From positions 186,001 through 250,000 of the forward strand of contig JACPUC010000008.1 of the NCBI GenBank assembly GCA_016192455.1: a DNA stretch of 64,000 nt, written 5' to 3'. The stretch comes from Candidatus Tectimicrobiota bacterium. GTDB lineage: Bacteria; JACPUC01. The position numbers and the translations under genes were made by a program. Under the pieces are notes generated by a model that worked only from the letters and a program-made list of their open reading frames with translations, was not told where the DNA came from and ran no database searches. Below are positions 1 through 64,000 of this stretch, in pieces (position 1 is the stretch's first letter; each line of letters begins with the position of its first letter).

Positions 1-495
1 ATGCGCGTGTTCGGCCGCGAACAAGGGTCATCGTGCAGCCCGGCTGCTGCAATTTCACCACGATACTGAAAGTGGAGGTCAGCGAGAGAAAGCCGCACGC
101 GGCCAACAATGACGAGGCCATAATGTTCGTGATTGGAGCTCTCACTCGGCAGGACGAAGCCGGAGAGATCATCTCCCTCTCTTCCGTTCAAGTGGATAGC
201 GTCCCCTGGTATCTGCAACCCTGCTCTCCCCGTGAAGTGCTGCATCGGTTCCGGAAAATTCTTCCCTTGCTTTCCGGTGCTTCCCTAGCTAGAGAACTAC
301 GCTCATGTGCCGTGCCCCGTGAGAAATCGACTGCCTCCTTGGGTCCACGCTGAAATTTGGGTCTGGATCTTAGAGCCATCTGGAAAGACAAGCAGCCTGC
401 CGAGCGCTAAGCGAAGCCATGGCGTCCGCACCGACTTCATGGGAACCTTGCTGATCGCAGGCGAAAACACGAGTCGGAATTTTCTTTCCAAACTC
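1..495. other. No gene recognised at left edge
   Basis: This 495-base stretch lies downstream of the leftward methyltransferase gene. Short open frames exist on both strands, but none has a ribosome binding site, a recognisable motif or a codon pattern like the neighbours. Base composition is more even than in the coding regions. It may be intergenic or the edge of a neighbouring feature. Confidence 0.4.
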
Positions 496-1239
496 TCACG
501 GATAGGGATGAACAACACGCAGACCGCGCTGCGCCACGGCATCCAGCGCCAGGCGGGAGAGCTCCGGCACATCTTCCTTCATGCCAAGGATAACGAGATG
601 ATCTCCTGTGCGCACACCGCGTGGATCATCGGAGTAGTTTTCGCCGATGGCGTCTCCTTTAAGTATAAGGAAGCTCAGAACAGCATGGAGCCGCTTGCGC
701 ATAAAGTCAATAAGAGGGACCAATGCGTAACTATTTTGGTAATACTTTTTCCTTGTAATAATGTCCCCCTCACCAGGTTTTGCCCATTGAAACATGTTAA
801 TGATAATCAGCCGCCTTGACACCCGGATCAATTCACTTACTGGTCTCTCATAGTGTCGCTGATGCTCAATCACGCTCTTCACATAACTTACATCAAAAGC
901 GCCATCGGAGAAGGGGAGACGCCGGATATTTGCTTTCCTGAATTGCACCTGAGGGAACTCTTTCTTTCCCGCCCGCAGGAATTGCGAGGCACCGTCAACA
1001 ACAGTGTAGTTCGTTGCCGCCAGACCGCCCCGCGCCGCCAACATTCGCAGCTCATGACAGCTCCCTGCCCCCACCTCCAAGATCGACGAAAGACGCCGCA
1101 GGAGCATGAAGGAGACGAACCACTCACGATCGGGATGGTGATCTTCGAGATACCCGTGGGCAGGCCTTTCAGCCCAGCGTGGGTCTGGGATGAGACCAAG
1201 TGCGGCAAGATAGTTCTTCACGCGCCGAAGACCACGCAT
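496..1239 (-). CDS. Class I SAM-dependent methyltransferase
   Basis: The 247-residue product has a Rossmann SAM-binding motif I (EVGAGSC near residue 54), then an acidic strand-2 end (VVDGA) and a DGAFDVSYVKSVIEH stretch typical of Methyltransf_11/25 enzymes. The start is the ATG at 1239, directly after a strong GGGGAGGAGG ribosome binding site; a longer frame upstream reads into the previous gene and is Arg-rich noise. It is the last gene of the leftward glycan operon, 26 bases after a radical SAM gene, so its substrate is probably a sugar or glycan precursor. The acceptor cannot be deduced. Confidence 0.85.
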   Translation of the reverse strand: MRGLRRVKNYLAALGLIPDPRWAERPAHGYLEDHHPDREWFVSFMLLRRLSSILEVGAGSCHELRMLAARGGLAATNYTVVDGASQFLRAGKKEFPQVQFRKANIRRLPFSDGAFDVSYVKSVIEHQRHYERPVSELIRVSRRLIIINMFQWAKPGEGDIITRKKYYQNSYALVPLIDFMRKRLHAVLSFLILKGDAIGENYSDDPRGVRTGDHLVILGMKEDVPELSRLALDAVAQRGLRVVHPYP

Positions 1240-1265
1240 CCTCCTCCCCTTTGAGACCGGAGTCG

Positions 1266-2720
1266 TTATCGGACTGAACGCGAGTAGAGCAACCTGGGAT
1301 TGCGCTCCTTCACCACGGCAGCCCAGGCGTAGGCCGGATGCCGCACGGTGGTCGCCAGGGCGCGCCAGGCGGCTCGGACGCGACTGTAAGTGGCGCTCCG
1401 CCGCACCACGTCCTTCAACGCACGCCAGGCCAGGCCCGGGGCATAGCAGGCGTAGAGGCGCACGTGGAAGTACTTCACGAAGCGCACGATCTCGGCTTCG
1501 GAGAGGAGGTCGTTCTTGATGACACTGTGGGCGAAGTAGTTGTCGTAGTGGCCGGTCACCAGTTTCTTCTCGAAGCACTCATCGCCCAGCGCCGTGCCGC
1601 GATAGGGATAGAAGATGCTGATCTGCGCGCGCGCCGGCTTGATGCGGCGATTGAACGCCAAGGTCTTGCGCATCGTCTCCCTGGTCTCGCCCGGCACCCC
1701 CACCATGTTGAACGAGTGCATCGGAATGCCGACCTTGCGAGCCAGCTCAAAGACTTCAATGATCTGCCGGTCTTTCATCCTGCGCTTCAGGATATGCGTG
1801 CGCAGGTCTTCATCACCCGTCTCAACGCCGACCTGGATGAGACTGCACCCCATGTCCTTCAGCGCCTCCAGGACCTCGCGATCGATGGTCTCGACGCGAC
1901 CGTTGACCATGAAGTTGACGCGCTTGAGGTGCTCCGGGTAATGGTTCGCCAGCTCCAGCAGCCATTTCTTGTTGATGGTAAAGAGATCATCATCGATGAC
2001 GAAGGTGTCAAACGTGTACTCCTGAAGATCACGTTCAACCTGCCCGATGCACCACGTTGGGCTCGGCGCCCGCACGTACTCTTTCTTATTGGGAAAAACG
2101 GCGCGCAGACCGGTGCAGCCGCAGTAGCTGCAATCATAGGGACAGCCTCGCGAGAAGATGAAGCGTGGGTGCCACCTAAGGGGAACCCCGCGTTTAGCGT
2201 CGCGGAAGCGTTTGAACATCCGCCGATCTGAATAGGGGACGGTATCCAGATTCTGGACATAGTAGGAGTATGGGTTCGAGATGGTTTCACCGTTGCGTCG
2301 AAAGGTGAAGTTCGGGATGTCGTAGAAATCCTTTCCCGCCTCCATGCGGGTGACCAGCTCGAGGAGCGGTCCCTCCGCTTCGCCGACGCAGACCCCCAGG
2401 AGCTTCGGAAACTGGAAAATCTGGTTCGGCACCATGGTCACGTGCACGCCGCCGAGGATGCAGGGAACGTGTGGATACGTCGCGCTGACGTGATCGAACA
2501 GGCGCTTGATGTAGACGACCTGATGACTCTCCGCCGTGGCGGCGAAGAGATCTGGCTGGAACGCCTTGATCGTTTCGTCGACGTGCGACCAGTCGAGATC
2601 ATAGAGCTCGAGGAGCGCCGTTTCGTGCCCCGCCTCTTTGAGGACGGCGGAGAGAAACCCAAGCCCGTGGTGGTACTTGGCCCGGCAGTTGATCATCGAG
2701 AGGGCGAAGAGAACTCTCAT
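1266..2720 (-). CDS. B12-binding-domain radical SAM protein
   Basis: The 484-residue product has an N-terminal Rossmann-like region resembling a cobalamin-binding domain (residues 1-140, with ILGGVHVT near 90). A radical SAM core follows, with the 4Fe-4S ligands CPYDCSYC (Cys193, 197, 200), then VIDDDLF and the VGVETGDE strand. This architecture (COG1032) covers methylation at unreactive carbon, ring contraction and other radical rearrangements. The ATG at 2720 follows GGAGATAGAG; a GTG at 2732 is the alternative. The gene sits between a GxGPSL-motif gene and a methyltransferase in the leftward glycan operon. The substrate is unknown. Confidence 0.88.
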   Translation of the reverse strand: MRVLFALSMINCRAKYHHGLGFLSAVLKEAGHETALLELYDLDWSHVDETIKAFQPDLFAATAESHQVVYIKRLFDHVSATYPHVPCILGGVHVTMVPNQIFQFPKLLGVCVGEAEGPLLELVTRMEAGKDFYDIPNFTFRRNGETISNPYSYYVQNLDTVPYSDRRMFKRFRDAKRGVPLRWHPRFIFSRGCPYDCSYCGCTGLRAVFPNKKEYVRAPSPTWCIGQVERDLQEYTFDTFVIDDDLFTINKKWLLELANHYPEHLKRVNFMVNGRVETIDREVLEALKDMGCSLIQVGVETGDEDLRTHILKRRMKDRQIIEVFELARKVGIPMHSFNMVGVPGETRETMRKTLAFNRRIKPARAQISIFYPYRGTALGDECFEKKLVTGHYDNYFAHSVIKNDLLSEAEIVRFVKYFHVRLYACYAPGLAWRALKDVVRRSATYSRVRAAWRALATTVRHPAYAWAAVVKERNPRLLYSRSVR

Positions 2721-2869
2721 CTCTATCTCCACACCGCGTGAGGTCGTCTCCTCACGGCAGGTGAATGGGAGGACGCCGCGTGAGGTTTCAGAGGGCGGCG
2801 GTTATTGTGGCTCACGCGTAACACCCACATCGCGGCACATCATAGAGAATCATGTGCCCACACGTTACC

Positions 2870-2909
2870 GGAGACCCGGCGCCCCCTCTGCCAAGGCGCG
2901 TCTCCGGCG
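2870..2909 (-). terminator. Possible hairpin after the GxGPSL gene
   Basis: CCGGAGAC and GTCTCCGG form 8-base arms, extended inward by complementary GCGCC/GGCGC. The hairpin lies about 58 bases past the stop codon of the leftward gene ending at 2967. There is no T-run, so intrinsic termination is doubtful; it may only partly separate the last two genes of the operon. Confidence 0.3.
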
Positions 2910-2966
2910 CCAGGCCTGGGCCGCCGGGGACATGGGGCATGCAGGGAAAGACGCGCGGCGCAGCCT

Positions 2967-3749
2967 TCAGCGATCGAGGTAACCATCCTGGTAGTACTCC
3001 TCGAACTCCGTGGGGGTGATGATGGTGAAGGGTTCGAGGCCGCGCGCCGCCATGTACTCATGGATCTGCCGCAGGAAGCGCACGTGGTAGCGGTGCGCCG
3101 TCTCGTAGTGCTCCAGGTAGGCGGCCGTGCCGGGGAGGTGCTTCGGCTCCGAGGCGGCGTTGTAGTGCAGGCGCTGGCCGCTCCGCGCCAGGCTCCCAAA
3201 GCCGTCGAGGCCGGCGACGACGATGCGCCGCGCCCCCATGACGATGGCGGCGCCAATGGAGACGATGGCGGCCGACTTGCAGCTCGCCTGGATGACGCCG
3301 TCCAGGATGTCGAAGTCGGCCTCGTTGTCGTCGCGGTACATGAGGACCTCGAAGTCCCCGGCATGGACCTGGCGGATAAAGTGCAGGGGGATGGTTGGGC
3401 TGACGAGGAGCTTCGACTTCGCCGCATCGAAGGTATGGCCGTAGTCGAGGAGGCGATGGCGGCTGGTGAAGACGTGGTAGTGGGGGTGGATGAACTCCGC
3501 GATGGTGTTGGGACCGATGGTGATCGGCTGCTCGCGCTCGATGAAGGCGTGGATCTTGGCGGCCTGCTCCCGCAGCGACGGCCCGGTGCCGAAGACCAGG
3601 AACGTGGCGCCCTGGTGGCGATCCGCATAGGCGGGCCGGTGAAGCTGGGGGTTCTCCACGGCCTTCGGCAGCGCCGGCGCCTGCCGCCGCCGCCAGAGCC
3701 GCGCCATGCTGCTGGTCGCAAACTGTTTCGCGCGGCTGAGCAAGCTCAT
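2967..3749 (-). CDS. GxGPSL-motif protein (DUF115/MptE-like)
   Basis: The 260-residue product carries a FLVFGTGPSL motif near residue 52 and a later stretch, AIVSIGAAIVMGARRIVVAGLDGFG. Both resemble the DUF115 (MptE-like) domain, where a GxGPSL loop and a lA..lGa..I.lvGlD segment recur. Members in bacteria occur in glycan and flagellin-glycosylation loci, often with no proven activity. The ATG at 3749 was chosen because the longer frame overlaps the preceding radical SAM gene. It lies 41 bases after that gene in the same direction, so the two are probably co-transcribed. Family assignment is by motif only. Confidence 0.6.
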   Translation of the reverse strand: MSLLSRAKQFATSSMARLWRRRQAPALPKAVENPQLHRPAYADRHQGATFLVFGTGPSLREQAAKIHAFIEREQPITIGPNTIAEFIHPHYHVFTSRHRLLDYGHTFDAAKSKLLVSPTIPLHFIRQVHAGDFEVLMYRDDNEADFDILDGVIQASCKSAAIVSIGAAIVMGARRIVVAGLDGFGSLARSGQRLHYNAASEPKHLPGTAAYLEHYETAHRYHVRFLRQIHEYMAARGLEPFTIITPTEFEEYYQDGYLDR

Positions 3750-3789
3750 CGGCCCGCGGCCTTCGTCCTGCCCCTCGTGGTCCCGTCGC

Positions 3790-5436
3790 TCAACCGTAGC
3801 GGTTCCTCGTCCAGGTCTTGTAGACAAAGACCATGGCCTTGAAGAAGAGGTTGGCGTAGGAGCGTTCACGCTCGATGGCGCGCTCGAGCAGCCGCACCAG
3901 GGGCATGAGGAGGCGCGGCAGGCGGATGTAGAACTGGAAGGTCTTCTGCAGCGCCATGAGCGTCCGCTTGCTGATCTGCGGCATGGTGAGGATGGTGCCG
4001 GTGCGGTAGCCGATCGGCTCCTCCTTGCCGGTGATGAAGCCTTCCTTGATGCAGAGCTCCCGCAGGGGCGAGCCGCGGTAGGGGTAGAAGAGGTTGACGT
4101 TCGTCGCCGCCGGATCGGCCTGCCGGTTCATCTCGAAGGTCTCCATGATCAGCTCGCGCGTCTCGTAGGGGAGGCCGATGATGTTGTTCGCGGTGGCGCG
4201 GATTTTCCTGTGCTGCTTCAGAATGCGGAAGGCGTCGATGATGTGCTTGTTAGTGACGTTCTTCTTCAGGACCGTGCGCCGGAACTCCTCGTTGCCGGTT
4301 TCCAGGCCGATGGCGATGTTGATGCAGCCGGAGTCCTCGAGCATCCGCGCCGTCCTCGCGGTGATCGTGCTCGCCGTGGTCTGGATGGCATAGGGCAAGC
4401 CGATGCGGCGCGTGTAGAGCGCGCAGAACTTCTCGAAACGAGCCAGCGGCATGGCGAGGAAGGTCTCGTCGTGGAAATAGGCGAGGTTGATGCCGTCAGT
4501 CTCCTTGAAGTGGGCGATCTCGTCGATCGTCAGCTCCAACGGTTTCTCGCGCAGGTTCGACTTCGGCTGCAGGCCACGGTAGATTTCGGCGTAGCCGGGC
4601 TCGATGCAGTACTGGCACTTGAAGGGACAGCCGCGCGACATCTCGAAGTTGCCCATGCGGTAGACAATGCCGCCGAGGGGCCGGTAGAGGTGGCGCTCCT
4701 CGAAGATCGACCAGTCCTGCCGCGGCAGGGTCGCCAGGTCGGTCACCGGCCGCATGGGGTTGCGGTGGACCGTGCCGTTCTGCTTCACCCACAGGTTGGC
4801 GATGCCGGCGATGTCGTCGCCCGCCGCCAGGGCGTTGCACAGCTCGACGAGGGCCGACTCCCCCTCGCCGGTGCACAAGATGTCAACGCAGTCCTCGGCG
4901 ATGACCGATTCCGGCTCCGTCGTCACCCGCACCCCGCCGAGCACCGTCGGGATGCCGAGGTCGCGCACCGCCTGCAACAGGCGCAGGGCGATCGCGTAGG
5001 TGTTCTCCACCACGGTCACGGCGATGAGGTCGGGCCGCTCCTGCAGGACGCGACGCCGGAACATCTGCTCGACATCCTCGACCCGCTGCCAATCGACGCC
5101 GTACTGGCGCAGATCAGCCTCGCGCACCTGCAGGGTGGCGTAGCGCGCCTCCTCGTCCGAGTGCTCTTCTTCGATCTTCAGGAAGGTCGTGTCGAACAGG
5201 CTCGTCCGGTGGCCGACCTGGCGCAGGCAGGCGGACAAGACGGAGAGCGCCAGGGGGATGCGGTTCGTCAGCAGGGTGTTCGGGTAGACGAAGAGGACGT
5301 GCAGAGGCCGCACCGGTTTCGCGGCGCACACCGGGGTGAGATCGGAGTTCTCCTTCCGCGTCTCTGAATCGATGAGATTCAGTGTCGCTTTCGCCTCGGC
5401 AGCGCGCGGTTGCGTTCTCTCTGCAACTCCCGCCAT
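3790..5436 (-). CDS. B12-binding-domain radical SAM protein
   Basis: The 548-residue product has an N-terminal cobalamin-binding-like Rossmann region (about residues 45-190, including VLGGVRVTTEPE). The radical SAM core carries CPFKCQYC (Cys270, 274, 277) and an IGLETGNE strand. An approximately 40-residue polar N-terminal extension precedes the first strand. The ATG at 5436 follows GAGGAG by 9 bases. It has the same domain order as the gene at 1266-2720 but is longer, so the two may act on the same glycan at different positions. The reaction is unknown; methylation or rearrangement of a sugar are options for this class. Confidence 0.87.
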   Translation of the reverse strand: MAGVAERTQPRAAEAKATLNLIDSETRKENSDLTPVCAAKPVRPLHVLFVYPNTLLTNRIPLALSVLSACLRQVGHRTSLFDTTFLKIEEEHSDEEARYATLQVREADLRQYGVDWQRVEDVEQMFRRRVLQERPDLIAVTVVENTYAIALRLLQAVRDLGIPTVLGGVRVTTEPESVIAEDCVDILCTGEGESALVELCNALAAGDDIAGIANLWVKQNGTVHRNPMRPVTDLATLPRQDWSIFEERHLYRPLGGIVYRMGNFEMSRGCPFKCQYCIEPGYAEIYRGLQPKSNLREKPLELTIDEIAHFKETDGINLAYFHDETFLAMPLARFEKFCALYTRRIGLPYAIQTTASTITARTARMLEDSGCINIAIGLETGNEEFRRTVLKKNVTNKHIIDAFRILKQHRKIRATANNIIGLPYETRELIMETFEMNRQADPAATNVNLFYPYRGSPLRELCIKEGFITGKEEPIGYRTGTILTMPQISKRTLMALQKTFQFYIRLPRLLMPLVRLLERAIERERSYANLFFKAMVFVYKTWTRNRYG

Positions 5437-5605
5437 GGGTGGTGCTCCTCTCACCTCTATGATCTCTGCCGCGCGTCGCCTGAGGCGCAGCACAGCTCGT
5501 TTCGCGTCGGTCTCGCTGCCCGGTCAGCCCTCGCTCCCCGCCTCAGCGCGTCAATCCTTTTGCCAGGGCGCCGGGCTTGTTTCGAGTATGTGAAGCCGGG
5601 GAACC

Positions 5606-6781
5606 TCACGCCACTCTCATCGCCGGGTTTTCGGAGAGGGTGCGCGACGAGGACGAGGTGTCCACCTCCGCCGCGACGCGCCGCCACTGCGGCGGGGTGT
5701 GGCCACGCCGGCGTTGCCGCAGCTTGCCGAGGAGATGGCGGCCGAGATGCCTGCCCAGGCGGAGCTGGAAGGGGGGGCGATGGAAGTTGAGGGTGAGGCC
5801 GGCGAGGATCTCGCAGAGCAGCCCACCTCCCCATCCCTGGCGCTGGCTGTGCCACACGTCGGTGCACACGCGCCGCGCGAACTCGAGCGCCTTGTCGTCC
5901 TGCCAGGCCTGGCTCAGCCCATGCCGCGCCGCGAACGCCGCGATGAGCGTCTTCACGGCGCGGCGCAGGCGGCGCAGGTCGCCGGGACGCCGCAGGACCT
6001 CGCCCGCCGTGCCGCGCTGCGCCCAGATGCGGCTGAGGACCTGGATCATCCGCGGCTCGAGGGTTGGGCAGAGATCCTGGATGGCGCGGCAGCTCAAGCG
6101 TTCGGCGTAGCCCTGGCGGCGCAGCCCTTGGGTCGAGGAGATGGAGCGCTCGTGGTGCTCGAGGTGCACGAGCACCTCGGGCAGGGCGCCGATCACGAGA
6201 CCCCGCTCCAGGGCGCGCGTCCAGAGCGCATAGTCCTGCGCCACCGGGAACGACTCGTCATACCCCCCCAGCGCGTTGAGGATCACCTCGCGGCGGAACA
6301 TCACCGTGCTGTGCCCCATCGGGTTGTCGAAGAGCATCCGCCAGCGCTGTTCGACGGCGTCCGCCGGCGGGATGCCGAGGTAGCCGGTGCTTTTGCGAAA
6401 GCCGGTGAACAGCAGGGCGCAGCGCGGGTGCGCCTGGAAGTAGCTGATCTGGCGCTCCAGCCGCTGCGGCGCTGACACGTCGTCGGCGTCCAGGCGGGCG
6501 AGGTACGTCCCCATCGCCAGCGCCAGGCCGCGATTCAGCGACCTCGTCAGGCCCAGGTTGCGCTCGTTGTCGATCAGCCTGATGCGGGGGTCGTGGTAGC
6601 TGGCGCACACCTGCCGGCTGCCGTCCGTCGAGGCGTCATTGATGATGAGGAACTCAAACTCCCGCCAGGTCTGCGCCAGCACCGACTCGATGGCGGCGGC
6701 CAGATGCGCCTCGCCGTTGTACACGCACATCAGGACGGTGACGCGGGGAACCTCGCCATTCCGGTTCGGCAGACCCTTCAC
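5606..6781 (-). CDS. Family 2 glycosyltransferase
   Basis: This 391-residue GT-A enzyme starts with VTVLMCVYNGEAHLAAAIESVLAQT, followed by FLIINDASTDGS and the metal-binding LDADD motif near residue 99. A YDESFPVAQDYALWTRAL stretch is the usual acceptor-side motif of GT2 enzymes in capsule and O-antigen clusters. A basic C-terminal region of about 100 residues follows the catalytic domain. The start is a GTG at 6781 whose last bases overlap the stop of the upstream GT4 gene (GTGA), which implies translational coupling. It probably transfers a sugar in assembly of the local repeat unit. Confidence 0.9.
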   Translation of the reverse strand: MKGLPNRNGEVPRVTVLMCVYNGEAHLAAAIESVLAQTWREFEFLIINDASTDGSRQVCASYHDPRIRLIDNERNLGLTRSLNRGLALAMGTYLARLDADDVSAPQRLERQISYFQAHPRCALLFTGFRKSTGYLGIPPADAVEQRWRMLFDNPMGHSTVMFRREVILNALGGYDESFPVAQDYALWTRALERGLVIGALPEVLVHLEHHERSISSTQGLRRQGYAERLSCRAIQDLCPTLEPRMIQVLSRIWAQRGTAGEVLRRPGDLRRLRRAVKTLIAAFAARHGLSQAWQDDKALEFARRVCTDVWHSQRQGWGGGLLCEILAGLTLNFHRPPFQLRLGRHLGRHLLGKLRQRRRGHTPPQWRRVAAEVDTSSSSRTLSENPAMRVA

Positions 6782-7884
6782 GCGCTCCCTCTCACTGCCG
6801 CGTTTCCGCCTTCCAGGAGCGCCTGGAAGACTTCGCCGTGGCGCGCGTACCAGGGTTCGCCGGCGTACCGCGTCAGGGCACGCTGCCGGGCGCGGTGGGA
6901 AAAGCCCTCATAGTCCCGTAGGAGGCGCTCGATGCCGGCGAGCACATCAGCCGGCTTCAAGGCGTACGCCACGTCCCAGTCCATCACCGAGGGCACCGCC
7001 ACCCCGGCCTCCTCCTCGCCGATCAGCTCGGGGGTGCCGCCGGTGCCGGCGCAGACGACCGGCAGCCCGCAGGCCATCGCCTCGATGACGACGGAGGGGC
7101 AGGGATCGTTGTACTTCATGTGCAGGAAGAGGTCGGCGCGCTGGTAGATCGACGGCGCTTCCGCCAGGGAGTACGGAGGAAGGAGCTCGACGCGTTCCGC
7201 CACGCCTTCCTCTTCAAGCAGCGCCGCCAGCCTCGCCGCTCCACCTTCAAAGCGCAGCTCGCCGGCGATCAGGAGCCGGGCGTCGCAGCCGCCGCGAACC
7301 AGGGCCGCCACGGCGCGCACCGCCGGCTCGAGGCGCTCAAAGCGGACGAAGACGCCGGTGGTGAGGAAGACGGGGCGCCGGGGGTCCCAGGACCGCGCCT
7401 TCCGCGGCTGGAACCGCTGCACATCCACGGCGTTGTACAGCACCTCGCCCGGGCAGGGATCGGCGCCCAGGAAGCGGCGCGCGCAGGCACGGCTGAACTC
7501 GCTCTGGTAGAGCACGTAGGCCGCCCGCTGGTAGATGCGCCGCAGACGCGCGTTCTGCCCCTCCCAGCCGTCGCCGAACCAGGCCTTGTAGTGCAGCCCG
7601 TTGGCGTTGAAGACGAGTGGGATGCCGGCGCGCGACGCCGCCGTCGCCAGACCCACGGGGCAGTAGTTGCCATTCACCGTGTAGAGGAGGTTGAAGCCGC
7701 GCGGGGTGTGGGGGAAACGCTCCGCCAGGCGCTCGATCTTGCGGCTGGGGCCGCCGGGGCCGGGCTGCCAGTAGCCGTAGTGGACCCTCGGCACGGAGGC
7801 GGCCGCCCGTCGCCGCTTCAAGGCCACCGCCAGCAATGACGGGAAACGACAGGCGAGGCGCGCGGGGAGCGCCGCCAGGCTCAT
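6778..7884 (-). CDS. Family 4 glycosyltransferase (GT-B fold)
   Basis: The 368-residue product has the C-terminal GT-B signature: RPVFLTTGVFVRFERLEPAV, LLIAGELRFEG, then the donor-binding loop PSVVIEAMACGLPVVCAGTGGTPELI with the E-x7-E-like motif. The N-terminal acceptor domain is short. An in-frame extension up to 8073 exists, but its sequence is low-complexity and unlike the family, so the ATG at 7884 is preferred despite a weak ribosome binding site. That leaves 223 bases after the regulator gene. The stop codon overlaps the start of the GT2 gene. Confidence 0.85.
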   Translation of the reverse strand: MSLAALPARLACRFPSLLAVALKRRRAAASVPRVHYGYWQPGPGGPSRKIERLAERFPHTPRGFNLLYTVNGNYCPVGLATAASRAGIPLVFNANGLHYKAWFGDGWEGQNARLRRIYQRAAYVLYQSEFSRACARRFLGADPCPGEVLYNAVDVQRFQPRKARSWDPRRPVFLTTGVFVRFERLEPAVRAVAALVRGGCDARLLIAGELRFEGGAARLAALLEEEGVAERVELLPPYSLAEAPSIYQRADLFLHMKYNDPCPSVVIEAMACGLPVVCAGTGGTPELIGEEEAGVAVPSVMDWDVAYALKPADVLAGIERLLRDYEGFSHRARQRALTRYAGEPWYARHGEVFQALLEGGNAAVRGSA

Positions 7885-8107
7885 GGGGAGGGCTGCCGGA
7901 GCGCGCCGGCGGGGCGGGCGCTGCGCGGCGACCCGCTTGAACGGACGCGCGGCCCACCCTGCACCACCATACAGCTCCGCCCCGTGAGGTACAAACGAGG
8001 TCTGCCCTCTCGCCCCGGAAACGCAGTGTGGACCGACGCACGCATGCTGCACGCTGCCGGGTGGAAGCGCCATCCCGCCGCCACCGCAGCCGCCCTACAT
8101 CTTCACG

Positions 8108-8686
8108 CTACATCTTCGCAATGCGGTCCGCCGCAATCCCCTCGGCGAGGAGACGCTCCCGGGATTGCAGCAAGGCGTCCAGCCGCGTGATCACCAGGCT
8201 GTCGAACTGCACCACCAACAGCCTGTCCAGGGGCATGACGCGGTGGCCCACACAGCGCTGGCCGACCTGCTGGTCATCCACGATGCCGACCAGCTTGAGG
8301 GGGTACTCCTGCAGGCAGAGAAAGGCGATCTCGGCCCCTTCACCCGCCCCGTAGAGGATGATGCGGGAAGCTCCCTCCCTGGCCAGTCGCTGGAAGATCA
8401 ACGAGTACTTCGTGCGGATATCCGTGATGTAGCTGATCGAGTAGCGCAGGAACTCGTAGGAGAGGCGGCTCTTCGCGATCATGCCGGCGGGGGTCAGAAT
8501 GTACTTGATGCGATTGCGCGGCAAGGTGGTGATCTTCAAGTACCCCTTCTTGATGAGGCGTTTCACAATCGCATTCGTCAGCCCGAGGGCGACCCCCAGG
8601 CGACCGGCGAGCTTGCGCTGCGAGATCTGCTCGTCCCTGTCGATCTCATCGAGGCAAATGAGCTCTCGCTGGGCGTTGACTTTCAT
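8108..8686 (-). CDS. EPS-associated MarR-type regulator with Rossmann domain
   Basis: The 192-residue product begins with a winged-helix domain (residues 1-70): ISQRKLAGRLGVALGLTNAIVKRLIKKGYLKI followed by IKYILTPAGMIAKSRL. This is the pattern of the EPS-associated MarR family. A helical linker is followed by RIILYGAGEGAEIAFLCLQ and LVGIVDD (from about residue 107), a nucleotide-binding Rossmann-like domain similar to CoA-binding or PglD-type domains. The extra domain may sense a nucleotide-sugar or cofactor. It is the first gene of the leftward glycan unit, and a promoter and inverted repeat lie just upstream. ATG at 8686 is chosen because the longer frame lacks family similarity. Confidence 0.8.
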   Translation of the reverse strand: MKVNAQRELICLDEIDRDEQISQRKLAGRLGVALGLTNAIVKRLIKKGYLKITTLPRNRIKYILTPAGMIAKSRLSYEFLRYSISYITDIRTKYSLIFQRLAREGASRIILYGAGEGAEIAFLCLQEYPLKLVGIVDDQQVGQRCVGHRVMPLDRLLVVQFDSLVITRLDALLQSRERLLAEGIAADRIAKM

Positions 8687-8760
8687 GCTACGATGCAGCT
8701 CTGGTGGGCTCGTCGGCAGGCCGTCGCAGTCGCCCACGAGGGTGGTTGCAAGAGTACACC

Positions 8761-8775
8761 GTTCAATACGTGAAC
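8761..8775. promoter_or_regulatory. Inverted repeat, candidate operator
   Basis: GTTCAATACGTGAAC is a perfect inverted repeat of GTTCA with a 5-base spacer. It sits immediately downstream of the predicted -10 box (8776-8781) of the leftward EPS regulator gene, covering the likely transcription start. This is a classic position for autorepression. No second copy was found at the divergent asnB side. Confidence 0.5.
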
Positions 8776-8804
8776 AGTATCCCCGAGCCAAGCAATCCTG
8801 TCAA
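8776..8804 (-). promoter_or_regulatory. Sigma70-type promoter of the EPS regulator operon
   Basis: On the minus strand a perfect -35 TTGACA (8799-8804) is followed by a 17-base spacer and a -10 GATACT (8776-8781). It drives transcription towards the regulator start at 8686, predicting a leader of about 80 bases. Confidence 0.6.
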
Positions 8805-8899
8805 GCAAGAAGTTTGACCCCTGGGGGGGTGCCGCTCAACGCTCCCGTTGCCGGAACCCTCCACGTCGTCCCCCAGACGCACGGCGGCAGCCCTCGACC

Positions 8900-10801
8900 A
8901 TGTGCGGCATCTGCGGCTTCACGGAGCGAGAGGAGGCGACGCCGGCGCCGCGCCGGCTCGAGGCCATGGCCGCCTCGCTCCAGCACCGTGGACCCGACGC
9001 GCGCGCTGCGTGGTTCTCCGCCGATGAGCGCTGCGGCCTCGCCACCGCGCGGCTCTCGATCATCGACCTGCCGGGCGGAGCCCAGCCGATGCGCTCGGCG
9101 GACGGGCGGCACGTTCTGGTCTTCAACGGCGAGATCTACAACTTCCACTCCTTGCGCCGGGAGCTGGCGCAGCGGGGCCATCGCTTCCGCACCGCCTCCG
9201 ACACCGAGGTGCTCCTGGAGGCCTACCGCGCCTGGGGCCGCGCCTGCGTCCAGCGCCTGCGGGGCATGTTCGCCTTCGCCGTCTACGACAGCGAGCAGCG
9301 CCTCCTCTTCCTGGCGCGCGACCGGACCGGGATCAAGCCCCTCTACTACCACGCCGGGGTGAACGGCTTCTACTTCGCCTCCGAGATCAAGGCGCTGTTG
9401 ACCGTGCCGCACCTGCCGCGGCGCCTCAACTATGCGGCGCTGGGGGACTACTGCGTCCTTGGCTACCCCGTGGCGCCGGCAACCTTCTTCGCCGACATCC
9501 ATGAGCTGCCGCCGGGCGCCTGGCTGGAGGTGTCGCCGCGCGGCCTGACCCGGCGGACCTACTGGTCGTGGGAACGCCAGGCGGCGGCATGGGACGAAGA
9601 GACCGCCCTGGAGCATGTCGCCCAGGCCCTGACCTCCAGCCTGCGCGAGCACCTCATCGCGGATGTCCCCCTCGGCGCTTTCCTGAGCGGCGGGCTCGAC
9701 TCCTCCCTCCTTGCGGCGCTCATCGTGCGCGAGCTTGGACGCCCCCTCGAGACCTTCAACGTCGCCTTCAGCGAGGCGGGCTACGACGAGTCGCCATACG
9801 CCCGCCTGGTCGCCCGCCACCTCGGCACGCGGCACCACGAAATCGTCGTCGCGTCGGCGGCGGCGGACCTCTCGCTCCTCGACGAGGTGGCGCGCCAGTT
9901 CGACCAGCCGTTTGCCGACTCCTCGGCGATCCCCACCTACCTCATCTGCCGGGAAATCCGCCGCGCGGTCAAGGTGGCGCTGGCAGGCGACGGCGGCGAT
10001 GAGATGTTCGGCGGCTACGAGAAGTTCCGCTACGCCAATGCCATTCGCCGGCTGGGCAGGTTGCCCGGCTGGGGGATTGCGGCCGGCCGACGGGCGTCAC
10101 GCCTCGGCGCCACCCTGGCGCCGGCCCTCGTCCGCAAGACGCAACGCCTGCTGCGGGCGGCGGCGGCGCGCAACGGGAACCGCCTCCTGGCGCTCAACTG
10201 CTACACCTACCCGGAGCAGCTCGGGGAGGTCCTCGCCCCCCCCGTCATGGAGGAGCTGCGCCGCACCCCTCCCGCCTGCTTCAGCATGCACGCCTGCGCG
10301 GATGATCCCGGCGGCGCCGAGCTCCTCGATTGGACGATCCGCTACGAGCTGCCGGGCGACTACCTGCGCAAGGTTGACATGATGAGCAGCGCCCACGGCC
10401 TGGAGGTGCGCGAGCCGCTCCTCGGCGAAGCGGTCCTGGCTTGCGCTGCCAGGCTGCCGGAGCCGATGAAATACTCCCTTCGGCAAACCAAGGTGCTGCT
10501 CAGGAAACTCGCCGCCCGCTACCTGCCCAGAACGGTGGTGGAGAAACCAAAGGCGGGCTTCGGCATCCCGCTTGATGCTTGGCTGGGCCTCCAGGGACGC
10601 GAGGCGATGCAGGCGACGCTCTGCTCCTCCAAGGCGCGCCTCCGCGACCTCATTCGCCCCGACCACTTGGAACCTCTCCTGCAGGGATTCGTGACGCAGC
10701 GCTGGGCCAAGGCCCACCGCAGCCGCTTCCTCCTCTACCAGCAGGTCTACCTGCTCTGGAGTCTGGAGCGCTGGCTGGCAACCTGGAACCCGACGCTGTA
10801 A
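8900..10801 (+). CDS. asnB: Asparagine synthetase (glutamine-hydrolysing)
   Basis: The 633-residue product starts Met-Cys-Gly-Ile-Cys, so processing exposes Cys as the N-terminal nucleophile of a class II glutamine amidotransferase. The start is therefore fixed at 8900. The synthetase half holds the ATP pyrophosphatase loop LSGGLDSS near residue 260, then ALAGDGGDEMFGGYEK and VREPLL. It makes asparagine from aspartate, ATP and glutamine in the cytoplasm. In exopolysaccharide clusters such enzymes often act as amidotransferases that amidate a sugar acid or an amino-acid decoration. Its divergence from the EPS regulator operon fits that role. It is followed 76 bases later by a Wzy-like gene. 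Confidence 0.92.
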   Translation: MCGICGFTEREEATPAPRRLEAMAASLQHRGPDARAAWFSADERCGLATARLSIIDLPGGAQPMRSADGRHVLVFNGEIYNFHSLRRELAQRGHRFRTASDTEVLLEAYRAWGRACVQRLRGMFAFAVYDSEQRLLFLARDRTGIKPLYYHAGVNGFYFASEIKALLTVPHLPRRLNYAALGDYCVLGYPVAPATFFADIHELPPGAWLEVSPRGLTRRTYWSWERQAAAWDEETALEHVAQALTSSLREHLIADVPLGAFLSGGLDSSLLAALIVRELGRPLETFNVAFSEAGYDESPYARLVARHLGTRHHEIVVASAAADLSLLDEVARQFDQPFADSSAIPTYLICREIRRAVKVALAGDGGDEMFGGYEKFRYANAIRRLGRLPGWGIAAGRRASRLGATLAPALVRKTQRLLRAAAARNGNRLLALNCYTYPEQLGEVLAPPVMEELRRTPPACFSMHACADDPGGAELLDWTIRYELPGDYLRKVDMMSSAHGLEVREPLLGEAVLACAARLPEPMKYSLRQTKVLLRKLAARYLPRTVVEKPKAGFGIPLDAWLGLQGREAMQATLCSSKARLRDLIRPDHLEPLLQGFVTQRWAKAHRSRFLLYQQVYLLWSLERWLATWNPTL

Positions 10802-10877
10802 TGTTGCCTCGCAATGATGCGCTTACGAATGGGCGGCTTCCGATTGGGCCGCCGGGGGGCTGGGAGAGACGAACGCG

Positions 10878-12782
10878 ATGGGCAAACTGGCGCACGCCAT
10901 GGCCCAGGGTCTCCTGGCGCTTCTCCTGGTGGGGCCGTTCTTCGTCTTCTCGTGGCTGAATACCACCCTCTTCCTCTTCCCCAAGACCATTTTCGCGGTG
11001 CTGACGGGAACGTTGCTCGTGACGGTCGCCGCGCTTCGTTGGCTTACTGGCGCGCGGCGCCTCCGCCTGCCGGGGGGTACCGCCGGCATCGCCATGCTGG
11101 CCTTCGTCGGCCTCTTCCTCTGGTCCCTCCTGACCCTTCCCGGGGCGCACTTCCCCCACCAGGCTGTCGAGCACTCGCTGCTCCTGGGAGGGATGGGGCT
11201 CCTCTACCTGGCGCTGCGCCCCCTTCTGCGCACCCCAACGTGGCGCGCCATCCACAGTGGGCTCGTCGTCGCCGCCGCCTCCCTTACGGCGATCTACGCG
11301 ATCGTGCAGTTCTACGGGCTCGATCCGATCTTCTGCCAGCAAGCCGGCGACCTCACCTACACGTGCGTGCAATCCGCATCGAGCGGCAAGATCGTGGCGG
11401 GAGGATTCCTCGGCAACCCGAATTTCGTCGGCATGGCCTTGGTGCCGGCCTTCTTCCTCGCCCTCGCTGCCTTCAGCCGTTTCTACGGAGCCGAACGCAC
11501 GTGGCCCGCCCTCGGTTTCGCGCTGGCGGCGCTCTGCCTGCTCTTCGGCCTGCGGGCGAGCGAGAGCAGGATCGGCGGCGTGGCTCTGGTGGTCGGGCTT
11601 GTGGCAGTGGTCCTCCAGATTCTGGCGCTCCTCCTGCGGCGTCTGCGCCTCCTGCGCCTCCTGATCCTGGCGCAGGCCGGCGGCATCGTCGCGCTCATCG
11701 GCCTGAGCCTCTGGCTGAGCCTGGCTCCGCTCGCGCCGACGATGATCGCCAAGCTGGAGAACCTGAGCTCCGGCCGCCTCTTCGCGTGGCGCATTGCCGG
11801 CCGCATGATCGCTGCCAACCCGATCACGGGAATCGGCCTTGGCGGATACCCCTCCGAGTACTTCCGTGCGCGAGCTGAATTACTCAAGGAACCGGAGGAA
11901 GAGGTCTACAATCTCAACCTCTATCCTAGGAACTTGCAGCAGAAGCCCCATAACGACTATTTACAAATTGCCGGCGAACTAGGGCTACCGGGTTTGCTGC
12001 TGATGGTGGTACTGCTTGTAGCCCTTACTACTCTTGCCGCACATCAACTTTCGGTGGGCCTGCGACAGCTTGGCATCGGGGAGGCTGCCGGCAGGCTTCT
12101 AAACTTCCAAGCGTGGATGTCACTTATGATAGCGGGCGTCGCCCATTACCCCTTCCAGTTCCCGACGCTGGCGATCCTGACGCTCTTCACCACCGCCCTA
12201 GTGACTACTGGCGCCACAACTACCAACACCTCCGAGGCGGGGCAAACGTTGCCATCCTCGGGGAACCTTCGCGACGCGATGCCGGGCGCTCTGTGGCTGC
12301 GGAGAGGGATGCAAGCGGTGCTGTGCCTCCTCGCGGCAGTGTTCCTCTTCGCCACCGTCACCGTGTTCCGGGCCGACGTCGCTGTGGAGAGGGGACGCAG
12401 GCTCTTGCTCAGTTACCGCCAACAGCTCCACGCGGTCGGCGACGATCTTGGGGCTGTTGACCGGGCGGCGCTCCTCCAGGCCCGCGAACGATTCAACGCC
12501 TCGCTCCGCCTCTACCCGTGGTCTGGCCGCGCCTGGTACTTCCTCGGCAACACCCACCTCCTGGAGCGCGCGCCCGACAAGGCCATGGCCTCCTTCCTGC
12601 GCGGGCTGCTCGATGAGCGCACCGAATCCCTCCACTACGCCGTGGCCGTGGCCGCCCATGGGCGCGGCTACCTGGCGCGCGCGCTTCGCGAGTACGCGCG
12701 CCTCCTGGAATTCGCCCCCCACGCCGCCAGGTACGGCCAGATGCTGACGACCGTCCTGGCCGTGCCCGAGCGTCTCCTCTGA
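10878..12782 (+). CDS. O-antigen ligase/Wzy-like membrane protein with TPR tail
   Basis: The 634-residue polytopic protein has roughly ten to twelve hydrophobic segments and the Wzy_C/WaaL landmarks: GNPNFVGMALVPAF, RLFAWRIAGRMIAANPITGIGLGGY and KPHNDYLQIAGELGLPGLLL. The last 100 residues are soluble and TPR-like (AREARFxASLRLYPWSGRAWYFLGN type repeats). Enzymes of this family polymerise lipid-linked repeat units or ligate finished glycan to lipid A or protein in the periplasm. It lies between asnB and a methyltransferase, 16 bases from the latter. Polymerase and ligase cannot be told apart from sequence alone. Confidence 0.85.
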   Translation: MGKLAHAMAQGLLALLLVGPFFVFSWLNTTLFLFPKTIFAVLTGTLLVTVAALRWLTGARRLRLPGGTAGIAMLAFVGLFLWSLLTLPGAHFPHQAVEHSLLLGGMGLLYLALRPLLRTPTWRAIHSGLVVAAASLTAIYAIVQFYGLDPIFCQQAGDLTYTCVQSASSGKIVAGGFLGNPNFVGMALVPAFFLALAAFSRFYGAERTWPALGFALAALCLLFGLRASESRIGGVALVVGLVAVVLQILALLLRRLRLLRLLILAQAGGIVALIGLSLWLSLAPLAPTMIAKLENLSSGRLFAWRIAGRMIAANPITGIGLGGYPSEYFRARAELLKEPEEEVYNLNLYPRNLQQKPHNDYLQIAGELGLPGLLLMVVLLVALTTLAAHQLSVGLRQLGIGEAAGRLLNFQAWMSLMIAGVAHYPFQFPTLAILTLFTTALVTTGATTTNTSEAGQTLPSSGNLRDAMPGALWLRRGMQAVLCLLAAVFLFATVTVFRADVAVERGRRLLLSYRQQLHAVGDDLGAVDRAALLQARERFNASLRLYPWSGRAWYFLGNTHLLERAPDKAMASFLRGLLDERTESLHYAVAVAAHGRGYLARALREYARLLEFAPHAARYGQMLTTVLAVPERLL

Positions 12783-12798
12783 GAGGATCGAAGGAACC

Positions 12799-13638
12799 AT
12801 GAAGCCGCAAACCTTCAAGCAGGCCTGCGTCAACTGGACCTACGAGCCCGGCGCCTATGCGGCCTTCCTCGAGGAGGCCTGGCCGCTCATCGACAAGGTG
12901 CCCGGCCGCCTCGGCCAGATCGAGGCCTTCTTCCTCTACCAATCTGCGCGCTCGCTGCGGTCGCAGACGCGTGGCATCGATCTCCTCCCGGCGCATGCCG
13001 TCCTAGAGATCGGCAGCTTCCGCGGCCGCTCCAGCGTCGCCCTCGGTCTGGGGCTGCAACGCAACCCGGAAGGTGGGTTCCGCCTCTACTGCCTGGACCC
13101 CTTCTTCGATGAACAGCTTGCCGAGGGGTTCCTGGCGGAGTTCCGGCGCAACATCGCCGCCGCCGGCCTGACGGACATCGTCGAGTGCATTCCCAGCACC
13201 AGCAAGGAGGCGGTGCAGCGCTGGCCCCTCAGCCGCCCCCTCGCCATGTTGTGGATCGACGGCAACCACGAGTACGAGCACGTGCGCGACGATCTCCTCT
13301 GCTGGCTCCCCTTCCTCAACCCAGGGGGGATCGTCGCCTTCCACGACTGGTACCTCCTCGGCGTGCGCGAGGCGCTCCTGCGCCACTTTTTCCCCAACCC
13401 CTGCCTGCAGGAGGTGGCGGTGATCGACTACAACTTGGTGGCGGCACGCAAGGTGGATGCCCCGCCCACCTGCGAGCAGCGGGCCACCAAGAAGCGGATG
13501 GAGTGGGCCCTGCGCACCGGCTCGACCAGCCCCTGGCTGGCGCTCCTGGCGATGACCTACGAGGTGCTGAGCCGCCCCTTCGGGAACCTGCACCATTTCT
13601 TCCGGGAAACTATTTCAGTGACACGCCAGCGCTCGTAG
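12799..13638 (+). CDS. Class I SAM methyltransferase (Methyltransf_24 type)
   Basis: The 279-residue product carries LEIGSFRGRSSVAL (SAM motif I, near residue 69), LYCLDPFFDE (acidic strand 2), then MLWIDGNHEYEHVRDDLLCWLPFLNPGGIVAFHDW. The WIDGxHxYexvxxDl stretch is typical of the Methyltransf_24 or cephalosporin-hydroxylase-like group common in glycan loci. The start is the ATG after GAAGGAACC. It is the third gene of the rightward asnB unit. The substrate is probably a sugar or glycan-linked group. Confidence 0.85.
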   Translation: MKPQTFKQACVNWTYEPGAYAAFLEEAWPLIDKVPGRLGQIEAFFLYQSARSLRSQTRGIDLLPAHAVLEIGSFRGRSSVALGLGLQRNPEGGFRLYCLDPFFDEQLAEGFLAEFRRNIAAAGLTDIVECIPSTSKEAVQRWPLSRPLAMLWIDGNHEYEHVRDDLLCWLPFLNPGGIVAFHDWYLLGVREALLRHFFPNPCLQEVAVIDYNLVAARKVDAPPTCEQRATKKRMEWALRTGSTSPWLALLAMTYEVLSRPFGNLHHFFRETISVTRQRS

Positions 13639-13870
13639 CCGGAGTCCGCATCCTCTCCGGCGAACCGGCCTGCTGCACAGGGGACGGCTTGGAAGCCGCG
13701 AGCGGGGCTATGTAACAATGAGCTGAGGTGGATTTGCGAGGTCCGAGCCGATGAAGAGACCAATCTGCAAAGCATAAAAGCTACCCGCAAGCGAATACTA
13801 ACCTTACGTCAGTTCCACGTCTTCCACCTTCTTGCACGAAATCATTGGCACAATCGTGCTTAAGTTATAC

Positions 13871-14848
13871 CTAGCAACCTACTACTCTAACTTGCTCGCC
13901 ACTGCGACGTATTGAGGTCTCTCGCTCGGAAAGTAGGGGTGAAAGCCCAGCACACGTTCTGCAAATCGGCTCGGTATAGTTGCCGAGAAAGATCTCACGT
14001 CGATGGCTCAAACTCAGTTTCCAAAGTTGAATAAAATCCTGGTCGTTAATGTTTCCATAAATATACTCAGCAAGAAAATCCTCGCAACAAATAATCAAAT
14101 CACCATCGAAGGTCAACGTTGCTCGACGACTACGAAAGCAACCAGTCTTTGACATATACGCAATCCTGTCATCATCTATGAGACCACCTCGACTTGATAA
14201 GACTCTGCTCGCAGAGGTCCAATTTACAATGTTTATTTTCTCTCCAAGATTTGGGTGCTTATCGATCAGGCGACTAAGTTCCTGAATCGCCGCTGAGGGG
14301 GTGGGGTCATGCTGAGAAATCAGGAATATATCAACACCCGCCTCGACCAACTGGTAGAAACGATCAACGCTCAAGAAATCTGCGTTTGTGTTAATAAGGA
14401 TGATCGAACTTGGTAGGACCTTCCGTGCGTATTGGACAAATTGATCAATTCGTTCATCAAGTAGCGGTTCGCCGTAAAAGTTTGGAATTATATATCCTCT
14501 ATATTTGTAGAGCGCGAGCTCGTCGATCAGCTTCTTATACAGAGACAAATCAAGAAATCCTTTGGGTCTTGCCTGGTGAACATTTGGACAATAGGAACAG
14601 CGCCGGTTGCAGAGGGAGTTCATTTCGAACTCTACGGCGAGCGGCAGGCGATGCTTGAGCAGCACATCCCAATAGAGTCGACGAAATCGTCGATTCTGGA
14701 CCCATTCGAATGGGTCTTTCCCCTTCGGACATCCTCCAGCTATCGCCACAAATTCTTCGAGAACGCTTCGTAGTATCTTATATCTTATCAAATACGGATA
14801 AGCCCAACGAAAAATAATTCTACCAGGTTTCTTTACGAACTGATGCAT
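13871..14848 (-). CDS. Radical SAM/SPASM protein, AT-rich gene
   Basis: The 325-residue product has the radical SAM cluster ligands CNRRCSYC (Cys80, 84, 87) in FEMNSLCNRRCSYCP. A C-terminal SPASM-like region holds CCEDF and CRTCAG for auxiliary iron-sulfur ligation. Enzymes of this kind modify peptides, sugars or alcohols by hydrogen abstraction. The gene is on the opposite strand to both flanking operons. Its codons are clearly richer in A and T than those of every neighbour in the locus, which suggests recent acquisition. It ends convergently with the methyltransferase gene at 13638. The substrate is unknown. Confidence 0.85.
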   Translation of the reverse strand: MHQFVKKPGRIIFRWAYPYLIRYKILRSVLEEFVAIAGGCPKGKDPFEWVQNRRFRRLYWDVLLKHRLPLAVEFEMNSLCNRRCSYCPNVHQARPKGFLDLSLYKKLIDELALYKYRGYIIPNFYGEPLLDERIDQFVQYARKVLPSSIILINTNADFLSVDRFYQLVEAGVDIFLISQHDPTPSAAIQELSRLIDKHPNLGEKINIVNWTSASRVLSSRGGLIDDDRIAYMSKTGCFRSRRATLTFDGDLIICCEDFLAEYIYGNINDQDFIQLWKLSLSHRREIFLGNYTEPICRTCAGLSPLLSERETSIRRSGEQVRVVGC

Positions 14849-15578
14849 TGTCCCGTCTCTTATGCCTACATTTAAGCTAAGCCTTTGCGGCAGCTTTCGA
14901 TTGTCGCGTTTCTGGTAGGCGATTGTCGTTCACGCTTAGATCATCTTGCCCACCACGAGGGCGGTTGAGGCAAAAACACCCTCGCCCCGCGTCCATCGGT
15001 GGCGTTGTGCTCTCATTGTATGGGGTGATGCAGCATCTGAGTCAAGCAGAATTCTTTTTCCCCTCATGAGGTGCAACTCTCCTCACCTGTTCGTTGCAGG
15101 TGAGTCAGGGGCGCCCCCGTTGCGATCTCACCCGCCACCTCCCCAGCCCCATCACCCGAGCAGGCGCGGCAGAATTTGCCGGGGAGCTGCGGCGCCGAGC
15201 ACGCTTTGCCGCCTCTCCTACGCAAGCCGTCCCCCTCTCCTCATCCTGGGGACGATGATAGGAACGGTCCCGAGATCTCTTCCTCCAGACACCCAGCCCC
15301 TTCTCAAGTCCGCGCTTGACCGCGCTCTCGCGCTGAACACCCTGCGAGGTCAGGGCAAGGAGGGGGGAAGCCACCCGTCACCTGTCGGCTTGGAACCAAC
15401 CTTGCATGACGCCACGTCGAACGACGCGCCACCTGGTGTGACGCATGGCGCATCGCGCCTCCGCTGCCGCGAAGCAAGGGAGAGCTACGCTCTCTCATAG
15501 GATCATAGGATAATGACAGCGCCTCGTCAGGGCTGGCGGCTGGCGCTTCAGCTTCTTTGACGCGGGGTGAATGACAGG
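14849..15578. other. Intergenic region with paired CGATTGTCG repeats
   Basis: About 730 bases separate the AT-rich radical SAM gene from the rightward operon. CGATTGTCG occurs twice, at 14898-14906 and 14920-14928, 22 bases apart (two helical turns), upstream of the leftward gene. The rest is GC-rich with Pro/Arg-rich frames lacking start signals. No gene is supported. Confidence 0.35.
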
Positions 15579-16766
15579 ATGGTCCCTGATCCTTTCCGGC
15601 TCGATTCAGAGAGCCGCCTCTTCCTGCACCTCCTCCGCGGGGCCCCGCCGCCGGATGGGCCCGCCGTGCGCCACCTTGACTGGCGGCGCTTCCTGCTGCG
15701 CGCCTCGGGGGGCCGCGTCCTCTACGCAGTGGCGCGAACCTTGCGGGATGAGGCCCCCGCACTCGTGCCACCGCCGGTGAAGCCGACGCTGGCGCGCATC
15801 GTCGACGAGGGAGACCATCGGCGCTTGCAGCTTCAGCGCACGCTGGAACATATCCGCCGGCGCCTCGACGGCCGCTTTCCGTACCTCGTCGCCAAGACCG
15901 CCCGGCCGTACCCGTACATCACCTTCGATGTGGACCTCCTCGTGTTGCCGGAGGACTACAACGCGGTGGCCCGCTGCCTCACCGAGGGGGGCGGCCGCAT
16001 GCAAGCCTACGCTCCCAAGAAGCAGCACGACCTCCTCGTCCCCGGCCTCCTGCGCATTGATCTGCATCATGACTTCTGCTGGCAAGGCTCCCACTTCGTG
16101 GATGCCGAGTTCGTCTGGTCCGAGAGCACGACGACCATCATCGAAGACATTCCCTCGCCCACGCCGAACGCGACCGTCGAGTGGGCGCTCGTGGCGCTCA
16201 ACTTGCTCTACGAACGCACCTACCTCCCCTGGCTCGACTACCTCGCGCTGCAGGCATGGGAGCAGCGCGGCTCGCCGCGCGCCGTCTCCACAGAGGAAAA
16301 CAATGGAGCGCCTCTGCCGGCCCTCGCCCAAGCCGGTGGGCCTTCACCCCAGGCCGGGATCGAGGGGGGTGTGCACCACGCCATGATCTCCAGCCAGGCC
16401 CGACTCCATGGGTGGATCGAGGGCCTCTCCCTCCTGCGCTCGCTGCTGCACGCGGTGACTGCGGCGTGCGCGCTCGCCTGGCCGTCCGACGCCGCGTCCA
16501 CTCCGTCGCCCCGGAGAGTCCCCAGCCCAGCCGGGGGCGACCGCTCGATCCTAGCTGCCCAGCCTGGCTACGCCTGTCTGCCGCTGATCTTCAGCGCCTC
16601 GATGATCGCCAGGCTCTACGCGGAGGGCTGGCGGCGCCGGCGCTCCCTCCCCTGCCACGACCTCGCCTACGCGGCGTTCGCCAAGGCACGCTATCATTTG
16701 ACGCGGGGCCAGCGCTTCCCAATCTACGGCCACTGGTTTGACCTCGGAGAGGTACCCTGCCGATGA
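15579..16766 (+). CDS. Nucleotidyltransferase-like protein (PF14907 type)
   Basis: The 395-residue product has a FDVDLLVLPEDY strand (near residue 115), where paired Asp residues match the metal-binding DxD of pol-beta-type nucleotidyltransferases. RIDLHHDFCW follows about 45 residues later. This combination is typical of the uncharacterised nucleotidyltransferase family found in polysaccharide loci. The ATG at 15579 is preferred; GTG at 15567 is in frame. Its stop overlaps the next start as ATGA, so it begins the tightly coupled operon 15.6-23.8 kb. Biochemical function in this family is not established. Confidence 0.7.
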   Translation: MVPDPFRLDSESRLFLHLLRGAPPPDGPAVRHLDWRRFLLRASGGRVLYAVARTLRDEAPALVPPPVKPTLARIVDEGDHRRLQLQRTLEHIRRRLDGRFPYLVAKTARPYPYITFDVDLLVLPEDYNAVARCLTEGGGRMQAYAPKKQHDLLVPGLLRIDLHHDFCWQGSHFVDAEFVWSESTTTIIEDIPSPTPNATVEWALVALNLLYERTYLPWLDYLALQAWEQRGSPRAVSTEENNGAPLPALAQAGGPSPQAGIEGGVHHAMISSQARLHGWIEGLSLLRSLLHAVTAACALAWPSDAASTPSPRRVPSPAGGDRSILAAQPGYACLPLIFSASMIARLYAEGWRRRRSLPCHDLAYAAFAKARYHLTRGQRFPIYGHWFDLGEVPCR

Positions 16767-19246
16767 AGGTCCTTGCCGTCATCGATGGCTTCCTGCCGCC
16801 GTTCGTCGAGCGCACCGGCCTGCGCGTCCTCGCCGCGCTCTTCCGGCGGCTGGTGGCGCGGGGGTGTGACCTCCACGTGCTGACCACGATCCCCGCCCAC
16901 GTCGATCCCAACTGGCGGACGTGGGTGGATGATCAGTGGCACGCCGGCCTGCGCCTCCACCCGCGCCCCGAACCGTTCGGCAGCTTGCCGCGGCTCGCCT
17001 TCCTCGGGGCGCGCTTCCGCCTGGCGCCCGAGGTGGCGCGCCTGCAACGCGCCCACGGCTTTGACCTCATCCACGAGTACTCCTCCAGCCCCTGGCTGGC
17101 GAACCGCACCGCGCTCTACCGCTGCACGGGCGCCGCCACGCTCCACTCGCTCATCACCTGCAATGAGACCTGGCTCGGCGACCCGCGGGGCTGCCGGCTC
17201 TTCCCCGACCTCCTCCTCTGCGCCAGCCGGCGCGATTACGAGGCGCTGCGCCGAAGACGCCCCGAGCGCGTCGCCTACCTCCCTCTCGGCATCGAGGTGG
17301 CGGCCTTCAGCAGCGCCGAGCCCAGGAGATGCGCCGGCACCGGCAAGCCACCCGTCATCCTCTACCTCGGCCCCCTGGAGGAACGCAAGGGCATCGGCAC
17401 GCTGCTGCGGGCCGCCGTGCTGCTCCAGCGGCCGTACCCCGCGGCGCGGTTCGTCATCGCCACGCACGCCTGCAACGGCCGCGGCTACGCCTATGCCGCG
17501 GCGCGCCGCAAGCTCCTGGCGACGGCAGACGCCACGGGCATGCAGCTCGACCTGCGCGAGGGATACCTGGATGTGCCGCGCCTCCTCGCCGAGGCGGACA
17601 TCCTTGCGTATCCCCTCACCTCGCTGCACGGCACGCTCCACCAGCCCGCCACCCTCCTCGAGGCCATGGCGGCCGGAACGGCGGTGGTGGCGACGGCGCT
17701 CCCAGCCATCCAGGAGATCGTCACGGAGGGCGTCGACGGACTCCTCGCGCCACCCAACGACGCCGCCGCGCTCGCCGCGCGCCTCGCCACGCTGCTCGAG
17801 CACCCCAGTCTGCGCTGGATGCTGGCGGGGAACGCCGCCCGCCGCGCCGCCCAGTTCGATCTGGAGCCTTGCGCCGCGACCCTGCTGCGCCACTACGAGG
17901 CGATCCTCCAGAGCGCGCCACGGCGCCTCGCCCGGCCGGCGCCGCGCCAACCGCGGGAGCCGCTTCCCGCCGCCTGGTCTGACCTTCAGGGCGGCCCGGC
18001 GGCCCCTCCGGGTTCGCCCCGCCTGAGCCGCGGGGGAGGTCTGAGGCTGGTGTTCTTGACCGACATCACGCCCACGACCGGCTCCTGGATCGGACGCTAC
18101 GAGCCGCTGGCGCGCGAGCTGGTGAAGCTCGGCCACCAAGTCACGATCCTGGCGCCTCATCCGAGCTACGGGACGCTTCCTCCCGCCGAGCGCGTCTCCT
18201 GGCGCGACGGCGTCATCATCCGCTCCGTCGGCTCCTGTTTCTACCGCCAGACGGCGCGCGGCCGCCGCTACCGCTCCACCGCCACGATCCTGCGCCTGGC
18301 CGCCGGCACCCTGTGCCGCATGGTCGCGCAGGCCTGGAGCTCGCGCTACGACGCGCTCCTCGTCGCCAAGCCGCTGCCCCTGGCGAGCTGCGCCGCCCTC
18401 CTCCTGCGGCTGCTGCGGCGCCGCCCGGTCGTCGTCGATTGCGACGACTTCGAGCCGGCCACGAACAACCCCCAGGGGGCCGTGCAGCGCCGCGCCCTGC
18501 AACTCTCCGAGGCGCTGGCGCCGCGGCTTGCCCACCACGTGACGACGCACAGCGCCTTCCTCGCCCGCCGCCTGCTGGCCCGTGGGGTACGACTGCCGCG
18601 ACTCACCTACCTGCCGAACGGCATCGACGCGCGGCGCCTTGGCGAGGGATGGCCGCCGCGGCTCGATCTCGGGCGGCCCGTGCGCATCCTTTACTGCGGC
18701 GATCTCAACCTGGAGAGCGGCCACCACGTGGACCTCCTGCTGCAGGCCGCGGCGCAGGCGCGTCAACAGACCGCCTTCCCCTTCCAGATCGACATCGTCG
18801 GCGACGGCAGGGACGAGCACGTTTTGCGGCGCCTGGCGGCCCGCCTCGGCATCGATTCCCTGGTGGCATGGCACGGCCGCATCGATCCCTTCGCGGTGCG
18901 AGAGACGCTGGCGCGGGCGCAGATCGCCGTGGACCCCGTCAGCCTCACGCCCGGCAATCTCGGCCGCTGCCCGCTGAAGGTCCTCGAAGCGATGCACGCC
19001 GGCCTGCCGGTCATCACCAGCGCCGTCGGCGAGCGCCGCCGTCTCCTCCAGGACGCGGGCGTCTACGTCCCGGCCGGCGACGCCCCTGCCTTGGGCGAGG
19101 CCCTGCGGCTGCTCATCGAGGCGCCCGGCCTGCGCCACGAGGTGGGGCGCCGGGCGGCCGCCCTGGCGCTCCCATATCGCTGGAGCACCCTGGCGCGCCG
19201 GTTTGAGCACCTCCTCCAGGGGGTGATCCGAAAGGAGCGTTCCTGA
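16763..19246 (+). CDS. Tandem (double) family 4 glycosyltransferase
   Basis: The 827-residue product is two complete GT-B enzymes in one chain. Domain 1 (residues 1-395) has VILYLGPLEERKGIGTLLRAA and ATLLEAMAAGTAVVATALPAIQEIV. A Pro/Arg-rich linker (about 395-430) leads to domain 2, which begins LRLVFLTDITPTTGSWIGRYEPLARELVKLGHQVTILAP and ends with CPLKVLEAMHAGLPVITSAVGERRRLL. GT4 enzymes are usually about 370-400 residues, so this is a fusion that may add two successive sugars. The start overlaps the upstream stop and the stop overlaps the next start (TGATG), so three genes are translationally coupled. Confidence 0.9.
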   Translation: MKVLAVIDGFLPPFVERTGLRVLAALFRRLVARGCDLHVLTTIPAHVDPNWRTWVDDQWHAGLRLHPRPEPFGSLPRLAFLGARFRLAPEVARLQRAHGFDLIHEYSSSPWLANRTALYRCTGAATLHSLITCNETWLGDPRGCRLFPDLLLCASRRDYEALRRRRPERVAYLPLGIEVAAFSSAEPRRCAGTGKPPVILYLGPLEERKGIGTLLRAAVLLQRPYPAARFVIATHACNGRGYAYAAARRKLLATADATGMQLDLREGYLDVPRLLAEADILAYPLTSLHGTLHQPATLLEAMAAGTAVVATALPAIQEIVTEGVDGLLAPPNDAAALAARLATLLEHPSLRWMLAGNAARRAAQFDLEPCAATLLRHYEAILQSAPRRLARPAPRQPREPLPAAWSDLQGGPAAPPGSPRLSRGGGLRLVFLTDITPTTGSWIGRYEPLARELVKLGHQVTILAPHPSYGTLPPAERVSWRDGVIIRSVGSCFYRQTARGRRYRSTATILRLAAGTLCRMVAQAWSSRYDALLVAKPLPLASCAALLLRLLRRRPVVVDCDDFEPATNNPQGAVQRRALQLSEALAPRLAHHVTTHSAFLARRLLARGVRLPRLTYLPNGIDARRLGEGWPPRLDLGRPVRILYCGDLNLESGHHVDLLLQAAAQARQQTAFPFQIDIVGDGRDEHVLRRLAARLGIDSLVAWHGRIDPFAVRETLARAQIAVDPVSLTPGNLGRCPLKVLEAMHAGLPVITSAVGERRRLLQDAGVYVPAGDAPALGEALRLLIEAPGLRHEVGRRAAALALPYRWSTLARRFEHLLQGVIRKERS

Positions 19247-20697
19247 TGCACGTCGTCATCCTGAACCCGCCGAACGTCGACGAGCATACCTACATCGCCC
19301 GCAGCGCCGACCGCTGGCCGCACCGGGTGGCCAAGGGCAGGCTTTTCCGCAACACCCTCTTCCCGAAGTACCCGCTCTACCTCACCTACGCCGCCGCCCT
19401 CCTCGAGCAGCACGGCTTCGAGGTCAGCATCATCGACGCCGCCGAGCGCAACTACTCGCACGCCGAGACCGTCGAGCGCATTGCGCGCTTAAGCCCGCGG
19501 CTCGTCGTCACGGAGATCGCCGAGCCCTCCCGCCTCACCGATCTGCAGACCGTGGCCGCCCTGCGCGCGGCGACGGGAGCCCATCAAACGCTCATCGGGC
19601 CGCACGCCACGGCCTTCGCCATGCCCCTCGTGCAGGAGTCCGCGGCCATCGACAGCATCTGCCGGGGGGAGTACTACGAGACCCTCCTCGACCTGGCCTG
19701 CACGCTGGATCGGGCCGCCCCCCTGGCGGCGGTGCGCGGCCTCACCTACCGGCAGGACGGGCAGCCCCGCTCCACCCCTGACCGGCCGCTCCTGAAGGAG
19801 ATCGACAAGCTCCCCTGGCCGGCGCGGCACCTCCTCGATCCGCACCGCTACCTCATGGGGCACTACACGTACAAACCACAGCTCCTGATGATGACGAGCA
19901 TCGGCTGCCCGTACCAGTGCATCTTCTGCATTTGGCCGAAGGTCCTCTACGACAGCGGCAAAGTGCGCTACCGGCACGCCGACGACGTCGCCGCCGAGGT
20001 CGAGGAGGTGGTGCAGCGCTGGGGGGCGCGCGAAATTTACTTCGATGACGACTGTTTCAACCTCAGCGAGCGGCGCGTCCTCGAGGTGTGCGACGCCATC
20101 CTCCGCCGCGGCGTCATCGTCCCCTGGATCACCGAGATGCGCTGCGACCGCGTCAGCGAGCGCATGCTCGAGCGCATGCGCGCCGCCGGCTGCATCAAGA
20201 TCCTCTACGGCGTGGAGTCGGGGAACCAGGAAATCCTCGACAACGCCAAGAAGGGCATCACCCTCGAACAGGTGCGCAGGACCTTCAAGCTGACGCGCCA
20301 GGCGGGCATCAGAACCCACGCCACCTTCATGCTCGGCCTGCCCGGCGAGACGCCGCAGACCATCGAGGCGACGATCAGCTTCGCCAAGGAGCTGGAGCCC
20401 GACACCATCCAGTGCTCCATCGCCCTCCCCTACACCGGCACGGAGTTCTACGACCTGGCGCGCGCCAACGGCACGTTGAAGGTGGACTCCTGGCTCGACT
20501 TCGACGGCGAGCTCTGCGGCGCCGTGGAGTATGCGGGGTTGTCGAAGGAGTACATCCGCGGCTCCGTAAATCGCTTCTACCGCACCTTCTACCTGCGGCC
20601 CGGGCATCTCGGGCGGCGCATCCTGAGCATCCGCACCTGGAGCGACATCGAGCGTTTCTGGCACTTCGCCAAGGGCTACCTGCGGCGCTTCTCGTAA
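19246..20697 (+). CDS. B12-binding-domain radical SAM protein
   Basis: The 483-residue product has an N-terminal cobalamin-binding-like domain (residues 1-190; LTYAAALLEQHGFEVSIIDA, IGPHATAF). The radical SAM core has CPYQCIFC (Cys221, 225, 228), IYFDDDCF and YGVESGNQEIL. It is the third leaf of the same architecture in this locus. The ATG is preceded by AAGGAG and overlaps the stop of the double GT4 gene. Position in the operon implies action on the same glycan or its nucleotide-sugar precursor. It is clearly diverged from the two leftward paralogues. Confidence 0.88.
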   Translation: MHVVILNPPNVDEHTYIARSADRWPHRVAKGRLFRNTLFPKYPLYLTYAAALLEQHGFEVSIIDAAERNYSHAETVERIARLSPRLVVTEIAEPSRLTDLQTVAALRAATGAHQTLIGPHATAFAMPLVQESAAIDSICRGEYYETLLDLACTLDRAAPLAAVRGLTYRQDGQPRSTPDRPLLKEIDKLPWPARHLLDPHRYLMGHYTYKPQLLMMTSIGCPYQCIFCIWPKVLYDSGKVRYRHADDVAAEVEEVVQRWGAREIYFDDDCFNLSERRVLEVCDAILRRGVIVPWITEMRCDRVSERMLERMRAAGCIKILYGVESGNQEILDNAKKGITLEQVRRTFKLTRQAGIRTHATFMLGLPGETPQTIEATISFAKELEPDTIQCSIALPYTGTEFYDLARANGTLKVDSWLDFDGELCGAVEYAGLSKEYIRGSVNRFYRTFYLRPGHLGRRILSIRTWSDIERFWHFAKGYLRRFS

Positions 20698-20754
20698 CGT
20701 CGCGGCGAGGTGGGTCGCGGCGGCAGTTCGCAAGCGGGATTGGAGAGAAGGAGC

Positions 20755-21936
20755 ATGGCCCCGTCGCCGCCCTTCGTGTCGTTCGTCGTCCCGACGTACA
20801 ACGCCGCGCGGCTGCTGCCCCGCTGCCTGGCGAGCATCCGCAAGCAGCGCTACCCGCGGCAGCGGTACGAGATCATCGTCGCGGACGGCCTCTCCGAGGA
20901 CGGCACGGCGGAGGTGGCCCGCGCCTTCGGAGCCACCGTCGTCTGGAACCACCGCCGCGACGCGCAGATCGGCAAGGCGTGCGGCATTGCAGCGGCGCGC
21001 GGGGAGTTCATCGCCCTCCTCGACGCCGACAATGAGATCGTCCAGGAAGACTGGCTGCCGCGCCTGCTCGAACCCCTGCTCCGTCACCCCCACGTCATGG
21101 GGGTGGAGTCGGACCTTCTGGTGCCGCCCGGCGATTACTTCATGAACCGCTATTGCGCGCTGTTGCGTCTCGAGGACCCGGTGGCCCGCTGCCTCGGCCT
21201 GCTGCGCCGGCAGGTCTCCGTGACGTGGCATGCCTCGACCCTGGCCCCGCCGGCCACGCGGAACGGTTCTCCTGCCGCGCGCTACGCCCTGCTGACGGTC
21301 AAGCCGGGGCGCGCGCCGGTATTCGGGGCGAACGGTTTCCTCTGGCGCCGGGAGGTCCTGCTTCAGGCGCCCGGCGTCGCTGCGAGCTTCGACGAAGCCG
21401 ATGCGGCGAACGCCCTGCTGCTGGCGGGACACCGCACCGTGGCCCTGGTTCCGGGCGTGGGCATTTACCACCACCACATCCGCTCCGTCGGCCAGTTCTG
21501 GCGAAAACGGCTGCGTACCGGCAGCGAGTTCCTGGCGCGCCGCCGCCGCAAGGGAGGCGGGCCGGAGCGCCTGTGGACCAGTCGCGCCGCGCGCCCGCGG
21601 CAGCTCTACGCGGTCCTGCAGCCGTTGACGCTCGTGGCGCCGCTCCTCGAGTCGCTCGACGGCCTGCGCCGCACGCGCGATCCGGCCTGGCTGGCGCACC
21701 TGCCGGTCGCCCTCGGCTCGCTGGCGATCTATGGCTTCTGCCTCCTCTTCACGGCCTTTACCGGCAGGGACCCGCAGGGCGTGCTCCAGCGCCTGCAGGC
21801 AGGCGGCTGTGACCGCCCGCCGTCAGCGAGCGGCGCGCCGGCGTCAACGCCGCCGGAGCCGTCCAATGTTCCACGTGGAACAATTGCCGCAACCCACGGC
21901 CGCCATTGGGGTTCGGCCACGGAGCTCGTCTCATGA
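20755..21936 (+). CDS. Family 2 glycosyltransferase with C-terminal membrane segment
   Basis: The 393-residue product opens with VSFVVPTYNAARLLPRCLASI, then IIVADGLSEDGT and LLDADNEI (metal-binding). A hydrophobic segment, PVALGSLAIYGFCLLFTAF, lies near residue 330 and suggests membrane attachment. The ATG at 20755 follows GGAGAGAAGGAG. The last 45 residues are Pro/Ala-rich and unlike the family; their codons contain the parS-like palindrome at 21867-21882. The stop overlaps the next start (ATGA). It probably adds one sugar in the repeat unit. Confidence 0.88.
   Translation: MAPSPPFVSFVVPTYNAARLLPRCLASIRKQRYPRQRYEIIVADGLSEDGTAEVARAFGATVVWNHRRDAQIGKACGIAAARGEFIALLDADNEIVQEDWLPRLLEPLLRHPHVMGVESDLLVPPGDYFMNRYCALLRLEDPVARCLGLLRRQVSVTWHASTLAPPATRNGSPAARYALLTVKPGRAPVFGANGFLWRREVLLQAPGVAASFDEADAANALLLAGHRTVALVPGVGIYHHHIRSVGQFWRKRLRTGSEFLARRRRKGGGPERLWTSRAARPRQLYAVLQPLTLVAPLLESLDGLRRTRDPAWLAHLPVALGSLAIYGFCLLFTAFTGRDPQGVLQRLQAGGCDRPPSASGAPASTPPEPSNVPRGTIAATHGRHWGSATELVS
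21867..21882. other. parS-like centromere site
   Basis: TGTTCCACGTGGAACA is a perfect 16-base palindrome matching the conserved bacterial ParB-binding parS consensus (TGTTnCACGTGnAACA). It lies in frame within the variable C-terminal tail of the GT2 gene, where it encodes SNVPRGT. parS sites are usually near the chromosome origin and often lie inside genes. It is the only full match found in the window. Confidence 0.75.
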
Positions 21937-22598
21937 TTGTCGGCATCATGGGCAATGACGGCACCGGCAAGACGACACTCGTTGAGGAACTGGCGCGGTG
22001 TTGCGAGGAGGCCGGCATCTCCGTCGTCATCCGCCGAGGCTTCGACCACCCGCTGCTGGCGGCGCTGCTGCGGCGATGCCCCTCGCAGCGGCTCTCCGAG
22101 GGCCGCCGACGCTACCTCGATCCAGGGGCGCCGCGGAGGTTCTGGATGCGGCTCTGGCCGTTCGCCGTCTGCCTGGAGTGCCTCATCGTGACCTGTTGGG
22201 AACGCCTCACCGCCAGGGACCGCCTCATCCTCTATGATCGCACACCGTTCGACCACCTGGTGAGCTTCGAGCACCTCGGATGCAGCAGCGCGATGGTGCG
22301 CCGCCTCTTCCTGCGCCTGCCGCGGCCACACCTCCTCATCCTCCTGGAGGCGCCGCCGCGGCTCGCCTGCCGCCGCAAAGGAGAAAACCCACGCCTGCAC
22401 CTCCCCTACCACCGCGCCCAGCAGCAGCGCTACGCGGAACTTGCCGCGGCGCTGCGCCTGCGGCCCCTGCCGACGGATCGCGACCAGGCCGCCGTCACCC
22501 TCGACGCCTGGCGCCGGATTGCGGCGCGCTGGCCTGCAACGTTTGGTTTCCTCCCACGCCCCGCGGCGGGGAATCTCTCCGGGAGCGTCCTTCTGTGA
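21933..22598 (+). CDS. Thymidylate-kinase-like P-loop protein
   Basis: The 221-residue product begins MIVGIMGNDGTGKTTL, a Walker A loop (GNDGTGKTT) at residues 7-15. LILYDRTPFDHLVSF resembles the DRxxxD motif of dTMP kinases. Both features place it with thymidylate-kinase-like P-loop kinases, and such proteins recur in capsule and O-antigen loci. The ATG overlaps the GT2 stop and the stop overlaps the next GTG start. It may phosphorylate a nucleotide or sugar used in precursor supply; the housekeeping tmk role is less likely given the context and short lid. Confidence 0.75.
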   Translation: MIVGIMGNDGTGKTTLVEELARCCEEAGISVVIRRGFDHPLLAALLRRCPSQRLSEGRRRYLDPGAPRRFWMRLWPFAVCLECLIVTCWERLTARDRLILYDRTPFDHLVSFEHLGCSSAMVRRLFLRLPRPHLLILLEAPPRLACRRKGENPRLHLPYHRAQQQRYAELAAALRLRPLPTDRDQAAVTLDAWRRIAARWPATFGFLPRPAAGNLSGSVLL

Positions 22599-23806
22599 GC
22601 CACGCCCTACTCTCCCCGCCGAAGCAAGAGAACCCCAGCCATGCCGGCGCAGACACGACCAGCGGGGGCGCCGCCACCGGGCACGCCGCGCCGCTCTCCC
22701 CGACCGCGGCTCACTCCCGGCTGACGCTGCGCCAGCGGCTCGACAGGTGGCGGCGGTTCCTCAAGGTGGGGCTGCTCCAGGGAACGACGCTGGGCAAGCG
22801 CTGGCTGCGCCCGGAGCTGCTGAGCCTGACCGTGGAGCTCTGCCGCGCCTGCAACCTGCGCTGCACCTACTGCGCCATGCACGGCGAGGTCGCCGACCGA
22901 AATCGCATCCACCTCCCCTCGACCTACTTCCTCGATCCGGCGCTCCTGGAGACGATCCTGAAGGACCTCGATGCCGCCCGCACGAAGATCCCGCTCAACC
23001 TCAGCTACAGCGGCGAGGCGCTCCTGCACCCGCGTTTCGTGGAGATCATGAACCTGCTGGGGAGGCGCGGTCACGCGTCGATCTGCGGCTTCACCACGAA
23101 CGGCATGTTGCTCGACGAGGCGCGCAGCGCCGCCATCGTGCGCAACGGCATCGGCGAGGTCTGCATCAGCGTGGACGGCGACGGCGAGGGACATGAGCTG
23201 CGCCGACGGCGCTCCGCCTACTCGCGCATCATGGCGAACGTCCTGCGCCTCATCGAGCTGCGCGACGCGGCGGGGTCGTCGCGCCCGCGCGTCACCCTGA
23301 AGGCGGTCGCCGGCGGCTGCAGCAGCGCCGACTTCGAGGCATTCTTGCAAACCTATCTCCCCAAGGTGCAGCGCATCACGCTGATCCCCGAGATCCCCGT
23401 CCATCAGCAGGTGCGGCTCCCCTACCGCGGTCTTCCTTCCTGTTCCTTCCCGTTCACCTCCCTCACCGTTGCGTCGGACGGCGCGGTGGCTCTCTGCTGC
23501 TTCGACGTCGGCGGCATGGCGGTGCGCGATCTGCGCCTGAACGTCCGCGAGCGCGGCATCCTGGAGGTGTTCCACGGCCCCGAGATGACCGCCCTGCGGC
23601 GCGCCATGCTCGAACGCCGCGCCGACGCCCTGCCGCGGCTCTGCCGCGGCTGCACCGCCTACGACACCGTGGGCGCCTTCCGGCCGGGGCGGTACGCCCT
23701 CATCGAGCGCAGCTCCGAACGCACCGTCTACACCTCCGGCATGGCGACGACCTACCTGCCCGGACGGAGAGGGCTCTTCTCCACCTTGCTGGGGCGCTGG
23801 CGGTAG
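22595..23806 (+). CDS. Radical SAM/SPASM protein
   Basis: The 403-residue product has CNLRCTYC (Cys86, 90, 93) after LTVELCRA, then SYSGEALLHPRFVEIMNLL and a glycine-rich ISVDGDGEG strand. A C-terminal SPASM-type region carries ALCCFDVGG and LCRGC. The start is a GTG overlapping the kinase-like gene stop by 4 bases (GTGA). It is the last gene of the rightward operon. SPASM enzymes include peptide maturases and sugar dehydrogenases or epimerases, so a role in sugar modification is plausible. It is a different type from the three B12-domain paralogues. Confidence 0.88.
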   Translation: MSHALLSPPKQENPSHAGADTTSGGAATGHAAPLSPTAAHSRLTLRQRLDRWRRFLKVGLLQGTTLGKRWLRPELLSLTVELCRACNLRCTYCAMHGEVADRNRIHLPSTYFLDPALLETILKDLDAARTKIPLNLSYSGEALLHPRFVEIMNLLGRRGHASICGFTTNGMLLDEARSAAIVRNGIGEVCISVDGDGEGHELRRRRSAYSRIMANVLRLIELRDAAGSSRPRVTLKAVAGGCSSADFEAFLQTYLPKVQRITLIPEIPVHQQVRLPYRGLPSCSFPFTSLTVASDGAVALCCFDVGGMAVRDLRLNVRERGILEVFHGPEMTALRRAMLERRADALPRLCRGCTAYDTVGAFRPGRYALIERSSERTVYTSGMATTYLPGRRGLFSTLLGRWR

Positions 23807-23961
23807 GCCACACGGGAAAGAGCCCGGAACACCGCGGGGCTCGGCTTTCCGCGCCGGGAGATGTGTTCCCCAAGGCAAGAGATCGCGGCCCGGGGGAGGT
23901 GCGGCGCCGGGGCGTGCTGGCTGGCAAGGAATGCCGCGGGCGGGAAATCGTTACCGCTCGC

Positions 23962-24792
23962 TCAGGCCGCCGCCGGGCCGGCGTCGCTCGATTCAGGATG
24001 GCTCACGGGAGCGTGCGAGCCGCGGCGTTGAGCAAGCAAGGTGAGCTGCCGCGGCGGCAGGCGGCGCGCCGCAAGGGCATCGAACGCGCGCCACGTCCCG
24101 AAGGGCAGGAAGCTGAGAGCGTTCGATCCGAAGGCGAGGGCGCGATAGAGCCAGTAGCGTGCGGGCAGCTCAAGGAGCGTCAGGAAACGGTTGTTGGCGC
24201 AAGCGGCGACAACCTCCAGGCCGGCCTGCGCGAGCGTCTGCGTGAGGCTCTCCCAGGTGAACTTGTGGACGTGGAGCGGATTGAAGAAGCCGATGCGCCG
24301 CTCCCGGCAGTAGGGGTGGCGCGCCTCGTTCGTTGGGACCTGGACGACGAGGAGCCCGGCCGGCGCCAGCCAACCGCAGAGCTGCGAGATCATGCCCGCG
24401 GCATCGTCGAGGTGCTCGAGCACGTGGGCCATGATGATGAGGTCGAACCGGCCTTGCGGCCGCCGCACCTCGCCGAGCGACGCCGCCGCCTGGAAGGAGG
24501 CGACGCGGCGGCGCGACGCCATCGCCCCAGCATAGGCGCGCGCCGACTCGGCAACGTCCACGAGCGCGAGGTGCGCCCGTGGGAAGGTGAAGAGGAGCGT
24601 GGTAACACCAGCGCCGATCTCCAGGATATGCCGACCCTCCCACGCTCGTCGCTGCTGCGCCAGCAGGTGGCGGATCGTCGCCGTGTGCATGCGGCTGGCG
24701 AAGCTGAGCCGGGAGATGAGGGCGCGCCGCCGCCAGTAGGCGTCGAAGAAAACCCGATTCGATTCGCACACGGAATCCTGCAGGTTCCCCAA
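23962..24792 (-). CDS. Class I SAM-dependent methyltransferase
   Basis: The 276-residue product has ILEIGAGVTTLLF (SAM motif I, near residue 56), ALVDVAES, FDLIIMAHVLEHLDD and LAPAGLLVVQVPT, the Methyltransf_23 pattern. The start is uncertain. A TTG at 24792 has GGGGGA eight bases upstream; a GTG at 24771 is the alternative. It is convergent with the preceding operon and divergent from the GT-C gene. The likely acceptor is a glycan or lipid-linked sugar. Confidence 0.82.
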   Translation of the reverse strand: MGNLQDSVCESNRVFFDAYWRRRALISRLSFASRMHTATIRHLLAQQRRAWEGRHILEIGAGVTTLLFTFPRAHLALVDVAESARAYAGAMASRRRVASFQAAASLGEVRRPQGRFDLIIMAHVLEHLDDAAGMISQLCGWLAPAGLLVVQVPTNEARHPYCRERRIGFFNPLHVHKFTWESLTQTLAQAGLEVVAACANNRFLTLLELPARYWLYRALAFGSNALSFLPFGTWRAFDALAARRLPPRQLTLLAQRRGSHAPVSHPESSDAGPAAA

Positions 24793-25125
24793 CGGTCTGT
24801 TCCCCCGTATTCAACGATCGTGACGTTGCTCGCGTTGTGGAGAAGCAAGACCCATGCCCAGACGACCGCGCCCGAGGCGGTGCGCGCCGCGTGAGATGCG
24901 GGGCCGCCAGCCGCGCCGCCTCGAACGGTCGCCGGGGCGCCCTCAACCCCCGCGCGCTTCCATCCCGAGCCCTGCCCAAGCGACGCAGCAGACGCGCGCG
25001 TCTTGGCCGCTCATGGAACGAAGCTTGCACAGCGCAGAGGCGCGCCGCGTCGATGCCTGAAGGATTCCCCGCACGCTCGCGGCTGGCGCGCACACCCGTC
25101 CTTCTCTCACGCAGCGAGGCCGCGC

Positions 25126-27156
25126 ATGCCCTGGCTCTCCCTGACGCTCGTCCTTGGCGCCTCCTTGGCGCTCTGGCTGCCGTTCCTCTCGACGCCGCTG
25201 TTTCCCGACCAGGGGCTCTTCAACTACCAGGCGAGCCGCTGGCGGCGTGGCTTCCTCCCCTACCGCGACACGCCGACGAACCTCGGCATCGGTTTGCTGG
25301 CGATGGTGGCGCTCGCCCAAGTGCTGTCGCGCGGCGGGCTGCGCCGCTACAACGCCTGCGTGGCCCTCACCAGCACCGCCACGACGCTCTTCGTCTTCCT
25401 CATCGGGCGCGAGCTCGGCGGTCCGCAGCTCGCCGTCGCCGCGGCGCTCGCCTACGCCCTCTACGCCGTGGCCCCGTACCTGGAAGGTTACACGGGAAAC
25501 CAGGAGACCTTCATGAACCTGCCGCTGACGGCGGCGGTCTACCTCCTGCTGCGCGCCGGCAGCGGCGGCCCGGCGATGCTCGCGGCGCTGGCCGGCGCCG
25601 CCGGCGCATTGGCGGCCCTGGTCAAGCCGGTGGCGGCGTTCACGATCCTGCCGCTGCACGTCTGGGCCGTGACGGTCCTCAGCGGCGAAGCACTCCTGTG
25701 GCTGCTGGGCGGGGACATGCTGATGCTCGGCGGCTCCCTTGCCGGTCTGGTGGCCCGCGGCGCGTGGGAAGGGGTGCGGCGCCAGTTCCTGCGGGTGAAC
25801 CTGATCGGGCAGTTCCGCCATCAGTATGGGACGAAGCGCCGGCCCGGCATGCCCCAGGCGCTGCCGTCGCGCTGGCGGCTCTGCCTGCGGCCGCTGCTCC
25901 TGGCGCTTGCGCCGCTGCTCCTGCTGGGCTTGGCCGGCGCCCTCCAGCTCCTGGCGGCTGGTTCCCGCACGACGGGCGCGCTTCTTGCCCTCTGGCTGAT
26001 CGGCACGTTCGCCGGCGCCAGTTTCAAGTGGCGCTTCAATCACTACTACTTCGTACAGGTGGTGCCTCCCCTGGCGGTTCTCAGCGGCATCGCCGTGGAG
26101 GCGATCCGCAGCGGGCTGAGCAGCGGCGCCGGCACCGGCCTTACCACCGCGAGCACGGCCATCCTCGGCCTGGGCGCGGCCCTTGTGGCGGCGCTTGTCC
26201 TGAGCGGACGCCACTACCTGCCACAGCCGGCGCGCCGGCGCGCGGAGCGGCTCTACGGTACGGAGGATCCCCATGTCACCGAGGGATTCAGCGCCGCCGC
26301 CCTGGCGGAGCAGGTGGAGCGCTCCAGCGCCCCGCGCGAGCGCGTCCTCTGCGCCGGCTACTCGTGCGCCATCCCCTACCTGGCAGGGCGGGATGCCAGC
26401 TTCCACACCATGGCGCCGATCTTCCCCTTCGCCGCCACGACGAGCTACGTCGAGGAGCGTCAGCGCGAGCTGGCGGCGCAGCCGCCCCGCTTCATCGTGC
26501 ATGCCTCGCCGCGGTTCGACCTCAGCGCCTTCGAGGCCCAGACAAAGCTCGCCTATCGGCTGGTGGCGGGGCAGCCGGGGGTACGCCTCCTGCGCGCCGT
26601 GAGCCTCGATGCGAGCGCGGCGGCGGCATGGCGCGAGGGGGAAGCGCTCCTCACCCGGGACCGTCCCGCCGACGCAGCAGCGGCATTCCAGAAGGCGCTG
26701 CGGCACGATCCAGCCTGCGGCGAGGCTCGCAGGGGATCGGCTGTGGCGGCGCTTCGCCTGGGCCGGACCGACGAGGCTCTGGAGACGGCGCGCGGCGCGC
26801 TTGCCGGGATGGCTGATTGCACGCTTGCGGGCGAGCTCGCCTGCGTCGTGGGGGTCGGCCTCCTGGCTGAGGGGAAGATTGACGCGGCGCTGCCAAACCT
26901 GGAACGCGCCGCACGCCTCCTTCCCGCGATGCCGGAGCCGGCGCTCCAGCTCGCCGCGCTCTATCTGCAGCTCGACCGGCCGCGTGAGGCGCTCGAGAGA
27001 GCTGAGCAGCTCGCGGTCCAGATTTCCGCCCACGACTCCGACGCCGCCAATGCCGCGCGGAACCAGATCGAGCTGCTGCGGCAGAGGGCGCTGCACGCGC
27101 TCGGCGAGGCGGGGCGGGTGAGTTCCCCAGGCTCCTCCCACCCCTCTTCCACGTAA
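25126..27156 (+). CDS. GT-C membrane glycosyltransferase with TPR domain
   Basis: The 676-residue product has a hydrophobic N-terminal half with about nine membrane segments. The first periplasmic loop contains FPDQGLFNYQ, and ALVKPVAAF and FKWRFNHYYFVQVVPPLAVL follow, as in PMT/ArnT-like enzymes using polyprenyl-phosphate sugars. The soluble C-terminus from about residue 535 contains TPR repeats (WREGEALLTRDRPADAAAAFQKALRHDP). The ATG at 25126 follows GAGG by 7 bases; longer frames have no membrane start. It probably transfers a sugar or modifies glycan on the periplasmic face. Confidence 0.8.
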   Translation: MPWLSLTLVLGASLALWLPFLSTPLFPDQGLFNYQASRWRRGFLPYRDTPTNLGIGLLAMVALAQVLSRGGLRRYNACVALTSTATTLFVFLIGRELGGPQLAVAAALAYALYAVAPYLEGYTGNQETFMNLPLTAAVYLLLRAGSGGPAMLAALAGAAGALAALVKPVAAFTILPLHVWAVTVLSGEALLWLLGGDMLMLGGSLAGLVARGAWEGVRRQFLRVNLIGQFRHQYGTKRRPGMPQALPSRWRLCLRPLLLALAPLLLLGLAGALQLLAAGSRTTGALLALWLIGTFAGASFKWRFNHYYFVQVVPPLAVLSGIAVEAIRSGLSSGAGTGLTTASTAILGLGAALVAALVLSGRHYLPQPARRRAERLYGTEDPHVTEGFSAAALAEQVERSSAPRERVLCAGYSCAIPYLAGRDASFHTMAPIFPFAATTSYVEERQRELAAQPPRFIVHASPRFDLSAFEAQTKLAYRLVAGQPGVRLLRAVSLDASAAAAWREGEALLTRDRPADAAAAFQKALRHDPACGEARRGSAVAALRLGRTDEALETARGALAGMADCTLAGELACVVGVGLLAEGKIDAALPNLERAARLLPAMPEPALQLAALYLQLDRPREALERAEQLAVQISAHDSDAANAARNQIELLRQRALHALGEAGRVSSPGSSHPSST

Positions 27157-27345
27157 CCGCGCTGATCGATCTTCTCCTCCCCCGCCCCAACCGCCGTTCG
27201 GGGCCCTCCACACCACCGCCGCTTACTCTGGCGGAAGAGCCGCGCTCCATCCTATCTTTGCAAACACGCGGACTTCCCGCCGGCGTAAGGGGCGGGGAGC
27301 GATCAAGGTTCGTGGGCGAGGCGCAGCGCGCGGGAGGCGGACAGG

Positions 27346-28425
27346 ATGCCGAAGCCGATCACCCTGATCACCGGAGCGCTTGGCGCCGGCAAGACGACGA
27401 CGATTCTGGGGCTGCTGGCGCGCCACCCGGAGTTTGCCACTGCCGTGCTCGTCAACGAGTTCGGCCAGATCGGCATCGATGCCGCCACCCTGAAGGGCGG
27501 GGGGCGCCAGCTCGGGGAGCTCCTGGTCCGCGAGGTTCCGGGAGGCTGCGTCTGCTGCGTGGCGGCGGCGGAGCTGGCGCGCGGCCTCGCCACCCTGCTG
27601 GCGGACCCCACCCTGGATCGCATCCTGGTCGAGCCAACGGGCCTGGCCAAGACCAGCCAGCTCGTTGACCTGCTGCGGCGGCGCCCCTTCGACACCCTGG
27701 CCGACCTGCAACCGATCATCACGCTTGTCGATGCCGGCAGGTTCGCCCGTTCGAGCTGGCAGGCGGTTCCCTACTTTCACGATCAGGTGGAAGCGGCCGA
27801 GGTGCTGGTGGTGAACCACTGCGACGCCGTCGACGAGGCGACCACCAGGCGCTGCCTGGAGATAGCGCGGGCGCTCTACCCCCCGAAGTGGCGGGTCATC
27901 GCCACCTCCTTCGGCCGCCTCCCCGATGAGGGCTTCGCGGCCGAGCCGACGGCGGAGCGACGCTGGGGCGGGCGCCTGTCCGCCGCGCAAATGGAGGCAG
28001 GCGACGCCCCCTCAGCCCATGCAGGCGAGTCGCCGGCGTCACCTTCCCGCACGGCTGCCCCGCATCCCCCTCAGCACGGGGCGGTCCTCCACGACCACGA
28101 AGCCTTCACGAGCGCGTCCTGGCTCTGGCCGCCGACCGCCCGCTTCAGCGCCGCGCGCCTTGACCTCCTCTTTGCGCGGTGGGGAGCGGACCGCGGCAGC
28201 CGCCGGCGGATTGAGCGAGCCAAGGGGGTGTTCGCTACTGAGCAGGGGTGGCTCCTCATGGAGCTTGCCGGCGGCCGCCCGCATCAACGGCCGACGCACC
28301 ATCGGCGCGACAGCCGCTGCACGATTATCCTGGCCGGGCAGGGAGAGGTCGCGAGGCGCGAGGCCCTCGAGGAGCGCCTCGGAACCGAGATCTCCTCCTG
28401 CCTCGTGACGGACCAGACCGGCTGA
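27346..28425 (+). CDS. COG0523 (CobW-type) metallochaperone GTPase
   Basis: The 359-residue product has the P-loop GALGAGKTT (residues 10-18), the metal-binding GGCVCC loop (Cys68, 70, 71) and NHCD for guanine recognition. A His-rich linker and a C-terminal CobW_C-like domain follow. G3E-family GTPases of this group deliver zinc, cobalt or other metals. A ZIP transporter gene follows about 320 bases later in the same direction, which favours zinc. The ATG is preceded by GGGAGG. The pairing suggests a metal-supply role rather than cobalamin synthesis, because no cob genes are present. Confidence 0.85.
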   Translation: MPKPITLITGALGAGKTTTILGLLARHPEFATAVLVNEFGQIGIDAATLKGGGRQLGELLVREVPGGCVCCVAAAELARGLATLLADPTLDRILVEPTGLAKTSQLVDLLRRRPFDTLADLQPIITLVDAGRFARSSWQAVPYFHDQVEAAEVLVVNHCDAVDEATTRRCLEIARALYPPKWRVIATSFGRLPDEGFAAEPTAERRWGGRLSAAQMEAGDAPSAHAGESPASPSRTAAPHPPQHGAVLHDHEAFTSASWLWPPTARFSAARLDLLFARWGADRGSRRRIERAKGVFATEQGWLLMELAGGRPHQRPTHHRRDSRCTIILAGQGEVARREALEERLGTEISSCLVTDQTG

Positions 28426-28742
28426 GGCGCCTCGACATGCCTGCGGCGCTTCCGGTTCGTGCCTTCGGGGGCGCGCCGTCGCGCTGCGCGAGAGCCGGCC
28501 CGCGCTGCCTTGACAGGCAAGGAGCAGTTCGACTAGCGTGGCGCCTGCCGCGGCCGAGAGCAGGCTGCGCGGGTATCGTTGCAAGGATCGGAGGCGCTTG
28601 GTCCGGCCCGCCGTTGCCAGGGGCCAAACAGCCCTGCTCGTCACCATCCTTGCGTGCGAGCGCGGGCCACGCCCCTCGCTCCCGTGGCGGCTCAGTATGC
28701 CGCGTCGAGGCCCGGTCTTTTCTCTTGAGGACCTGCCTGCCA
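28426..28742. other. Spacer between CobW-type and ZIP genes
   Basis: The 317 bases contain an in-frame extension of the ZIP frame, but its residues are Arg/Ala-rich and lack a membrane or chaperone motif. No zinc-box-like palindrome or terminator was seen. The spacer is probably a leader for the ZIP gene or simple intergenic DNA. Confidence 0.35.
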
Positions 28743-29465
28743 GTGTCGAGGTTCGTGGCGTTCAACATCGCGATCTTCTTCTCCGCTGTCGTGGGGGGGA
28801 CGCTCCCTCTCCTGATCAGTTGGTCGGACCGTGTCCTGCACCTCTTCCTTGCCTTAACCACCGGCATTTTTCTCGGCGCGGTATTCCTACACCTGATCCC
28901 CGAGCTGGCGCATCAGGACCCAGGGATCACGAGCTGGCTCCTCGTCCTTGGCGGCCTCCTCATCGTCTACGCTCTTGAAACCCTCATCTTCCCCACTCGC
29001 TACGCCAGTACCGAGGAATCCCACAAGCTCGTCGGCTATGCGACGCTGGCCGGGCTGTCGGTGCACAGCTATGCCGACGGTCAGGCGCTGGCGGCCGGGT
29101 TCCTCCTGCCGTCCCTCGGCATGCCCATCTTCCTCTCCATCGTGACGCACAAGGTGGCGGAGACGTTCTCCCTCTGCACGGTCTTTGAGCTTGCCGAGAT
29201 GAGCCGCAGGAAGACCATCGTGCTGCTGGGCGTGTTCAGCTTGATCACGCCTCTGGGAGCGGCCTCCGGCTACGTCTTCTTTGCGGGAAGCGGGGGACCT
29301 CTCCACTTCGTGATCCCCACCGCGATCGCCACCGGCACGTTCCTCTACGTGGCGCTCTGCGACCTCATGCCCGAGGTCTTCCATCGACCCCACGACAACG
29401 CTGCCAAGCTCCTCCTGCTCCTCGTCGGCGCGGCGTTCATGTTGGCGCTGCGCGCGATCGAGTAG
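28743..29465 (+). CDS. ZIP family divalent metal transporter
   Basis: The 240-residue polytopic protein has about eight hydrophobic segments and the two ZIP metal-site helices: HSYADGQALAAG and HKVAETFSL, which hold the conserved His, Asp/Glu pairs. ZIP proteins import zinc, and sometimes iron or manganese, across the cytoplasmic membrane. The start is uncertain: GTG at 28743, GTG at 28755 and TTG at 28725 are all in frame, and the best purine-rich site is near 28750. It lies downstream of the COG0523 GTPase, consistent with a zinc-supply pair. It precedes a BadH-like gene by 232 bases. Confidence 0.85.
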   Translation: MSRFVAFNIAIFFSAVVGGTLPLLISWSDRVLHLFLALTTGIFLGAVFLHLIPELAHQDPGITSWLLVLGGLLIVYALETLIFPTRYASTEESHKLVGYATLAGLSVHSYADGQALAAGFLLPSLGMPIFLSIVTHKVAETFSLCTVFELAEMSRRKTIVLLGVFSLITPLGAASGYVFFAGSGGPLHFVIPTAIATGTFLYVALCDLMPEVFHRPHDNAAKLLLLLVGAAFMLALRAIE

Positions 29466-29697
29466 GGACACGTCGCAGCGCCAGCCCACCCGGAACGCCC
29501 GGCATGCGGTCCCTCGCCCTCTCTGGCCGGGGTCGAGGGGTTTCTTGACGCTGCCGGCTTCAGGCCGTACCTTTGAGCGATGAACGAGGACCGGCGCCGC
29601 GGGTTCACCATCTGGAGCTCGGCGCCGCAAGGCCACACGGGACGTGCCCGCGCCGCAGCAGGGCCGCAGAGAGGCACCCCACAAGAGGAGGCAGGAC

Positions 29698-30450
29698 ATG
29701 CGGTTTGACGGGAAGGTGGCGTTCATCACGGGTGGGGCAAGCGGCATTGGCGCGGCAACCTGCACCACATTCGGTGGGCGCGGCGCCACGGTCATTGTGA
29801 CCGACATCAACGATGCGGGGGCCAAGCAGACGGTGGCGGCCATCGAGAATGCTGGCGGCAAGGCCGAAGCGCAGCACATGGACGTAACCAACCGCGACGA
29901 AGTGGTGCGCGTGGTGCAGCGCGTTGTCGAGAAACAGGGCAAGATCGATATCCTCGTCAATATCGCCGGCTGGGATATCGTGGAGCCGTTCATCGACAGC
30001 AAGCCGGAGACCTGGGAGAAGGTCCTGGGCATCAACCTGCGGGGTCCGATCAACGTCACCCACGCGGTGCTGAAGGGGATGATCGAGCGTCAGTCCGGGG
30101 TGATCATCAGCGTCAGCTCCGACGCCGGACGCAACGGCTCCATGGGCGAAGCGGTCTACTCCGGCGCCAAGGGCGGCATCATCGGCTTCACCAAGACCAT
30201 CGCCCGCGAGACGGCGCGCTTCGGCATCCGGGTGAACTGTGTCTGCCCGGGGCCGACGGAGACGCCGCTGCTGGAGACGGTGTTCCAGAAGATGCCGAAG
30301 GTGCGGGAGTCGATCCTCAAGGCCATCCCGCTGCGGCGCTTCGGGCAGCCGCAAGACCCCGCCAACGCCATCGCCTTCATGGCCTCCGACCTGGCGAGCT
30401 ACATCACCGGCCAGACGCTCAGCGTCTCCGGCGGCCTGACGATGTTCTAG
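29698..30450 (+). CDS. SDR family dehydrogenase, BadH-like
   Basis: The 250-residue classical SDR has TGGASGIG (residues 11-18), NIAGWD and the catalytic Ser141, Tyr154, Lys158. The NIAGWDI..PF and ITGQTLSVSGGLTMF stretches closely resemble BadH, the 2-hydroxycyclohexanecarboxyl-CoA dehydrogenase of anaerobic cyclohexanecarboxylate breakdown, rather than FabG. The ATG follows AAGAGGAGGC. It would oxidise a hydroxyacyl-CoA with NAD in the cytoplasm. No other bad-type gene is next to it; the closest metabolic neighbour is a UbiD-type decarboxylase beyond a repeat array. Confidence 0.82.
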   Translation: MRFDGKVAFITGGASGIGAATCTTFGGRGATVIVTDINDAGAKQTVAAIENAGGKAEAQHMDVTNRDEVVRVVQRVVEKQGKIDILVNIAGWDIVEPFIDSKPETWEKVLGINLRGPINVTHAVLKGMIERQSGVIISVSSDAGRNGSMGEAVYSGAKGGIIGFTKTIARETARFGIRVNCVCPGPTETPLLETVFQKMPKVRESILKAIPLRRFGQPQDPANAIAFMASDLASYITGQTLSVSGGLTMF

Positions 30451-30477
30451 GCGGAGCCGGGGGGGCACATCATGACA

Positions 30478-30503
30478 AAAGGCCGGGCAGATGTCCGGCC
30501 TTT
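30478..30503 (+). terminator. Intrinsic terminator after BadH-like gene
   Basis: AAAGGCCGG and CCGGCCTTT form a perfect 9-base stem with an 8-base loop, 27 bases past the SDR stop. The stem ends in TTT followed by CG, so the U-tract is short. It is the best terminator-like hairpin in this part of the window. Confidence 0.65.
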
Positions 30504-30559
30504 CGCCGCTCGCGTCGCCGCTTCCCGAACGTCGTCGAACACTCCTTGGTATTGGTGCT

Positions 30560-31265
30560 TCACCCGTCCCTCCACGCCCTCTGCGTCTCGGCGGTGCAAT
30601 CCTTTTCACCGCAGAGGCGCGGAGAGCGCAGAGGGGTGGACCATGCTGCCAGCCCATCGACCGTAGCGCAGAGGGGTGGACCATGCTGCCAGCCCATCGA
30701 CCGTAGGGGCGGTTCGCGAACCGCCCCTCCCTCAGCACGCAAGGGGCCGCCGAGCTACACGGGCATCAGTGTGCATCCGTGTTCATCCGTGGTTCACCCT
30801 GCCTCCGCGTCCTCTGCGTCTCAGCGGTGCAATCCTTTTCACCGCAGAGGCGCGGAGAGCGCAGAGGGGTGGACCATGCTGCCAGCCCATCGACCGTAGG
30901 GGCGGTTCGCGAACCGCCCCTCCCTCAGCGCGCAAGGGGCCGCCGAGCTACACGGGCATCAGTGTGCATCCGTGTTCATCCGTGGTTCACCCTGCCTCCG
31001 CGTCCTCTGCGTCTCGGCGGTGGAATCCATTTCACCGCAGAGGCGCAGAGATCGCAGAGAGGGAGGACAGGTTGCCAGCCTGGCGAACAGAGAACCACTG
31101 ATGAACACCGATGAACACCGATCTCAGTGTGCATCCGTGTCCATCTGTGGTTCACCCTGCCTCCGCGTCCTCTGCGTCTCAGCGGTGCAATCCTTTTCAC
31201 CGCAGAGGCGCGGAGAGCGCAGAGAGGGAGGACAGGCTTCCAGCCTATCTAACAGAGGACAGGAC
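30560..31265. repeat. Tandem array of ~193-bp interspersed-repeat units
   Basis: Two nearly identical copies of a 193-base unit occur in direct tandem (about 30679-30871 and 30872-31064), with partial copies on both sides. Each unit contains a palindrome GGGCGGTTCGCGAACCGCCC (30707-30726, 30900-30919), a CATCCGTG-type motif and a CGCAGAGGCGCGGAGAGCGCAG-like motif. Apparent frames of about 100 codons arise from the repetition and are not genes. The array fills most of the gap between the SDR and UbiD genes. Confidence 0.85.
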
Positions 31266-31377
31266 CATCAGCCTCGTCATTGTGTGAAATCAACCGCTGC
31301 CGCGCCTATTTTCGAGTCAGGCATCCTGCCTGTCACCCGAGCAAGCCCGTGGCGCCCCTGCGACGCGCCAACTCCGC

Positions 31378-32850
31378 TCAATCCAGCCCGAACTGGCTCC
31401 AGATGCCGCGGATGCGCTGCAGGTCCTTCTCGCCCGGCCTGGAGGTCTCCGGCGTGGCGCGGCTGCGGCCGGCCTCGCTGGCGAACTTCTTGGTGGCGTC
31501 GATGCCCATCTTGCTGCAGAGGTTGAAGTCGGTGTAGCCCAACTCCGGCCCCTTCGGCAGGCGGGCGCGGGCCGCCGGGTTGAGGGCGTTGACGGCCACC
31601 GGCGGCAGGATCAGGACGTCGAGCTCCGGGTCGCAGCGCGTGGTGACGGCCCACATCACCTCTTCGAGGCTGTAGATGTCCACATCCTCGTCAACCACGA
31701 TCGCCTGATTGAGGATGCTCATCCCGAAACCCGATCCCAGGGCGGTGAGGAGGGCTTGCTTGCCCCAGCCGGGGTAGCGCTTCTTAATCTGAATGACGAC
31801 GAGCAGCATGCGCCCGGCCATCGGGAAGAAGGCGTCGCGGAAGCCGACGATCTCGCGCTTCATCTTGTTGTACCAGGCGGTCGGCTGCGGGTAGTGGAGG
31901 GCCAGGCACTCGCTGGCGTAGTGCGCCGAGGTGGTCGAGACGTAGGAGGGGTGCCGGCGCATGGTGATGCACCGCAGCTTGAAGATCGGCTGGTTCATCT
32001 GTTCGCCGGCGTACCCCGTGAACTCGCCGAAGGGACCCTCCAGGCGCGACGCCTCGAGGTGCACCTGGCCCTCGAGGACGATCTCGCTGCTGGCCGGCAC
32101 CTCCATCTCGATCGTCTCGCAGTGCACCAGCTCCACCGGCCTGCCGGTGAGGGCGCCCACGAAGCGGAACTCGCAGTCGCGCCCCACCTCCGGCATCTTC
32201 ATCACCGCCGCCAGGTAGAGGGCGGGATCGAAGCCGATGGCGACGGCGAGGTCCATGGTCTTCTGGCCGCGCTGCTTGGCCCGGGCCGCGAAGATGCCGC
32301 CGTCCTGCGCCGCGTTCGCCACGAAGCCGGTGGTGCCGCGGTCGTGGATCATCATGCGGTACATGCCGAAATTGTGGCCCCACTCCGGGTCCCTCAGGAC
32401 GCAGCCAGGCAGGGTGATGTAGGGTCCGCCGTCGCTAGGGTGCCAGCGGAACACCGGCAACAGGCCGAGGTCCGCCCCCTCCCCCTTCAGGATGACCTCC
32501 TTGCAGGGGGCGTCCTTGACGATGACCGGGTCGATCCACCTCGACTGGTCGTGGGTGAGCGGCATGATGTGCTCGCGGATTTCCTTGTAGCGGTGCTGCC
32601 CGCGCCACGCTTCCATGCCCGCCGCCAGCGCCCAGCGCTCGAGGGAGCCGTAGACGTTCTTCACCAGCGGCATGGCGCGGCCCTTGACGTTCTCGAAGAT
32701 CACCACCGGCGCCTGACTGCCGCGGCGGTTGTAGAGCTCCCACATGATCGCCCCAACGTCCGCCTCGCCGTCCACCTCTTGCTTGATCCGCTTGACGTCG
32801 CCTTCGGCTTCCAGGTAAGTGAGCATCTCGCGCATTGACGGGAAGAACAT
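31378..32850 (-). CDS. UbiD family (prenyl-FMN dependent) decarboxylase
   Basis: The 490-residue product has the UbiD landmark EGPFGEFTGY. DCEFRFVGALTGRPVELVHCETIEMEVPASSEIVLEG precedes it, and PGWGKQALLTALGSGFGMS follows. Family members reversibly decarboxylate aromatic or unsaturated acids, using prenylated FMN made by UbiX. The length matches the family. The ATG at 32850 lies 12 bases after GAGAGGAG. UbiX is not in the window. With the BadH-like SDR on the other side of the repeat array, a role in aromatic or alicyclic acid degradation is plausible; a ubiquinone role is less so without neighbouring ubi genes. Confidence 0.87.
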   Translation of the reverse strand: MFFPSMREMLTYLEAEGDVKRIKQEVDGEADVGAIMWELYNRRGSQAPVVIFENVKGRAMPLVKNVYGSLERWALAAGMEAWRGQHRYKEIREHIMPLTHDQSRWIDPVIVKDAPCKEVILKGEGADLGLLPVFRWHPSDGGPYITLPGCVLRDPEWGHNFGMYRMMIHDRGTTGFVANAAQDGGIFAARAKQRGQKTMDLAVAIGFDPALYLAAVMKMPEVGRDCEFRFVGALTGRPVELVHCETIEMEVPASSEIVLEGQVHLEASRLEGPFGEFTGYAGEQMNQPIFKLRCITMRRHPSYVSTTSAHYASECLALHYPQPTAWYNKMKREIVGFRDAFFPMAGRMLLVVIQIKKRYPGWGKQALLTALGSGFGMSILNQAIVVDEDVDIYSLEEVMWAVTTRCDPELDVLILPPVAVNALNPAARARLPKGPELGYTDFNLCSKMGIDATKKFASEAGRSRATPETSRPGEKDLQRIRGIWSQFGLD

Positions 32851-33123
32851 GGTGCGGCGCGCTCCTCTCTCGCATCGTCCAGACGCTGGCTCCACCCGGC
32901 AGCGGCCTCCCCGCCCGCAGCGCCTCGGGAGATTAGGCCGTCCTCGTTAGCTAAAGTATGAACCCTTCCCCGCCGACCCCGCCACCGGGTAAGGTGAAAA
33001 TATGCCTGGCAGGGAAAGGGTGACGTGAGCGGTTCGGCGTCTCTTATTCGGGGAGCGTCCAGCAAGGATTTTCAATTGTCTCAGGGCGCGGCAACAGGCT
33101 GGAGAGAGGAGTGAGCCCCGCGT

Positions 33124-33933
33124 ATGGCGGCTGAGCACCGTTCGCCCCAAAAAGCGCAGCAGCCTGGCGCGGCAGACGCCAGGAAAGCCGCCCTGCGCCG
33201 CCAGGCCTGGGAGGCGATGACGCGCGCGGGCGTGGCGCGCTTCCCCGGCGCCGCCGGGCGCATCCCGAACTTCACCGGCGCCGAGGCTTGCGCGCGCCTC
33301 CTGGCAGAACTCCCGGAGTGGCAGGCGGCGCGCACCGTGAAGGCCAACCCCGACGCGCCGCAGCGCGCCATCCGCCGCCTGGCGCTGGACGACGGCAAGA
33401 CGGTCTTCATGGCCGTTCCCCGGCTGCGCGAGCCGGCCCCCTTCATCCGCCTCGATCCGGCCCTCCTGCAGGGGAAGCATCACGAGGCGTCGAGCATCAA
33501 GGGCGCCTTCGCCCTCGGCCAACCTGTCCGCCTCGATGACATGCCGCCGATCGACATCGTCGTCTGTGGCTCGGTGGCGGTGAACCGCGGCGGCGCGCGG
33601 CTGGGGAAGGGGGGAGGCTACTCCGACCTCGAGTTCGCCCTCCTCGCCGAGCGCGGACGGATCAGCGACCGCACCGTCATCCTTACCACCGTGCATCCGA
33701 TCCAGGTGCTCGGCGACCTGCTGCTTGGTGACGGGGAGGACGACATCCCCATGCTCGCCCACGACTTTCCCCTCGACCTCATCGTCACGCCGCGGGAGGT
33801 CATTCGCATCGAGCGCCGGCGACGCGGCGGCCACCCGCGCCCCCGCGGCATTATCCCGGACATCCTGCCCGAGGAGAAGCGCCAGGCGATTCCCGTGCTG
33901 CGGGAGCTCTTTGGGCAACGGAGGAACGCATAG
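33124..33933 (+). CDS. 5-formyltetrahydrofolate cyclo-ligase-like protein
   Basis: The 269-residue product aligns in pattern with the COG0212 family: an N-terminal basic helix (RKAALRRQAWEAM), then RTVKANPDAPQRAIR, and the signature VAVNRGGARLGKGGGYSDLEFALL, which matches the nucleotide-binding GxRLGxGxGyyD motif of 5-FCL. It is longer than a typical 5-FCL (about 180-200 residues) and has an extended N-terminus. This resembles the MTHFSD-like subgroup, whose activity is not firmly known. The ATG is preceded by GAGAGGAG. It is divergent from the UbiD gene. Confidence 0.72.
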   Translation: MAAEHRSPQKAQQPGAADARKAALRRQAWEAMTRAGVARFPGAAGRIPNFTGAEACARLLAELPEWQAARTVKANPDAPQRAIRRLALDDGKTVFMAVPRLREPAPFIRLDPALLQGKHHEASSIKGAFALGQPVRLDDMPPIDIVVCGSVAVNRGGARLGKGGGYSDLEFALLAERGRISDRTVILTTVHPIQVLGDLLLGDGEDDIPMLAHDFPLDLIVTPREVIRIERRRRGGHPRPRGIIPDILPEEKRQAIPVLRELFGQRRNA

Positions 33934-34095
33934 AAGATATTTTGGCTGGATGCTTGAACCCCAAGGCTTCCTCGCCCCGGGCGCGGAGCAGAGGCGGAAG
34001 GGCCCCACGGGGCGCCGGCGGCTCCCACCTCGGCGCTGGGCAGGCCGCCCCTGCCGGGCGCCCCGCTGCCGCTCCCCCTGCGCCCCGGGCGGCGC

Positions 34096-34605
34096 CTACT
34101 TCGGTTTCGCCTCCCCTTTCTCCGGCGCGCCGCCCCGCAGGCCGCCGCGGATGCCTTCCAGGATCACCGGCGCCAACGCCTCGGCCATGCTGCCAAGGGC
34201 GCCGCGCTTCACGTGCAGCAGCTCGACGCCTTTGTCCGTCACCACGAGGATCGCCTCGGGCGTCACCCCCGCTCCCGCGCCGCCGCCCCCACCGACGCCC
34301 TCAGGGGATTGCCCGCCGGAGGTGAATGACGGACCCGTCCCCGAGCCGCCGCCCGCACCCAGCCCAAACCCCACCGAGGCTACCGGGATGATGATCACGC
34401 CTTTCACCTCGCGCCCCTGCCCGAGGACCTTGTCCGCGTTGAGGATGGGCCGCAGCTCCTCCATGAGGGTACGCAGGGTGGCGTCCAAAACCAACGGGCT
34501 CCCCTTGGCGGCAGGCTGCTGCGCCAGGAGGGGTGCGCTGCCCAGCAAGACAGCCAGGGTGACGCCGAGAACTCGTGCGCTCCGTTTGACGATGGTGCGT
34601 GGCAT
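34096..34605 (-). CDS. GerW/YtfJ family protein with signal peptide
   Basis: The 169-residue product has a Sec-type signal (LGVTLAVLLGSAPLLAQ) and then the Spore_YtfJ pattern: GVIIIPVASVGFGLGAGGG, a glycine-rich loop, and GVTPEAILVVTDKGVELLHVKRG. In Bacillus this family is needed for germination, but relatives occur in many non-spore-formers without a known role. The exported form here would lie in the periplasm. The ATG follows GGAGGAACTCTG. It is 60 bases after a gene with a related domain and membrane helices. Confidence 0.78.
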   Translation of the reverse strand: MPRTIVKRSARVLGVTLAVLLGSAPLLAQQPAAKGSPLVLDATLRTLMEELRPILNADKVLGQGREVKGVIIIPVASVGFGLGAGGGSGTGPSFTSGGQSPEGVGGGGGAGAGVTPEAILVVTDKGVELLHVKRGALGSMAEALAPVILEGIRGGLRGGAPEKGEAKPK

Positions 34606-34665
34606 CAGAGTTCCTCCAACATGTCAATGATCGGCTCGATGTGGGGCGCTGGCCGCAGCCGCTCC

Positions 34666-35667
34666 TCATGCGGCCAACCGGCGGGTCCCAAATCCGCTCG
34701 CCGCGCAGGCGCCGATCCCGACGACCGCCAGGAGCGCCCAGAGCATCCAGCCGAGGTACGGCACGAAACCAATCAGACTCACCGCGAGGGCCCCAACGAG
34801 CGCACCCAGGACCCGCCGCTCTCCCGCCAGGGGACGGCCGATGAGCAACGCCAGGGCCACCATCCCGAAGAGCTTCAGAACCAGGCCGAGGAGCGCCACG
34901 ACGGCCAGCGCCGGAATGCCGGCCACCGAGACGAGGAGCAGCGCGCCGAGCGCCACCAGGGCGGCGATCATCACGAGACCCAGCAGGAAGGCGCGGACCG
35001 GACGCCTGCCGCCATAGAGCGCAACACCCTCGATCTGGTTCGGAAAGAGGGCGCTGGCGAGCACCGCCAAGCCGAGCCAACCGAGGTAAAAGAGCACCAG
35101 GAGGCGGAAGGGCCAGGGGATGATGCCGAAGCGCAGACCCTGCTCCGGCGCCAAATCGAGGAGGCGCAGGAGGGCGGCGAGGGTGCGCGAGCCCGTTCCG
35201 CGCTCCGGCGGGGCGGCTGCCCTGGGCTCCCGGAGCATCTGCCAGGCCAGCGGCAGGGAGGCCTCCAGCACCTGGGTGACGAACCCTTTGCGGATTGGAA
35301 AAAACTGCACCGAGGTGGAAGAGAGGACAAGGAGGCCGACCGGCGAGACGAGGCCGCCGCGCAGCTTGCTCGGCGCCTCTCCGGCGGCGGGCGGCCGGGC
35401 CTCGGGCGCCGGGCCGGGAGCTGCCGCCGCGACCGCCATGGTGACGACGGGGATGATCGTATACCCCCGCACCTCCACGGGGCTGCCGAGGGTGACGCCG
35501 GGGGGAAGGGCCTGGAGCGAGGACGCCGCTCTTTTCTCTGCCTGAGGAAACGCCGCGCGGGAGACCGTGAAGGTACCCAGGAAGGCCGCCAGGAGGACGC
35601 CGAGGAGCCACCCCATGCGCCGCCTGCCGCTGGCGGTGCGCCATTGACGCTGCGCCCTGTGGAGCAT
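34666..35667 (-). CDS. Membrane protein with GerW-like exported domain
   Basis: The 333-residue product has an N-terminal hydrophobic segment (MGWLLGVLLAAFLGTFTVS at residues 18-36). A domain follows with GSPVEVRGYTIIPVVTMAVAA, then PVGLLVLSSTSVQFFPIRKG, a pattern like the neighbouring GerW gene. The C-terminal 170 residues hold about four membrane helices. They resemble the hydrophobic domain found at the end of some bactofilin-like proteins (LVSVAGIPALAVVALLGLVLKLFG). The ATG at 35667 follows GGAGAAGGGGCAGGCG. It is the upstream gene of a two-gene leftward unit. Confidence 0.65.
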   Translation of the reverse strand: MLHRAQRQWRTASGRRRMGWLLGVLLAAFLGTFTVSRAAFPQAEKRAASSLQALPPGVTLGSPVEVRGYTIIPVVTMAVAAAAPGPAPEARPPAAGEAPSKLRGGLVSPVGLLVLSSTSVQFFPIRKGFVTQVLEASLPLAWQMLREPRAAAPPERGTGSRTLAALLRLLDLAPEQGLRFGIIPWPFRLLVLFYLGWLGLAVLASALFPNQIEGVALYGGRRPVRAFLLGLVMIAALVALGALLLVSVAGIPALAVVALLGLVLKLFGMVALALLIGRPLAGERRVLGALVGALAVSLIGFVPYLGWMLWALLAVVGIGACAASGFGTRRLAA

Positions 35668-36276
35668 CGCCTGCCCCTTCTCCGCGGCTCGGCGGTGGCG
35701 CGGGGGCGGCTTCTGGAGCGGTGCGCGCCTCCGCCCGACGGATCGCTTGCGCTGCCACATCGGGCGACCGGACGGGCTGCGCCCGGGGAGCGCCCCGCGC
35801 ATCCTTCCCCTGCTACGGCAGCGGCGTGGCGCGGACCACCCTTGCCCCCTGCCGTCGCCCGCCTCGCGCCGCCCGCGGCCATCCGCCCAAGCCGCATACT
35901 CCGGCGCTCGCCGGGGCTGGCGCTCATTGAGATCGACATCCAGCCAGGGGAATGAGTTCCTTGCCGACAGACGCCCCGGTGGAAAGGGTGCTCCGCCCAG
36001 CGCCCTGCTTCCCATCGCCAGCCAGTTCGGTGGATACTCTTCATCATGGTTGCTTTCTGGGTGGTCTGCAAGAAAAGATGACGCCTTGATGAGGGAGCGC
36101 GCTGAGAGATCGGTGAGGAGGCGCTGCCGCGGCAGGGCGAGGCGCGCCGAGCAGGTCCGGGCGATGCGCCCTCCCTGCCACTCACCAGCGTCGGGAGCGC
36201 TGCGGAAACCGGCGGAGAGAGGGAGCGGAGGGGCGCCCAGCCGCGGCGCCATGCCGACCGTATCCAGGAGGAGCTG
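35668..36276. other. Divergent intergenic region
   Basis: About 610 bases lie between the leftward GerW-like membrane gene and the rightward M50-like gene. Long frames cross it on both strands, but their residues are Arg/Ser/Pro-rich and they continue as antisense of flanking genes. No promoter or RNA element was recognised. Confidence 0.35.
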
Positions 36277-36975
36277 ATGTCCATGTCGTCCGAGATGCGT
36301 CTCAGGCGGATCAACTACCGCCAGCTCACGCTGTTCATGGGGATCGGGCTGGCCGGCCTGTTGCTCTGGTTCACCCCGGTCATCCTGCCGTTCAAAATCT
36401 TCGTCGTCTTCCTCCACGAGACCTTCCATGCGCTGGCGGCGGTGGCGACCGGGGGGCGGGTGCTGGAGATGCAGGTGTCGATCTGGCAAAGCGGCTACGT
36501 GAAGAGCAGCGGCGGCGTCAGCGTTATCGTGGCCTCGGCTGGCTACGTGGGCAGCGCGGTGTTCGGCGGCCTCCTGCTCATCCTGGCGGCGCGGGACGAT
36601 CTGGCGCAGGCGCTCTTCGGGGTTCTCGCCGCGCTCTTCGCCATCGTCACCCTGCTCTTCGTGCGCAACGCCTTTGGCCTCTTCTTTGGTCTCGGGGCCA
36701 CCGCCCTCTTCGCCCTGCTGGCGTGGAAGAACCCGCCTTACTCAGCCTACTTCGTTGATGTGCTGGCGGTACTCTCCTCCCTCTATGCCATCTATGACCT
36801 GGCTGATTTCCTGCTTTACGGCGGCCCAACGGATGCCACGATCCTTGCCGCCGTCACGCATGTCCCGGCGACGATCTGGGCGATCCTCTGGACCGTCATC
36901 TCCTTCGTCGTGGTCTTCGCGTCGTTCCGCGTCGCGGTTCGGGCCAAGCCGCCCGCCGCTGGCGCGCCATCCTAG
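36277..36975 (+). CDS. M50B-like membrane metalloprotease
   Basis: The 232-residue protein has about six hydrophobic segments. The second contains HETFHA (His47, Glu48, His51), the zinc-binding HExxH motif placed inside a helix as in M50 site-2 and M50B-like proteases. A later VDVLAVLSSLYAIYDLADF may supply the third ligand. The start is the ATG after CCAGGAGGAGCTG. It could cleave membrane proteins or signal peptides. It is single-copy and not next to a sigma or anti-sigma gene, so a regulatory target is unknown. Confidence 0.78.
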   Translation: MSMSSEMRLRRINYRQLTLFMGIGLAGLLLWFTPVILPFKIFVVFLHETFHALAAVATGGRVLEMQVSIWQSGYVKSSGGVSVIVASAGYVGSAVFGGLLLILAARDDLAQALFGVLAALFAIVTLLFVRNAFGLFFGLGATALFALLAWKNPPYSAYFVDVLAVLSSLYAIYDLADFLLYGGPTDATILAAVTHVPATIWAILWTVISFVVVFASFRVAVRAKPPAAGAPS

Positions 36976-37043
36976 GCCGCGCGCGTTACCGCGCCGGGCT
37001 GATGCGCGACCATGTTTCCGCAATCAGGGAGGACGCGCTCGCG

Positions 37044-37255
37044 ATGCTTGAAGCGACGTGGCTCAGCTCAGACATGCTCCGCTTCCTCGTGCTGCCCCTT
37101 CTCATCCTCCTCTCGAGGATCAGGTCAGCCTGTTTAACCCGAACTCGTATATCTCCGTGTTCGACGTGCGCTCGGTGAGCAATGGCGCACCCTCCACGGG
37201 GGTGTTGCAGAAGAACGTCCTCGGCACCATGCGCTCGTTCCGGAAAGCCAAGTAG
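37044..37255 (+). pseudogene. Possible frameshifted small membrane gene
   Basis: An ATG at 37044 after GGGAGG begins MLEATWLSSDMLRFLVLPLLILLSRI, which looks like a short membrane protein start, but this frame ends soon after. One frame over, the region continues SLFNPNSYISVFDVRSVSNGA, which has a natural composition, up to a stop at 37255. The two halves could be one small gene broken by a frameshift, or the pattern could be chance. No family was recognised. Confidence 0.3.
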
Positions 37256-37368
37256 GCCCGAACGCACAGCCCCGGACTGGTTTCGCGGCTCCTGCCGCCT
37301 CCTTGGCTCGCCTCCGCCGCCGCTGGGGCATCGTCTCGGTAGCGTGGAAGAAGAGCGGGGAAGGGAAC

Positions 37369-37977
37369 ATGTCCTCACCTTACATCGCCGCGATCATTCT
37401 CGGCCTCCTCCATGGCCTGGAACCCGGACACGGCTGGCCCGTAGCGGCGCTCTGGGCAACGCAACGGCGACGCGCGCCCTTGCAGGGGGTGCTGGCCGGA
37501 GCCGTGCTGTCGGCGTTCCACTTGATCTCGTCGCTTGCCGTGGTCGCGGCGTTCATCCTCTTCGCGCGCGCCTTCTGGCTGGGCAACACGGCTCTGCTGC
37601 GTTACGCCGCGGCGGCAACGCTCTTCGGGCTTGCGGCGCTGTCATGGCGGCGGGCCAATCACCACCATCCGCGGGAACGACACCCGGCTACGCTGGCGGA
37701 GTTTGCAGCCTTTGCCTTTGTTCTCGGTTTTGTTCACGAGGAAGAGTTCGCAGTGCTGGCGCTCTGCGCCTCCCGGCCGGCGGGGGTGGGTTGCTTCTGG
37801 CTCATGCTGGTGTACGCTCTGGCGGTCTCCGCGGCCATCATGGTCCTGACGCTGGCGGCCCTCCGCGCGCTCACGCGCTTCGAGCGCCAGCGGCACCTCC
37901 TGGAGCATCGCCTGCCGCGCGTCATGGCCGTGGTGCTGGCGCTCCTCGGTATCCTCAGCCTCCTCGGCTGGCTCTAG
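37369..37977 (+). CDS. NicO/RcnA-like nickel/cobalt transporter
   Basis: The 202-residue protein has about six hydrophobic segments. The first carries GLLHGLEPGHGWPV, the H-x-x-x-P-x-H type motif of the NicO family, and a His-rich cytoplasmic loop (RRANHHHPRERHP) follows. FVHEEEFAVLAL lies in a later helix. Such proteins move Ni2+ or Co2+, outward for RcnA and inward for NixA-type relatives; direction cannot be assigned here. The ATG follows GGGGAAGGGAAC. No urease or hydrogenase gene is adjacent. Confidence 0.75.
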   Translation: MSSPYIAAIILGLLHGLEPGHGWPVAALWATQRRRAPLQGVLAGAVLSAFHLISSLAVVAAFILFARAFWLGNTALLRYAAAATLFGLAALSWRRANHHHPRERHPATLAEFAAFAFVLGFVHEEEFAVLALCASRPAGVGCFWLMLVYALAVSAAIMVLTLAALRALTRFERQRHLLEHRLPRVMAVVLALLGILSLLGWL

Positions 37978-38365
37978 GGGCGGGTTTCGGGACGGGCCGC
38001 GCGAATGTGACAGGCAGAAGATGAACGGCTCATGAGAGGTTATGTGGGGCGCAAGGAATCCCCACACCCGCCAGGCCTCAAGGGCTTCGCGGCAGCCCGC
38101 GCCACAGGGGGCGCCCAGGTTGTAGCTTTCGCGCGGCTGCGGTGCGCCCGCATCCTAGAGCAGGGCCGCGCCGAACTTTGGAGAGCGACAGCAACGGAAA
38201 CGAGACGAACATTGTGCGTTGCCTTTCGTTGTATATTCGTATATCTTAAGTGAGCTGCCCCCTGAAGCGCAGCGGGCGGGCTCGACCGCCAGGGCGTGTG
38301 CACGGGGTTGGCAGGCGACATGGGTCTGCTTGGATTGCCGGGGACGGCTCGTGGAGGGTTTCAGG
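37978..38365. other. Intergenic region with AT-rich patch
   Basis: The 388 bases contain a hairpin TGTGGGG/CCCCACA (38043-38066) without a T-run, then a clear AT-rich stretch near 38210-38250 that carries the candidate promoter described separately. The frame running from 38219 into the radical SAM gene is not supported as an N-terminal extension. Confidence 0.4.
38219..38247 (+). promoter_or_regulatory. Candidate promoter of SPL-like radical SAM gene
   Basis: TTGCCT and TATCTT are separated by 17 bases in a locally AT-rich patch, about 120 bases upstream of the radical SAM start at 38366. Other TATATT-like hexamers overlap, so the exact -10 is uncertain. Confidence 0.35.
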
Positions 38366-39400
38366 ATGGCCGCGCAGCAAGCGCTCTTCATGGCTGCCGG
38401 CGACGGGTCGCGCGGCTCGCTGCCGCGGACGCCGCGGCAGGCGGAGGTGGCGGCGCGCCGCAACGGGGTGGAGTACGTCGAGCTGCCCTGCCGCACCCTG
38501 CTGAACAAAACGACCAACCCGCACCTGTCGTTCACCTGGACCATCAACCCCTACCGCGGCTGCGAGTTCGGCTGCGCCTACTGCTACGCGCGCTACACCC
38601 ACGAGTTCATGGGCTACGACGACCCCGCGAACTTCGAGCGCCGCATCTTCGTGAAGACGAACGCCGCGCCGGCGCTGGCGCGGCAGGCGCGCGCCCAGCA
38701 CTTCGACGGCCGGCCCATCGCCCTGGGCACCGCCACCGACCCCTACCAACCGGCCGAGCGGCTCTTTCGGGTGACGCGCGGCATCCTCGAAACCCTGCGC
38801 CGCTACCCGAAGCTGCGCCTCTCCATCGTCACCAAATCCGCCCTGGTGAAGCGCGACACGGCGCTCCTGGCCGAGCTGGCTCGGCGCGGCGCCGTCACCG
38901 TCGGCTTCACGATCATCACCCTCGACCGCCGCCTGGCCCGCACCCTCGAGCCGCGCGCCGCCACGCCGCAGCGCCGTCTGCGGACGATGCGTCACCTGCA
39001 CGACGCGGGCGTGCCGGTCGCCCTGCTCGTCAGCCCTATCCTGCCGCACCTCACCGACGCCGCCGCCGACCTCGAGCGCCTCATCATCGCCGCCCGCCAG
39101 GCCGGCGCCGCGACGCTGCGCTGCAACCCGCTCTGGCTCTCCTCAAGCTCCCGCAAGACCTTCTTCCCCTGGCTGCGGCAGCACTTCCCGCAGCTTCTGC
39201 CGGCTTACCGCCGCATCTACAGCCAAGGGATGTACCAGAGCGAGGCCTACATCACCCGCGTCACGTCGTTGATGGCGCGGCTCGCCGCAAAGCACGGCCT
39301 GGCCTACGGCACCGCCGATGAGTTCGCGCCCGAGGGGAACGAGGCGCCCGGCACGGAGGCGCCGCCGCAGCCCCAGCAGCTTACTCTGGCCGGGTCGTAG
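38366..39400 (+). CDS. SPL-like radical SAM protein (COG1533)
   Basis: The 344-residue product has WTINPYRGCEFGCAYCYAR with Cys66, 70 and 73 as iron-sulfur ligands, then FMGYDDPANFERRIFVK, GTATDPYQPAE and SIVTKSALVKRD. This is the pattern of the Rv2578c/PA0069-type COG1533 family related to spore photoproduct lyase. The specific reaction is not known. The ATG at 38366 follows GTGGAGG. No SASP or spore gene is nearby, so a spore repair function is not indicated. It stands alone in its direction, with a repeat copy just past its stop. Confidence 0.82.
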   Translation: MAAQQALFMAAGDGSRGSLPRTPRQAEVAARRNGVEYVELPCRTLLNKTTNPHLSFTWTINPYRGCEFGCAYCYARYTHEFMGYDDPANFERRIFVKTNAAPALARQARAQHFDGRPIALGTATDPYQPAERLFRVTRGILETLRRYPKLRLSIVTKSALVKRDTALLAELARRGAVTVGFTIITLDRRLARTLEPRAATPQRRLRTMRHLHDAGVPVALLVSPILPHLTDAAADLERLIIAARQAGAATLRCNPLWLSSSSRKTFFPWLRQHFPQLLPAYRRIYSQGMYQSEAYITRVTSLMARLAAKHGLAYGTADEFAPEGNEAPGTEAPPQPQQLTLAGS

Positions 39401-39460
39401 CCAGCTCCCGGATCAAACTCGGGTCTATCGGTTAAGAAGAAGGGAAGAAGAAGGGAAAGG

Positions 39461-39520
39461 CGAGGGAGCCTTGCCCCCTCGCGCACCCCATTTACGCGAG
39501 CCGCTGCGCAGCTCGCGGGG
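39461..39520 (+). repeat. Left copy of 60-bp inverted repeat
   Basis: This 60-base segment matches the reverse complement of 41793-41852 at 57 of 60 positions by eye. It contains its own inner palindrome (GCGAGCCGCTGCGCAGCTCGC). It begins 61 bases past the stop of the SPL-like gene. Confidence 0.8.
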
Positions 39521-39651
39521 GAGCAGGGCGGGGGGAGGAAGGACAACCGCGCGTCCTCGGCTGCCGAAGAGTCTCCGCGGTCTCTGCGTCTCCGTGGTGA
39601 TTTGCCCCCTCGGGGATTGCTGATTCACCCGCGCAAACCTGGAGAGCGGAA

Positions 39652-39957
39652 ATGCTGCGAGCAAGAATGACGAGGCTGCTGGGACTGCTGACGCTGGCCG
39701 GCTGCTCGACGATTCCGGGCAGGATGCCGGCGGCGAAGGTTCCCGGCTTCTTCTACGGCGTCTGGCACGGCCTCATCAGCGTCGGCACCCTCATCGCCAG
39801 CTTCTTCACCGACCACGTCACCATGTACGCCACCCCCAACAGCGGCCCCTGGTACGACCTCGGCTTCCTCATCGGCGTGGTGGCGATTTTTGGAGCATTG
39901 CGGGAGCAGAGGGGCAGGAGTGAGGAGCGAACACAAAGGGCACAACAAAACGGTTGA
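39652..39957 (+). CDS. Small putative lipoprotein
   Basis: The 101-residue product starts with a basic hydrophobic segment and a lipobox-like LTLAGC|S near residue 18. VPGFFYGVWHGLISVGTLIASFF follows, then YATPNSGPWYDLGFLIGVVAIFGAL, a second membrane stretch. This combination occurs in a widespread family of small bacterial proteins without assigned function. The ATG at 39652 follows GGAGAGCGGAA. It is convergent with the AT-rich gene, with only 21 bases between stops. It lies inside the segment bounded by the 60-bp inverted repeats. Confidence 0.7.
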   Translation: MLRARMTRLLGLLTLAGCSTIPGRMPAAKVPGFFYGVWHGLISVGTLIASFFTDHVTMYATPNSGPWYDLGFLIGVVAIFGALREQRGRSEERTQRAQQNG

Positions 39958-39978
39958 AACTTGATAAAAGGGCATCAA

Positions 39979-41028
39979 CTAGCGGTCGCTTGAATCTGGC
40001 TTCCCTTCAGACCTCCAGGGGTACTCATCCTGCCATGATCTTCTTAGTTCTTTAACCTTTTCCTCAGCCCATTTCGTTGCCGCCTCGAGTACATTCATTA
40101 GTGTTTCAGAAGAATACGAATACTCCTTAATGACCTTTGATGTTACTGAAGAACCGCGAACCGTGTAGCTGCTTTCTGAACCCGCAAGTCTTAGGATGAC
40201 GGCGACCCATTTACTATTTTCTACGTCTCGCAATTCTGCTAGATGACCCCCGCGCGAACTATCGTCAATCATAACAAAACGTGCGACCGAACCGTAAACA
40301 ATAAGTTTCTGTTGCAGGCTGTAGTCTAAATGTTCAGGTATTTCCTTTAAGAGTATAGGCTCGTAGCCTAATTCTAGCAAGGCATCTTTAATGATCCCTA
40401 ATCTTTTCATACCATCCTCTTCGTAATCCCCAAGTAGAAGTACCGTCTTTTCCTTGAATTTATTTAGATAATCGGAAAGAGAGAGCGAACGCTCACGGGC
40501 TTTTTGAACATACAATAGATGAACAAAAACCTCATCCTTCGCCCTTGAAACTGCATGTCGAGTATCCCAAAAGTCAACACTACGATTGGCAAAGATTTCC
40601 GCATAGTCAATCTTTCTGCTCCAAGTATCGACTTTGAATGAGACGCCTATAAGACGAAGCGATGCTGTTTCTGATGTAAGCCGAAAAGGGAATCTTCCTT
40701 CGTGTGGCAGGCCAATTATTGTAATGTCCTTGGCGGCAATATAATAATGCGGTTCTAGTCTTGAAACGCGTCTTGGAGTATTTAGAAAGAGTTCCTCGAT
40801 CCGCTGGCTTGACCTCTTAACGAAGAGTGTGGGTCGATCTTTCTTAACATATTCATAGCCGGCACCAAATTTCGTTGAAACGTAACCAATTGTTTCGCCA
40901 GATAGATAGGGCATGCGTAATAAACTTTTTCGACCTTCTTGTGGAACGAATCTTTCTACAGTCTCGAGGTATGCCTCTTTGTAGGTTTCTAAATACTCCT
41001 GCAATAGCTCTTCGGTCACATTCTTCAT
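39979..41028 (-). CDS. Unknown AT-rich gene, possible nucleotide-fold defence-type protein
   Basis: The 349-residue product has an N-terminal alpha-helical region and a middle part of predicted beta character. The C-terminal domain reads VLLLGDYEEDGMKRLGIIKDALLELGY, then RFVMIDDSSRGGHLAELRDVEN. That resembles TIR-like or deoxyribosyltransferase-like Rossmann folds in stand-alone immunity proteins, where a conserved (I/V)DDS..(S/G)GH.xEL loop recurs; this is inference. Codons are strongly AT-rich compared with all neighbours. The ATG at 41028 has no strong ribosome binding site. It follows the NTF2-like gene by 23 bases in the same direction. Confidence 0.7.
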   Translation of the reverse strand: MKNVTEELLQEYLETYKEAYLETVERFVPQEGRKSLLRMPYLSGETIGYVSTKFGAGYEYVKKDRPTLFVKRSSQRIEELFLNTPRRVSRLEPHYYIAAKDITIIGLPHEGRFPFRLTSETASLRLIGVSFKVDTWSRKIDYAEIFANRSVDFWDTRHAVSRAKDEVFVHLLYVQKARERSLSLSDYLNKFKEKTVLLLGDYEEDGMKRLGIIKDALLELGYEPILLKEIPEHLDYSLQQKLIVYGSVARFVMIDDSSRGGHLAELRDVENSKWVAVILRLAGSESSYTVRGSSVTSKVIKEYSYSSETLMNVLEAATKWAEEKVKELRRSWQDEYPWRSEGKPDSSDR

Positions 41029-41051
41029 CTTGCGTGAACCCACGTTCGTCC

Positions 41052-41471
41052 TCACCGCGCCGTCGCGTACCCCCGCTCGGCGTAGGGGAAGCCGCGCAGT
41101 TCGCTGTCGGCGGTCATGAGCCAGTTGTAGTAGGGGCGGACTTCGGCGATCTTGCCGGCGCGGATGATGTACCACTCGGCGCCGCGGACGGCGAGGCGCT
41201 TGCTTCCGCCGGGGGGCGTCCAGAAGCAGGTCCACTCGACGACGATCTCGTTGCCCTGTTCGAGGGCGTGGTCGATCAGCCACTCGGCGTTGAACTGCGC
41301 GGTGAGCTTGGCGTTGAAGCGCACCAAGTGGTCGACGCCGCGCGTCGGCTCCTGCCCCGCCAGGTAGTAGTGCACCACGTCGTCGGTGAAGACCGCCTGC
41401 TGCGCCTCCAGATCATGCCGGTTCAACGCCTCGTAGTAGCGCCGAATAAGCTCCACATGCCGCTCGCCCAT
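41052..41471 (-). CDS. NTF2-like (SnoaL-type) protein
   Basis: The 139-residue product begins HVELIRRYYEALNRHDLEAQQAVFTDDVVHYYLAG and continues with NEIVVEWTCFWTPPGGSKRLAVRGAEWYIIRAGKIAEVRPYYNW. This is the alpha-beta cone pattern of SnoaL/NTF2-like proteins, which include isomerases, hydrolases and binding proteins. The ATG at 41471 follows AAGGAGGGCATC. Its codons match the GC-rich genome, unlike the next gene. Substrate and activity are unknown. Confidence 0.8.
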   Translation of the reverse strand: MGERHVELIRRYYEALNRHDLEAQQAVFTDDVVHYYLAGQEPTRGVDHLVRFNAKLTAQFNAEWLIDHALEQGNEIVVEWTCFWTPPGGSKRLAVRGAEWYIIRAGKIAEVRPYYNWLMTADSELRGFPYAERGYATAR

Positions 41472-41870
41472 GATGCCCTCCTTAAAGTGAGAACCACAGA
41501 TGGACACGGATGGACACGGATCGACTTGTAGGGGCGGTTCGCGAACCGCCCTCCGAGCAGCCTCCTGTTGAGCAGCCAGGGGGGCGCGGCAAGCAGCGCC
41601 CCTACAGCCGAGGCGCCCAATCCTTCGACATGAAAGATGGGCGGCCCCTCCAACGATGCAGACGCTCGTTTCAAGGGGGTAATTTCTGTGGGCGACCATT
41701 GCTCCCCCACACCCCCAATCCCCGTAAGGGCGGTTCGCGAACCGCCCCTACAAGTCGCGGTACGCCTGCCGAAGTCTGCCTCGACGTTCCGCCCCCGCGA
41801 GCCGCGCAGCGGCTCGCGTGAATGGGGTGCGCGAGGGGGCAATGCTCCCTCGCACCCTTCCTCCCAATCC
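41472..41870. repeat. Cluster of interspersed repeats
   Basis: This gap holds several repeat elements shared with the 30.6-31.2 kb array: the palindrome GGGCGGTTCGCGAACCGCCC twice (41532-41551 and 41728-41747) and an ACAGATGGACACGGATGGACA-type motif near 41493. It ends with the right copy of the 60-bp inverted repeat (41793-41852). The frames seen here come from repeats, not genes. Confidence 0.8.
41793..41852 (-). repeat. Right copy of 60-bp inverted repeat
   Basis: This is the reverse-complement partner of 39461-39520, with three differences in 60 bases. It ends 18 bases before the stop of proS. The pair encloses the small lipoprotein, the AT-rich unknown gene and the NTF2-like gene. Confidence 0.8.
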
Positions 41871-43358
<1,488 letters not shown>

Positions 43359-43568
43359 CTACGCTTCAGTCGGGGCCGGGTGCTCCGCGACGGCTGGCGC
43401 CGCGATGCAGCATTGGATCAGGCGTGGCGTGGAGAAGGGTGCAGAGGGGCGTCCCGCTCGCCTCCGGCGCCGTGAGGCCCAAGGCGGCAAGCCGCGGGCT
43501 CCGGCCTCTCCGTGAGCCGCGGCGGCGATGCGCGCCGGGGAAGGCCGCGACACCCAGCACCAGCGTTC

Positions 43569-43597
43569 ATGATACGTGCGCTGCAAAAAGTTGTCAA
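43569..43597 (-). promoter_or_regulatory. Sigma70-type promoter of proS
   Basis: On the minus strand a perfect -35 TTGACA (43592-43597), a 17-base spacer and a -10 TATCAT (43569-43574) point at proS. The predicted start is near 43562, about 240 bases before the ATG. The leader was checked by eye for a T-box-like or small-ORF element, and nothing convincing was found. Confidence 0.65.
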
Positions 43598-43835
43598 TTT
43601 GTTGTCCTGATCTGCCGATACGGGAGATGTGACAAGAGATCGGCTCACCGGGCGCGGCGCGGCGCAGCGAGCAGCACGCCGCCTCCACGACCGGACGAGG
43701 AGCCGGAAGCTGCACCGACGGGGTTGTCGTTCGGCCACGGAGGAGCACCGCGGAGTCTGCCGCGCCTGCCTGGGAGGTACGCTGCTCCCCCGCCTCACGG
43801 CGCGGCGTCTCAGCTCAAGATGATTGGAGAGAGCC

Positions 43836-44774
43836 ATGTTCGGAAGAGGTTCCTCACAGTCACATCACCCACACTGGCACGGCATTGCCCGGCTTCTGGC
43901 GCACGAGATCACGACGGCTGAGAAGAATCAGAGCCCGATGGGCATGTTCCTGCTGCGGGTGCCGGCGGTGGTGCCCCGCGGCGTGGGTCGCCTCCTGCCG
44001 GGACGCACCCTCGGCTACCAGCTCTACCGGAACTCTCGCCGCTACGTGGGAGTCGTCCACGATAGCTGCGATCGCGACCTCATGACGATGCGCACCACCA
44101 TCGAGGAGGTCGCCCAGCGGCAGGGGTGGTTCCCGTTCACCGTTGGCGTGGCGCTCTGGCCCGAAAATGGCCGCGTCGCGGAAGAGCTGTTGCAGTGGGC
44201 GCGCTTCGATGCGCAGCGCCGCGCCGCGGCGCCCTTGCAGCACGCCGGCGCCCCTGATGCCGTTGGCGAAGCGGCTGGCGAACCGTCTCCGGGCGCGGTC
44301 GCGGCGGGCACACCTCGCGCAGCGGCAGGAAACGGCGCGCCAGCGCGCGCCGTTCCTCTGTTAGGTCGCTTCCTCGTGCAGCGCGGCTACGTCACCGAAG
44401 AGGAGCTGCGGCGAGCCCTTGAGTTCCAGCGCTTCCAGCACACATCGCTGGGTAGCCTGGCACTTCAGCGCGGCCTCCTGACCGAGAGCGAGGTCCTCGA
44501 CATCCTTTTTCATCAGGAGGAGCAGGGAGAGCTGTTCGGTGAAGCGGCCGTGGCCCTTGGGCTGCTGACCGAGGAGCAAATCAGCGCCCTCTTGAACGAG
44601 CAGCGGATGAACCTGCCACCCCTGGGACAGGTGCTGCAGCGCCTCGGGTTGGTGAGTCCCACCGACCTGGCCCGGGCCCTCGACGAGCTCGGTTGCATGA
44701 TCGAGAAGGCGCGGCCACAGCGGGGCCATCTCCTGGAGGCACCCCCCCTGGCCGTTGCCGGCACCGAGGGGTAG
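43836..44774 (+). CDS. Degenerate GGDEF plus tandem MshEN-like domains
   Basis: The 312-residue product has an N-terminal region (residues 10-130) ending FTVGVALWPENGRVAEELLQWARFDA, which matches the end of a GGDEF domain (G.a..P.dG....LL..A..A). No GG(D/E)EF signature is visible, so no cyclase activity is expected. After a Pro/Ala linker, residues 175-285 contain repeated LGxxLvxxGyvTeeeLrxALexQ units (GRFLVQRGYVTEEELRRALEFQ, and two more), as in GspE-N/MshEN c-di-GMP-binding modules. It may be a c-di-GMP effector. ATG at 43836 follows GGAGAGAGCC. Confidence 0.68.
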   Translation: MFGRGSSQSHHPHWHGIARLLAHEITTAEKNQSPMGMFLLRVPAVVPRGVGRLLPGRTLGYQLYRNSRRYVGVVHDSCDRDLMTMRTTIEEVAQRQGWFPFTVGVALWPENGRVAEELLQWARFDAQRRAAAPLQHAGAPDAVGEAAGEPSPGAVAAGTPRAAAGNGAPARAVPLLGRFLVQRGYVTEEELRRALEFQRFQHTSLGSLALQRGLLTESEVLDILFHQEEQGELFGEAAVALGLLTEEQISALLNEQRMNLPPLGQVLQRLGLVSPTDLARALDELGCMIEKARPQRGHLLEAPPLAVAGTEG

Positions 44775-44865
44775 GCCCCGCACGCCGCGGGAGCCGAAGC
44801 GGGCGACGCCGTCGGCGGAGGCGCCGGCGCGAGCCCCCTTCCCTTACGCAACCCAGGCACAGACG

Positions 44866-44899
44866 CCGACAGCGAAGAGGCGCCCCTCTTCGCTGTCGG
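44866..44899. terminator. Bidirectional hairpin terminator
   Basis: CCGACAGCGAAGAGG and CCTCTTCGCTGTCGG form a perfect 15-base stem with a 4-base loop between convergent genes (ending 44774 and 44995). On the plus strand it is followed by a pyrimidine-rich TTCCTCTC. It probably terminates transcription from both sides. Confidence 0.75.
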
Positions 44900-44994
44900 T
44901 TCCTCTCATCGCCACGACCGTGCAGCAGTTCTTGCCCCTCCCTCGGCCAGGCGCACCGTGCCGCTCTTCTTCGGCGGCGCTGGGCGTGCGCTTC

Positions 44995-46062
44995 TCACAC
45001 CTCGGGGAAGAGGAACTGCGAGAGGTACTTGAGCTTCTGCTGGTACTCGCTGGGCGAGAGCAGCCAGATGCACGCCGCCACACTGCTGAGCAGCGAGTTG
45101 CCGTCCTGCGGCGTGAAGCTGAAGCCGACGATCTCCCGTTCGTTGCGTACCTGCAGGGTTGGCAGAACGATCACCGCGGGGTTGAGGATGCGGCCGAAGT
45201 ACCCCTGGTCCCGCCCGAAGGAGAAGACGAGGTTGGCACTCGTCTTCTGGGTCACCGCAAGACGCTCGTTGGCCTCGATGCGCCGGTAGAGCCCGTCAAG
45301 GGTCACGGGGTTGGCCAGCGTCAGGTCGAACCAGATGCTGTGCATGTACTGCGTGTTCAGCTTGATCGCGGAGCTGAACAGGTTCAACTCGTACCCCAGG
45401 GTCTTGAAGAGATGGTAGGCATCACGGGCGTGGTGGGTGCCGAAATCGGGATCGCTGTGTGTGTTCACGGTAGGTGACGCGATGAAGCCGGTGTCCTGGC
45501 TGATGTCATTCGCGCGGCGGAGGCAGACAAAGCGGCCGCAGATGAGGTTTGCGGCGCCGCCATCGCTGAGTGCAAGCGTATCAATGAGGGCTGCCAGGTT
45601 GTGGGTGTTGCAGCTTACCACGTGGATGTACTTGTCTTCGCCCGGAACCAGCGCCTCATCGTTGATGCCGCAGGCGAACATCTTGCCAAACCCGAACTCG
45701 CTTCCCTGAGCGATGAAGCCGCGGGTCGTCGACTCGTGGTGCTGGTAGTAGATCTCCTTGTTCTTCAAGCCGAACGACTCCGGCGTGCAGTCGATGATCA
45801 CAGCGGCGCGGTCGATGGCCTCTTCGAGCTCGTACGTCACGTCAATGCCCTGCTTGCGGAAGATGCTGATCTTGTTGGGATCCGCCGCCACCAGGGCGCC
45901 GCGTTTCATCAAGCTCAGCACCGTTGCGCGGTCGGTCAGCCGAGGGGTATGCTTGTAGAACGTGACGGAATCGAAGCCGAGGGACTCGCGCAACGAACAG
46001 AGGAGGCCAATCAGTGGTTCTCCTATGGTTCCGGTGCCAATGACGAGTATGTTCGTGTCCAT
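44995..46062 (-). CDS. Type II (archaeal-type) GAPDH homologue
   Basis: The 355-residue product has the NAD-binding loop VIGTGTIGEPLIG and an IIDCTPESFGLKNKEIY strand. The catalytic region VVSCNTHNLAALIDTL (Cys151) and an HH pair near residue 220 also align with archaeal type II glyceraldehyde-3-phosphate dehydrogenase. The usual SCNTTGLCR is altered to SCNTHNLAALI, so substrate or phosphate handling may differ. The ATG at 46062 follows GGAGGGATCGTC. It is divergent from the DUF815 gene. A true glycolytic role is possible, but no other glycolytic gene is near. Confidence 0.8.
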   Translation of the reverse strand: MDTNILVIGTGTIGEPLIGLLCSLRESLGFDSVTFYKHTPRLTDRATVLSLMKRGALVAADPNKISIFRKQGIDVTYELEEAIDRAAVIIDCTPESFGLKNKEIYYQHHESTTRGFIAQGSEFGFGKMFACGINDEALVPGEDKYIHVVSCNTHNLAALIDTLALSDGGAANLICGRFVCLRRANDISQDTGFIASPTVNTHSDPDFGTHHARDAYHLFKTLGYELNLFSSAIKLNTQYMHSIWFDLTLANPVTLDGLYRRIEANERLAVTQKTSANLVFSFGRDQGYFGRILNPAVIVLPTLQVRNEREIVGFSFTPQDGNSLLSSVAACIWLLSPSEYQQKLKYLSQFLFPEV

Positions 46063-46726
46063 GACGATCCCTCCGAAGGTCTCCGAGCAGGTGGGGTCAC
46101 ATAACATCCGCGTGGAAACGGCCGACTTCATGAGCGCAAGGAGTGAAAGCTGGTCGGCATCGAATGTCCTGGTCTCCTCCTTTTGGCATGGGGGGAATGC
46201 GGCACTTCGGACCACGACGGAAGTCGCGCGCGGCTGCTGGTAGCCTGGCCTGGTGCATGGGGCGGCCTGAACGCAGCCACAGCCACACGGGACTCACACC
46301 TCCCTCCGCTGCCACCCCCTGGAAACAGGCAGAGGTTGCACAAGCACCAGCAGTTGGCTACAGTTGAAACCCTCGCATTCTCAGCGTGCAGCACCCGCTC
46401 TCCCAAGCAGAGATTTACCGGAGCGACCGGCGGAAGCCGACGCAGCTTCGCTGGCTCCAATATATGAACGGCTGGCGCCCTTGTCAAAGCTTCTTCCCAC
46501 TCCGCGCCGGGGCGATGCAGCTCAGCGCCGGCAGCTTGTGACGAGCCTCGGCGCCTGCTGGAGCGCGGTCTCCTGGCCGGCGCCGACGGCGCTCCTGCAA
46601 GGCCAGCCGGACGACCTCCAGGCCGGTCAGTCCTTGGAAGTGCGGCCCGAGGGGCTCTCCCCCGCGGGGAAGGCCTGGGGAAACGTCTGGGGTTGACGCC
46701 GGACGCGGCCGGAGAAGACATCGCCG
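46063..46726. other. Divergent intergenic region
   Basis: About 660 bases separate the GAPDH homologue from the DUF815 gene. A 110-codon frame (46364-46696) starts at TTG, has no ribosome binding site and is Pro/Ala-rich in its second half, so it was not called. No promoter with both boxes was found. Confidence 0.35.
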
Positions 46727-48268
46727 ATGGGAACGATCGTGTCACGCATCGATGCCCTCCTCGCGGCGTGCGGCTGTGTTGAGCAGAGCGTGCGCCGACT
46801 CTACCTCGAGACGCGCCTGTTCCAGACCGGCATCGGCGGCCTGCTCGTGACCCTCGCCCGCATGCTGCAGAGCGAGTTGCTGGCGTTGCTCCCGGCCTTG
46901 CAGAGTTTTGACCATGATCTCCTCAAGCGCCGGCTCCTCGTCTTCCTGCCGAACCCAGCTCAAGAACCGACCTCGCTGACCAGCTACCAGACGCTCTTCA
47001 ATATGGTGGCGGCGCGCGTCGAGATGGCCTGGCATCCGGTTCTCGGCACGCCGCTCCAGGACTGCCTGCTCGAGGCGCTCCTGGCGGATGACAACCTTTT
47101 CCATCGCAAGGCGGAGGTGGCCCCGCTCGAGGCCATCGGGCCCGGTCTCATCGACGCCTACGAAGGGCTCCTCGCCGCCTACTCCACCCTCCTGCACTTC
47201 GATGCGGAGGGGATCATGACGACGTACCAGGCCATAAACCGAGAGATCATCGACGACCTGCGCCGCCGGGAGCTGCTCCTCGAGGAGGCGCTGGAGGTGC
47301 AGCCCTTGCCGCGCTTGCAGGCTCTGCAGCCGTGCCCCCTCGCCGATCATCGCTTCTCTCCCGCCGAGCGTGCCGCCGCAGCTCTGAAATCCCGCCTCCT
47401 CGAGGGACCGACCGGCCTGGAGCTTGCCGCCGCGCTTGCCGCCTTCTTCTCCACGTACAGCCGCTCCGAGCTGCGCAACTACTTGGCCTTCCGCTGGGTC
47501 GCGGACGGACGGGGCGGCCGGCTGCTCGGCGTGCATAACTTCCAGGATGTCCGCTTCGAGCACCTCGTGGGGTATGAGGAGCGCTTCCACGAACTCATCC
47601 GCAACACCAGCGCCTTCCTCGCCGGCAAGGAGGCGAACAATGTCCTCCTTTACGGCGCCCGCGGCACCGGCAAGTCCTCCAGCGTCCGCGCCCTGCTGAA
47701 CGGGTTCCACGAACACGGCCTGCGCATGATCGAGATCGACAAGGAGCAGATCTTCGAGCTGCACGAGATCATCGCCTGCGTGCGGGACCGGAAGGAGCGC
47801 TTCATCATCTTCTGCGACGATCTCTCCTTCGAGAGCGACGACACGAGCTACAAGCCCCTCAAGGTGGTGCTGGACGGCAGCCTCGAGGCGCGCGCCGGGA
47901 ACGTCCTCTTCTATGCCACCTCCAACACCAAGGACCTCGTGAAGCGGCCGCGGCTGCGGGAGGGCCTGGAGTGGAGCGAGGAGCGCGCCATCCTCGATGA
48001 GAAGCGCGGCATTGACGACCGCTTCGGCTTGAAAATCCACTTCACCATACCCGACCAAGCCCTCTCCCACCGCATGGTGCTCAAGCATGCCGAGCTGCGG
48101 GGCCTGCGCACCCCGACCGCGGAACTGCTGCGCCAGTTCCGCATCTGGTGCGGCATGAACAACCACGACCAGCCGAGCGGGCGCAGCGCGCGCGACTTCA
48201 TCACCTGGTTTATGAACCAGTGCGCCGGGGATGGGGAGAGCCCGCCGCCCTTCCGGCATGAAGCGTAA
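46727..48268 (+). CDS. DUF815-family AAA ATPase
   Basis: The 513-residue product has an N-terminal helical region and a C-terminal P-loop domain with LLYGARGTGKSSSVRALLN (Walker A, near residue 309), IIFCDDLSFE (Walker B-like), YATSNTKDLV and RGIDDRFGLKIHF (sensor and arginine-finger region). DUF815 proteins are AAA-type ATPases of unknown biological role. The ATG follows GGAGAAGACATCGCCG. It is followed by a heme-oxygenase-fold gene 60 bases later. It may load, unfold or regulate a partner enzyme, but none is proven. Confidence 0.85.
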   Translation: MGTIVSRIDALLAACGCVEQSVRRLYLETRLFQTGIGGLLVTLARMLQSELLALLPALQSFDHDLLKRRLLVFLPNPAQEPTSLTSYQTLFNMVAARVEMAWHPVLGTPLQDCLLEALLADDNLFHRKAEVAPLEAIGPGLIDAYEGLLAAYSTLLHFDAEGIMTTYQAINREIIDDLRRRELLLEEALEVQPLPRLQALQPCPLADHRFSPAERAAAALKSRLLEGPTGLELAAALAAFFSTYSRSELRNYLAFRWVADGRGGRLLGVHNFQDVRFEHLVGYEERFHELIRNTSAFLAGKEANNVLLYGARGTGKSSSVRALLNGFHEHGLRMIEIDKEQIFELHEIIACVRDRKERFIIFCDDLSFESDDTSYKPLKVVLDGSLEARAGNVLFYATSNTKDLVKRPRLREGLEWSEERAILDEKRGIDDRFGLKIHFTIPDQALSHRMVLKHAELRGLRTPTAELLRQFRIWCGMNNHDQPSGRSARDFITWFMNQCAGDGESPPPFRHEA

Positions 48269-48328
48269 GCGGGTGAGGCGCGGCGGCGCCGCGGCGGCCT
48301 GCCGCGCAGGAGAGGAGAGAGGCGGCGG

Positions 48329-49027
48329 ATGGCGACGCTTACCGCTCCAACGATCATCGACGAGATCTGCAACCTGGCCCGTCAGCAAGGGCGCCGCATC
48401 CGCTTCCTGACGGAGCCCTTGCAGCGCGGCCGGGCCATCACCTGGATCGAGCAGCACTGGCTGCGCAACCAGATACTCAGCGCGGTGCTGCGCCCGGCCT
48501 GGCTGAGCCGCTGCGACGACGCGGCCCTGATCGACAAGACCATCCAGCAGATGCGCCAGGAGCTCGTCTACGATGAGGCGATCACGCGCAGCCACCGCCA
48601 GCTCCTCATCGAGTTCGCGGCGGCCATGGGTCTCAGCGGCGCGCGGCTCGACGCTGTTCGACCCCTCGTCTCCAGCCGCGTCTGCTTCCATGTCCTGGAG
48701 AACCTGGCGCGCAGCCAATCGTGGATGCACGGCTGGCTGGCCACCTCCCTGGGGGAGTTCCTCCTCCTGGAGACCGATGCCCTCAAGCCCGAGACCTGGC
48801 GGAGGGCCTTCGGCCTGAGCGAGGCGGACGTCTTCTTCCTTACGTATCACCAGAAGGCGGACGAGGATCACGCCGGCAGGGAGGTGTGGGCTCCCCTCCT
48901 GAGGCACGTGAAGACGAGCGAGCAGGCGGGCAGACTCGTTGCCGCGGCGGAGGATGTCCTCGCCGCCTTGCAGCTCTTCTACGACGGCATCGTGGCGCAT
49001 GGGGACGCGCGCGCCGACCTGCCCTGA
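48329..49027 (+). CDS. Heme-oxygenase-fold (HDO-like) protein
   Basis: The 232-residue, all-helical product has a pattern of acidic and His residues resembling TENA/CADD/UndA-type diiron or monoiron enzymes: Glu78 with SHRQLL (His89), a GEFLLLETD helix (Glu143, Glu148), and a YHQKADEDHAGREVW helix with H174-x3-D178-x2-H181. Such proteins oxidise fatty acids, amines or aromatic amino acids with O2. The start is the ATG after GGAGAGAGGCGGCGG. It is the second gene of the rightward unit begun by DUF815. Metal content is inferred, not shown. Confidence 0.68.
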   Translation: MATLTAPTIIDEICNLARQQGRRIRFLTEPLQRGRAITWIEQHWLRNQILSAVLRPAWLSRCDDAALIDKTIQQMRQELVYDEAITRSHRQLLIEFAAAMGLSGARLDAVRPLVSSRVCFHVLENLARSQSWMHGWLATSLGEFLLLETDALKPETWRRAFGLSEADVFFLTYHQKADEDHAGREVWAPLLRHVKTSEQAGRLVAAAEDVLAALQLFYDGIVAHGDARADLP

Positions 49028-49354
49028 GCGATCCGCCCAGGCTCCTGTGTCCGGCGCCCCTCAGGCCGGAGTTGGCGCGAGACGGTGAACATGGGGTATG
49101 CTTGGCGGCGCCGCTTGCCGAATGTCGTTGATCATCCCTGGCGACCGAGTGTCCGGCGGACAGGCAGCCTGCCTATCGAAACCTCTGCGTCCTCGGCGTC
49201 TCCGCGGTGCACTCCAATGAACCGCGGAGGCGCGGAGAGCGCAGAGGGGAAAGACACCGGCCGAACGACCGTTCACCTCAGCAATGTCGTGACATCAACC
49301 ACGTAGAGGTTCTTTTCCCCAAGCAGGCAGCAGGTTTCCCCTTCTCTCAACGGG
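49028..49354. repeat. Intergenic region with interspersed repeat copy
   Basis: The gap contains one copy (about 49180-49247) of the GC-rich repeat found in the 30.6-31.2 kb array: AACCTCTGCGTCCTCGGCGTC on one side and CGCGGAGGCGCGGAGAGCGC on the other, forming an imperfect inverted repeat. The remainder shows no gene. Confidence 0.7.
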
Positions 49355-49657
49355 ATGATGACCATGGCAGAGGTTGAGAACGGTCTGTTGCACGCGGTTC
49401 GGCAGCTTTGCTACGACGACACGGGAGCGCTCTTCGTGCCGCGCGAGCTGTTCAACAAGCTCGACTACTCTGAACCCTACCCGATCAAGAATATCTCCAT
49501 GGTCCGCCTCGAGGCCTGGAAGAGACAAACCAGCAAGCTGAAGATCAAGCCGGACGAGGTGGATGCCCTCCTTGCGAAGCTCACCGCCCACGCCAAGGAG
49601 AGAGGAAGCGAGATCAAGACGGAGCTGCTGGAGGGGATCGCCACCTGGAAGGAGTGA
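49355..49657 (+). CDS. Small conserved-looking protein of unknown function
   Basis: The 100-residue product has a natural composition and GC-rich codons: LLHAVRQLCYDDTGALFVPRELFNKLDYSEPYPIKNISMVRLEAWKRQTSKLKIKPDEVDALLAKL. It is alpha-helical and charged, without signal or membrane segments. The first ATG (49355) has a weak site; an internal ATG at codon 4 is possible. It lies between the two heme-oxygenase-fold genes. No family is recognised; a partner or adaptor role is speculation. Confidence 0.6.
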   Translation: MMTMAEVENGLLHAVRQLCYDDTGALFVPRELFNKLDYSEPYPIKNISMVRLEAWKRQTSKLKIKPDEVDALLAKLTAHAKERGSEIKTELLEGIATWKE

Positions 49658-50048
49658 GGCGCGCCGTCGCCCGGGCACATGGGCCGGCATGCGCTCGATC
49701 CGAGTCACGCCGCCATTCGCCCGCGAAGCCTTGCGGGAGGAGCGCCAGCAAGCGCGGGGGTTCCCCTGCGCACAGCGGGCGAGGCGTCCTTGTGCATCCA
49801 GCCTGTGGGAGAGTGGAGAAGAGAGTGCTTGAGAAGAGGTTCCACGTTTCCCACATTAGAGAGTGTGCACAGTGGAACACCTGCCGCGCCGCAGCGGCAG
49901 CCTGCTGGCGAGCGCAGCGGAGTCAGCCCCTGCTCAAGGCCCGGAATCTTCTCCGCGGCGGCGAGTCGACGGTCCGTCGCGCGCCAGGAGAGCATAGGCC
50001 ACGATGGAACGCCGCCGCGGCGCGATGTCGTGGTCGGGAGGGCACGGC
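49658..50048. other. Intergenic region between small gene and second HDO gene
   Basis: The 391 bases hold a GTTCCAC/GTGGAAC inverted pair (49839-49845 and 49872-49878) that only weakly recalls half of a parS palindrome. It is too gapped to bind ParB. Frames across the region are Arg-rich and lack starts. Nothing further is supported. Confidence 0.35.
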
Positions 50049-50789
50049 ATGAGCGACGACACCCTGGTAGCAGAGTACTTGGTAGAAACCGAGGCAGCCT
50101 GGATCAACGAGGCGCGCGACACCCTCGTCACCCCCTACCGCAAGAAGATGGCCGAGCATCCGTACCTGCGCGAGGCCATTGCGGGAACCTTGCCGCGCGA
50201 GAAGCTGCTGTGCTTGGCCGAGAACACGCTCTGGCTCATTACGAGCTTCCCGGAAGTCATTGCCACGTTTGCCTCCCGCTGTCCGAGGTATGACCATGGG
50301 TTGAAGAAGCAACTGCTTGCGAACGCCTGGAGCGAGCATGAGCATCCCATGTTCTTGGCGCGGGCCGTGAAGGCCCTGGGGGGCGATCCGGCGCCGATCC
50401 TGAAGGGTCCGGATTGGGGCCCCTTCCAGCCGAAGCGCGTGGTCATCTGCATGCGCTACTGGATGCACTACGCGGCGCATCAATTGAGCTGGCCCGAAGC
50501 CCTCGCCGCCGTTCCGGTCGGGATTGAGTCCTTCGTCCCGTACCAGATGAACCCCATTTGGAAATCCCTGACCACGAACTACGGCCTCTCGGCCGACGAC
50601 ACGGAATGGTTTGCCATCCACGGCGGCGAGGTGGAGATGGAGCACGGCAACGAGGGCATCCGCCGGCTCGAGAAGTACGTCCACCCGCGCGACCTGGAGA
50701 TGCAGCAAGCCTGCCGGCATGCCATCAAGCAGAGCGCTGACATCCTCTGTGATTGGATGCTGGAGACGTGGTACTTCAACACGCCGTAG
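50049..50789 (+). CDS. Heme-oxygenase-fold (HDO-like) protein
   Basis: The 246-residue product has the helical pattern of TENA/HDO proteins with candidate metal ligands: Glu96 and His99 in NAWSEHEHPMF, Glu160 in VGIESFVPYQ, and His191, Glu194 or Glu196, and His199 in IHGGEVEMEHGNEG. The last motif replaces the Asp of the usual HxxxDxxH, so metal binding is plausible but altered. The ATG follows GGGAGGGCACGGC. It is the second HDO-type gene of this region and diverges from the first; the two may be partners or successive enzymes. Confidence 0.72.
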   Translation: MSDDTLVAEYLVETEAAWINEARDTLVTPYRKKMAEHPYLREAIAGTLPREKLLCLAENTLWLITSFPEVIATFASRCPRYDHGLKKQLLANAWSEHEHPMFLARAVKALGGDPAPILKGPDWGPFQPKRVVICMRYWMHYAAHQLSWPEALAAVPVGIESFVPYQMNPIWKSLTTNYGLSADDTEWFAIHGGEVEMEHGNEGIRRLEKYVHPRDLEMQQACRHAIKQSADILCDWMLETWYFNTP

Positions 50790-50902
50790 GCGGACGATCC
50801 GCGGCGCGCGGCAGCTCGCGGCCAGGCGGCTGAGGAAGGAGCGGCGCGTGGGGGGATGCTCTTCATCCGCGCCAGGCTCTTGGCGGGAGCTTTCGCGACG
50901 CC

Positions 50903-51715
50903 TCACGAAACGCCGGGCAGATGGGAGAGGAAGAACTCCAGGGCGAGCTCATTGAAGCGCTCGGGCTGTTCGTAGAACGCGCCGTGGGCGGCCCCGGGAA
51001 GGATGTGGAGGTCGGAGGCGGGAAGGTGCCGGTGCACGCTCTCGACGCGCGGGCGGTTGTAGTCGTGCTCGCCGCAGAGCAGGCGGGTGGGCATGCGAAT
51101 CTCCCGCAGGCGCGCCGTGATATCTCCCGGCGTCAGCGACAGGTCCTCCCGCATGCGCACGACCCAGGCGGTGGCGGAGTTCTCGTCGCAGATGCCGCGG
51201 TAGCGGCGCACCTCCTCGGGGTACTCGGCGCGGAACGTTTCGCTGAAGACACTGGCGGCGAAAAGGCGCTCGAAGAGGGCGCCGCAGCCCTCCGCCTCGG
51301 CCCATGTCAAGGCCTGAATGAGGCGCTGCCGGAAGCCATCGGAGACCCGCCAGGTGGCGCCGCAGCCGCTCACCAGCAGCGCCGCGATGCGCTGCGGCGC
51401 CAACAGGGCCGTGCGCAGCGCCGTGGCCCCTCCCATCGAGTAGCCAAGGAGAAAGACGCGCGGCATCCCCAGGGCCTCGAGCAGGCCGAGGATGTCCCGC
51501 GCGATGGTGAAGCGATCGTAGTCGCAGGGCGGGGCGCTCGAGCGCCCAAAGCCGCGCTCGTCCACCAGGAGAACCTTGAAGGCGCGAGCAAACACCGGCG
51601 TCTGCTTGTGCCAGGAGCCGCTGTTTCCCTCGCCGCCATGGAGCAGCACGAGGGGAAACCCGTCCCCATGGAGCTCGTAGTAGAGACGCACGGAGTTTAC
51701 GTTGACGTAGGGCAT
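50903..51715 (-). CDS. Alpha/beta hydrolase
   Basis: The 270-residue product has PLVLLHGGEGNSGSW (oxyanion region), VLLVDERGFGRSS, the nucleophile elbow GYSMGG (Ser93), the acidic residue in GEHDYNRP and the catalytic His in GAAHGAFYEQP. This is the Ser-Asp-His triad of the alpha/beta hydrolase superfamily. Family members hydrolyse esters, lactones or thioesters. It is convergent with the second HDO gene and starts an area of leftward envelope genes. The substrate is unknown. Confidence 0.87.
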   Translation of the reverse strand: MPYVNVNSVRLYYELHGDGFPLVLLHGGEGNSGSWHKQTPVFARAFKVLLVDERGFGRSSAPPCDYDRFTIARDILGLLEALGMPRVFLLGYSMGGATALRTALLAPQRIAALLVSGCGATWRVSDGFRQRLIQALTWAEAEGCGALFERLFAASVFSETFRAEYPEEVRRYRGICDENSATAWVVRMREDLSLTPGDITARLREIRMPTRLLCGEHDYNRPRVESVHRHLPASDLHILPGAAHGAFYEQPERFNELALEFFLSHLPGVS

Positions 51716-51811
51716 GGAGATCAGCCACGGATGAGGGAGGAAATACCGGCACGGCGCGGCGGCGGGGGTGCGCCGCTGAAAGCCCGGGAGAGCCGCGCCG
51801 CGCAGGCCCGC

Positions 51812-53491
51812 TTATGGCTCCAGGAGCTTCGCTTGGAATCCCTCGGCCTGGAGTTGCGCGCGCATCTCGGCGGCCAGACGGCGAAGTCCAAACACGCCGA
51901 CGAAGAGGCGCTGCGACGCGCCGTCAAGCTTGCGCCGCGGGTAGAGGGAGACCGGATAGCCGCGCTCGACAAGCTTCGTGACCCGTGCTTCAAGGTTGTC
52001 GCGCCCGAGCACCTCCACGAGGTAGGGCGCGAAGATGACCTTGTACTCCTGCGCCATGCGTTCCCGCACTAACTTCTCGCCCACGCCCGCGGCAGCTTCC
52101 TTGCTCTCGTAGCGCCCGACGTAGACGCCATACCACGTGCCGCTGCTCTGGTAGACCACCGTGCTCCAGGTGGCGTTATAGCCGCGCCGCAACAGGCGGC
52201 GCACCTCTTCGACGGCGCGGCGAGGCTCTCGATAGAGCGCCACGCGCACCACGAAGCGCGGCTTTGCCGGCAGGCCTGATTCCCCCGCCGGCGTCTGCCG
52301 GGCATCGGGGCCGGCTCCGGCTTCGACCTTCTTGGCAACGGCTGACTCGCCGCCTGGCTGGCTCGCCGACTCCTTGGCGGCATGCGGCGCCGGCTGCGGC
52401 GCCGGCTGCGAGGGAACGGCCGGCGGCTCGTCGCCTTTCCCGCCCGCGGCGCGCCCGGCGTCCGCGACCAACGCGGCGGGCGGAGCGACCGCGGCGCCGG
52501 CCGGCGGCTGCGCCGCCCCCGACTCACTTCCCCCCGCGGCCCCCGCTGGCGCCTGCCGGGGCGCCCGTCGCGGCGGCTCACCGGCTTTCCTCTGCGCCGG
52601 CTTCTCCTGCTCCGCCAGTTTTCTTCGCGCTGCCTCGGTGCGCGCCTGCCTTGCTTGCTCCAGACTCGCTCCCTTTTGCCCAGGACGCCCCGTGACCTCT
52701 CCGGAGGCTTCACCCGAGGGTGCGCCGGCGCCGCGCTCTAGGTTCCCGGCGGCTGTCTGGCTGCCGCGTGCGCGTTCTTCCGTCGCAGGAGACTGCCCCC
52801 CCTGGCTTGCAGCTCCTGCCTGCGTCGGGAGGCTGGCCGCACCGCCGGCAGCGGCACGCTGCGGGGATTCCCCAGCCGCGGGCGGGAAGGCCCTCGCCGC
52901 CTCGCCCTTGACGGCGCCGGGGCTGGCCGCCGCAGCCGGCGCCGGCGTGGAGGGTGCGGTCTCCGCTGCCGCGACTCGGCCAGGCGCGGCTGGGGCCGCC
53001 GCGGTCTCGCCTAGAACGGCGGCGCCGCCGGGCATGCCGTGGGGGACACCGCCGGCGACGGGCGGGGCCTCAGCCGAGGGGGGCGCGGCGCCGGCCTGCA
53101 GCGGCGTCCCTGCCGGTGTGGCCGCGCCGGCTGCTTGGCTCGGGGACTTCCCCTCCTCCCCTCTGACCTCGGGCCGGGCGTCCGGCATCCGCCTGGGTGT
53201 TAGCGACCCAGCCGGGGAAGGTGACGGGGCCTGCCGCGCCGCGTCAATTGAAGGGGCAGGAGAAGATCTCCGCGCCGTCGGGCGCTCTTGCCGCGAGGGC
53301 TGAAGTTGACGTGTGAAGAGCTCGCCGCCGCGCAGCCCAGCGAAGATGCCGAGCCCCACCACGGCGGCAAGCAAGACCGCAAGCACGCCCCGGCGCGCCG
53401 CGCTCGCCGGGCGTCCGCCGCGCCGCCGGCCTCCCTCCCCCAGCTCGAAGAGGAGACCGTGGCCGCGTTTGAGGAGGTTGATCTTGAGCAT
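51812..53491 (-). CDS. Membrane-anchored double SPOR-domain protein
   Basis: The 559-residue product has MLKINLLKRGHG, a membrane segment (residues 34-53, VLAVLLAAVVGLGIFAGL) and a long Ala/Pro/Gly-rich linker. Two SPOR-like modules end the protein: FVVRVALYREPRRAVEEVRRLLRRGY...WYGVYVGRYESKEAA and YLVEVLGRDNLEARVTKLVERGYPV...RLFVGVFGLRRLAAEM. SPOR domains bind denuded septal peptidoglycan, so a division or cell-wall role is likely. ATG at 53491 is preferred. It follows a lipoprotein gene in the leftward envelope cluster. Confidence 0.82.
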   Translation of the reverse strand: MLKINLLKRGHGLLFELGEGGRRRGGRPASAARRGVLAVLLAAVVGLGIFAGLRGGELFTRQLQPSRQERPTARRSSPAPSIDAARQAPSPSPAGSLTPRRMPDARPEVRGEEGKSPSQAAGAATPAGTPLQAGAAPPSAEAPPVAGGVPHGMPGGAAVLGETAAAPAAPGRVAAAETAPSTPAPAAAASPGAVKGEAARAFPPAAGESPQRAAAGGAASLPTQAGAASQGGQSPATEERARGSQTAAGNLERGAGAPSGEASGEVTGRPGQKGASLEQARQARTEAARRKLAEQEKPAQRKAGEPPRRAPRQAPAGAAGGSESGAAQPPAGAAVAPPAALVADAGRAAGGKGDEPPAVPSQPAPQPAPHAAKESASQPGGESAVAKKVEAGAGPDARQTPAGESGLPAKPRFVVRVALYREPRRAVEEVRRLLRRGYNATWSTVVYQSSGTWYGVYVGRYESKEAAAGVGEKLVRERMAQEYKVIFAPYLVEVLGRDNLEARVTKLVERGYPVSLYPRRKLDGASQRLFVGVFGLRRLAAEMRAQLQAEGFQAKLLEP

Positions 53492-53615
53492 AGTGCCGTC
53501 GAGCGCTGCGAGCAGCCTGCGGTGCCTCGGAGACGGGGCGTGCGCGCCGCAGCGCAACTGGCTGCGCCCGCCGCCGCGTCCCCCCGCGAGGGGGCGCGAG
53601 GCAAGGGCGCGGGGC

Positions 53616-54359
53616 TTACTTCTCCCCCTCGCCCTCAGGCGCTGCCGGTGGCACGGTCAGCGAGAGCGTTTGCGAGATGCTGCTCCGGAACTGCGGGACA
53701 TCCCATTCCAGGTGCAAGGTTCCGGCCTCGCCGCCGGAGCGTTGGAAGTAGAGAAACCCAGTGGCGGTCGCACCCGGCTGGAGGAGAGCGGGTTGCAAGC
53801 CCCGCACGGTCACCTCGTTGCGCACGACGCCGTACCAGTATGGATCGTAGTAGCGGTACGGCCCCCAGAAGGGATCATAGAAGGGGTCATAGCGGAACCC
53901 ACGCCGGAAGAAAGGATGAGCCGTGAGCGCGACGACCGGCGCCGCCCGCCGAGCCTCGGTCACCGCGAGGCGGGCATCCCAGCCGCGCGCCGGGGGCGTC
54001 TCTGCCCGCAGTGCGTAGTACTGCGCCACCTCGCTCGGCGGCAGGGCCGCAAATTGAAACCCGCGCGCGTCGCGCAGGCGAAAATCAATCAGCCTGATCT
54101 GGATCGGCGCCTGTCGCTCGTTGCGGATGAGGAGACCGATCGGGGTGACGACGCCGGGCAGGTCATAGGGTGGATACGTCCAGCGTTCCACGGCGAGCAG
54201 CAGAACAGCCCCATCGACCGCTGCGCGCAGGTCCGGGCGGGCATGCAGGGGCGCTGGAGCCTGATAGCTGGCGGTCGTCGCGCATCCCGAAAGAGCCGCG
54301 GCAACGATCACCAGGAGGAGCGCCACTCCCCAGCGGCGCGAGGCGGTTGTCGCCGCCAC
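53616..54359 (-). CDS. Putative lipoprotein
   Basis: The 247-residue product has a lipoprotein signal (RRWGVALLLVIVAAALSGC|ATT) and a beta-rich domain with TPIGLLIRNERQAPIQIRLIDFRLRDARGFQFAALPP. A Tyr/Phe/Pro-rich RYDPFYDPFWGPYRYYDPYWYG stretch and GATATGFLYFQR follow. GTG at 54359 after GGAAGGGCGGC gives a signal of normal length; an upstream ATG at 54410 would add 17 unlikely residues. It is probably anchored to the outer membrane. No function is recognised. Confidence 0.78.
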   Translation of the reverse strand: MAATTASRRWGVALLLVIVAAALSGCATTASYQAPAPLHARPDLRAAVDGAVLLLAVERWTYPPYDLPGVVTPIGLLIRNERQAPIQIRLIDFRLRDARGFQFAALPPSEVAQYYALRAETPPARGWDARLAVTEARRAAPVVALTAHPFFRRGFRYDPFYDPFWGPYRYYDPYWYGVVRNEVTVRGLQPALLQPGATATGFLYFQRSGGEAGTLHLEWDVPQFRSSISQTLSLTVPPAAPEGEGEK

Positions 54360-54808
54360 GCCGCCCTTCCCGCAACCTCCCCGCGGTGTGAAGAGGTGGA
54401 TAGCACTCATCGCGCGTGATCCGGCGGCATGAGCGCAGTGTCGCAGCCGAGAATGCTCCCCCGCTGCCTGCGCCGCGGTGTTCTCCTGCGCCGCCGCTTC
54501 CGCTCGGCTGGTCCGCCGCGGAGGGCGAAGGACCCTCCCCCGACGACAGGCGATGGGGAAAGAACACCCGCGGTCGCCGGCACGCGGCCGCCTCCCTGCC
54601 GGTCCGCCATGCCGTGGCCTCGCTCCAGAACGGGCCTGGCGACCCCCGTCTGGCCGAACACCCTTCCTTCACTCTGCTCGTATGGGTAAGACACGCCAGA
54701 AGAAAGGTTGTTGCAACGCCAAGGGGGAAAATACACCCCTTTCCCCTCACCCACCCGTCCCGGCCATGCACGGTGAGAACCAGCATCCCCCGCGAGCCGC
54801 TGACCCCG
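54360..54808. other. Intergenic region
   Basis: About 450 bases separate the lipoprotein and small Cys-protein genes. It contains Pro/Arg-rich frames on both strands without start signals. No promoter or hairpin with a T-run was seen. Confidence 0.3.
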
Positions 54809-55090
54809 CTACGAGCCTTTCGTCAGGGGGCTCCACCAGCCGAGCTTGAACGAGGGACGCAAGGGCGGTTCTTCCTCCTGAAACGGATCGCGGTCCGAAT
54901 TGGTCATACTGTACTTGCAGCGTATCTGTTGCGTGTTGCACGCCATCATGAAGTGGCAGCGCTGGCGGCCCGTCGTGAGGATGACGTCGTGGGCGCCCAC
55001 GCCCTCGAACACCTCCTGCTCTTCTTCCAGCGACACTTCGCGTTGCGTGATGCGGCAGTAGTTAAAGTGTGATTGAATTCTCCTCCCCAC
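54809..55090 (-). CDS. Small Cys-containing protein
   Basis: The 93-residue product has four cysteines spaced FNYC-x31-RC-x5-AC-x7-RC, with GC-rich third codon positions and a normal composition (EEEQEVFEGVGAHDVILTTGRQRCHFMMAC). The pattern would suit a metal or iron-sulfur site, but this is inference. GTG at 55090 is preceded by GAGGAGGAGCG; no ATG is available in frame. It lies upstream of the lipoprotein gene in the leftward cluster. No family was recognised. Confidence 0.6.
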   Translation of the reverse strand: MGRRIQSHFNYCRITQREVSLEEEQEVFEGVGAHDVILTTGRQRCHFMMACNTQQIRCKYSMTNSDRDPFQEEEPPLRPSFKLGWWSPLTKGS

Positions 55091-55328
55091 CGCTCCTCCT
55101 CACCTCCCCCCAACTCAGGCAGCCACGATGTGGCCGCGCCGCTGGCTGCCTGAAAATCCGGCTTGCGGAAACCTTGACGCGCCGTCTACCGGACGCGGCC
55201 CGCGGCACGGCACCCGCTCCGCTCCCGCCGCCGCGAACGGTGGGCGACGCTCTTCCCCAGGCTGTGGCGCGCCAACTTCGGCTACGGGCCCGCACCCGGA
55301 AGAACGACCGAGCTTCGGGATCTGTAAT

Positions 55329-55652
55329 TCACGAGCTCACATGCCTGAGAACTTCACATTGCCCTTTCAGCATGGCGCCCTCTTCGACTAACAGGGAGGG
55401 GGTCTGCAGGTTCCCGTAGAGGCGACACGTGGCATGCAGCTCGATGCGCTGGGAGGCGACGATGTTGCCGAGAATCTCGCCATGCACGATCAGCGTACCC
55501 GCTTCAATATCGGTCTCGAGGCAGGCTCGCTCGCCGACGACCAGCGTGCCATTCGTGCTGACCTTGCCCTGCAGCTTGCCATCCACGCGCAGAATCCCCT
55601 GGAAACTCAGCGTCCCCTTGAACTCAACCTCTTCACCAAGAAAGGCATCCAG
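55329..55652 (-). CDS. Bactofilin (polymer-forming cytoskeletal protein)
   Basis: The 107-residue frame has the repeating beta-helix pattern of bactofilins: FKGTLSFQGILRVDGKLQGKV, GTLVVGERACLETDIEAGTLIVHGEILGNI and RLYGNLQTPSLLVEEGAMLKG. Such proteins polymerise without nucleotide and organise cell-wall enzymes. No ATG, GTG or TTG precedes the domain in frame: a stop lies about ten codons upstream of CTG (55652), which follows GGGAGG at good spacing. Either CTG or GTG at 55586 is used, or a frameshift removed the true start. Confidence 0.78.
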   Translation of the reverse strand: MDAFLGEEVEFKGTLSFQGILRVDGKLQGKVSTNGTLVVGERACLETDIEAGTLIVHGEILGNIVASQRIELHATCRLYGNLQTPSLLVEEGAMLKGQCEVLRHVSS

Positions 55653-56190
55653 TGTTGCATCCTCCCGATGGTCTCAGTGCCTGCATCAGGTAGCACGGGG
55701 TGGCCGAACTCAGGCGCGCCGCTGGCAGGGCGCCTGCGCGGGCCTCCCGAAGCGCGGAGCGGCGGCAGGCCCTCCTCCTCCCTGACACGGCATTGCAGGA
55801 GCGCCCACGCGTCCCTCGCCCGCGGCCCGTCGACATCTGCCGGAGGGGCATCACTCCAGAGAGCGTATCAGGCGTTACGGAGCTGCTGCCTTGCCCCACC
55901 TCCGCGCTTCATCATACGGAATTCCGCGCCGGAACACAATCAGCCCTGGCGCGGCGCACGGCCTTGCGCCTGCCGCGGCAAGAATTCCACACCAGGGTCT
56001 TGCGCTGTCGTCTCTCCTGAACCATAGTGAAGGAGGTTCAGTCAGCCCGTAACAGCCGAACGATCTCCCAGCGGCTCTCCCTTCGATTACCCCAGTGGAG
56101 CGAGCCGATCCCCACGCGCAGCGTCACGAGCCCAGCTCAGGCCCTCCGCTGGCGGCGCCTGATGGTGTGGTTCCGGCGGTGTCTCTCCCG
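55653..56190. other. Divergent intergenic region
   Basis: About 540 bases separate the bactofilin from the TonB-like gene. An in-frame GTG at 56095 extends the latter by 32 residues, but they lack a natural composition. No conserved promoter pair or RNA fold was recognised. Confidence 0.3.
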
Positions 56191-58164
56191 ATGCAGGCTT
56201 CCACGTTCAGCGACCATGTCTGGAATGCCCCTGGGGGCCTCGCCGCCCCTTTCACGCGCTGGGGATCCTCGGGGTGGGCGCTGCTCCTCTCGCTCCTCGT
56301 CCACTGGCTGGTTGTGGGAGGCATGCTCCTAGGTGAATCCTTCCTGCCCCGCGCCGCACCGCCGGGGGTTGTTCACGTCCGCATGGTTGATCTCCAGAAT
56401 CCGGTGAGCAGCCTGACCCCGTTGCCCCCGCCGAACCGGACAAGCCTTGCGGCGTCCAGGGCGCCGGTGCAGCCGCAAGCCCCCACTGCTGGAGCCCCGC
56501 GCCCGGCCGCGGAGACCGCGCCAACTCCGCCGTCCGCCGAAACGAGCCCGCCGCAAGCACCGGCAGGTCCGCCACTTCCCGCCAAGGAGAAGGAAGCGGG
56601 CCCGGCCCGGCCGCGGGCGGAAGCCATACCCCTGCCGGCACCCGCCGAGGAGCGCCAGGCAAAGAGCGCCGCTCCGCTGGCGGCGCCACCGCCGCCGTCG
56701 CCCTCGCGTCGGTTGCAACTCGCGCCACGGCGGCCCCCGGCGACCGGAGAGGACGCAGGTGCAGGCTTGGCGCGGCCTTCAGCCCCCTCTCCCGAGGCTC
56801 CCAAGGAGGGTACGCAGCCCGGCGGCCGCCTCGAGACGGCAGCCGCGCCCCTCGCGGAGAGCACCGAGGCCGCTCCGGCGGCGGCGGCCTCGGCGGCGCG
56901 TGGGCCCGCCATCTCTGATCAACATCGGGGCGAGCCTGACATGGCCCCTCCCCCTGCCGCGGCAGCCCCCGCCTCGCCGGAGCGCCCAGCAGCTCATCCC
57001 CTCGTCGCGCCGGCCAAGCCTGGCGAGGCGAAGAAGCCCCTCTCCCCGGTGGAGACGGCGGCAGCAGATGGAGCATCAAGCGAGGTGGCGGATGCCGCCT
57101 CCAAGGTCGTGAAGAAGGCGCCACTGCCTGCTCAGGGCGAGAGCGGCACGACGCGCTCGCCCTCCGCTGGCAGGGTCAGCCCCCTGCAGCCCGCCCCCCT
57201 CGGAGCCGCCATCGAGGGGGAGGGCGCCGAGCCGCCGACGCCGCGCCTGAAGCAAGCTCCCTCCGCCGACAAGAGGCACGTCACGGAGCAGCCGCCGACA
57301 AGCGCCGTTGAGTCGGCGCCGAGCCAGCCCGCCGCTCCTCCTCTTTGGCGTGGCGATGAGGAGGTGGCGCGGCTCGACCCGCGCGAGGGGAGCGCGCCAC
57401 CTGTGGCGAGGCCGGAGAGAGCAATCGCCGCCCCGGCGCCGCAGGAGGCCGAGCCGAGTCCGCGCCGCGCCCCTGCCGACCTCAGGGCGGCAGAGCCAGG
57501 CGCCGAATCGTCGTACGTCCACGGCCTCGTTCCGGAGGAGCTGAGGCTCTCCGCCCCATCCCAGGTGGCGCGTGCGGGCGGCGGGCAGCAGCCCCGTGAG
57601 GCCGAGGCGGGAGCGGCTGGTGCAGCGCGGGGGGATGGCTGGTCACTGCCCAAGGCTCCGCAAGGGGACATGGAGTGGAGTGGACCGTACGACGGAGGCG
57701 CGGCCGCCGGGCGCGGATCAGGCGGGCGGCGGGCGGTCACGAATGATGAGGCGCGTTACGAGCCCTATTTCCAACAACAATGTGAGAAGATCGTGCGCAT
57801 CTGGAATCGCAAGTGGCAGGATAAGTACCGCAACCCAGAGTTTCAGCCGCCCCCGCCGACGAAGCTCTTCTCGCTGGCCCTTGAGATCAGCATCCGCAAG
57901 GACGGCAGCTTGGGCGGATACCGCGTGTTGCAACCCTCGGGCTACCTCCTCCTCGATACGCTGTCGCTCGACAGCATCACCGCGGCCGCTCCCTTCGGTG
58001 CCCTGCCGGAGCGCCTGGGAGCGGAGGAGCTGATCTACCCGTTCACCTTCAACGCCGAGTTCTCGCGCCGGCCGGAGGGGAGTTGCGAGATGTCCCCAAT
58101 GCCCCTGCCCGGCCTGAACGCCAGGATCCGCTCCGTCACCCCTTCGGGTTCCCCACCACAATAA
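56191..58164 (+). CDS. TonB/TolA-like energy transducer
   Basis: The 657-residue product has an N-terminal membrane anchor (GWALLLSLLVHWLVVGGMLLG, residues 28-48) and a roughly 480-residue Pro/Ala/Lys-rich spacer. A C-terminal domain (about 520-620) includes YEPYFQQQCEKIVRIWNRKWQDKYRNPE, SLALEISIRKDGSLGGYRVLQPSGY and a FGALPERLGAEELIYPFTF end, as in TonB/TolA C-terminal domains. It would span the periplasm and couple the proton-motive complex to outer-membrane receptors or channels. The ATG at 56191 is weak. Its last 29 bases overlap the convergent PPIase gene. Confidence 0.82.
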   Translation: MQASTFSDHVWNAPGGLAAPFTRWGSSGWALLLSLLVHWLVVGGMLLGESFLPRAAPPGVVHVRMVDLQNPVSSLTPLPPPNRTSLAASRAPVQPQAPTAGAPRPAAETAPTPPSAETSPPQAPAGPPLPAKEKEAGPARPRAEAIPLPAPAEERQAKSAAPLAAPPPPSPSRRLQLAPRRPPATGEDAGAGLARPSAPSPEAPKEGTQPGGRLETAAAPLAESTEAAPAAAASAARGPAISDQHRGEPDMAPPPAAAAPASPERPAAHPLVAPAKPGEAKKPLSPVETAAADGASSEVADAASKVVKKAPLPAQGESGTTRSPSAGRVSPLQPAPLGAAIEGEGAEPPTPRLKQAPSADKRHVTEQPPTSAVESAPSQPAAPPLWRGDEEVARLDPREGSAPPVARPERAIAAPAPQEAEPSPRRAPADLRAAEPGAESSYVHGLVPEELRLSAPSQVARAGGGQQPREAEAGAAGAARGDGWSLPKAPQGDMEWSGPYDGGAAAGRGSGGRRAVTNDEARYEPYFQQQCEKIVRIWNRKWQDKYRNPEFQPPPPTKLFSLALEISIRKDGSLGGYRVLQPSGYLLLDTLSLDSITAAAPFGALPERLGAEELIYPFTFNAEFSRRPEGSCEMSPMPLPGLNARIRSVTPSGSPPQ

Positions 58165-59593
58165 TGATGTCGAAGATTGACGACCAGTTCAGGGGGCGAA
58201 GATTGGTGTCGCCGCCGACGTGCCTCGCCAGGACCTCCGCGGTGGTGCGGGCCTGGGGTTTGTAGTAGACGATACTGGAGGTCCAGTCGTCGCGCTCATG
58301 GCGGTCGAAGCGCTCGACGGGATAGCCGGCGCCCTTGAGGCGTTGCAGCACCTCCCGTGCCGGTTGCTGGGTGCGGGCTCCACTGAGCACCTTGATCCGC
58401 AGAGGCCCGCCCGGCCGCACCGAGGCCTGCTCCTGAGGCCGCTCCGGGGGTGGCGCCGGGGGCTGTTCCGTTACGGCAGGGGCCGCGGGTGCGGCGTCCT
58501 CGGGCTTCACCGCAGGGGCGGGAGAAAGGGCGCGCGTCATCGAATCGGCCGCTTCTCCAGCGGCGGCGGCAGGCGACGCCTGCGCGCGCCTCCTGGAGAC
58601 TTCGGCCAGAAGCTCCCTGCGCCGCTCGAGGTAGGCCGCCTCCGCGCGGCTCAGGAAGACCGCCGCGTCAATGGCCACCAGCTCTTGATCCACGTACCCC
58701 AGCTTGGCCGCCAGGGTTGCCAGGGTGTCGTGGAACGCGAGTTGCGTCGGATCAAGGCGGAGCGCCTGCCGGACCAGGCGCAGCGCCGGTTCGAGCTGCA
58801 TCCCTTGCTGCGCGTAGAGCCACGCCAGGTTGTTGAAGGCGCCCGCGTAGGACGGGTCGGCACGCATCGCCTGCCGGTAGGCGTCGATCGCCTCCTCGAT
58901 CTTCCCAGCCTTGGCGCGCGCGCCTCCCAGGCGGTCGAGGAGGGGGGCCTTCGCGCTGCTGCCCCGCAGCATCGCGACATAGAGATCAGCGGCGCGATCG
59001 AACTCTCCCGATTCTTCCTGCGCCCGGGCCAGGTACTGGCGCGCCAATGCGCGCGTCGGGTTGAGACGCAGGTCGCGCTCGAAGTGCTCGACGGCGCGGC
59101 GATACTCCCCGGCCTGGAGGGCCTCGATCCCTTGACGCAGAGCACGATCGCTGGACTTGCGCAGGAGCACGAAGCCGAAGGGGGTTTCGAGAGGCTGGCT
59201 GACGGCCCCCAGGGGAAGCTCCGACGCGAGGCCGCGCAACGCCGGCGCCAGGAGCGAGAGAGGCAGGGCGCCGATCCGCCCTCCCTGCGCAGCATTGGGC
59301 CCGATGCTGTACTGGCGGGCTAAGTCGGCGAAGGAGGCGCCGCCCCGGAGCATCTCCGCCAGGCGCTCGGCCTCGGCGCGGCTGCGAACGACGAGAAGCT
59401 GGTACGAGAAGTCTGTCGCCTCCTGCGCGCCCGCCGCGGCCGCTCCGATCAGTGAACCGAGGAGGCGCAGCGGCGGCGTTCCGCCCGCCGCGAGCGGCAG
59501 AAGAAAGGCGACGACAAGGAGTCCCTGGAGGAGGGCGCGCAGGCGGTGGAGCGCGGTCAGACGCAACGCTGAGTTCTCCATGGGAGTGCCCAT
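58136..59593 (-). CDS. Periplasmic PPIase/TPR/LytR_C protein
   Basis: The 485-residue product has a signal anchor (residues 23-41), then a parvulin/PpiC-like region FSYQLLVVRSRAEAERLAEMLRGGASFADLARQYS with GPNAAQGGRIGALPLSLLAPALRGLASELPLGAVSQPLETPFGFVLLRK. TPR repeats (about 155-330), a Pro/Ala linker and a C-terminal LytR_C-like domain (RIKVLSGARTQQPAREVLQRLKGAGYPVERF) follow. It would assist folding or assembly of envelope proteins. The ATG at 59593 follows GGAGGACGGTTCTG. The stop overlaps the TonB-like gene end. Confidence 0.75.
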   Translation of the reverse strand: MGTPMENSALRLTALHRLRALLQGLLVVAFLLPLAAGGTPPLRLLGSLIGAAAAGAQEATDFSYQLLVVRSRAEAERLAEMLRGGASFADLARQYSIGPNAAQGGRIGALPLSLLAPALRGLASELPLGAVSQPLETPFGFVLLRKSSDRALRQGIEALQAGEYRRAVEHFERDLRLNPTRALARQYLARAQEESGEFDRAADLYVAMLRGSSAKAPLLDRLGGARAKAGKIEEAIDAYRQAMRADPSYAGAFNNLAWLYAQQGMQLEPALRLVRQALRLDPTQLAFHDTLATLAAKLGYVDQELVAIDAAVFLSRAEAAYLERRRELLAEVSRRRAQASPAAAAGEAADSMTRALSPAPAVKPEDAAPAAPAVTEQPPAPPPERPQEQASVRPGGPLRIKVLSGARTQQPAREVLQRLKGAGYPVERFDRHERDDWTSSIVYYKPQARTTAEVLARHVGGDTNLRPLNWSSIFDIIIVVGNPKG

Positions 59594-59815
59594 CAGAACC
59601 GTCCTCCGCGTGCGGCCTCTGCTACCCTTCCTGCCGATCACGCGCCGCGCCGCTCAGCGAGGGCCGGCGGCAACGCCGCCTCCCCTCCCCGCCACCCCGG
59701 TTCCCCAGCAACCCCGCATCTCCCAGCGGCAACGTTACGCCGGGAGGCTGCCGAGAGAGCCACGTCCTCCGTCGAGGCGCAACCCTTTCCGGGCAGCTCG
59801 AGCCTCTCTCCCACC

Positions 59816-61414
59816 TCAGGGGGTCCTCAGCTCTACGTGGTACTGCCCGAGGATCACGCCGGTGATCTGCGCCAGGGCGATCTGCGCCTTGTTGTAGTCG
59901 ATGATGGCCAGCAGCTCATTGCGCCGCGACGTGGCGAGGTCCTCCTGGAACTCCAGGACGTTGAAGCTCGTTGACAAGCCAACGTTGAAGCGCTTCTGCT
60001 CCGCTTCGAGCTGCTGTTCGGCGAGCCTGCGCGCAATGCGCGTGGAGGCGATGCGTTTGCTGCCCGTGGTGAGCCGGCGCACCGCCTCATTGACCTGGCG
60101 CACCACCTCCTGCTCGAGGTCCCGGATCTGCAGCTCGGCGCGCGCCAGCTCCAAGCGGGCGCGGCTGGCCTCGCCGCGGGCCGTCCGGTTGCCCAGCGGC
60201 AGCTCGAAGTTGAGCCCAACGCTAAACTGGTAGAAATCGCCGGTGCGCAGACGATCGAGGGAGTCACCGAAATCGCCTTCGAAGGGAGAGACTCCCGCCT
60301 GGGTTTCCCCCGCAAGGCCGTTGAGGCCCACGCTTGCCTGCAGGTCCAGAGCGGGGAGCAGGCGGTTCCGCTGCACTCTGGCATTGAGCCGCAAGTTGTC
60401 GAGATCGAGCCGCCGCAGGGTGAGGTTGGGCTGGTTCTGCAAGGCGAGGGCAATCTGCGCCTCCAGCTCGACCGAGCGCTCCTCGAACTTCGGCTCATCG
60501 GAGGGAACGATCAGGAGGTTGGAGACGAGCGAGTTCCCGAACACGTTCATGACGCGCAGCAGCCGATCGATGGCGTCGGCAACGGCCTTCTCGCCGATGA
60601 TGACCTCCTCCTCACGCTGCGCCGCGCGCGTCTGCGCCTGCAGAATCTCGATGGGCGCCATCGTCCCCACCTCCACCTGCGCCCGGTTGATCTCCACCAG
60701 CTCCCTGGCCAGTTGCAGCGATTGGCGCCGCACCGCCAGGTCGCCGCGGGCGAAGACCACGTCCCAGTACGTGTCGCGCACCAGCGCCACGATCTCCATG
60801 ACGCGCTGGCGGAACGCCTCGGCCGAGATGACGCGGTTCGTCTGCGCGACGATGATACGGCTGCGCGTCACTTCGCGGCCGAAGTTGCGAAGCAGCGGCT
60901 GGGTCAGGCTGAGATCAAGGCTGGGGGCGTAGCGGGGCCGGAAGTTCTGAAACCCCTGGGTGCTCTCCAAGCGGTTGGCGCTGAACTCCAGCTCGACGGA
61001 GGCGCCGAGGTCCAAGCGCTTGCGAACCCCGGCGTTGAAGTCGAGATTCTCCTCATCAATCTCGAGCTGCTGCGCGCCGGCCCCAACTCGGCTGAGGGCG
61101 GAACTTACCGGCACGACGGTGCGGCGCAGCGCCGGCCCGGCAAACAGCCGCGGATCGAACTCCCCCTGCGCCGCCTCGAGGTTGGCATCCGAAATCTCGA
61201 CGCTGGTGCGCTCGATCGAGATGCTCAGATTATTGCGCAGGGCCAGCTCCATGGCCTGCTCGATGGAGAGCGGCAGGGTCACCTCTGGTCGGTCCGGCGG
61301 CGAGGAGGGGAGGGGCGGGCTAAACTCCCGGCCCTCCACGCGACCGGCTCCGCACACCGCCACGAGCAGGGTGACCAGCAGGAATCGCCCCAACAGTGCG
61401 CGCCCGATCTTCAT
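59816..61414 (-). CDS. TolC family outer-membrane efflux protein
   Basis: The 532-residue product has a signal peptide (residues 1-28), LPLSIEQAMELALRNN near 48 and two repeats of long heptad helices with strands (PLLRNFGREVTRSRI, GLNFELPLGNRTARGEASRARLELARAELQIRDLEQEV). SSFNVLEFQEDLATSRRNELLAIIDYNKAQIALAQITG closes it, as in OEP channels. It forms the trimeric outer-membrane exit duct of tripartite pumps or type I secretion. No inner-membrane partner lies next to it. The ATG at 61414 is preceded by an extended -10 promoter. It is the first gene of the leftward envelope cluster. Confidence 0.88.
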   Translation of the reverse strand: MKIGRALLGRFLLVTLLVAVCGAGRVEGREFSPPLPSSPPDRPEVTLPLSIEQAMELALRNNLSISIERTSVEISDANLEAAQGEFDPRLFAGPALRRTVVPVSSALSRVGAGAQQLEIDEENLDFNAGVRKRLDLGASVELEFSANRLESTQGFQNFRPRYAPSLDLSLTQPLLRNFGREVTRSRIIVAQTNRVISAEAFRQRVMEIVALVRDTYWDVVFARGDLAVRRQSLQLARELVEINRAQVEVGTMAPIEILQAQTRAAQREEEVIIGEKAVADAIDRLLRVMNVFGNSLVSNLLIVPSDEPKFEERSVELEAQIALALQNQPNLTLRRLDLDNLRLNARVQRNRLLPALDLQASVGLNGLAGETQAGVSPFEGDFGDSLDRLRTGDFYQFSVGLNFELPLGNRTARGEASRARLELARAELQIRDLEQEVVRQVNEAVRRLTTGSKRIASTRIARRLAEQQLEAEQKRFNVGLSTSFNVLEFQEDLATSRRNELLAIIDYNKAQIALAQITGVILGQYHVELRTP

Positions 61415-61480
61415 GGTCCGCTCGTATGCTCCACGCTGAACCTCGCTGAAGCACGAGGTTGGTCCAACTACCTGCCTCCG

Positions 61481-61489
61481 ATTCTACCA
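61481..61489 (-). promoter_or_regulatory. Extended -10 promoter of tolC
   Basis: On the minus strand TGGTAGAAT (61481-61489) is a TGn-extended -10 box about 65 bases before the TolC ATG. No matching -35 was found, as is common for extended -10 promoters. Confidence 0.4.
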
Positions 61490-61865
61490 TATGTTGACCC
61501 TTGGGAGGAATGGTACACAACATCTTGATGCAACACAAGTCTCTTTTTGCGGCGCACGCAAAACTGCTCGGTCTCCCCCAGCAGCTTCCGGCAGCTCCTC
61601 TCAGCGGCCCGAGGCTATTCTAAGCGGTAACGTCCGCAACCGCAAAGGTGGGATCGAAAGGGGCGAGCTTCGGGGGTGCGACCCCCGCGCCCAACGGTCT
61701 CGCAGGCCTGCATCCGGGGCGACGCTGCCTGGTCGCGAGCTGGGTCGCGCCTGAACCGCGGGCATCTTTCGGGGGCCAAGCCGCCGGCGGCGGCAACCTG
61801 CCGAGCGGATTGAGGCTGACGCGTAGTCATGGGGCGCAGCGATGGCACGGACGAAGATTTTTCTT

Positions 61866-61894
61866 TTGACCAACGTCGAGGGTACTGGTATGAT
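61866..61894 (+). promoter_or_regulatory. Near-consensus promoter upstream of ubiA-like gene
   Basis: TTGACC (61866-61871), a 17-base spacer and TATGAT (61889-61894) form a strong sigma70-type promoter, with TGG immediately before the -10. It points toward the UbiA gene, leaving about 215 bases of leader. Confidence 0.65.
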
Positions 61895-61897
61895 TAG

Positions 61898-61909
61898 TCA
61901 ACTAGTTGA
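61898..61909. promoter_or_regulatory. Palindrome over predicted transcription start
   Basis: TCAACTAGTTGA is a perfect 12-base palindrome located 4-15 bases after the -10 box, over the predicted start. MarR-type repressors often bind TTGA...TCAA palindromes in this position. No regulator gene is adjacent, so the controlling protein would be encoded elsewhere. Confidence 0.5.
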
Positions 61910-62114
61910 TTATCTGCAACGGCATGACCCGAAACAGCGCTAAGTGCGGGGGAGTTGGAGTGTGCCCCGCGGCAGCGTCACGTCTGGCCGCGAGTCCCGC
62001 CGGCGCGGGGCTGGATGAGGGTGGCCGCAGGCTGGCGCGGGCGGGCCCCGACCGTCCCTTTGCGCTCGCGCCGTTGGCGGCGCTCCTCTGCAACCGCGCT
62101 GCGGAGAAGGCCAC

Positions 62115-63071
62115 ATGCACTCGAGTACCTTCGTGAGCTCCACCCGCACGCCACTGCTGACCTGGAAAGCGCTCCTCGGTCTTTCGCGCACCGTGCAGGC
62201 GTCGCTGAGCATGGCGCAACCGATCCTCGGAGCGCTGGTGGCCTTGCTCGCCGTCCCCACGTGGCGGCAGGTGATCCTCGGCTTCATCGCCGTCTGGGCG
62301 GGGAACCATGCGGCGTTTGCCACCAACGACCTGCTTGACTACCAGATCGACCGGCGGCGCTTCGAGCAGCAGCGCGCCCTGCGGGGGTTCGACATCGACG
62401 CCACGATCGTGCGCCACCCCATCGCCCAGGGCTACCTGTCGCCGCGGCTGGCCCTGGGGTGGGTGCTCGTCCTCAGCGCCGTCACCCTGGTGTGCGCCAC
62501 CCTCCTCAGCCCGATGGCCGCGCTCACCTTCGTGGTGGCGATGCTCCTCGAGGTCACCTACTGCAAGCTCCTCACCGTGACCCCCTGGAAGTTCCTCATC
62601 ACCGGCGTGATGGTGGCCACCGGCGGGACGGCTGGCTGGTTCGCCGTGCGCAGCAGCATCGACTGGCCGGTCTTCCTCGCGTTCTTCGTCTGGATGGGGG
62701 CGTGGGAGATCGGCGGGCGGAACATCGTCAACGACTGGTCCGACGTCGAGGAGGACCGCCGCCTCGGCATTAGGACGATGCCGGTGGTGTACGGCTTCAA
62801 AGTGTCGGCGGCGCTCATCGTCTTCTTCCTGGTCCTCACCTTCGCGTCAAGCCTAGCCCTGGCAAGCGTCCTGGTCCTCCATCGTTCGTTCCTGATCGCC
62901 GCCGTGGTCATCGGCGCCTATGCGCTCCTCCTCCCCGGCCTGCGGCTGCTGCGCGATCCGCAGCCGGAACGCGCCCTGGAGTTATTCAACCGCGCCAGCT
63001 TCTACCCCGCGGCGATGCTGGCGGCCCTGCTCGGCGTCCTCTACCTGCCAGCGTTGTTCAGCGCGCCCTGA
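62115..63071 (+). CDS. UbiA family prenyltransferase
   Basis: The 318-residue polytopic protein has about eight hydrophobic segments and both Asp motifs of the UbiA superfamily: NDLLDYQIDRR (Asn71, Asp72, Asp75, Asp79) and NDWSDVEEDRR (Asn206, Asp207, Asp210, Asp214), which bind Mg2+-prenyl-diphosphate. Members prenylate quinones, heme, chlorophyll or other aromatics in the membrane. The ATG follows GGAGAAGGCCAC. A phytoene-desaturase-like FAD enzyme follows 95 bases later, so a quinone or isoprenoid-lipid product is possible; the substrate is not identified. Confidence 0.87.
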   Translation: MHSSTFVSSTRTPLLTWKALLGLSRTVQASLSMAQPILGALVALLAVPTWRQVILGFIAVWAGNHAAFATNDLLDYQIDRRRFEQQRALRGFDIDATIVRHPIAQGYLSPRLALGWVLVLSAVTLVCATLLSPMAALTFVVAMLLEVTYCKLLTVTPWKFLITGVMVATGGTAGWFAVRSSIDWPVFLAFFVWMGAWEIGGRNIVNDWSDVEEDRRLGIRTMPVVYGFKVSAALIVFFLVLTFASSLALASVLVLHRSFLIAAVVIGAYALLLPGLRLLRDPQPERALELFNRASFYPAAMLAALLGVLYLPALFSAP

Positions 63072-63166
63072 GCCTCCCTGCCCTCCCGCGCCACGGCGGC
63101 GGGGGCGCCCCGTGCCGCAGAGGGAGAGGCGAGCGGCAAGGCTGGCAACCCGCGCGAGGTGAATCG

Positions 63167-64000
63167 ATGGCGGAGAAGACGGAGTATGACGTCATCATCG
63201 TGGGGGGCGGGCACAACGGGCTGACCTGCGGCGCGCTGCTGGCGCGGGCCGGGCTGGACGTCCTGGTGCTCGAACGGCGCCACAATATCGGCGGCGGCTG
63301 CTGCACCGAGGAGGTGACGCTGCCGGGGTTCCGGCATAACCTGCACTCGCAGGGGCACGTCTGGATGGTGCGGGGACCGGTCTACCGGGCGCTGCAGCTC
63401 GACAAACTCGGCGTCCAGTACGTCTACCCCGATCCGGTCTACGCCATGGTCTTCCGCGATGGACGCAGCCTCTGCCTTTACAAGGACCTCGACCGCACCT
63501 GCGAACAGATCGCCCAGTTCTCGAAGCGCGACGCCGACGCTTACCGCGAGCACTACCAGCGTTTCGAAGCGCTGCGCCGCCTGGTCATCTCCTCGTGGTA
63601 TGCGCCGCCGCTGCCGCCCTCGAAGCTCTTTGCGTCGCTGGAGGGGACCGAGGACGGCATGCGGGTGCTGCAGATGATGAACATGTCCACGGAGCGCGTC
63701 TGCCATGAGCTCTTCGAAGATGAGGCGGTGAAAGCCTGGATTCTCCTCCTGGCGATGCAGGGCGGCAACCCCCTCGACCTGAGCGGCACGGGGGTGTGGC
63801 TGACGGTCCTCGTCTCCGGTTTTCACGAACGCCCCTGGGGGATCTGCGTGGGCGGCTCGCGGCAGCTCGCCGAAGGCCTGCAGAAGGCCCTCGAGGCGGC
63901 GGGCGGCACGGTGCGCAAGCAGGCGCACGTGAGCCGCATCCTGGTGCAGCAGGGGGAGGCCCGCGGCGTCGAGCTGGCGGACGGCACACGGTACGCGGCG
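63167..64000 (+). CDS. FAD-dependent oxidoreductase, truncated at window edge
   Basis: The visible 278 codons encode a Rossmann FAD-binding start, YDVIIVGGGHNGLTCGALLARAGLDVLVLERR (GxGxxG at residues 13-18), then NIGGGCCTEEVTLPGFRHNLHSQGH, a pattern typical of phytoene-desaturase/PYROXD2-type amino-oxidase-like flavoproteins. GGSRQLAEGLQKALEAAGGTVRKQAHVSRILV continues the domain to the edge. The frame stays open at the last base, so the C-terminus lies outside the window. The ATG follows GCGAGGTGAATCG. It is probably co-transcribed with the UbiA gene. Confidence 0.85.
   Translation, partial: MAEKTEYDVIIVGGGHNGLTCGALLARAGLDVLVLERRHNIGGGCCTEEVTLPGFRHNLHSQGHVWMVRGPVYRALQLDKLGVQYVYPDPVYAMVFRDGRSLCLYKDLDRTCEQIAQFSKRDADAYREHYQRFEALRRLVISSWYAPPLPPSKLFASLEGTEDGMRVLQMMNMSTERVCHELFEDEAVKAWILLLAMQGGNPLDLSGTGVWLTVLVSGFHERPWGICVGGSRQLAEGLQKALEAAGGTVRKQAHVSRILVQQGEARGVELADGTRYAA

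Follow-up and report, generated by a model that had tools for sequence, protein, structure and literature searches.

A surface-glycan locus with five radical SAM genes in a Candidatus Tectimicrobiota bacterium

Introduction

Why would five radical SAM (rSAM) genes lie together among the genes of a bacterial glycan locus? The question is raised by contig JACPUC010000008.1 of a Candidatus Tectimicrobiota bacterium. The window, the whole stretch of DNA that was analysed, spans 64,000 nucleotides of this contig. An earlier, sequence-only reading had held that capsule loci normally have at most one rSAM gene. It proposed either a glycan with radical-made features or peptide modification coupled to glycan assembly.

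Results

Five rSAM genes cluster in a long surface-glycan locus

The five rSAM genes reported between 1266 and 23806 are real. Each is an open frame encoding a CxxxCxxC motif and matches Pfam Radical_SAM significantly. The glycosyltransferases, Wzy-like protein and AsnB-type amidotransferase said to surround them were all found. The glycosyltransferases comprise two GT2 enzymes (5606–6781, minus strand, Pfam 5.3e-32; 20710–21936, plus, Pfam 1e-24), a GT4 enzyme (6778–8073, minus, Pfam 1.6e-20) and a tandem GT4-GT4 protein (16763–19246, plus; Glyco_trans_1_4 in two stretches, 9.3e-47). An MptE-like/DUF115-type protein (2967–3752, minus) is possibly another, with an MptE-like match of 4e-5 that is under the Pfam cutoff. 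The AsnB-type amidotransferase (8900–10801, plus; Asn_synthase 3.6e-83) scores 488 bits against the XrtA-system amidotransferase model, below the cutoff of 817. It is followed by the Wzy/O-antigen-ligase-like membrane protein (10878–12782, plus; Wzy_C 4.4e-19). The count of three methyltransferases also held (499–1242, minus, Methyltransf_11 3.8e-11; 12799–13638, plus, Methyltransf_24 5.6e-26; 23962–24792, minus, Methyltransf_23 1.3e-15). The other genes encode a winged-helix regulator resembling MarR_EPS (8108–8791, minus; HTH_24 2.8e-9; TIGR04176 53.7 bits, below its cutoff of 88), an uncharacterised nucleotidyltransferase (15567–16766, plus; NTP_transf_5 3.4e-10), a thymidylate-kinase-like P-loop protein that overlaps the start of rSAM5 (21906–22598, plus; Thymidylate_kin 8.6e-7) and a PMT_2 membrane glycosyltransferase-like protein with TPR repeats (25003–27156, plus; PMT_2 1.9e-4, TPR).

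The locus extends at least 20 kb upstream, past the window edge, making this a surface-glycan locus longer than 40 kb. The upstream 20 kb encodes a second AsnB, GT4s, an ABC flippase-like protein, DegT, inositol-3-phosphate synthase, epimerases and a CMP-sugar synthetase. A PF04055 search of these 20 kb returned no further rSAM genes. DegT lies 30 kb from rSAM3, a point against the reading preferred below.

Genome-wide, PF04055 has 32 matches in 4.46 Mb, and five of these fall within the 22.5 kb from rSAM1 to rSAM5. Since 0.16 would be expected in such a span, the clustering is beyond chance (Poisson P 8e-7; about 6e-4 once any start point is allowed for). Of the five B12-domain rSAM genes in the genome, three lie in this locus. 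The clustering speaks against the idea that the five are unrelated housekeeping or stray genes, gathered by chance or mosaic transfer and lacking a joint function. So does the NCBIfam subfamily check, in which none of the five reached any family cutoff, housekeeping families included. Codon usage favours that idea. GC3 is strongly unequal among the rSAM genes, at 0.45 for rSAM3, 0.80 for rSAM1 and 0.91–0.94 for the others, indicating that they were acquired at different times. Most genes neighbouring rSAM3 have a GC3 of 0.80–0.94, and the methyltransferase gene at 499–1242 has one of 0.57.

rSAM3 and rSAM5 are related to the twitch enzyme BtrN

By sequence, rSAM3 (13871–14848, minus) is a full-length relative of BtrN, a BtrN-type twitch radical SAM protein. 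Residues 71–309 align with BtrN (4m7s) at 33.8% identity over 234 aligned residues (phmmer, E 6.9e-34). All seven cluster cysteines of BtrN, three plus four, are conserved, with rSAM3 Cys 237, 254, 296 and 299 aligning with BtrN 169, 187, 232 and 235. BtrN Tyr90 and Phe188 are replaced by other residues in rSAM3. Tyr62, Arg152 and Glu189 of BtrN have active-site roles. A structure model of rSAM3 built from four sequences was poor (pLDDT 50), and its fold was not relied on. The second protein, rSAM5 (22595–23806, plus; PF04055 3.9e-12 and SPASM 1.8e-9 on the longer ORF), belongs to the same wider family. It has the CxxxCxxC motif and four tail cysteines, and BtrN is its best solved relative, although the similarity is weak for the single sequence (8e-4). 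The family profile matches BtrN far better than any other solved chain, and does so even when rSAM3 is left out, at 5.8e-33 versus 5e-19 for MoaA.

Both proteins had been labelled SPASM-type. The Pfam SPASM match behind this label stands, but the tail is a four-cysteine twitch tail instead of the seven-cysteine SPASM motif, CX9-15GX4C-gap-CX2CX5CX3C-gap-C (PMC6231123). In our alignment this motif is absent from rSAM3, rSAM5 and 13 relatives, and the four tail cysteines are conserved in all 15. This bears on whether the twitch enzymes mature a RiPP-like peptide that is later glycosylated or joined to glycan. The Pfam SPASM match and weak matches to RiPP maturase models would fit such a role. 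It is nevertheless very improbable, given the missing motif, the standing of BtrN as by far the nearest solved relative, the absence of a PqqD or RRE domain among annotated neighbours and the location of relatives within heptosyltransferase and Wzx/Wzy operons. The earlier suggestion of peptide modification coupled to glycan assembly is thus disfavoured.

BtrN oxidises 2-deoxy-scyllo-inosamine in butirosin synthesis, and its four-cysteine cluster has been proposed to accept the electron (PMC9012708). On the strength of this homology, rSAM3 is predicted to oxidise an alcohol group of a sugar or cyclitol to a ketone. A published network analysis cautions that similarity among twitch/SPASM proteins is a poor guide to function (PMC6231123). 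The genome has one gene of the DHQ-synthase family, and a separate 2-deoxy-scyllo-inosose synthase was not seen. BtrN's own substrate is therefore unlikely, and another cyclitol or a sugar more likely. A 2-deoxystreptamine pathway was considered and rejected because of this single DHQ-synthase-family gene. Unlike BtrN of butirosin synthesis, rSAM3 is encoded in a polysaccharide locus.

rSAM1, rSAM2 and rSAM4 resemble AprD4

The B12-type domain claimed for three of the five was borne out. PF02310 lies N-terminal to the radical SAM core and exceeds the Pfam cutoff in rSAM1 (1266–2732, minus; PF04055 6.6e-21, PF02310 4.3e-12), rSAM2 (3790–5493, minus; PF04055 1.4e-20, PF02310 1e-12) and rSAM4 (19246–20697, plus). 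From these domains, all three are predicted to be of the cobalamin-dependent radical SAM type. In our tree rSAM1 and rSAM2 form clade A, and rSAM4 falls in clade B. All three remain below the cutoff of 400 bits for the B12_rSAM_oligo family (TIGR04295), at 49.7, 81.5 and 99.5 bits for rSAM1, rSAM2 and rSAM4, respectively.

AprD4, the radical SAM 1,2-diol dehydratase of apramycin synthesis, is the best solved relative of each by sequence (rSAM1, 1.8e-20; rSAM4, 3.2e-30). The predicted fold of rSAM4 is closest to the AprD4–paromamine complex (Z 33.9, 419 residues), and its score of 139.2 bits against the AprD4 family NF033070 is below the cutoff of 500. AprD4-like folds carry out differing chemistries. 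The best named family for rSAM4 is HpnJ (TIGR03471), which forms the bacteriohopanetetrol cyclitol ether, at 300.4 bits. HpnJ is likewise the best NCBIfam model for rSAM1, at 131 bits. Neither reaches the cutoff of 577.6.

The HpnJ match raises the alternative that the B12-domain enzymes act on a membrane lipid or glycolipid, hopanoid-like, and not on polysaccharide. HpnJ itself acts on hopanoid-linked glucosamine, bacteriohopanetetrol glucosamine (PMC12583986). The shortfall of rSAM4 against the HpnJ cutoff counts against a lipid substrate. In addition, none of the genes annotated in the locus, the upstream 20 kb included, was recognised as a hopanoid gene, and homologues accompany glycosyltransferases, Wzx and AsnB. 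We consider this alternative unlikely.

rSAM-rich glycan gene sets recur in other bacteria

The expectation of none or one rSAM gene per glycan locus fails for many bacteria. A scan of a genome sample, with follow-up of loci in those genomes, found at least three B12-rSAM genes within about 25 kb in 6 of 78 genomes. The rfb region of Brachyspira hyodysenteriae plasmid pBHWA1 contradicts it as well, with six BtrN-like genes for four-Cys-tail twitch rSAM proteins among rfb and glycosyltransferase genes. Unlike the present locus, that region showed no B12-rSAM. The Brachyspira genome paper discusses the rfb genes and does not mention radical SAM.

A close counterpart is the glycan region of Solidesulfovibrio carbinolicus pDCAR1, with three B12-rSAM genes and one BtrN-like twitch rSAM gene in about 37 kb. 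It shares AsnB, glycosyltransferases and CMP-sugar genes with our locus, and differs in gene order, in being plasmid-borne and in its sialic/pseudaminic-acid type genes. We found no description of it as an rSAM system in the literature searched. The same rSAM classes occur together in Solidesulfovibrio, in two other sampled genomes (G071 and G086) and in others, a further argument against a chance assembly. The set thus recurs in unrelated lineages with differing gene order. That no locus with the same five-gene order was found, among loci that were all outside the source phylum, is a point for chance. Taken with the clustering above, a gathering of unrelated genes appears quite unlikely.

With a strict cutoff, 146 of the 386 genomes sampled encoded BtrN-like twitch enzymes. 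Many of the genes for these enzymes adjoin LPS heptosyltransferase or Wzx/Wzy genes, some within such operons. Among BtrN-like loci drawn from different families, 14 of 20 had glycan genes within about 9 kb, compared with 3 of 20 controls (P 5e-4). The control stretches were contig starts, several of them short, which weakens the comparison. Linkage of BtrN-like and B12-rSAM genes was seen in 5/8 loci of a first sample. In a second sample it was clear in 3/20 and reached 5/20 with weak matches included, versus 1/20 controls. Because this pairing was weaker in the second sample, we place weight on the glycan linkage instead.

Relatives of the locus rSAM genes elsewhere are likewise located in glycan loci, with two fusions to GT2 glycosyltransferases. 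A Wzx/Wzy operon bearing four rSAM genes was found, and in the tree rSAM2 clusters with two rSAM genes of a Wzx/Wzy operon (L060; support 99/87). The commonest Pfam families among the 116 gene neighbours of rSAM4-like genes are Radical_SAM (15), GT2 (13), B12 (10), Epimerase (6) and GT4 (6). In a further locus (L061) and in Lawsonia, a BtrN-like rSAM gene adjoins DegT, with AsnB also present.

Discussion

The five rSAM proteins are probably carbohydrate-tailoring enzymes of a surface-glycan locus, pairing BtrN-like oxidation with AprD4/HpnJ-like rearrangement or C-methylation (probability about 0.65). This reading draws on homology, the cluster ligands, the rSAM4 fold and the co-location with glycan genes in this and other genomes. 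Points against it are the family cutoffs that rSAM4 does not reach, the differing chemistries of AprD4-like folds, the single DHQ-synthase-family gene, the distance between rSAM3 and DegT, the weak single-sequence match of rSAM5 to BtrN and the published caution on twitch/SPASM similarity. We infer from the supporting evidence the reactions, the substrates, their order and whether the target is a nucleotide-linked or a lipid-linked sugar. As far as enzyme class goes, the earlier proposal of radical-made glycan features is upheld by the kinship to BtrN, AprD4 and HpnJ, all of which work on sugars or cyclitols, and by the glycan-locus relatives.

In the proposed chemistry, rSAM3 or rSAM5 would act on a sugar or cyclitol, the 5'-deoxyadenosyl radical abstracting a hydrogen at a carbinol carbon. 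The second electron would go to the single auxiliary [4Fe-4S] cluster, yielding a ketone. This ketone would then be available to a transaminase (DegT) or an SDR. An amino sugar may be deoxygenated, rearranged or C-methylated by rSAM4, as an AprD4/HpnJ-type enzyme. For rSAM1 and rSAM2, of the second B12-domain clade, C-methylation or rearrangement would be most likely. The GT2 and GT4 enzymes would join the products, and the Wzy-like and ABC proteins would export or polymerise them.

A more specific and doubtful possibility is that the product of the locus is a surface polysaccharide containing aminocyclitol or carbocyclic (ring-contracted) residues built by radical chemistry. Upstream inositol-3-phosphate synthase and DegT would then feed the BtrN-like oxidase, and the HpnJ-like enzymes would remodel amino-sugar rings on the chain. 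To our knowledge, such radical-built chemistry is known only from antibiotics and hopanoids.

Carbohydrate tailoring by these five enzymes, the reading we prefer, makes the locus a variant built from already known enzyme kinds. The moenomycin pathway also has an AsnB-type amidotransferase and glycosyltransferases. By its published description it resembles the locus in B12-rSAM use, with the C-methyltransferase MoeK5 acting in glycolipid assembly, and differs in making a Streptomyces antibiotic (PMC8992657). The nearest published cases found are a single rSAM in a Campylobacter capsule locus (PMC8743553) and the Brachyspira genome paper noted above. We found no description of multi-rSAM glycan loci in the open-access literature, and an earlier description elsewhere is possible.

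The rSAM-rich glycan gene sets are widespread and not unique to this bacterium. Their presence in many unrelated bacteria points to radical remodelling of surface sugars as a common process that has gone unstudied. This would bring BtrN- and AprD4/HpnJ-like enzymes out of an antibiotic and hopanoid niche and into everyday cell-surface chemistry. If BtrN-like enzymes tailor surface sugars, a large uncharacterised fraction of radical SAM proteins would gain a testable role, and standard sugar analysis should be missing residues in the glycans of anaerobes and uncultured phyla. As the cultured S. carbinolicus DSM 3852 carries nearly the same gene set, the idea is directly testable.

Five radical SAM genes cluster in a surface-glycan locus

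The five radical SAM genes picked out in the sequence-only reading are real genes at the coordinates given here. Three encode B12-domain enzymes (rSAM1, 1266-2732, minus strand; rSAM2, 3790-5493, minus; rSAM4, 19246-20697, plus) and two encode twitch enzymes (rSAM3, 13871-14848, minus; rSAM5, 22595-23806, plus). The assembly (4.46 Mb, 31 contigs) has 32 PF04055 matches, and the 22.5 kb carrying rSAM1-rSAM5 hold 5 of them against 0.16 expected (Poisson 8e-7; ~6e-4 allowing any start point). Three of the genome's five B12-domain radical SAM genes lie within the locus. The surrounding genes encode GT2, GT4, tandem GT4, Wzy_C, AsnB, a nucleotidyltransferase, a PMT/TPR protein and a regulator resembling MarR_EPS, with methyltransferases at 499-1242, 12799-13638 and 23962-24792.

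The glycan locus extends upstream past the window edge. The adjoining 20 kb (L001) encode a second AsnB, GT4s, an ABC exporter-like protein, methyltransferases, epimerases, a D-2-hydroxyacid dehydrogenase, a HAD phosphatase, a CMP-NeuNAc-synthetase-like protein, an inositol-3-phosphate synthase homologue and a DegT transaminase nearest to 8-amino-Kdo transaminase. A PF04055 search of the genome placed no radical SAM gene in these 20 kb. A sixth radical SAM gene in the window (38219-39400, plus), near the Rv2578c/PA0069 families and below both cutoffs, lies outside the glycan locus. On contig C3 of the same genome, a B12-domain radical SAM (L042:6085-7551) has an unusual Cx4Cx2C cluster motif, CAKNACTFC, and the long ORFs on either side of it match glycosyltransferases.

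The twitch pair resembles BtrN

rSAM3 and rSAM5 give Pfam SPASM matches and had been labeled SPASM-type. That label is not retained: aligned with 13 relatives, they share CxxxCxxC and exactly four invariant tail cysteines, and the seven-Cys SPASM motif (as in PMC6231123) was found in none of these proteins. In a single-sequence search of solved chains, rSAM3 matched BtrN at 6.9e-34 over 239 residues, with all others at 0.01 or worse; a profile of 11 relatives excluding rSAM3 also ranked BtrN first (5.8e-33 vs 5e-19 for MoaA). The rSAM3-BtrN alignment (79/234 identities) conserves BtrN Cys16, 20, 23, 169, 187, 232 and 235 along with Tyr62, Arg152 and Glu189, while Tyr90 and Phe188 are replaced. 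BtrN oxidizes an aminocyclitol by two electrons, and its auxiliary cluster, which is fully ligated, is the likely electron acceptor (PMC9012708).

The GC3 of rSAM3 is 0.45, against 0.80-0.94 for most neighbors, a compositional mark of apparent recent acquisition. G+C is ~0.45 in the rSAM3 gene (stretch 13871-15566), 0.54 in bin 40001-42000 and ~0.67 elsewhere in the window, hinting that both stretches may be recent insertions.

Among solved proteins, the B12-domain trio is closest to AprD4

None of rSAM1, rSAM2 and rSAM4 reached an NCBIfam cutoff; the closest family for rSAM4 is HpnJ (300 bits vs a cutoff of 577.6). AprD4 is the top solved sequence relative of all three. The rSAM4 AlphaFold model (pLDDT 84) gave Z 33.9 to AprD4 with paromamine over 419 residues, followed by MgmA (Z 30.3). 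In a tree of 46 proteins, rSAM1 and rSAM2 fall in clade A (eight rows, support 100/98) and rSAM4 in clade B. A clade-A or sister gene also occurs in five loci fetched for a clade-B gene (L019, L024/L025, L028/L029, L031, L032/L033). This co-occurrence is suggestive only, because the loci were chosen for clade B. Among 116 proteins flanking rSAM4-like genes, the commonest families were Radical_SAM, GT2 and B12-binding.

Multi-radical SAM glycan loci recur

The window's genome is the sole member of its phylum among the genomes available for comparison. BtrN-like genes (E 1e-45) occur in 146 of 386 genomes. For 20 such genes, each from a different family, a glycosyltransferase, epimerase, DegT, AsnB or Wzx gene lay within ~9 kb in 14, vs 3 of 20 control stretches from the same genomes (P 5e-4). 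Counting glycosyltransferases alone gave 8 vs 3 (P 0.08); GT9 genes appeared in 5/20 BtrN-like loci. A B12-domain gene lay nearby in 5/8 of a first sample, 3-5/20 of a second and 1/20 controls.

At least three B12-domain genes fell within ~25 kb in 6 of 78 sampled genomes (survey plus follow-up of their loci). One contig, G071:C40, encodes a Wzx flippase, AsnB, a methyltransferase, GT2s, DegT, four B12-domain enzymes, a twitch enzyme and a GT2-radical SAM fusion. An Omnitrophota locus (L015) has another fusion, and its B12-domain gene is accompanied by four further radical SAM genes. Such fusions occur in two unrelated genomes (L029:1015-2637, L015:1579-3495). In locus L060, twitch, B12, twitch, GT4, B12, Wzy and Wzx genes follow one another on a single strand, and most of them overlap slightly, by a few bases. 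In an LPS-core type locus (L064:3113-9019, G020:C19), three heptosyltransferase (GT9) genes enclose a twitch gene. BtrN-like genes adjoin DegT, with AsnB also present, in L061 and on a Lawsonia plasmid.

Cultured organisms have similar loci. S. carbinolicus pDCAR1 carries three B12-domain genes and one twitch gene amid glycosyltransferase, AsnB and CMP-sugar genes. B. hyodysenteriae pBHWA1 (NC_012226.1) carries six BtrN-like twitch genes in its rfb region (L110:10855-20028); the paper on the Brachyspira hyodysenteriae genome makes no mention of radical SAM.

Two other settings were seen. On Sodalis praecaptivus pHS1 (L112:6175-9696), 2-deoxy-scyllo-inosose synthase, glycosyltransferase and ABC transporter genes sit beside a BtrN-like gene, a possible aminocyclitol pathway on an enterobacterial plasmid. 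Phages of Campylobacter also carry genes for BtrN-like radical SAM proteins, and two of these proteins are annotated as BtrN.

Proposed chemistry and novelty

Peptide modification, one earlier suggestion for these enzymes, is disfavored. The probable roles of the enzymes are inferred as follows. The twitch enzymes would oxidize a sugar or cyclitol hydroxyl to a ketone for subsequent transamination or reduction; rSAM4 would deoxygenate, rearrange or C-methylate an amino sugar; rSAM1 and rSAM2 would introduce C-methyl groups or rearrangements; and AsnB would perhaps amidate a uronic acid. Inositol is a candidate substrate, via the upstream inositol-3-phosphate synthase homologue. The butirosin pathway itself is absent, since no separate 2-deoxy-scyllo-inosose synthase was seen in the genome.

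The enzyme kinds of the locus are already known. Wide use of several radical SAM enzymes at once in surface-glycan loci was not described in the papers searched. The nearest precedents for radical chemistry on lipid-linked sugars are HpnJ (PMC12583986) and MoeK5 (PMC8992657). Rather than being unique, the window locus illustrates well a type of locus that is widespread.
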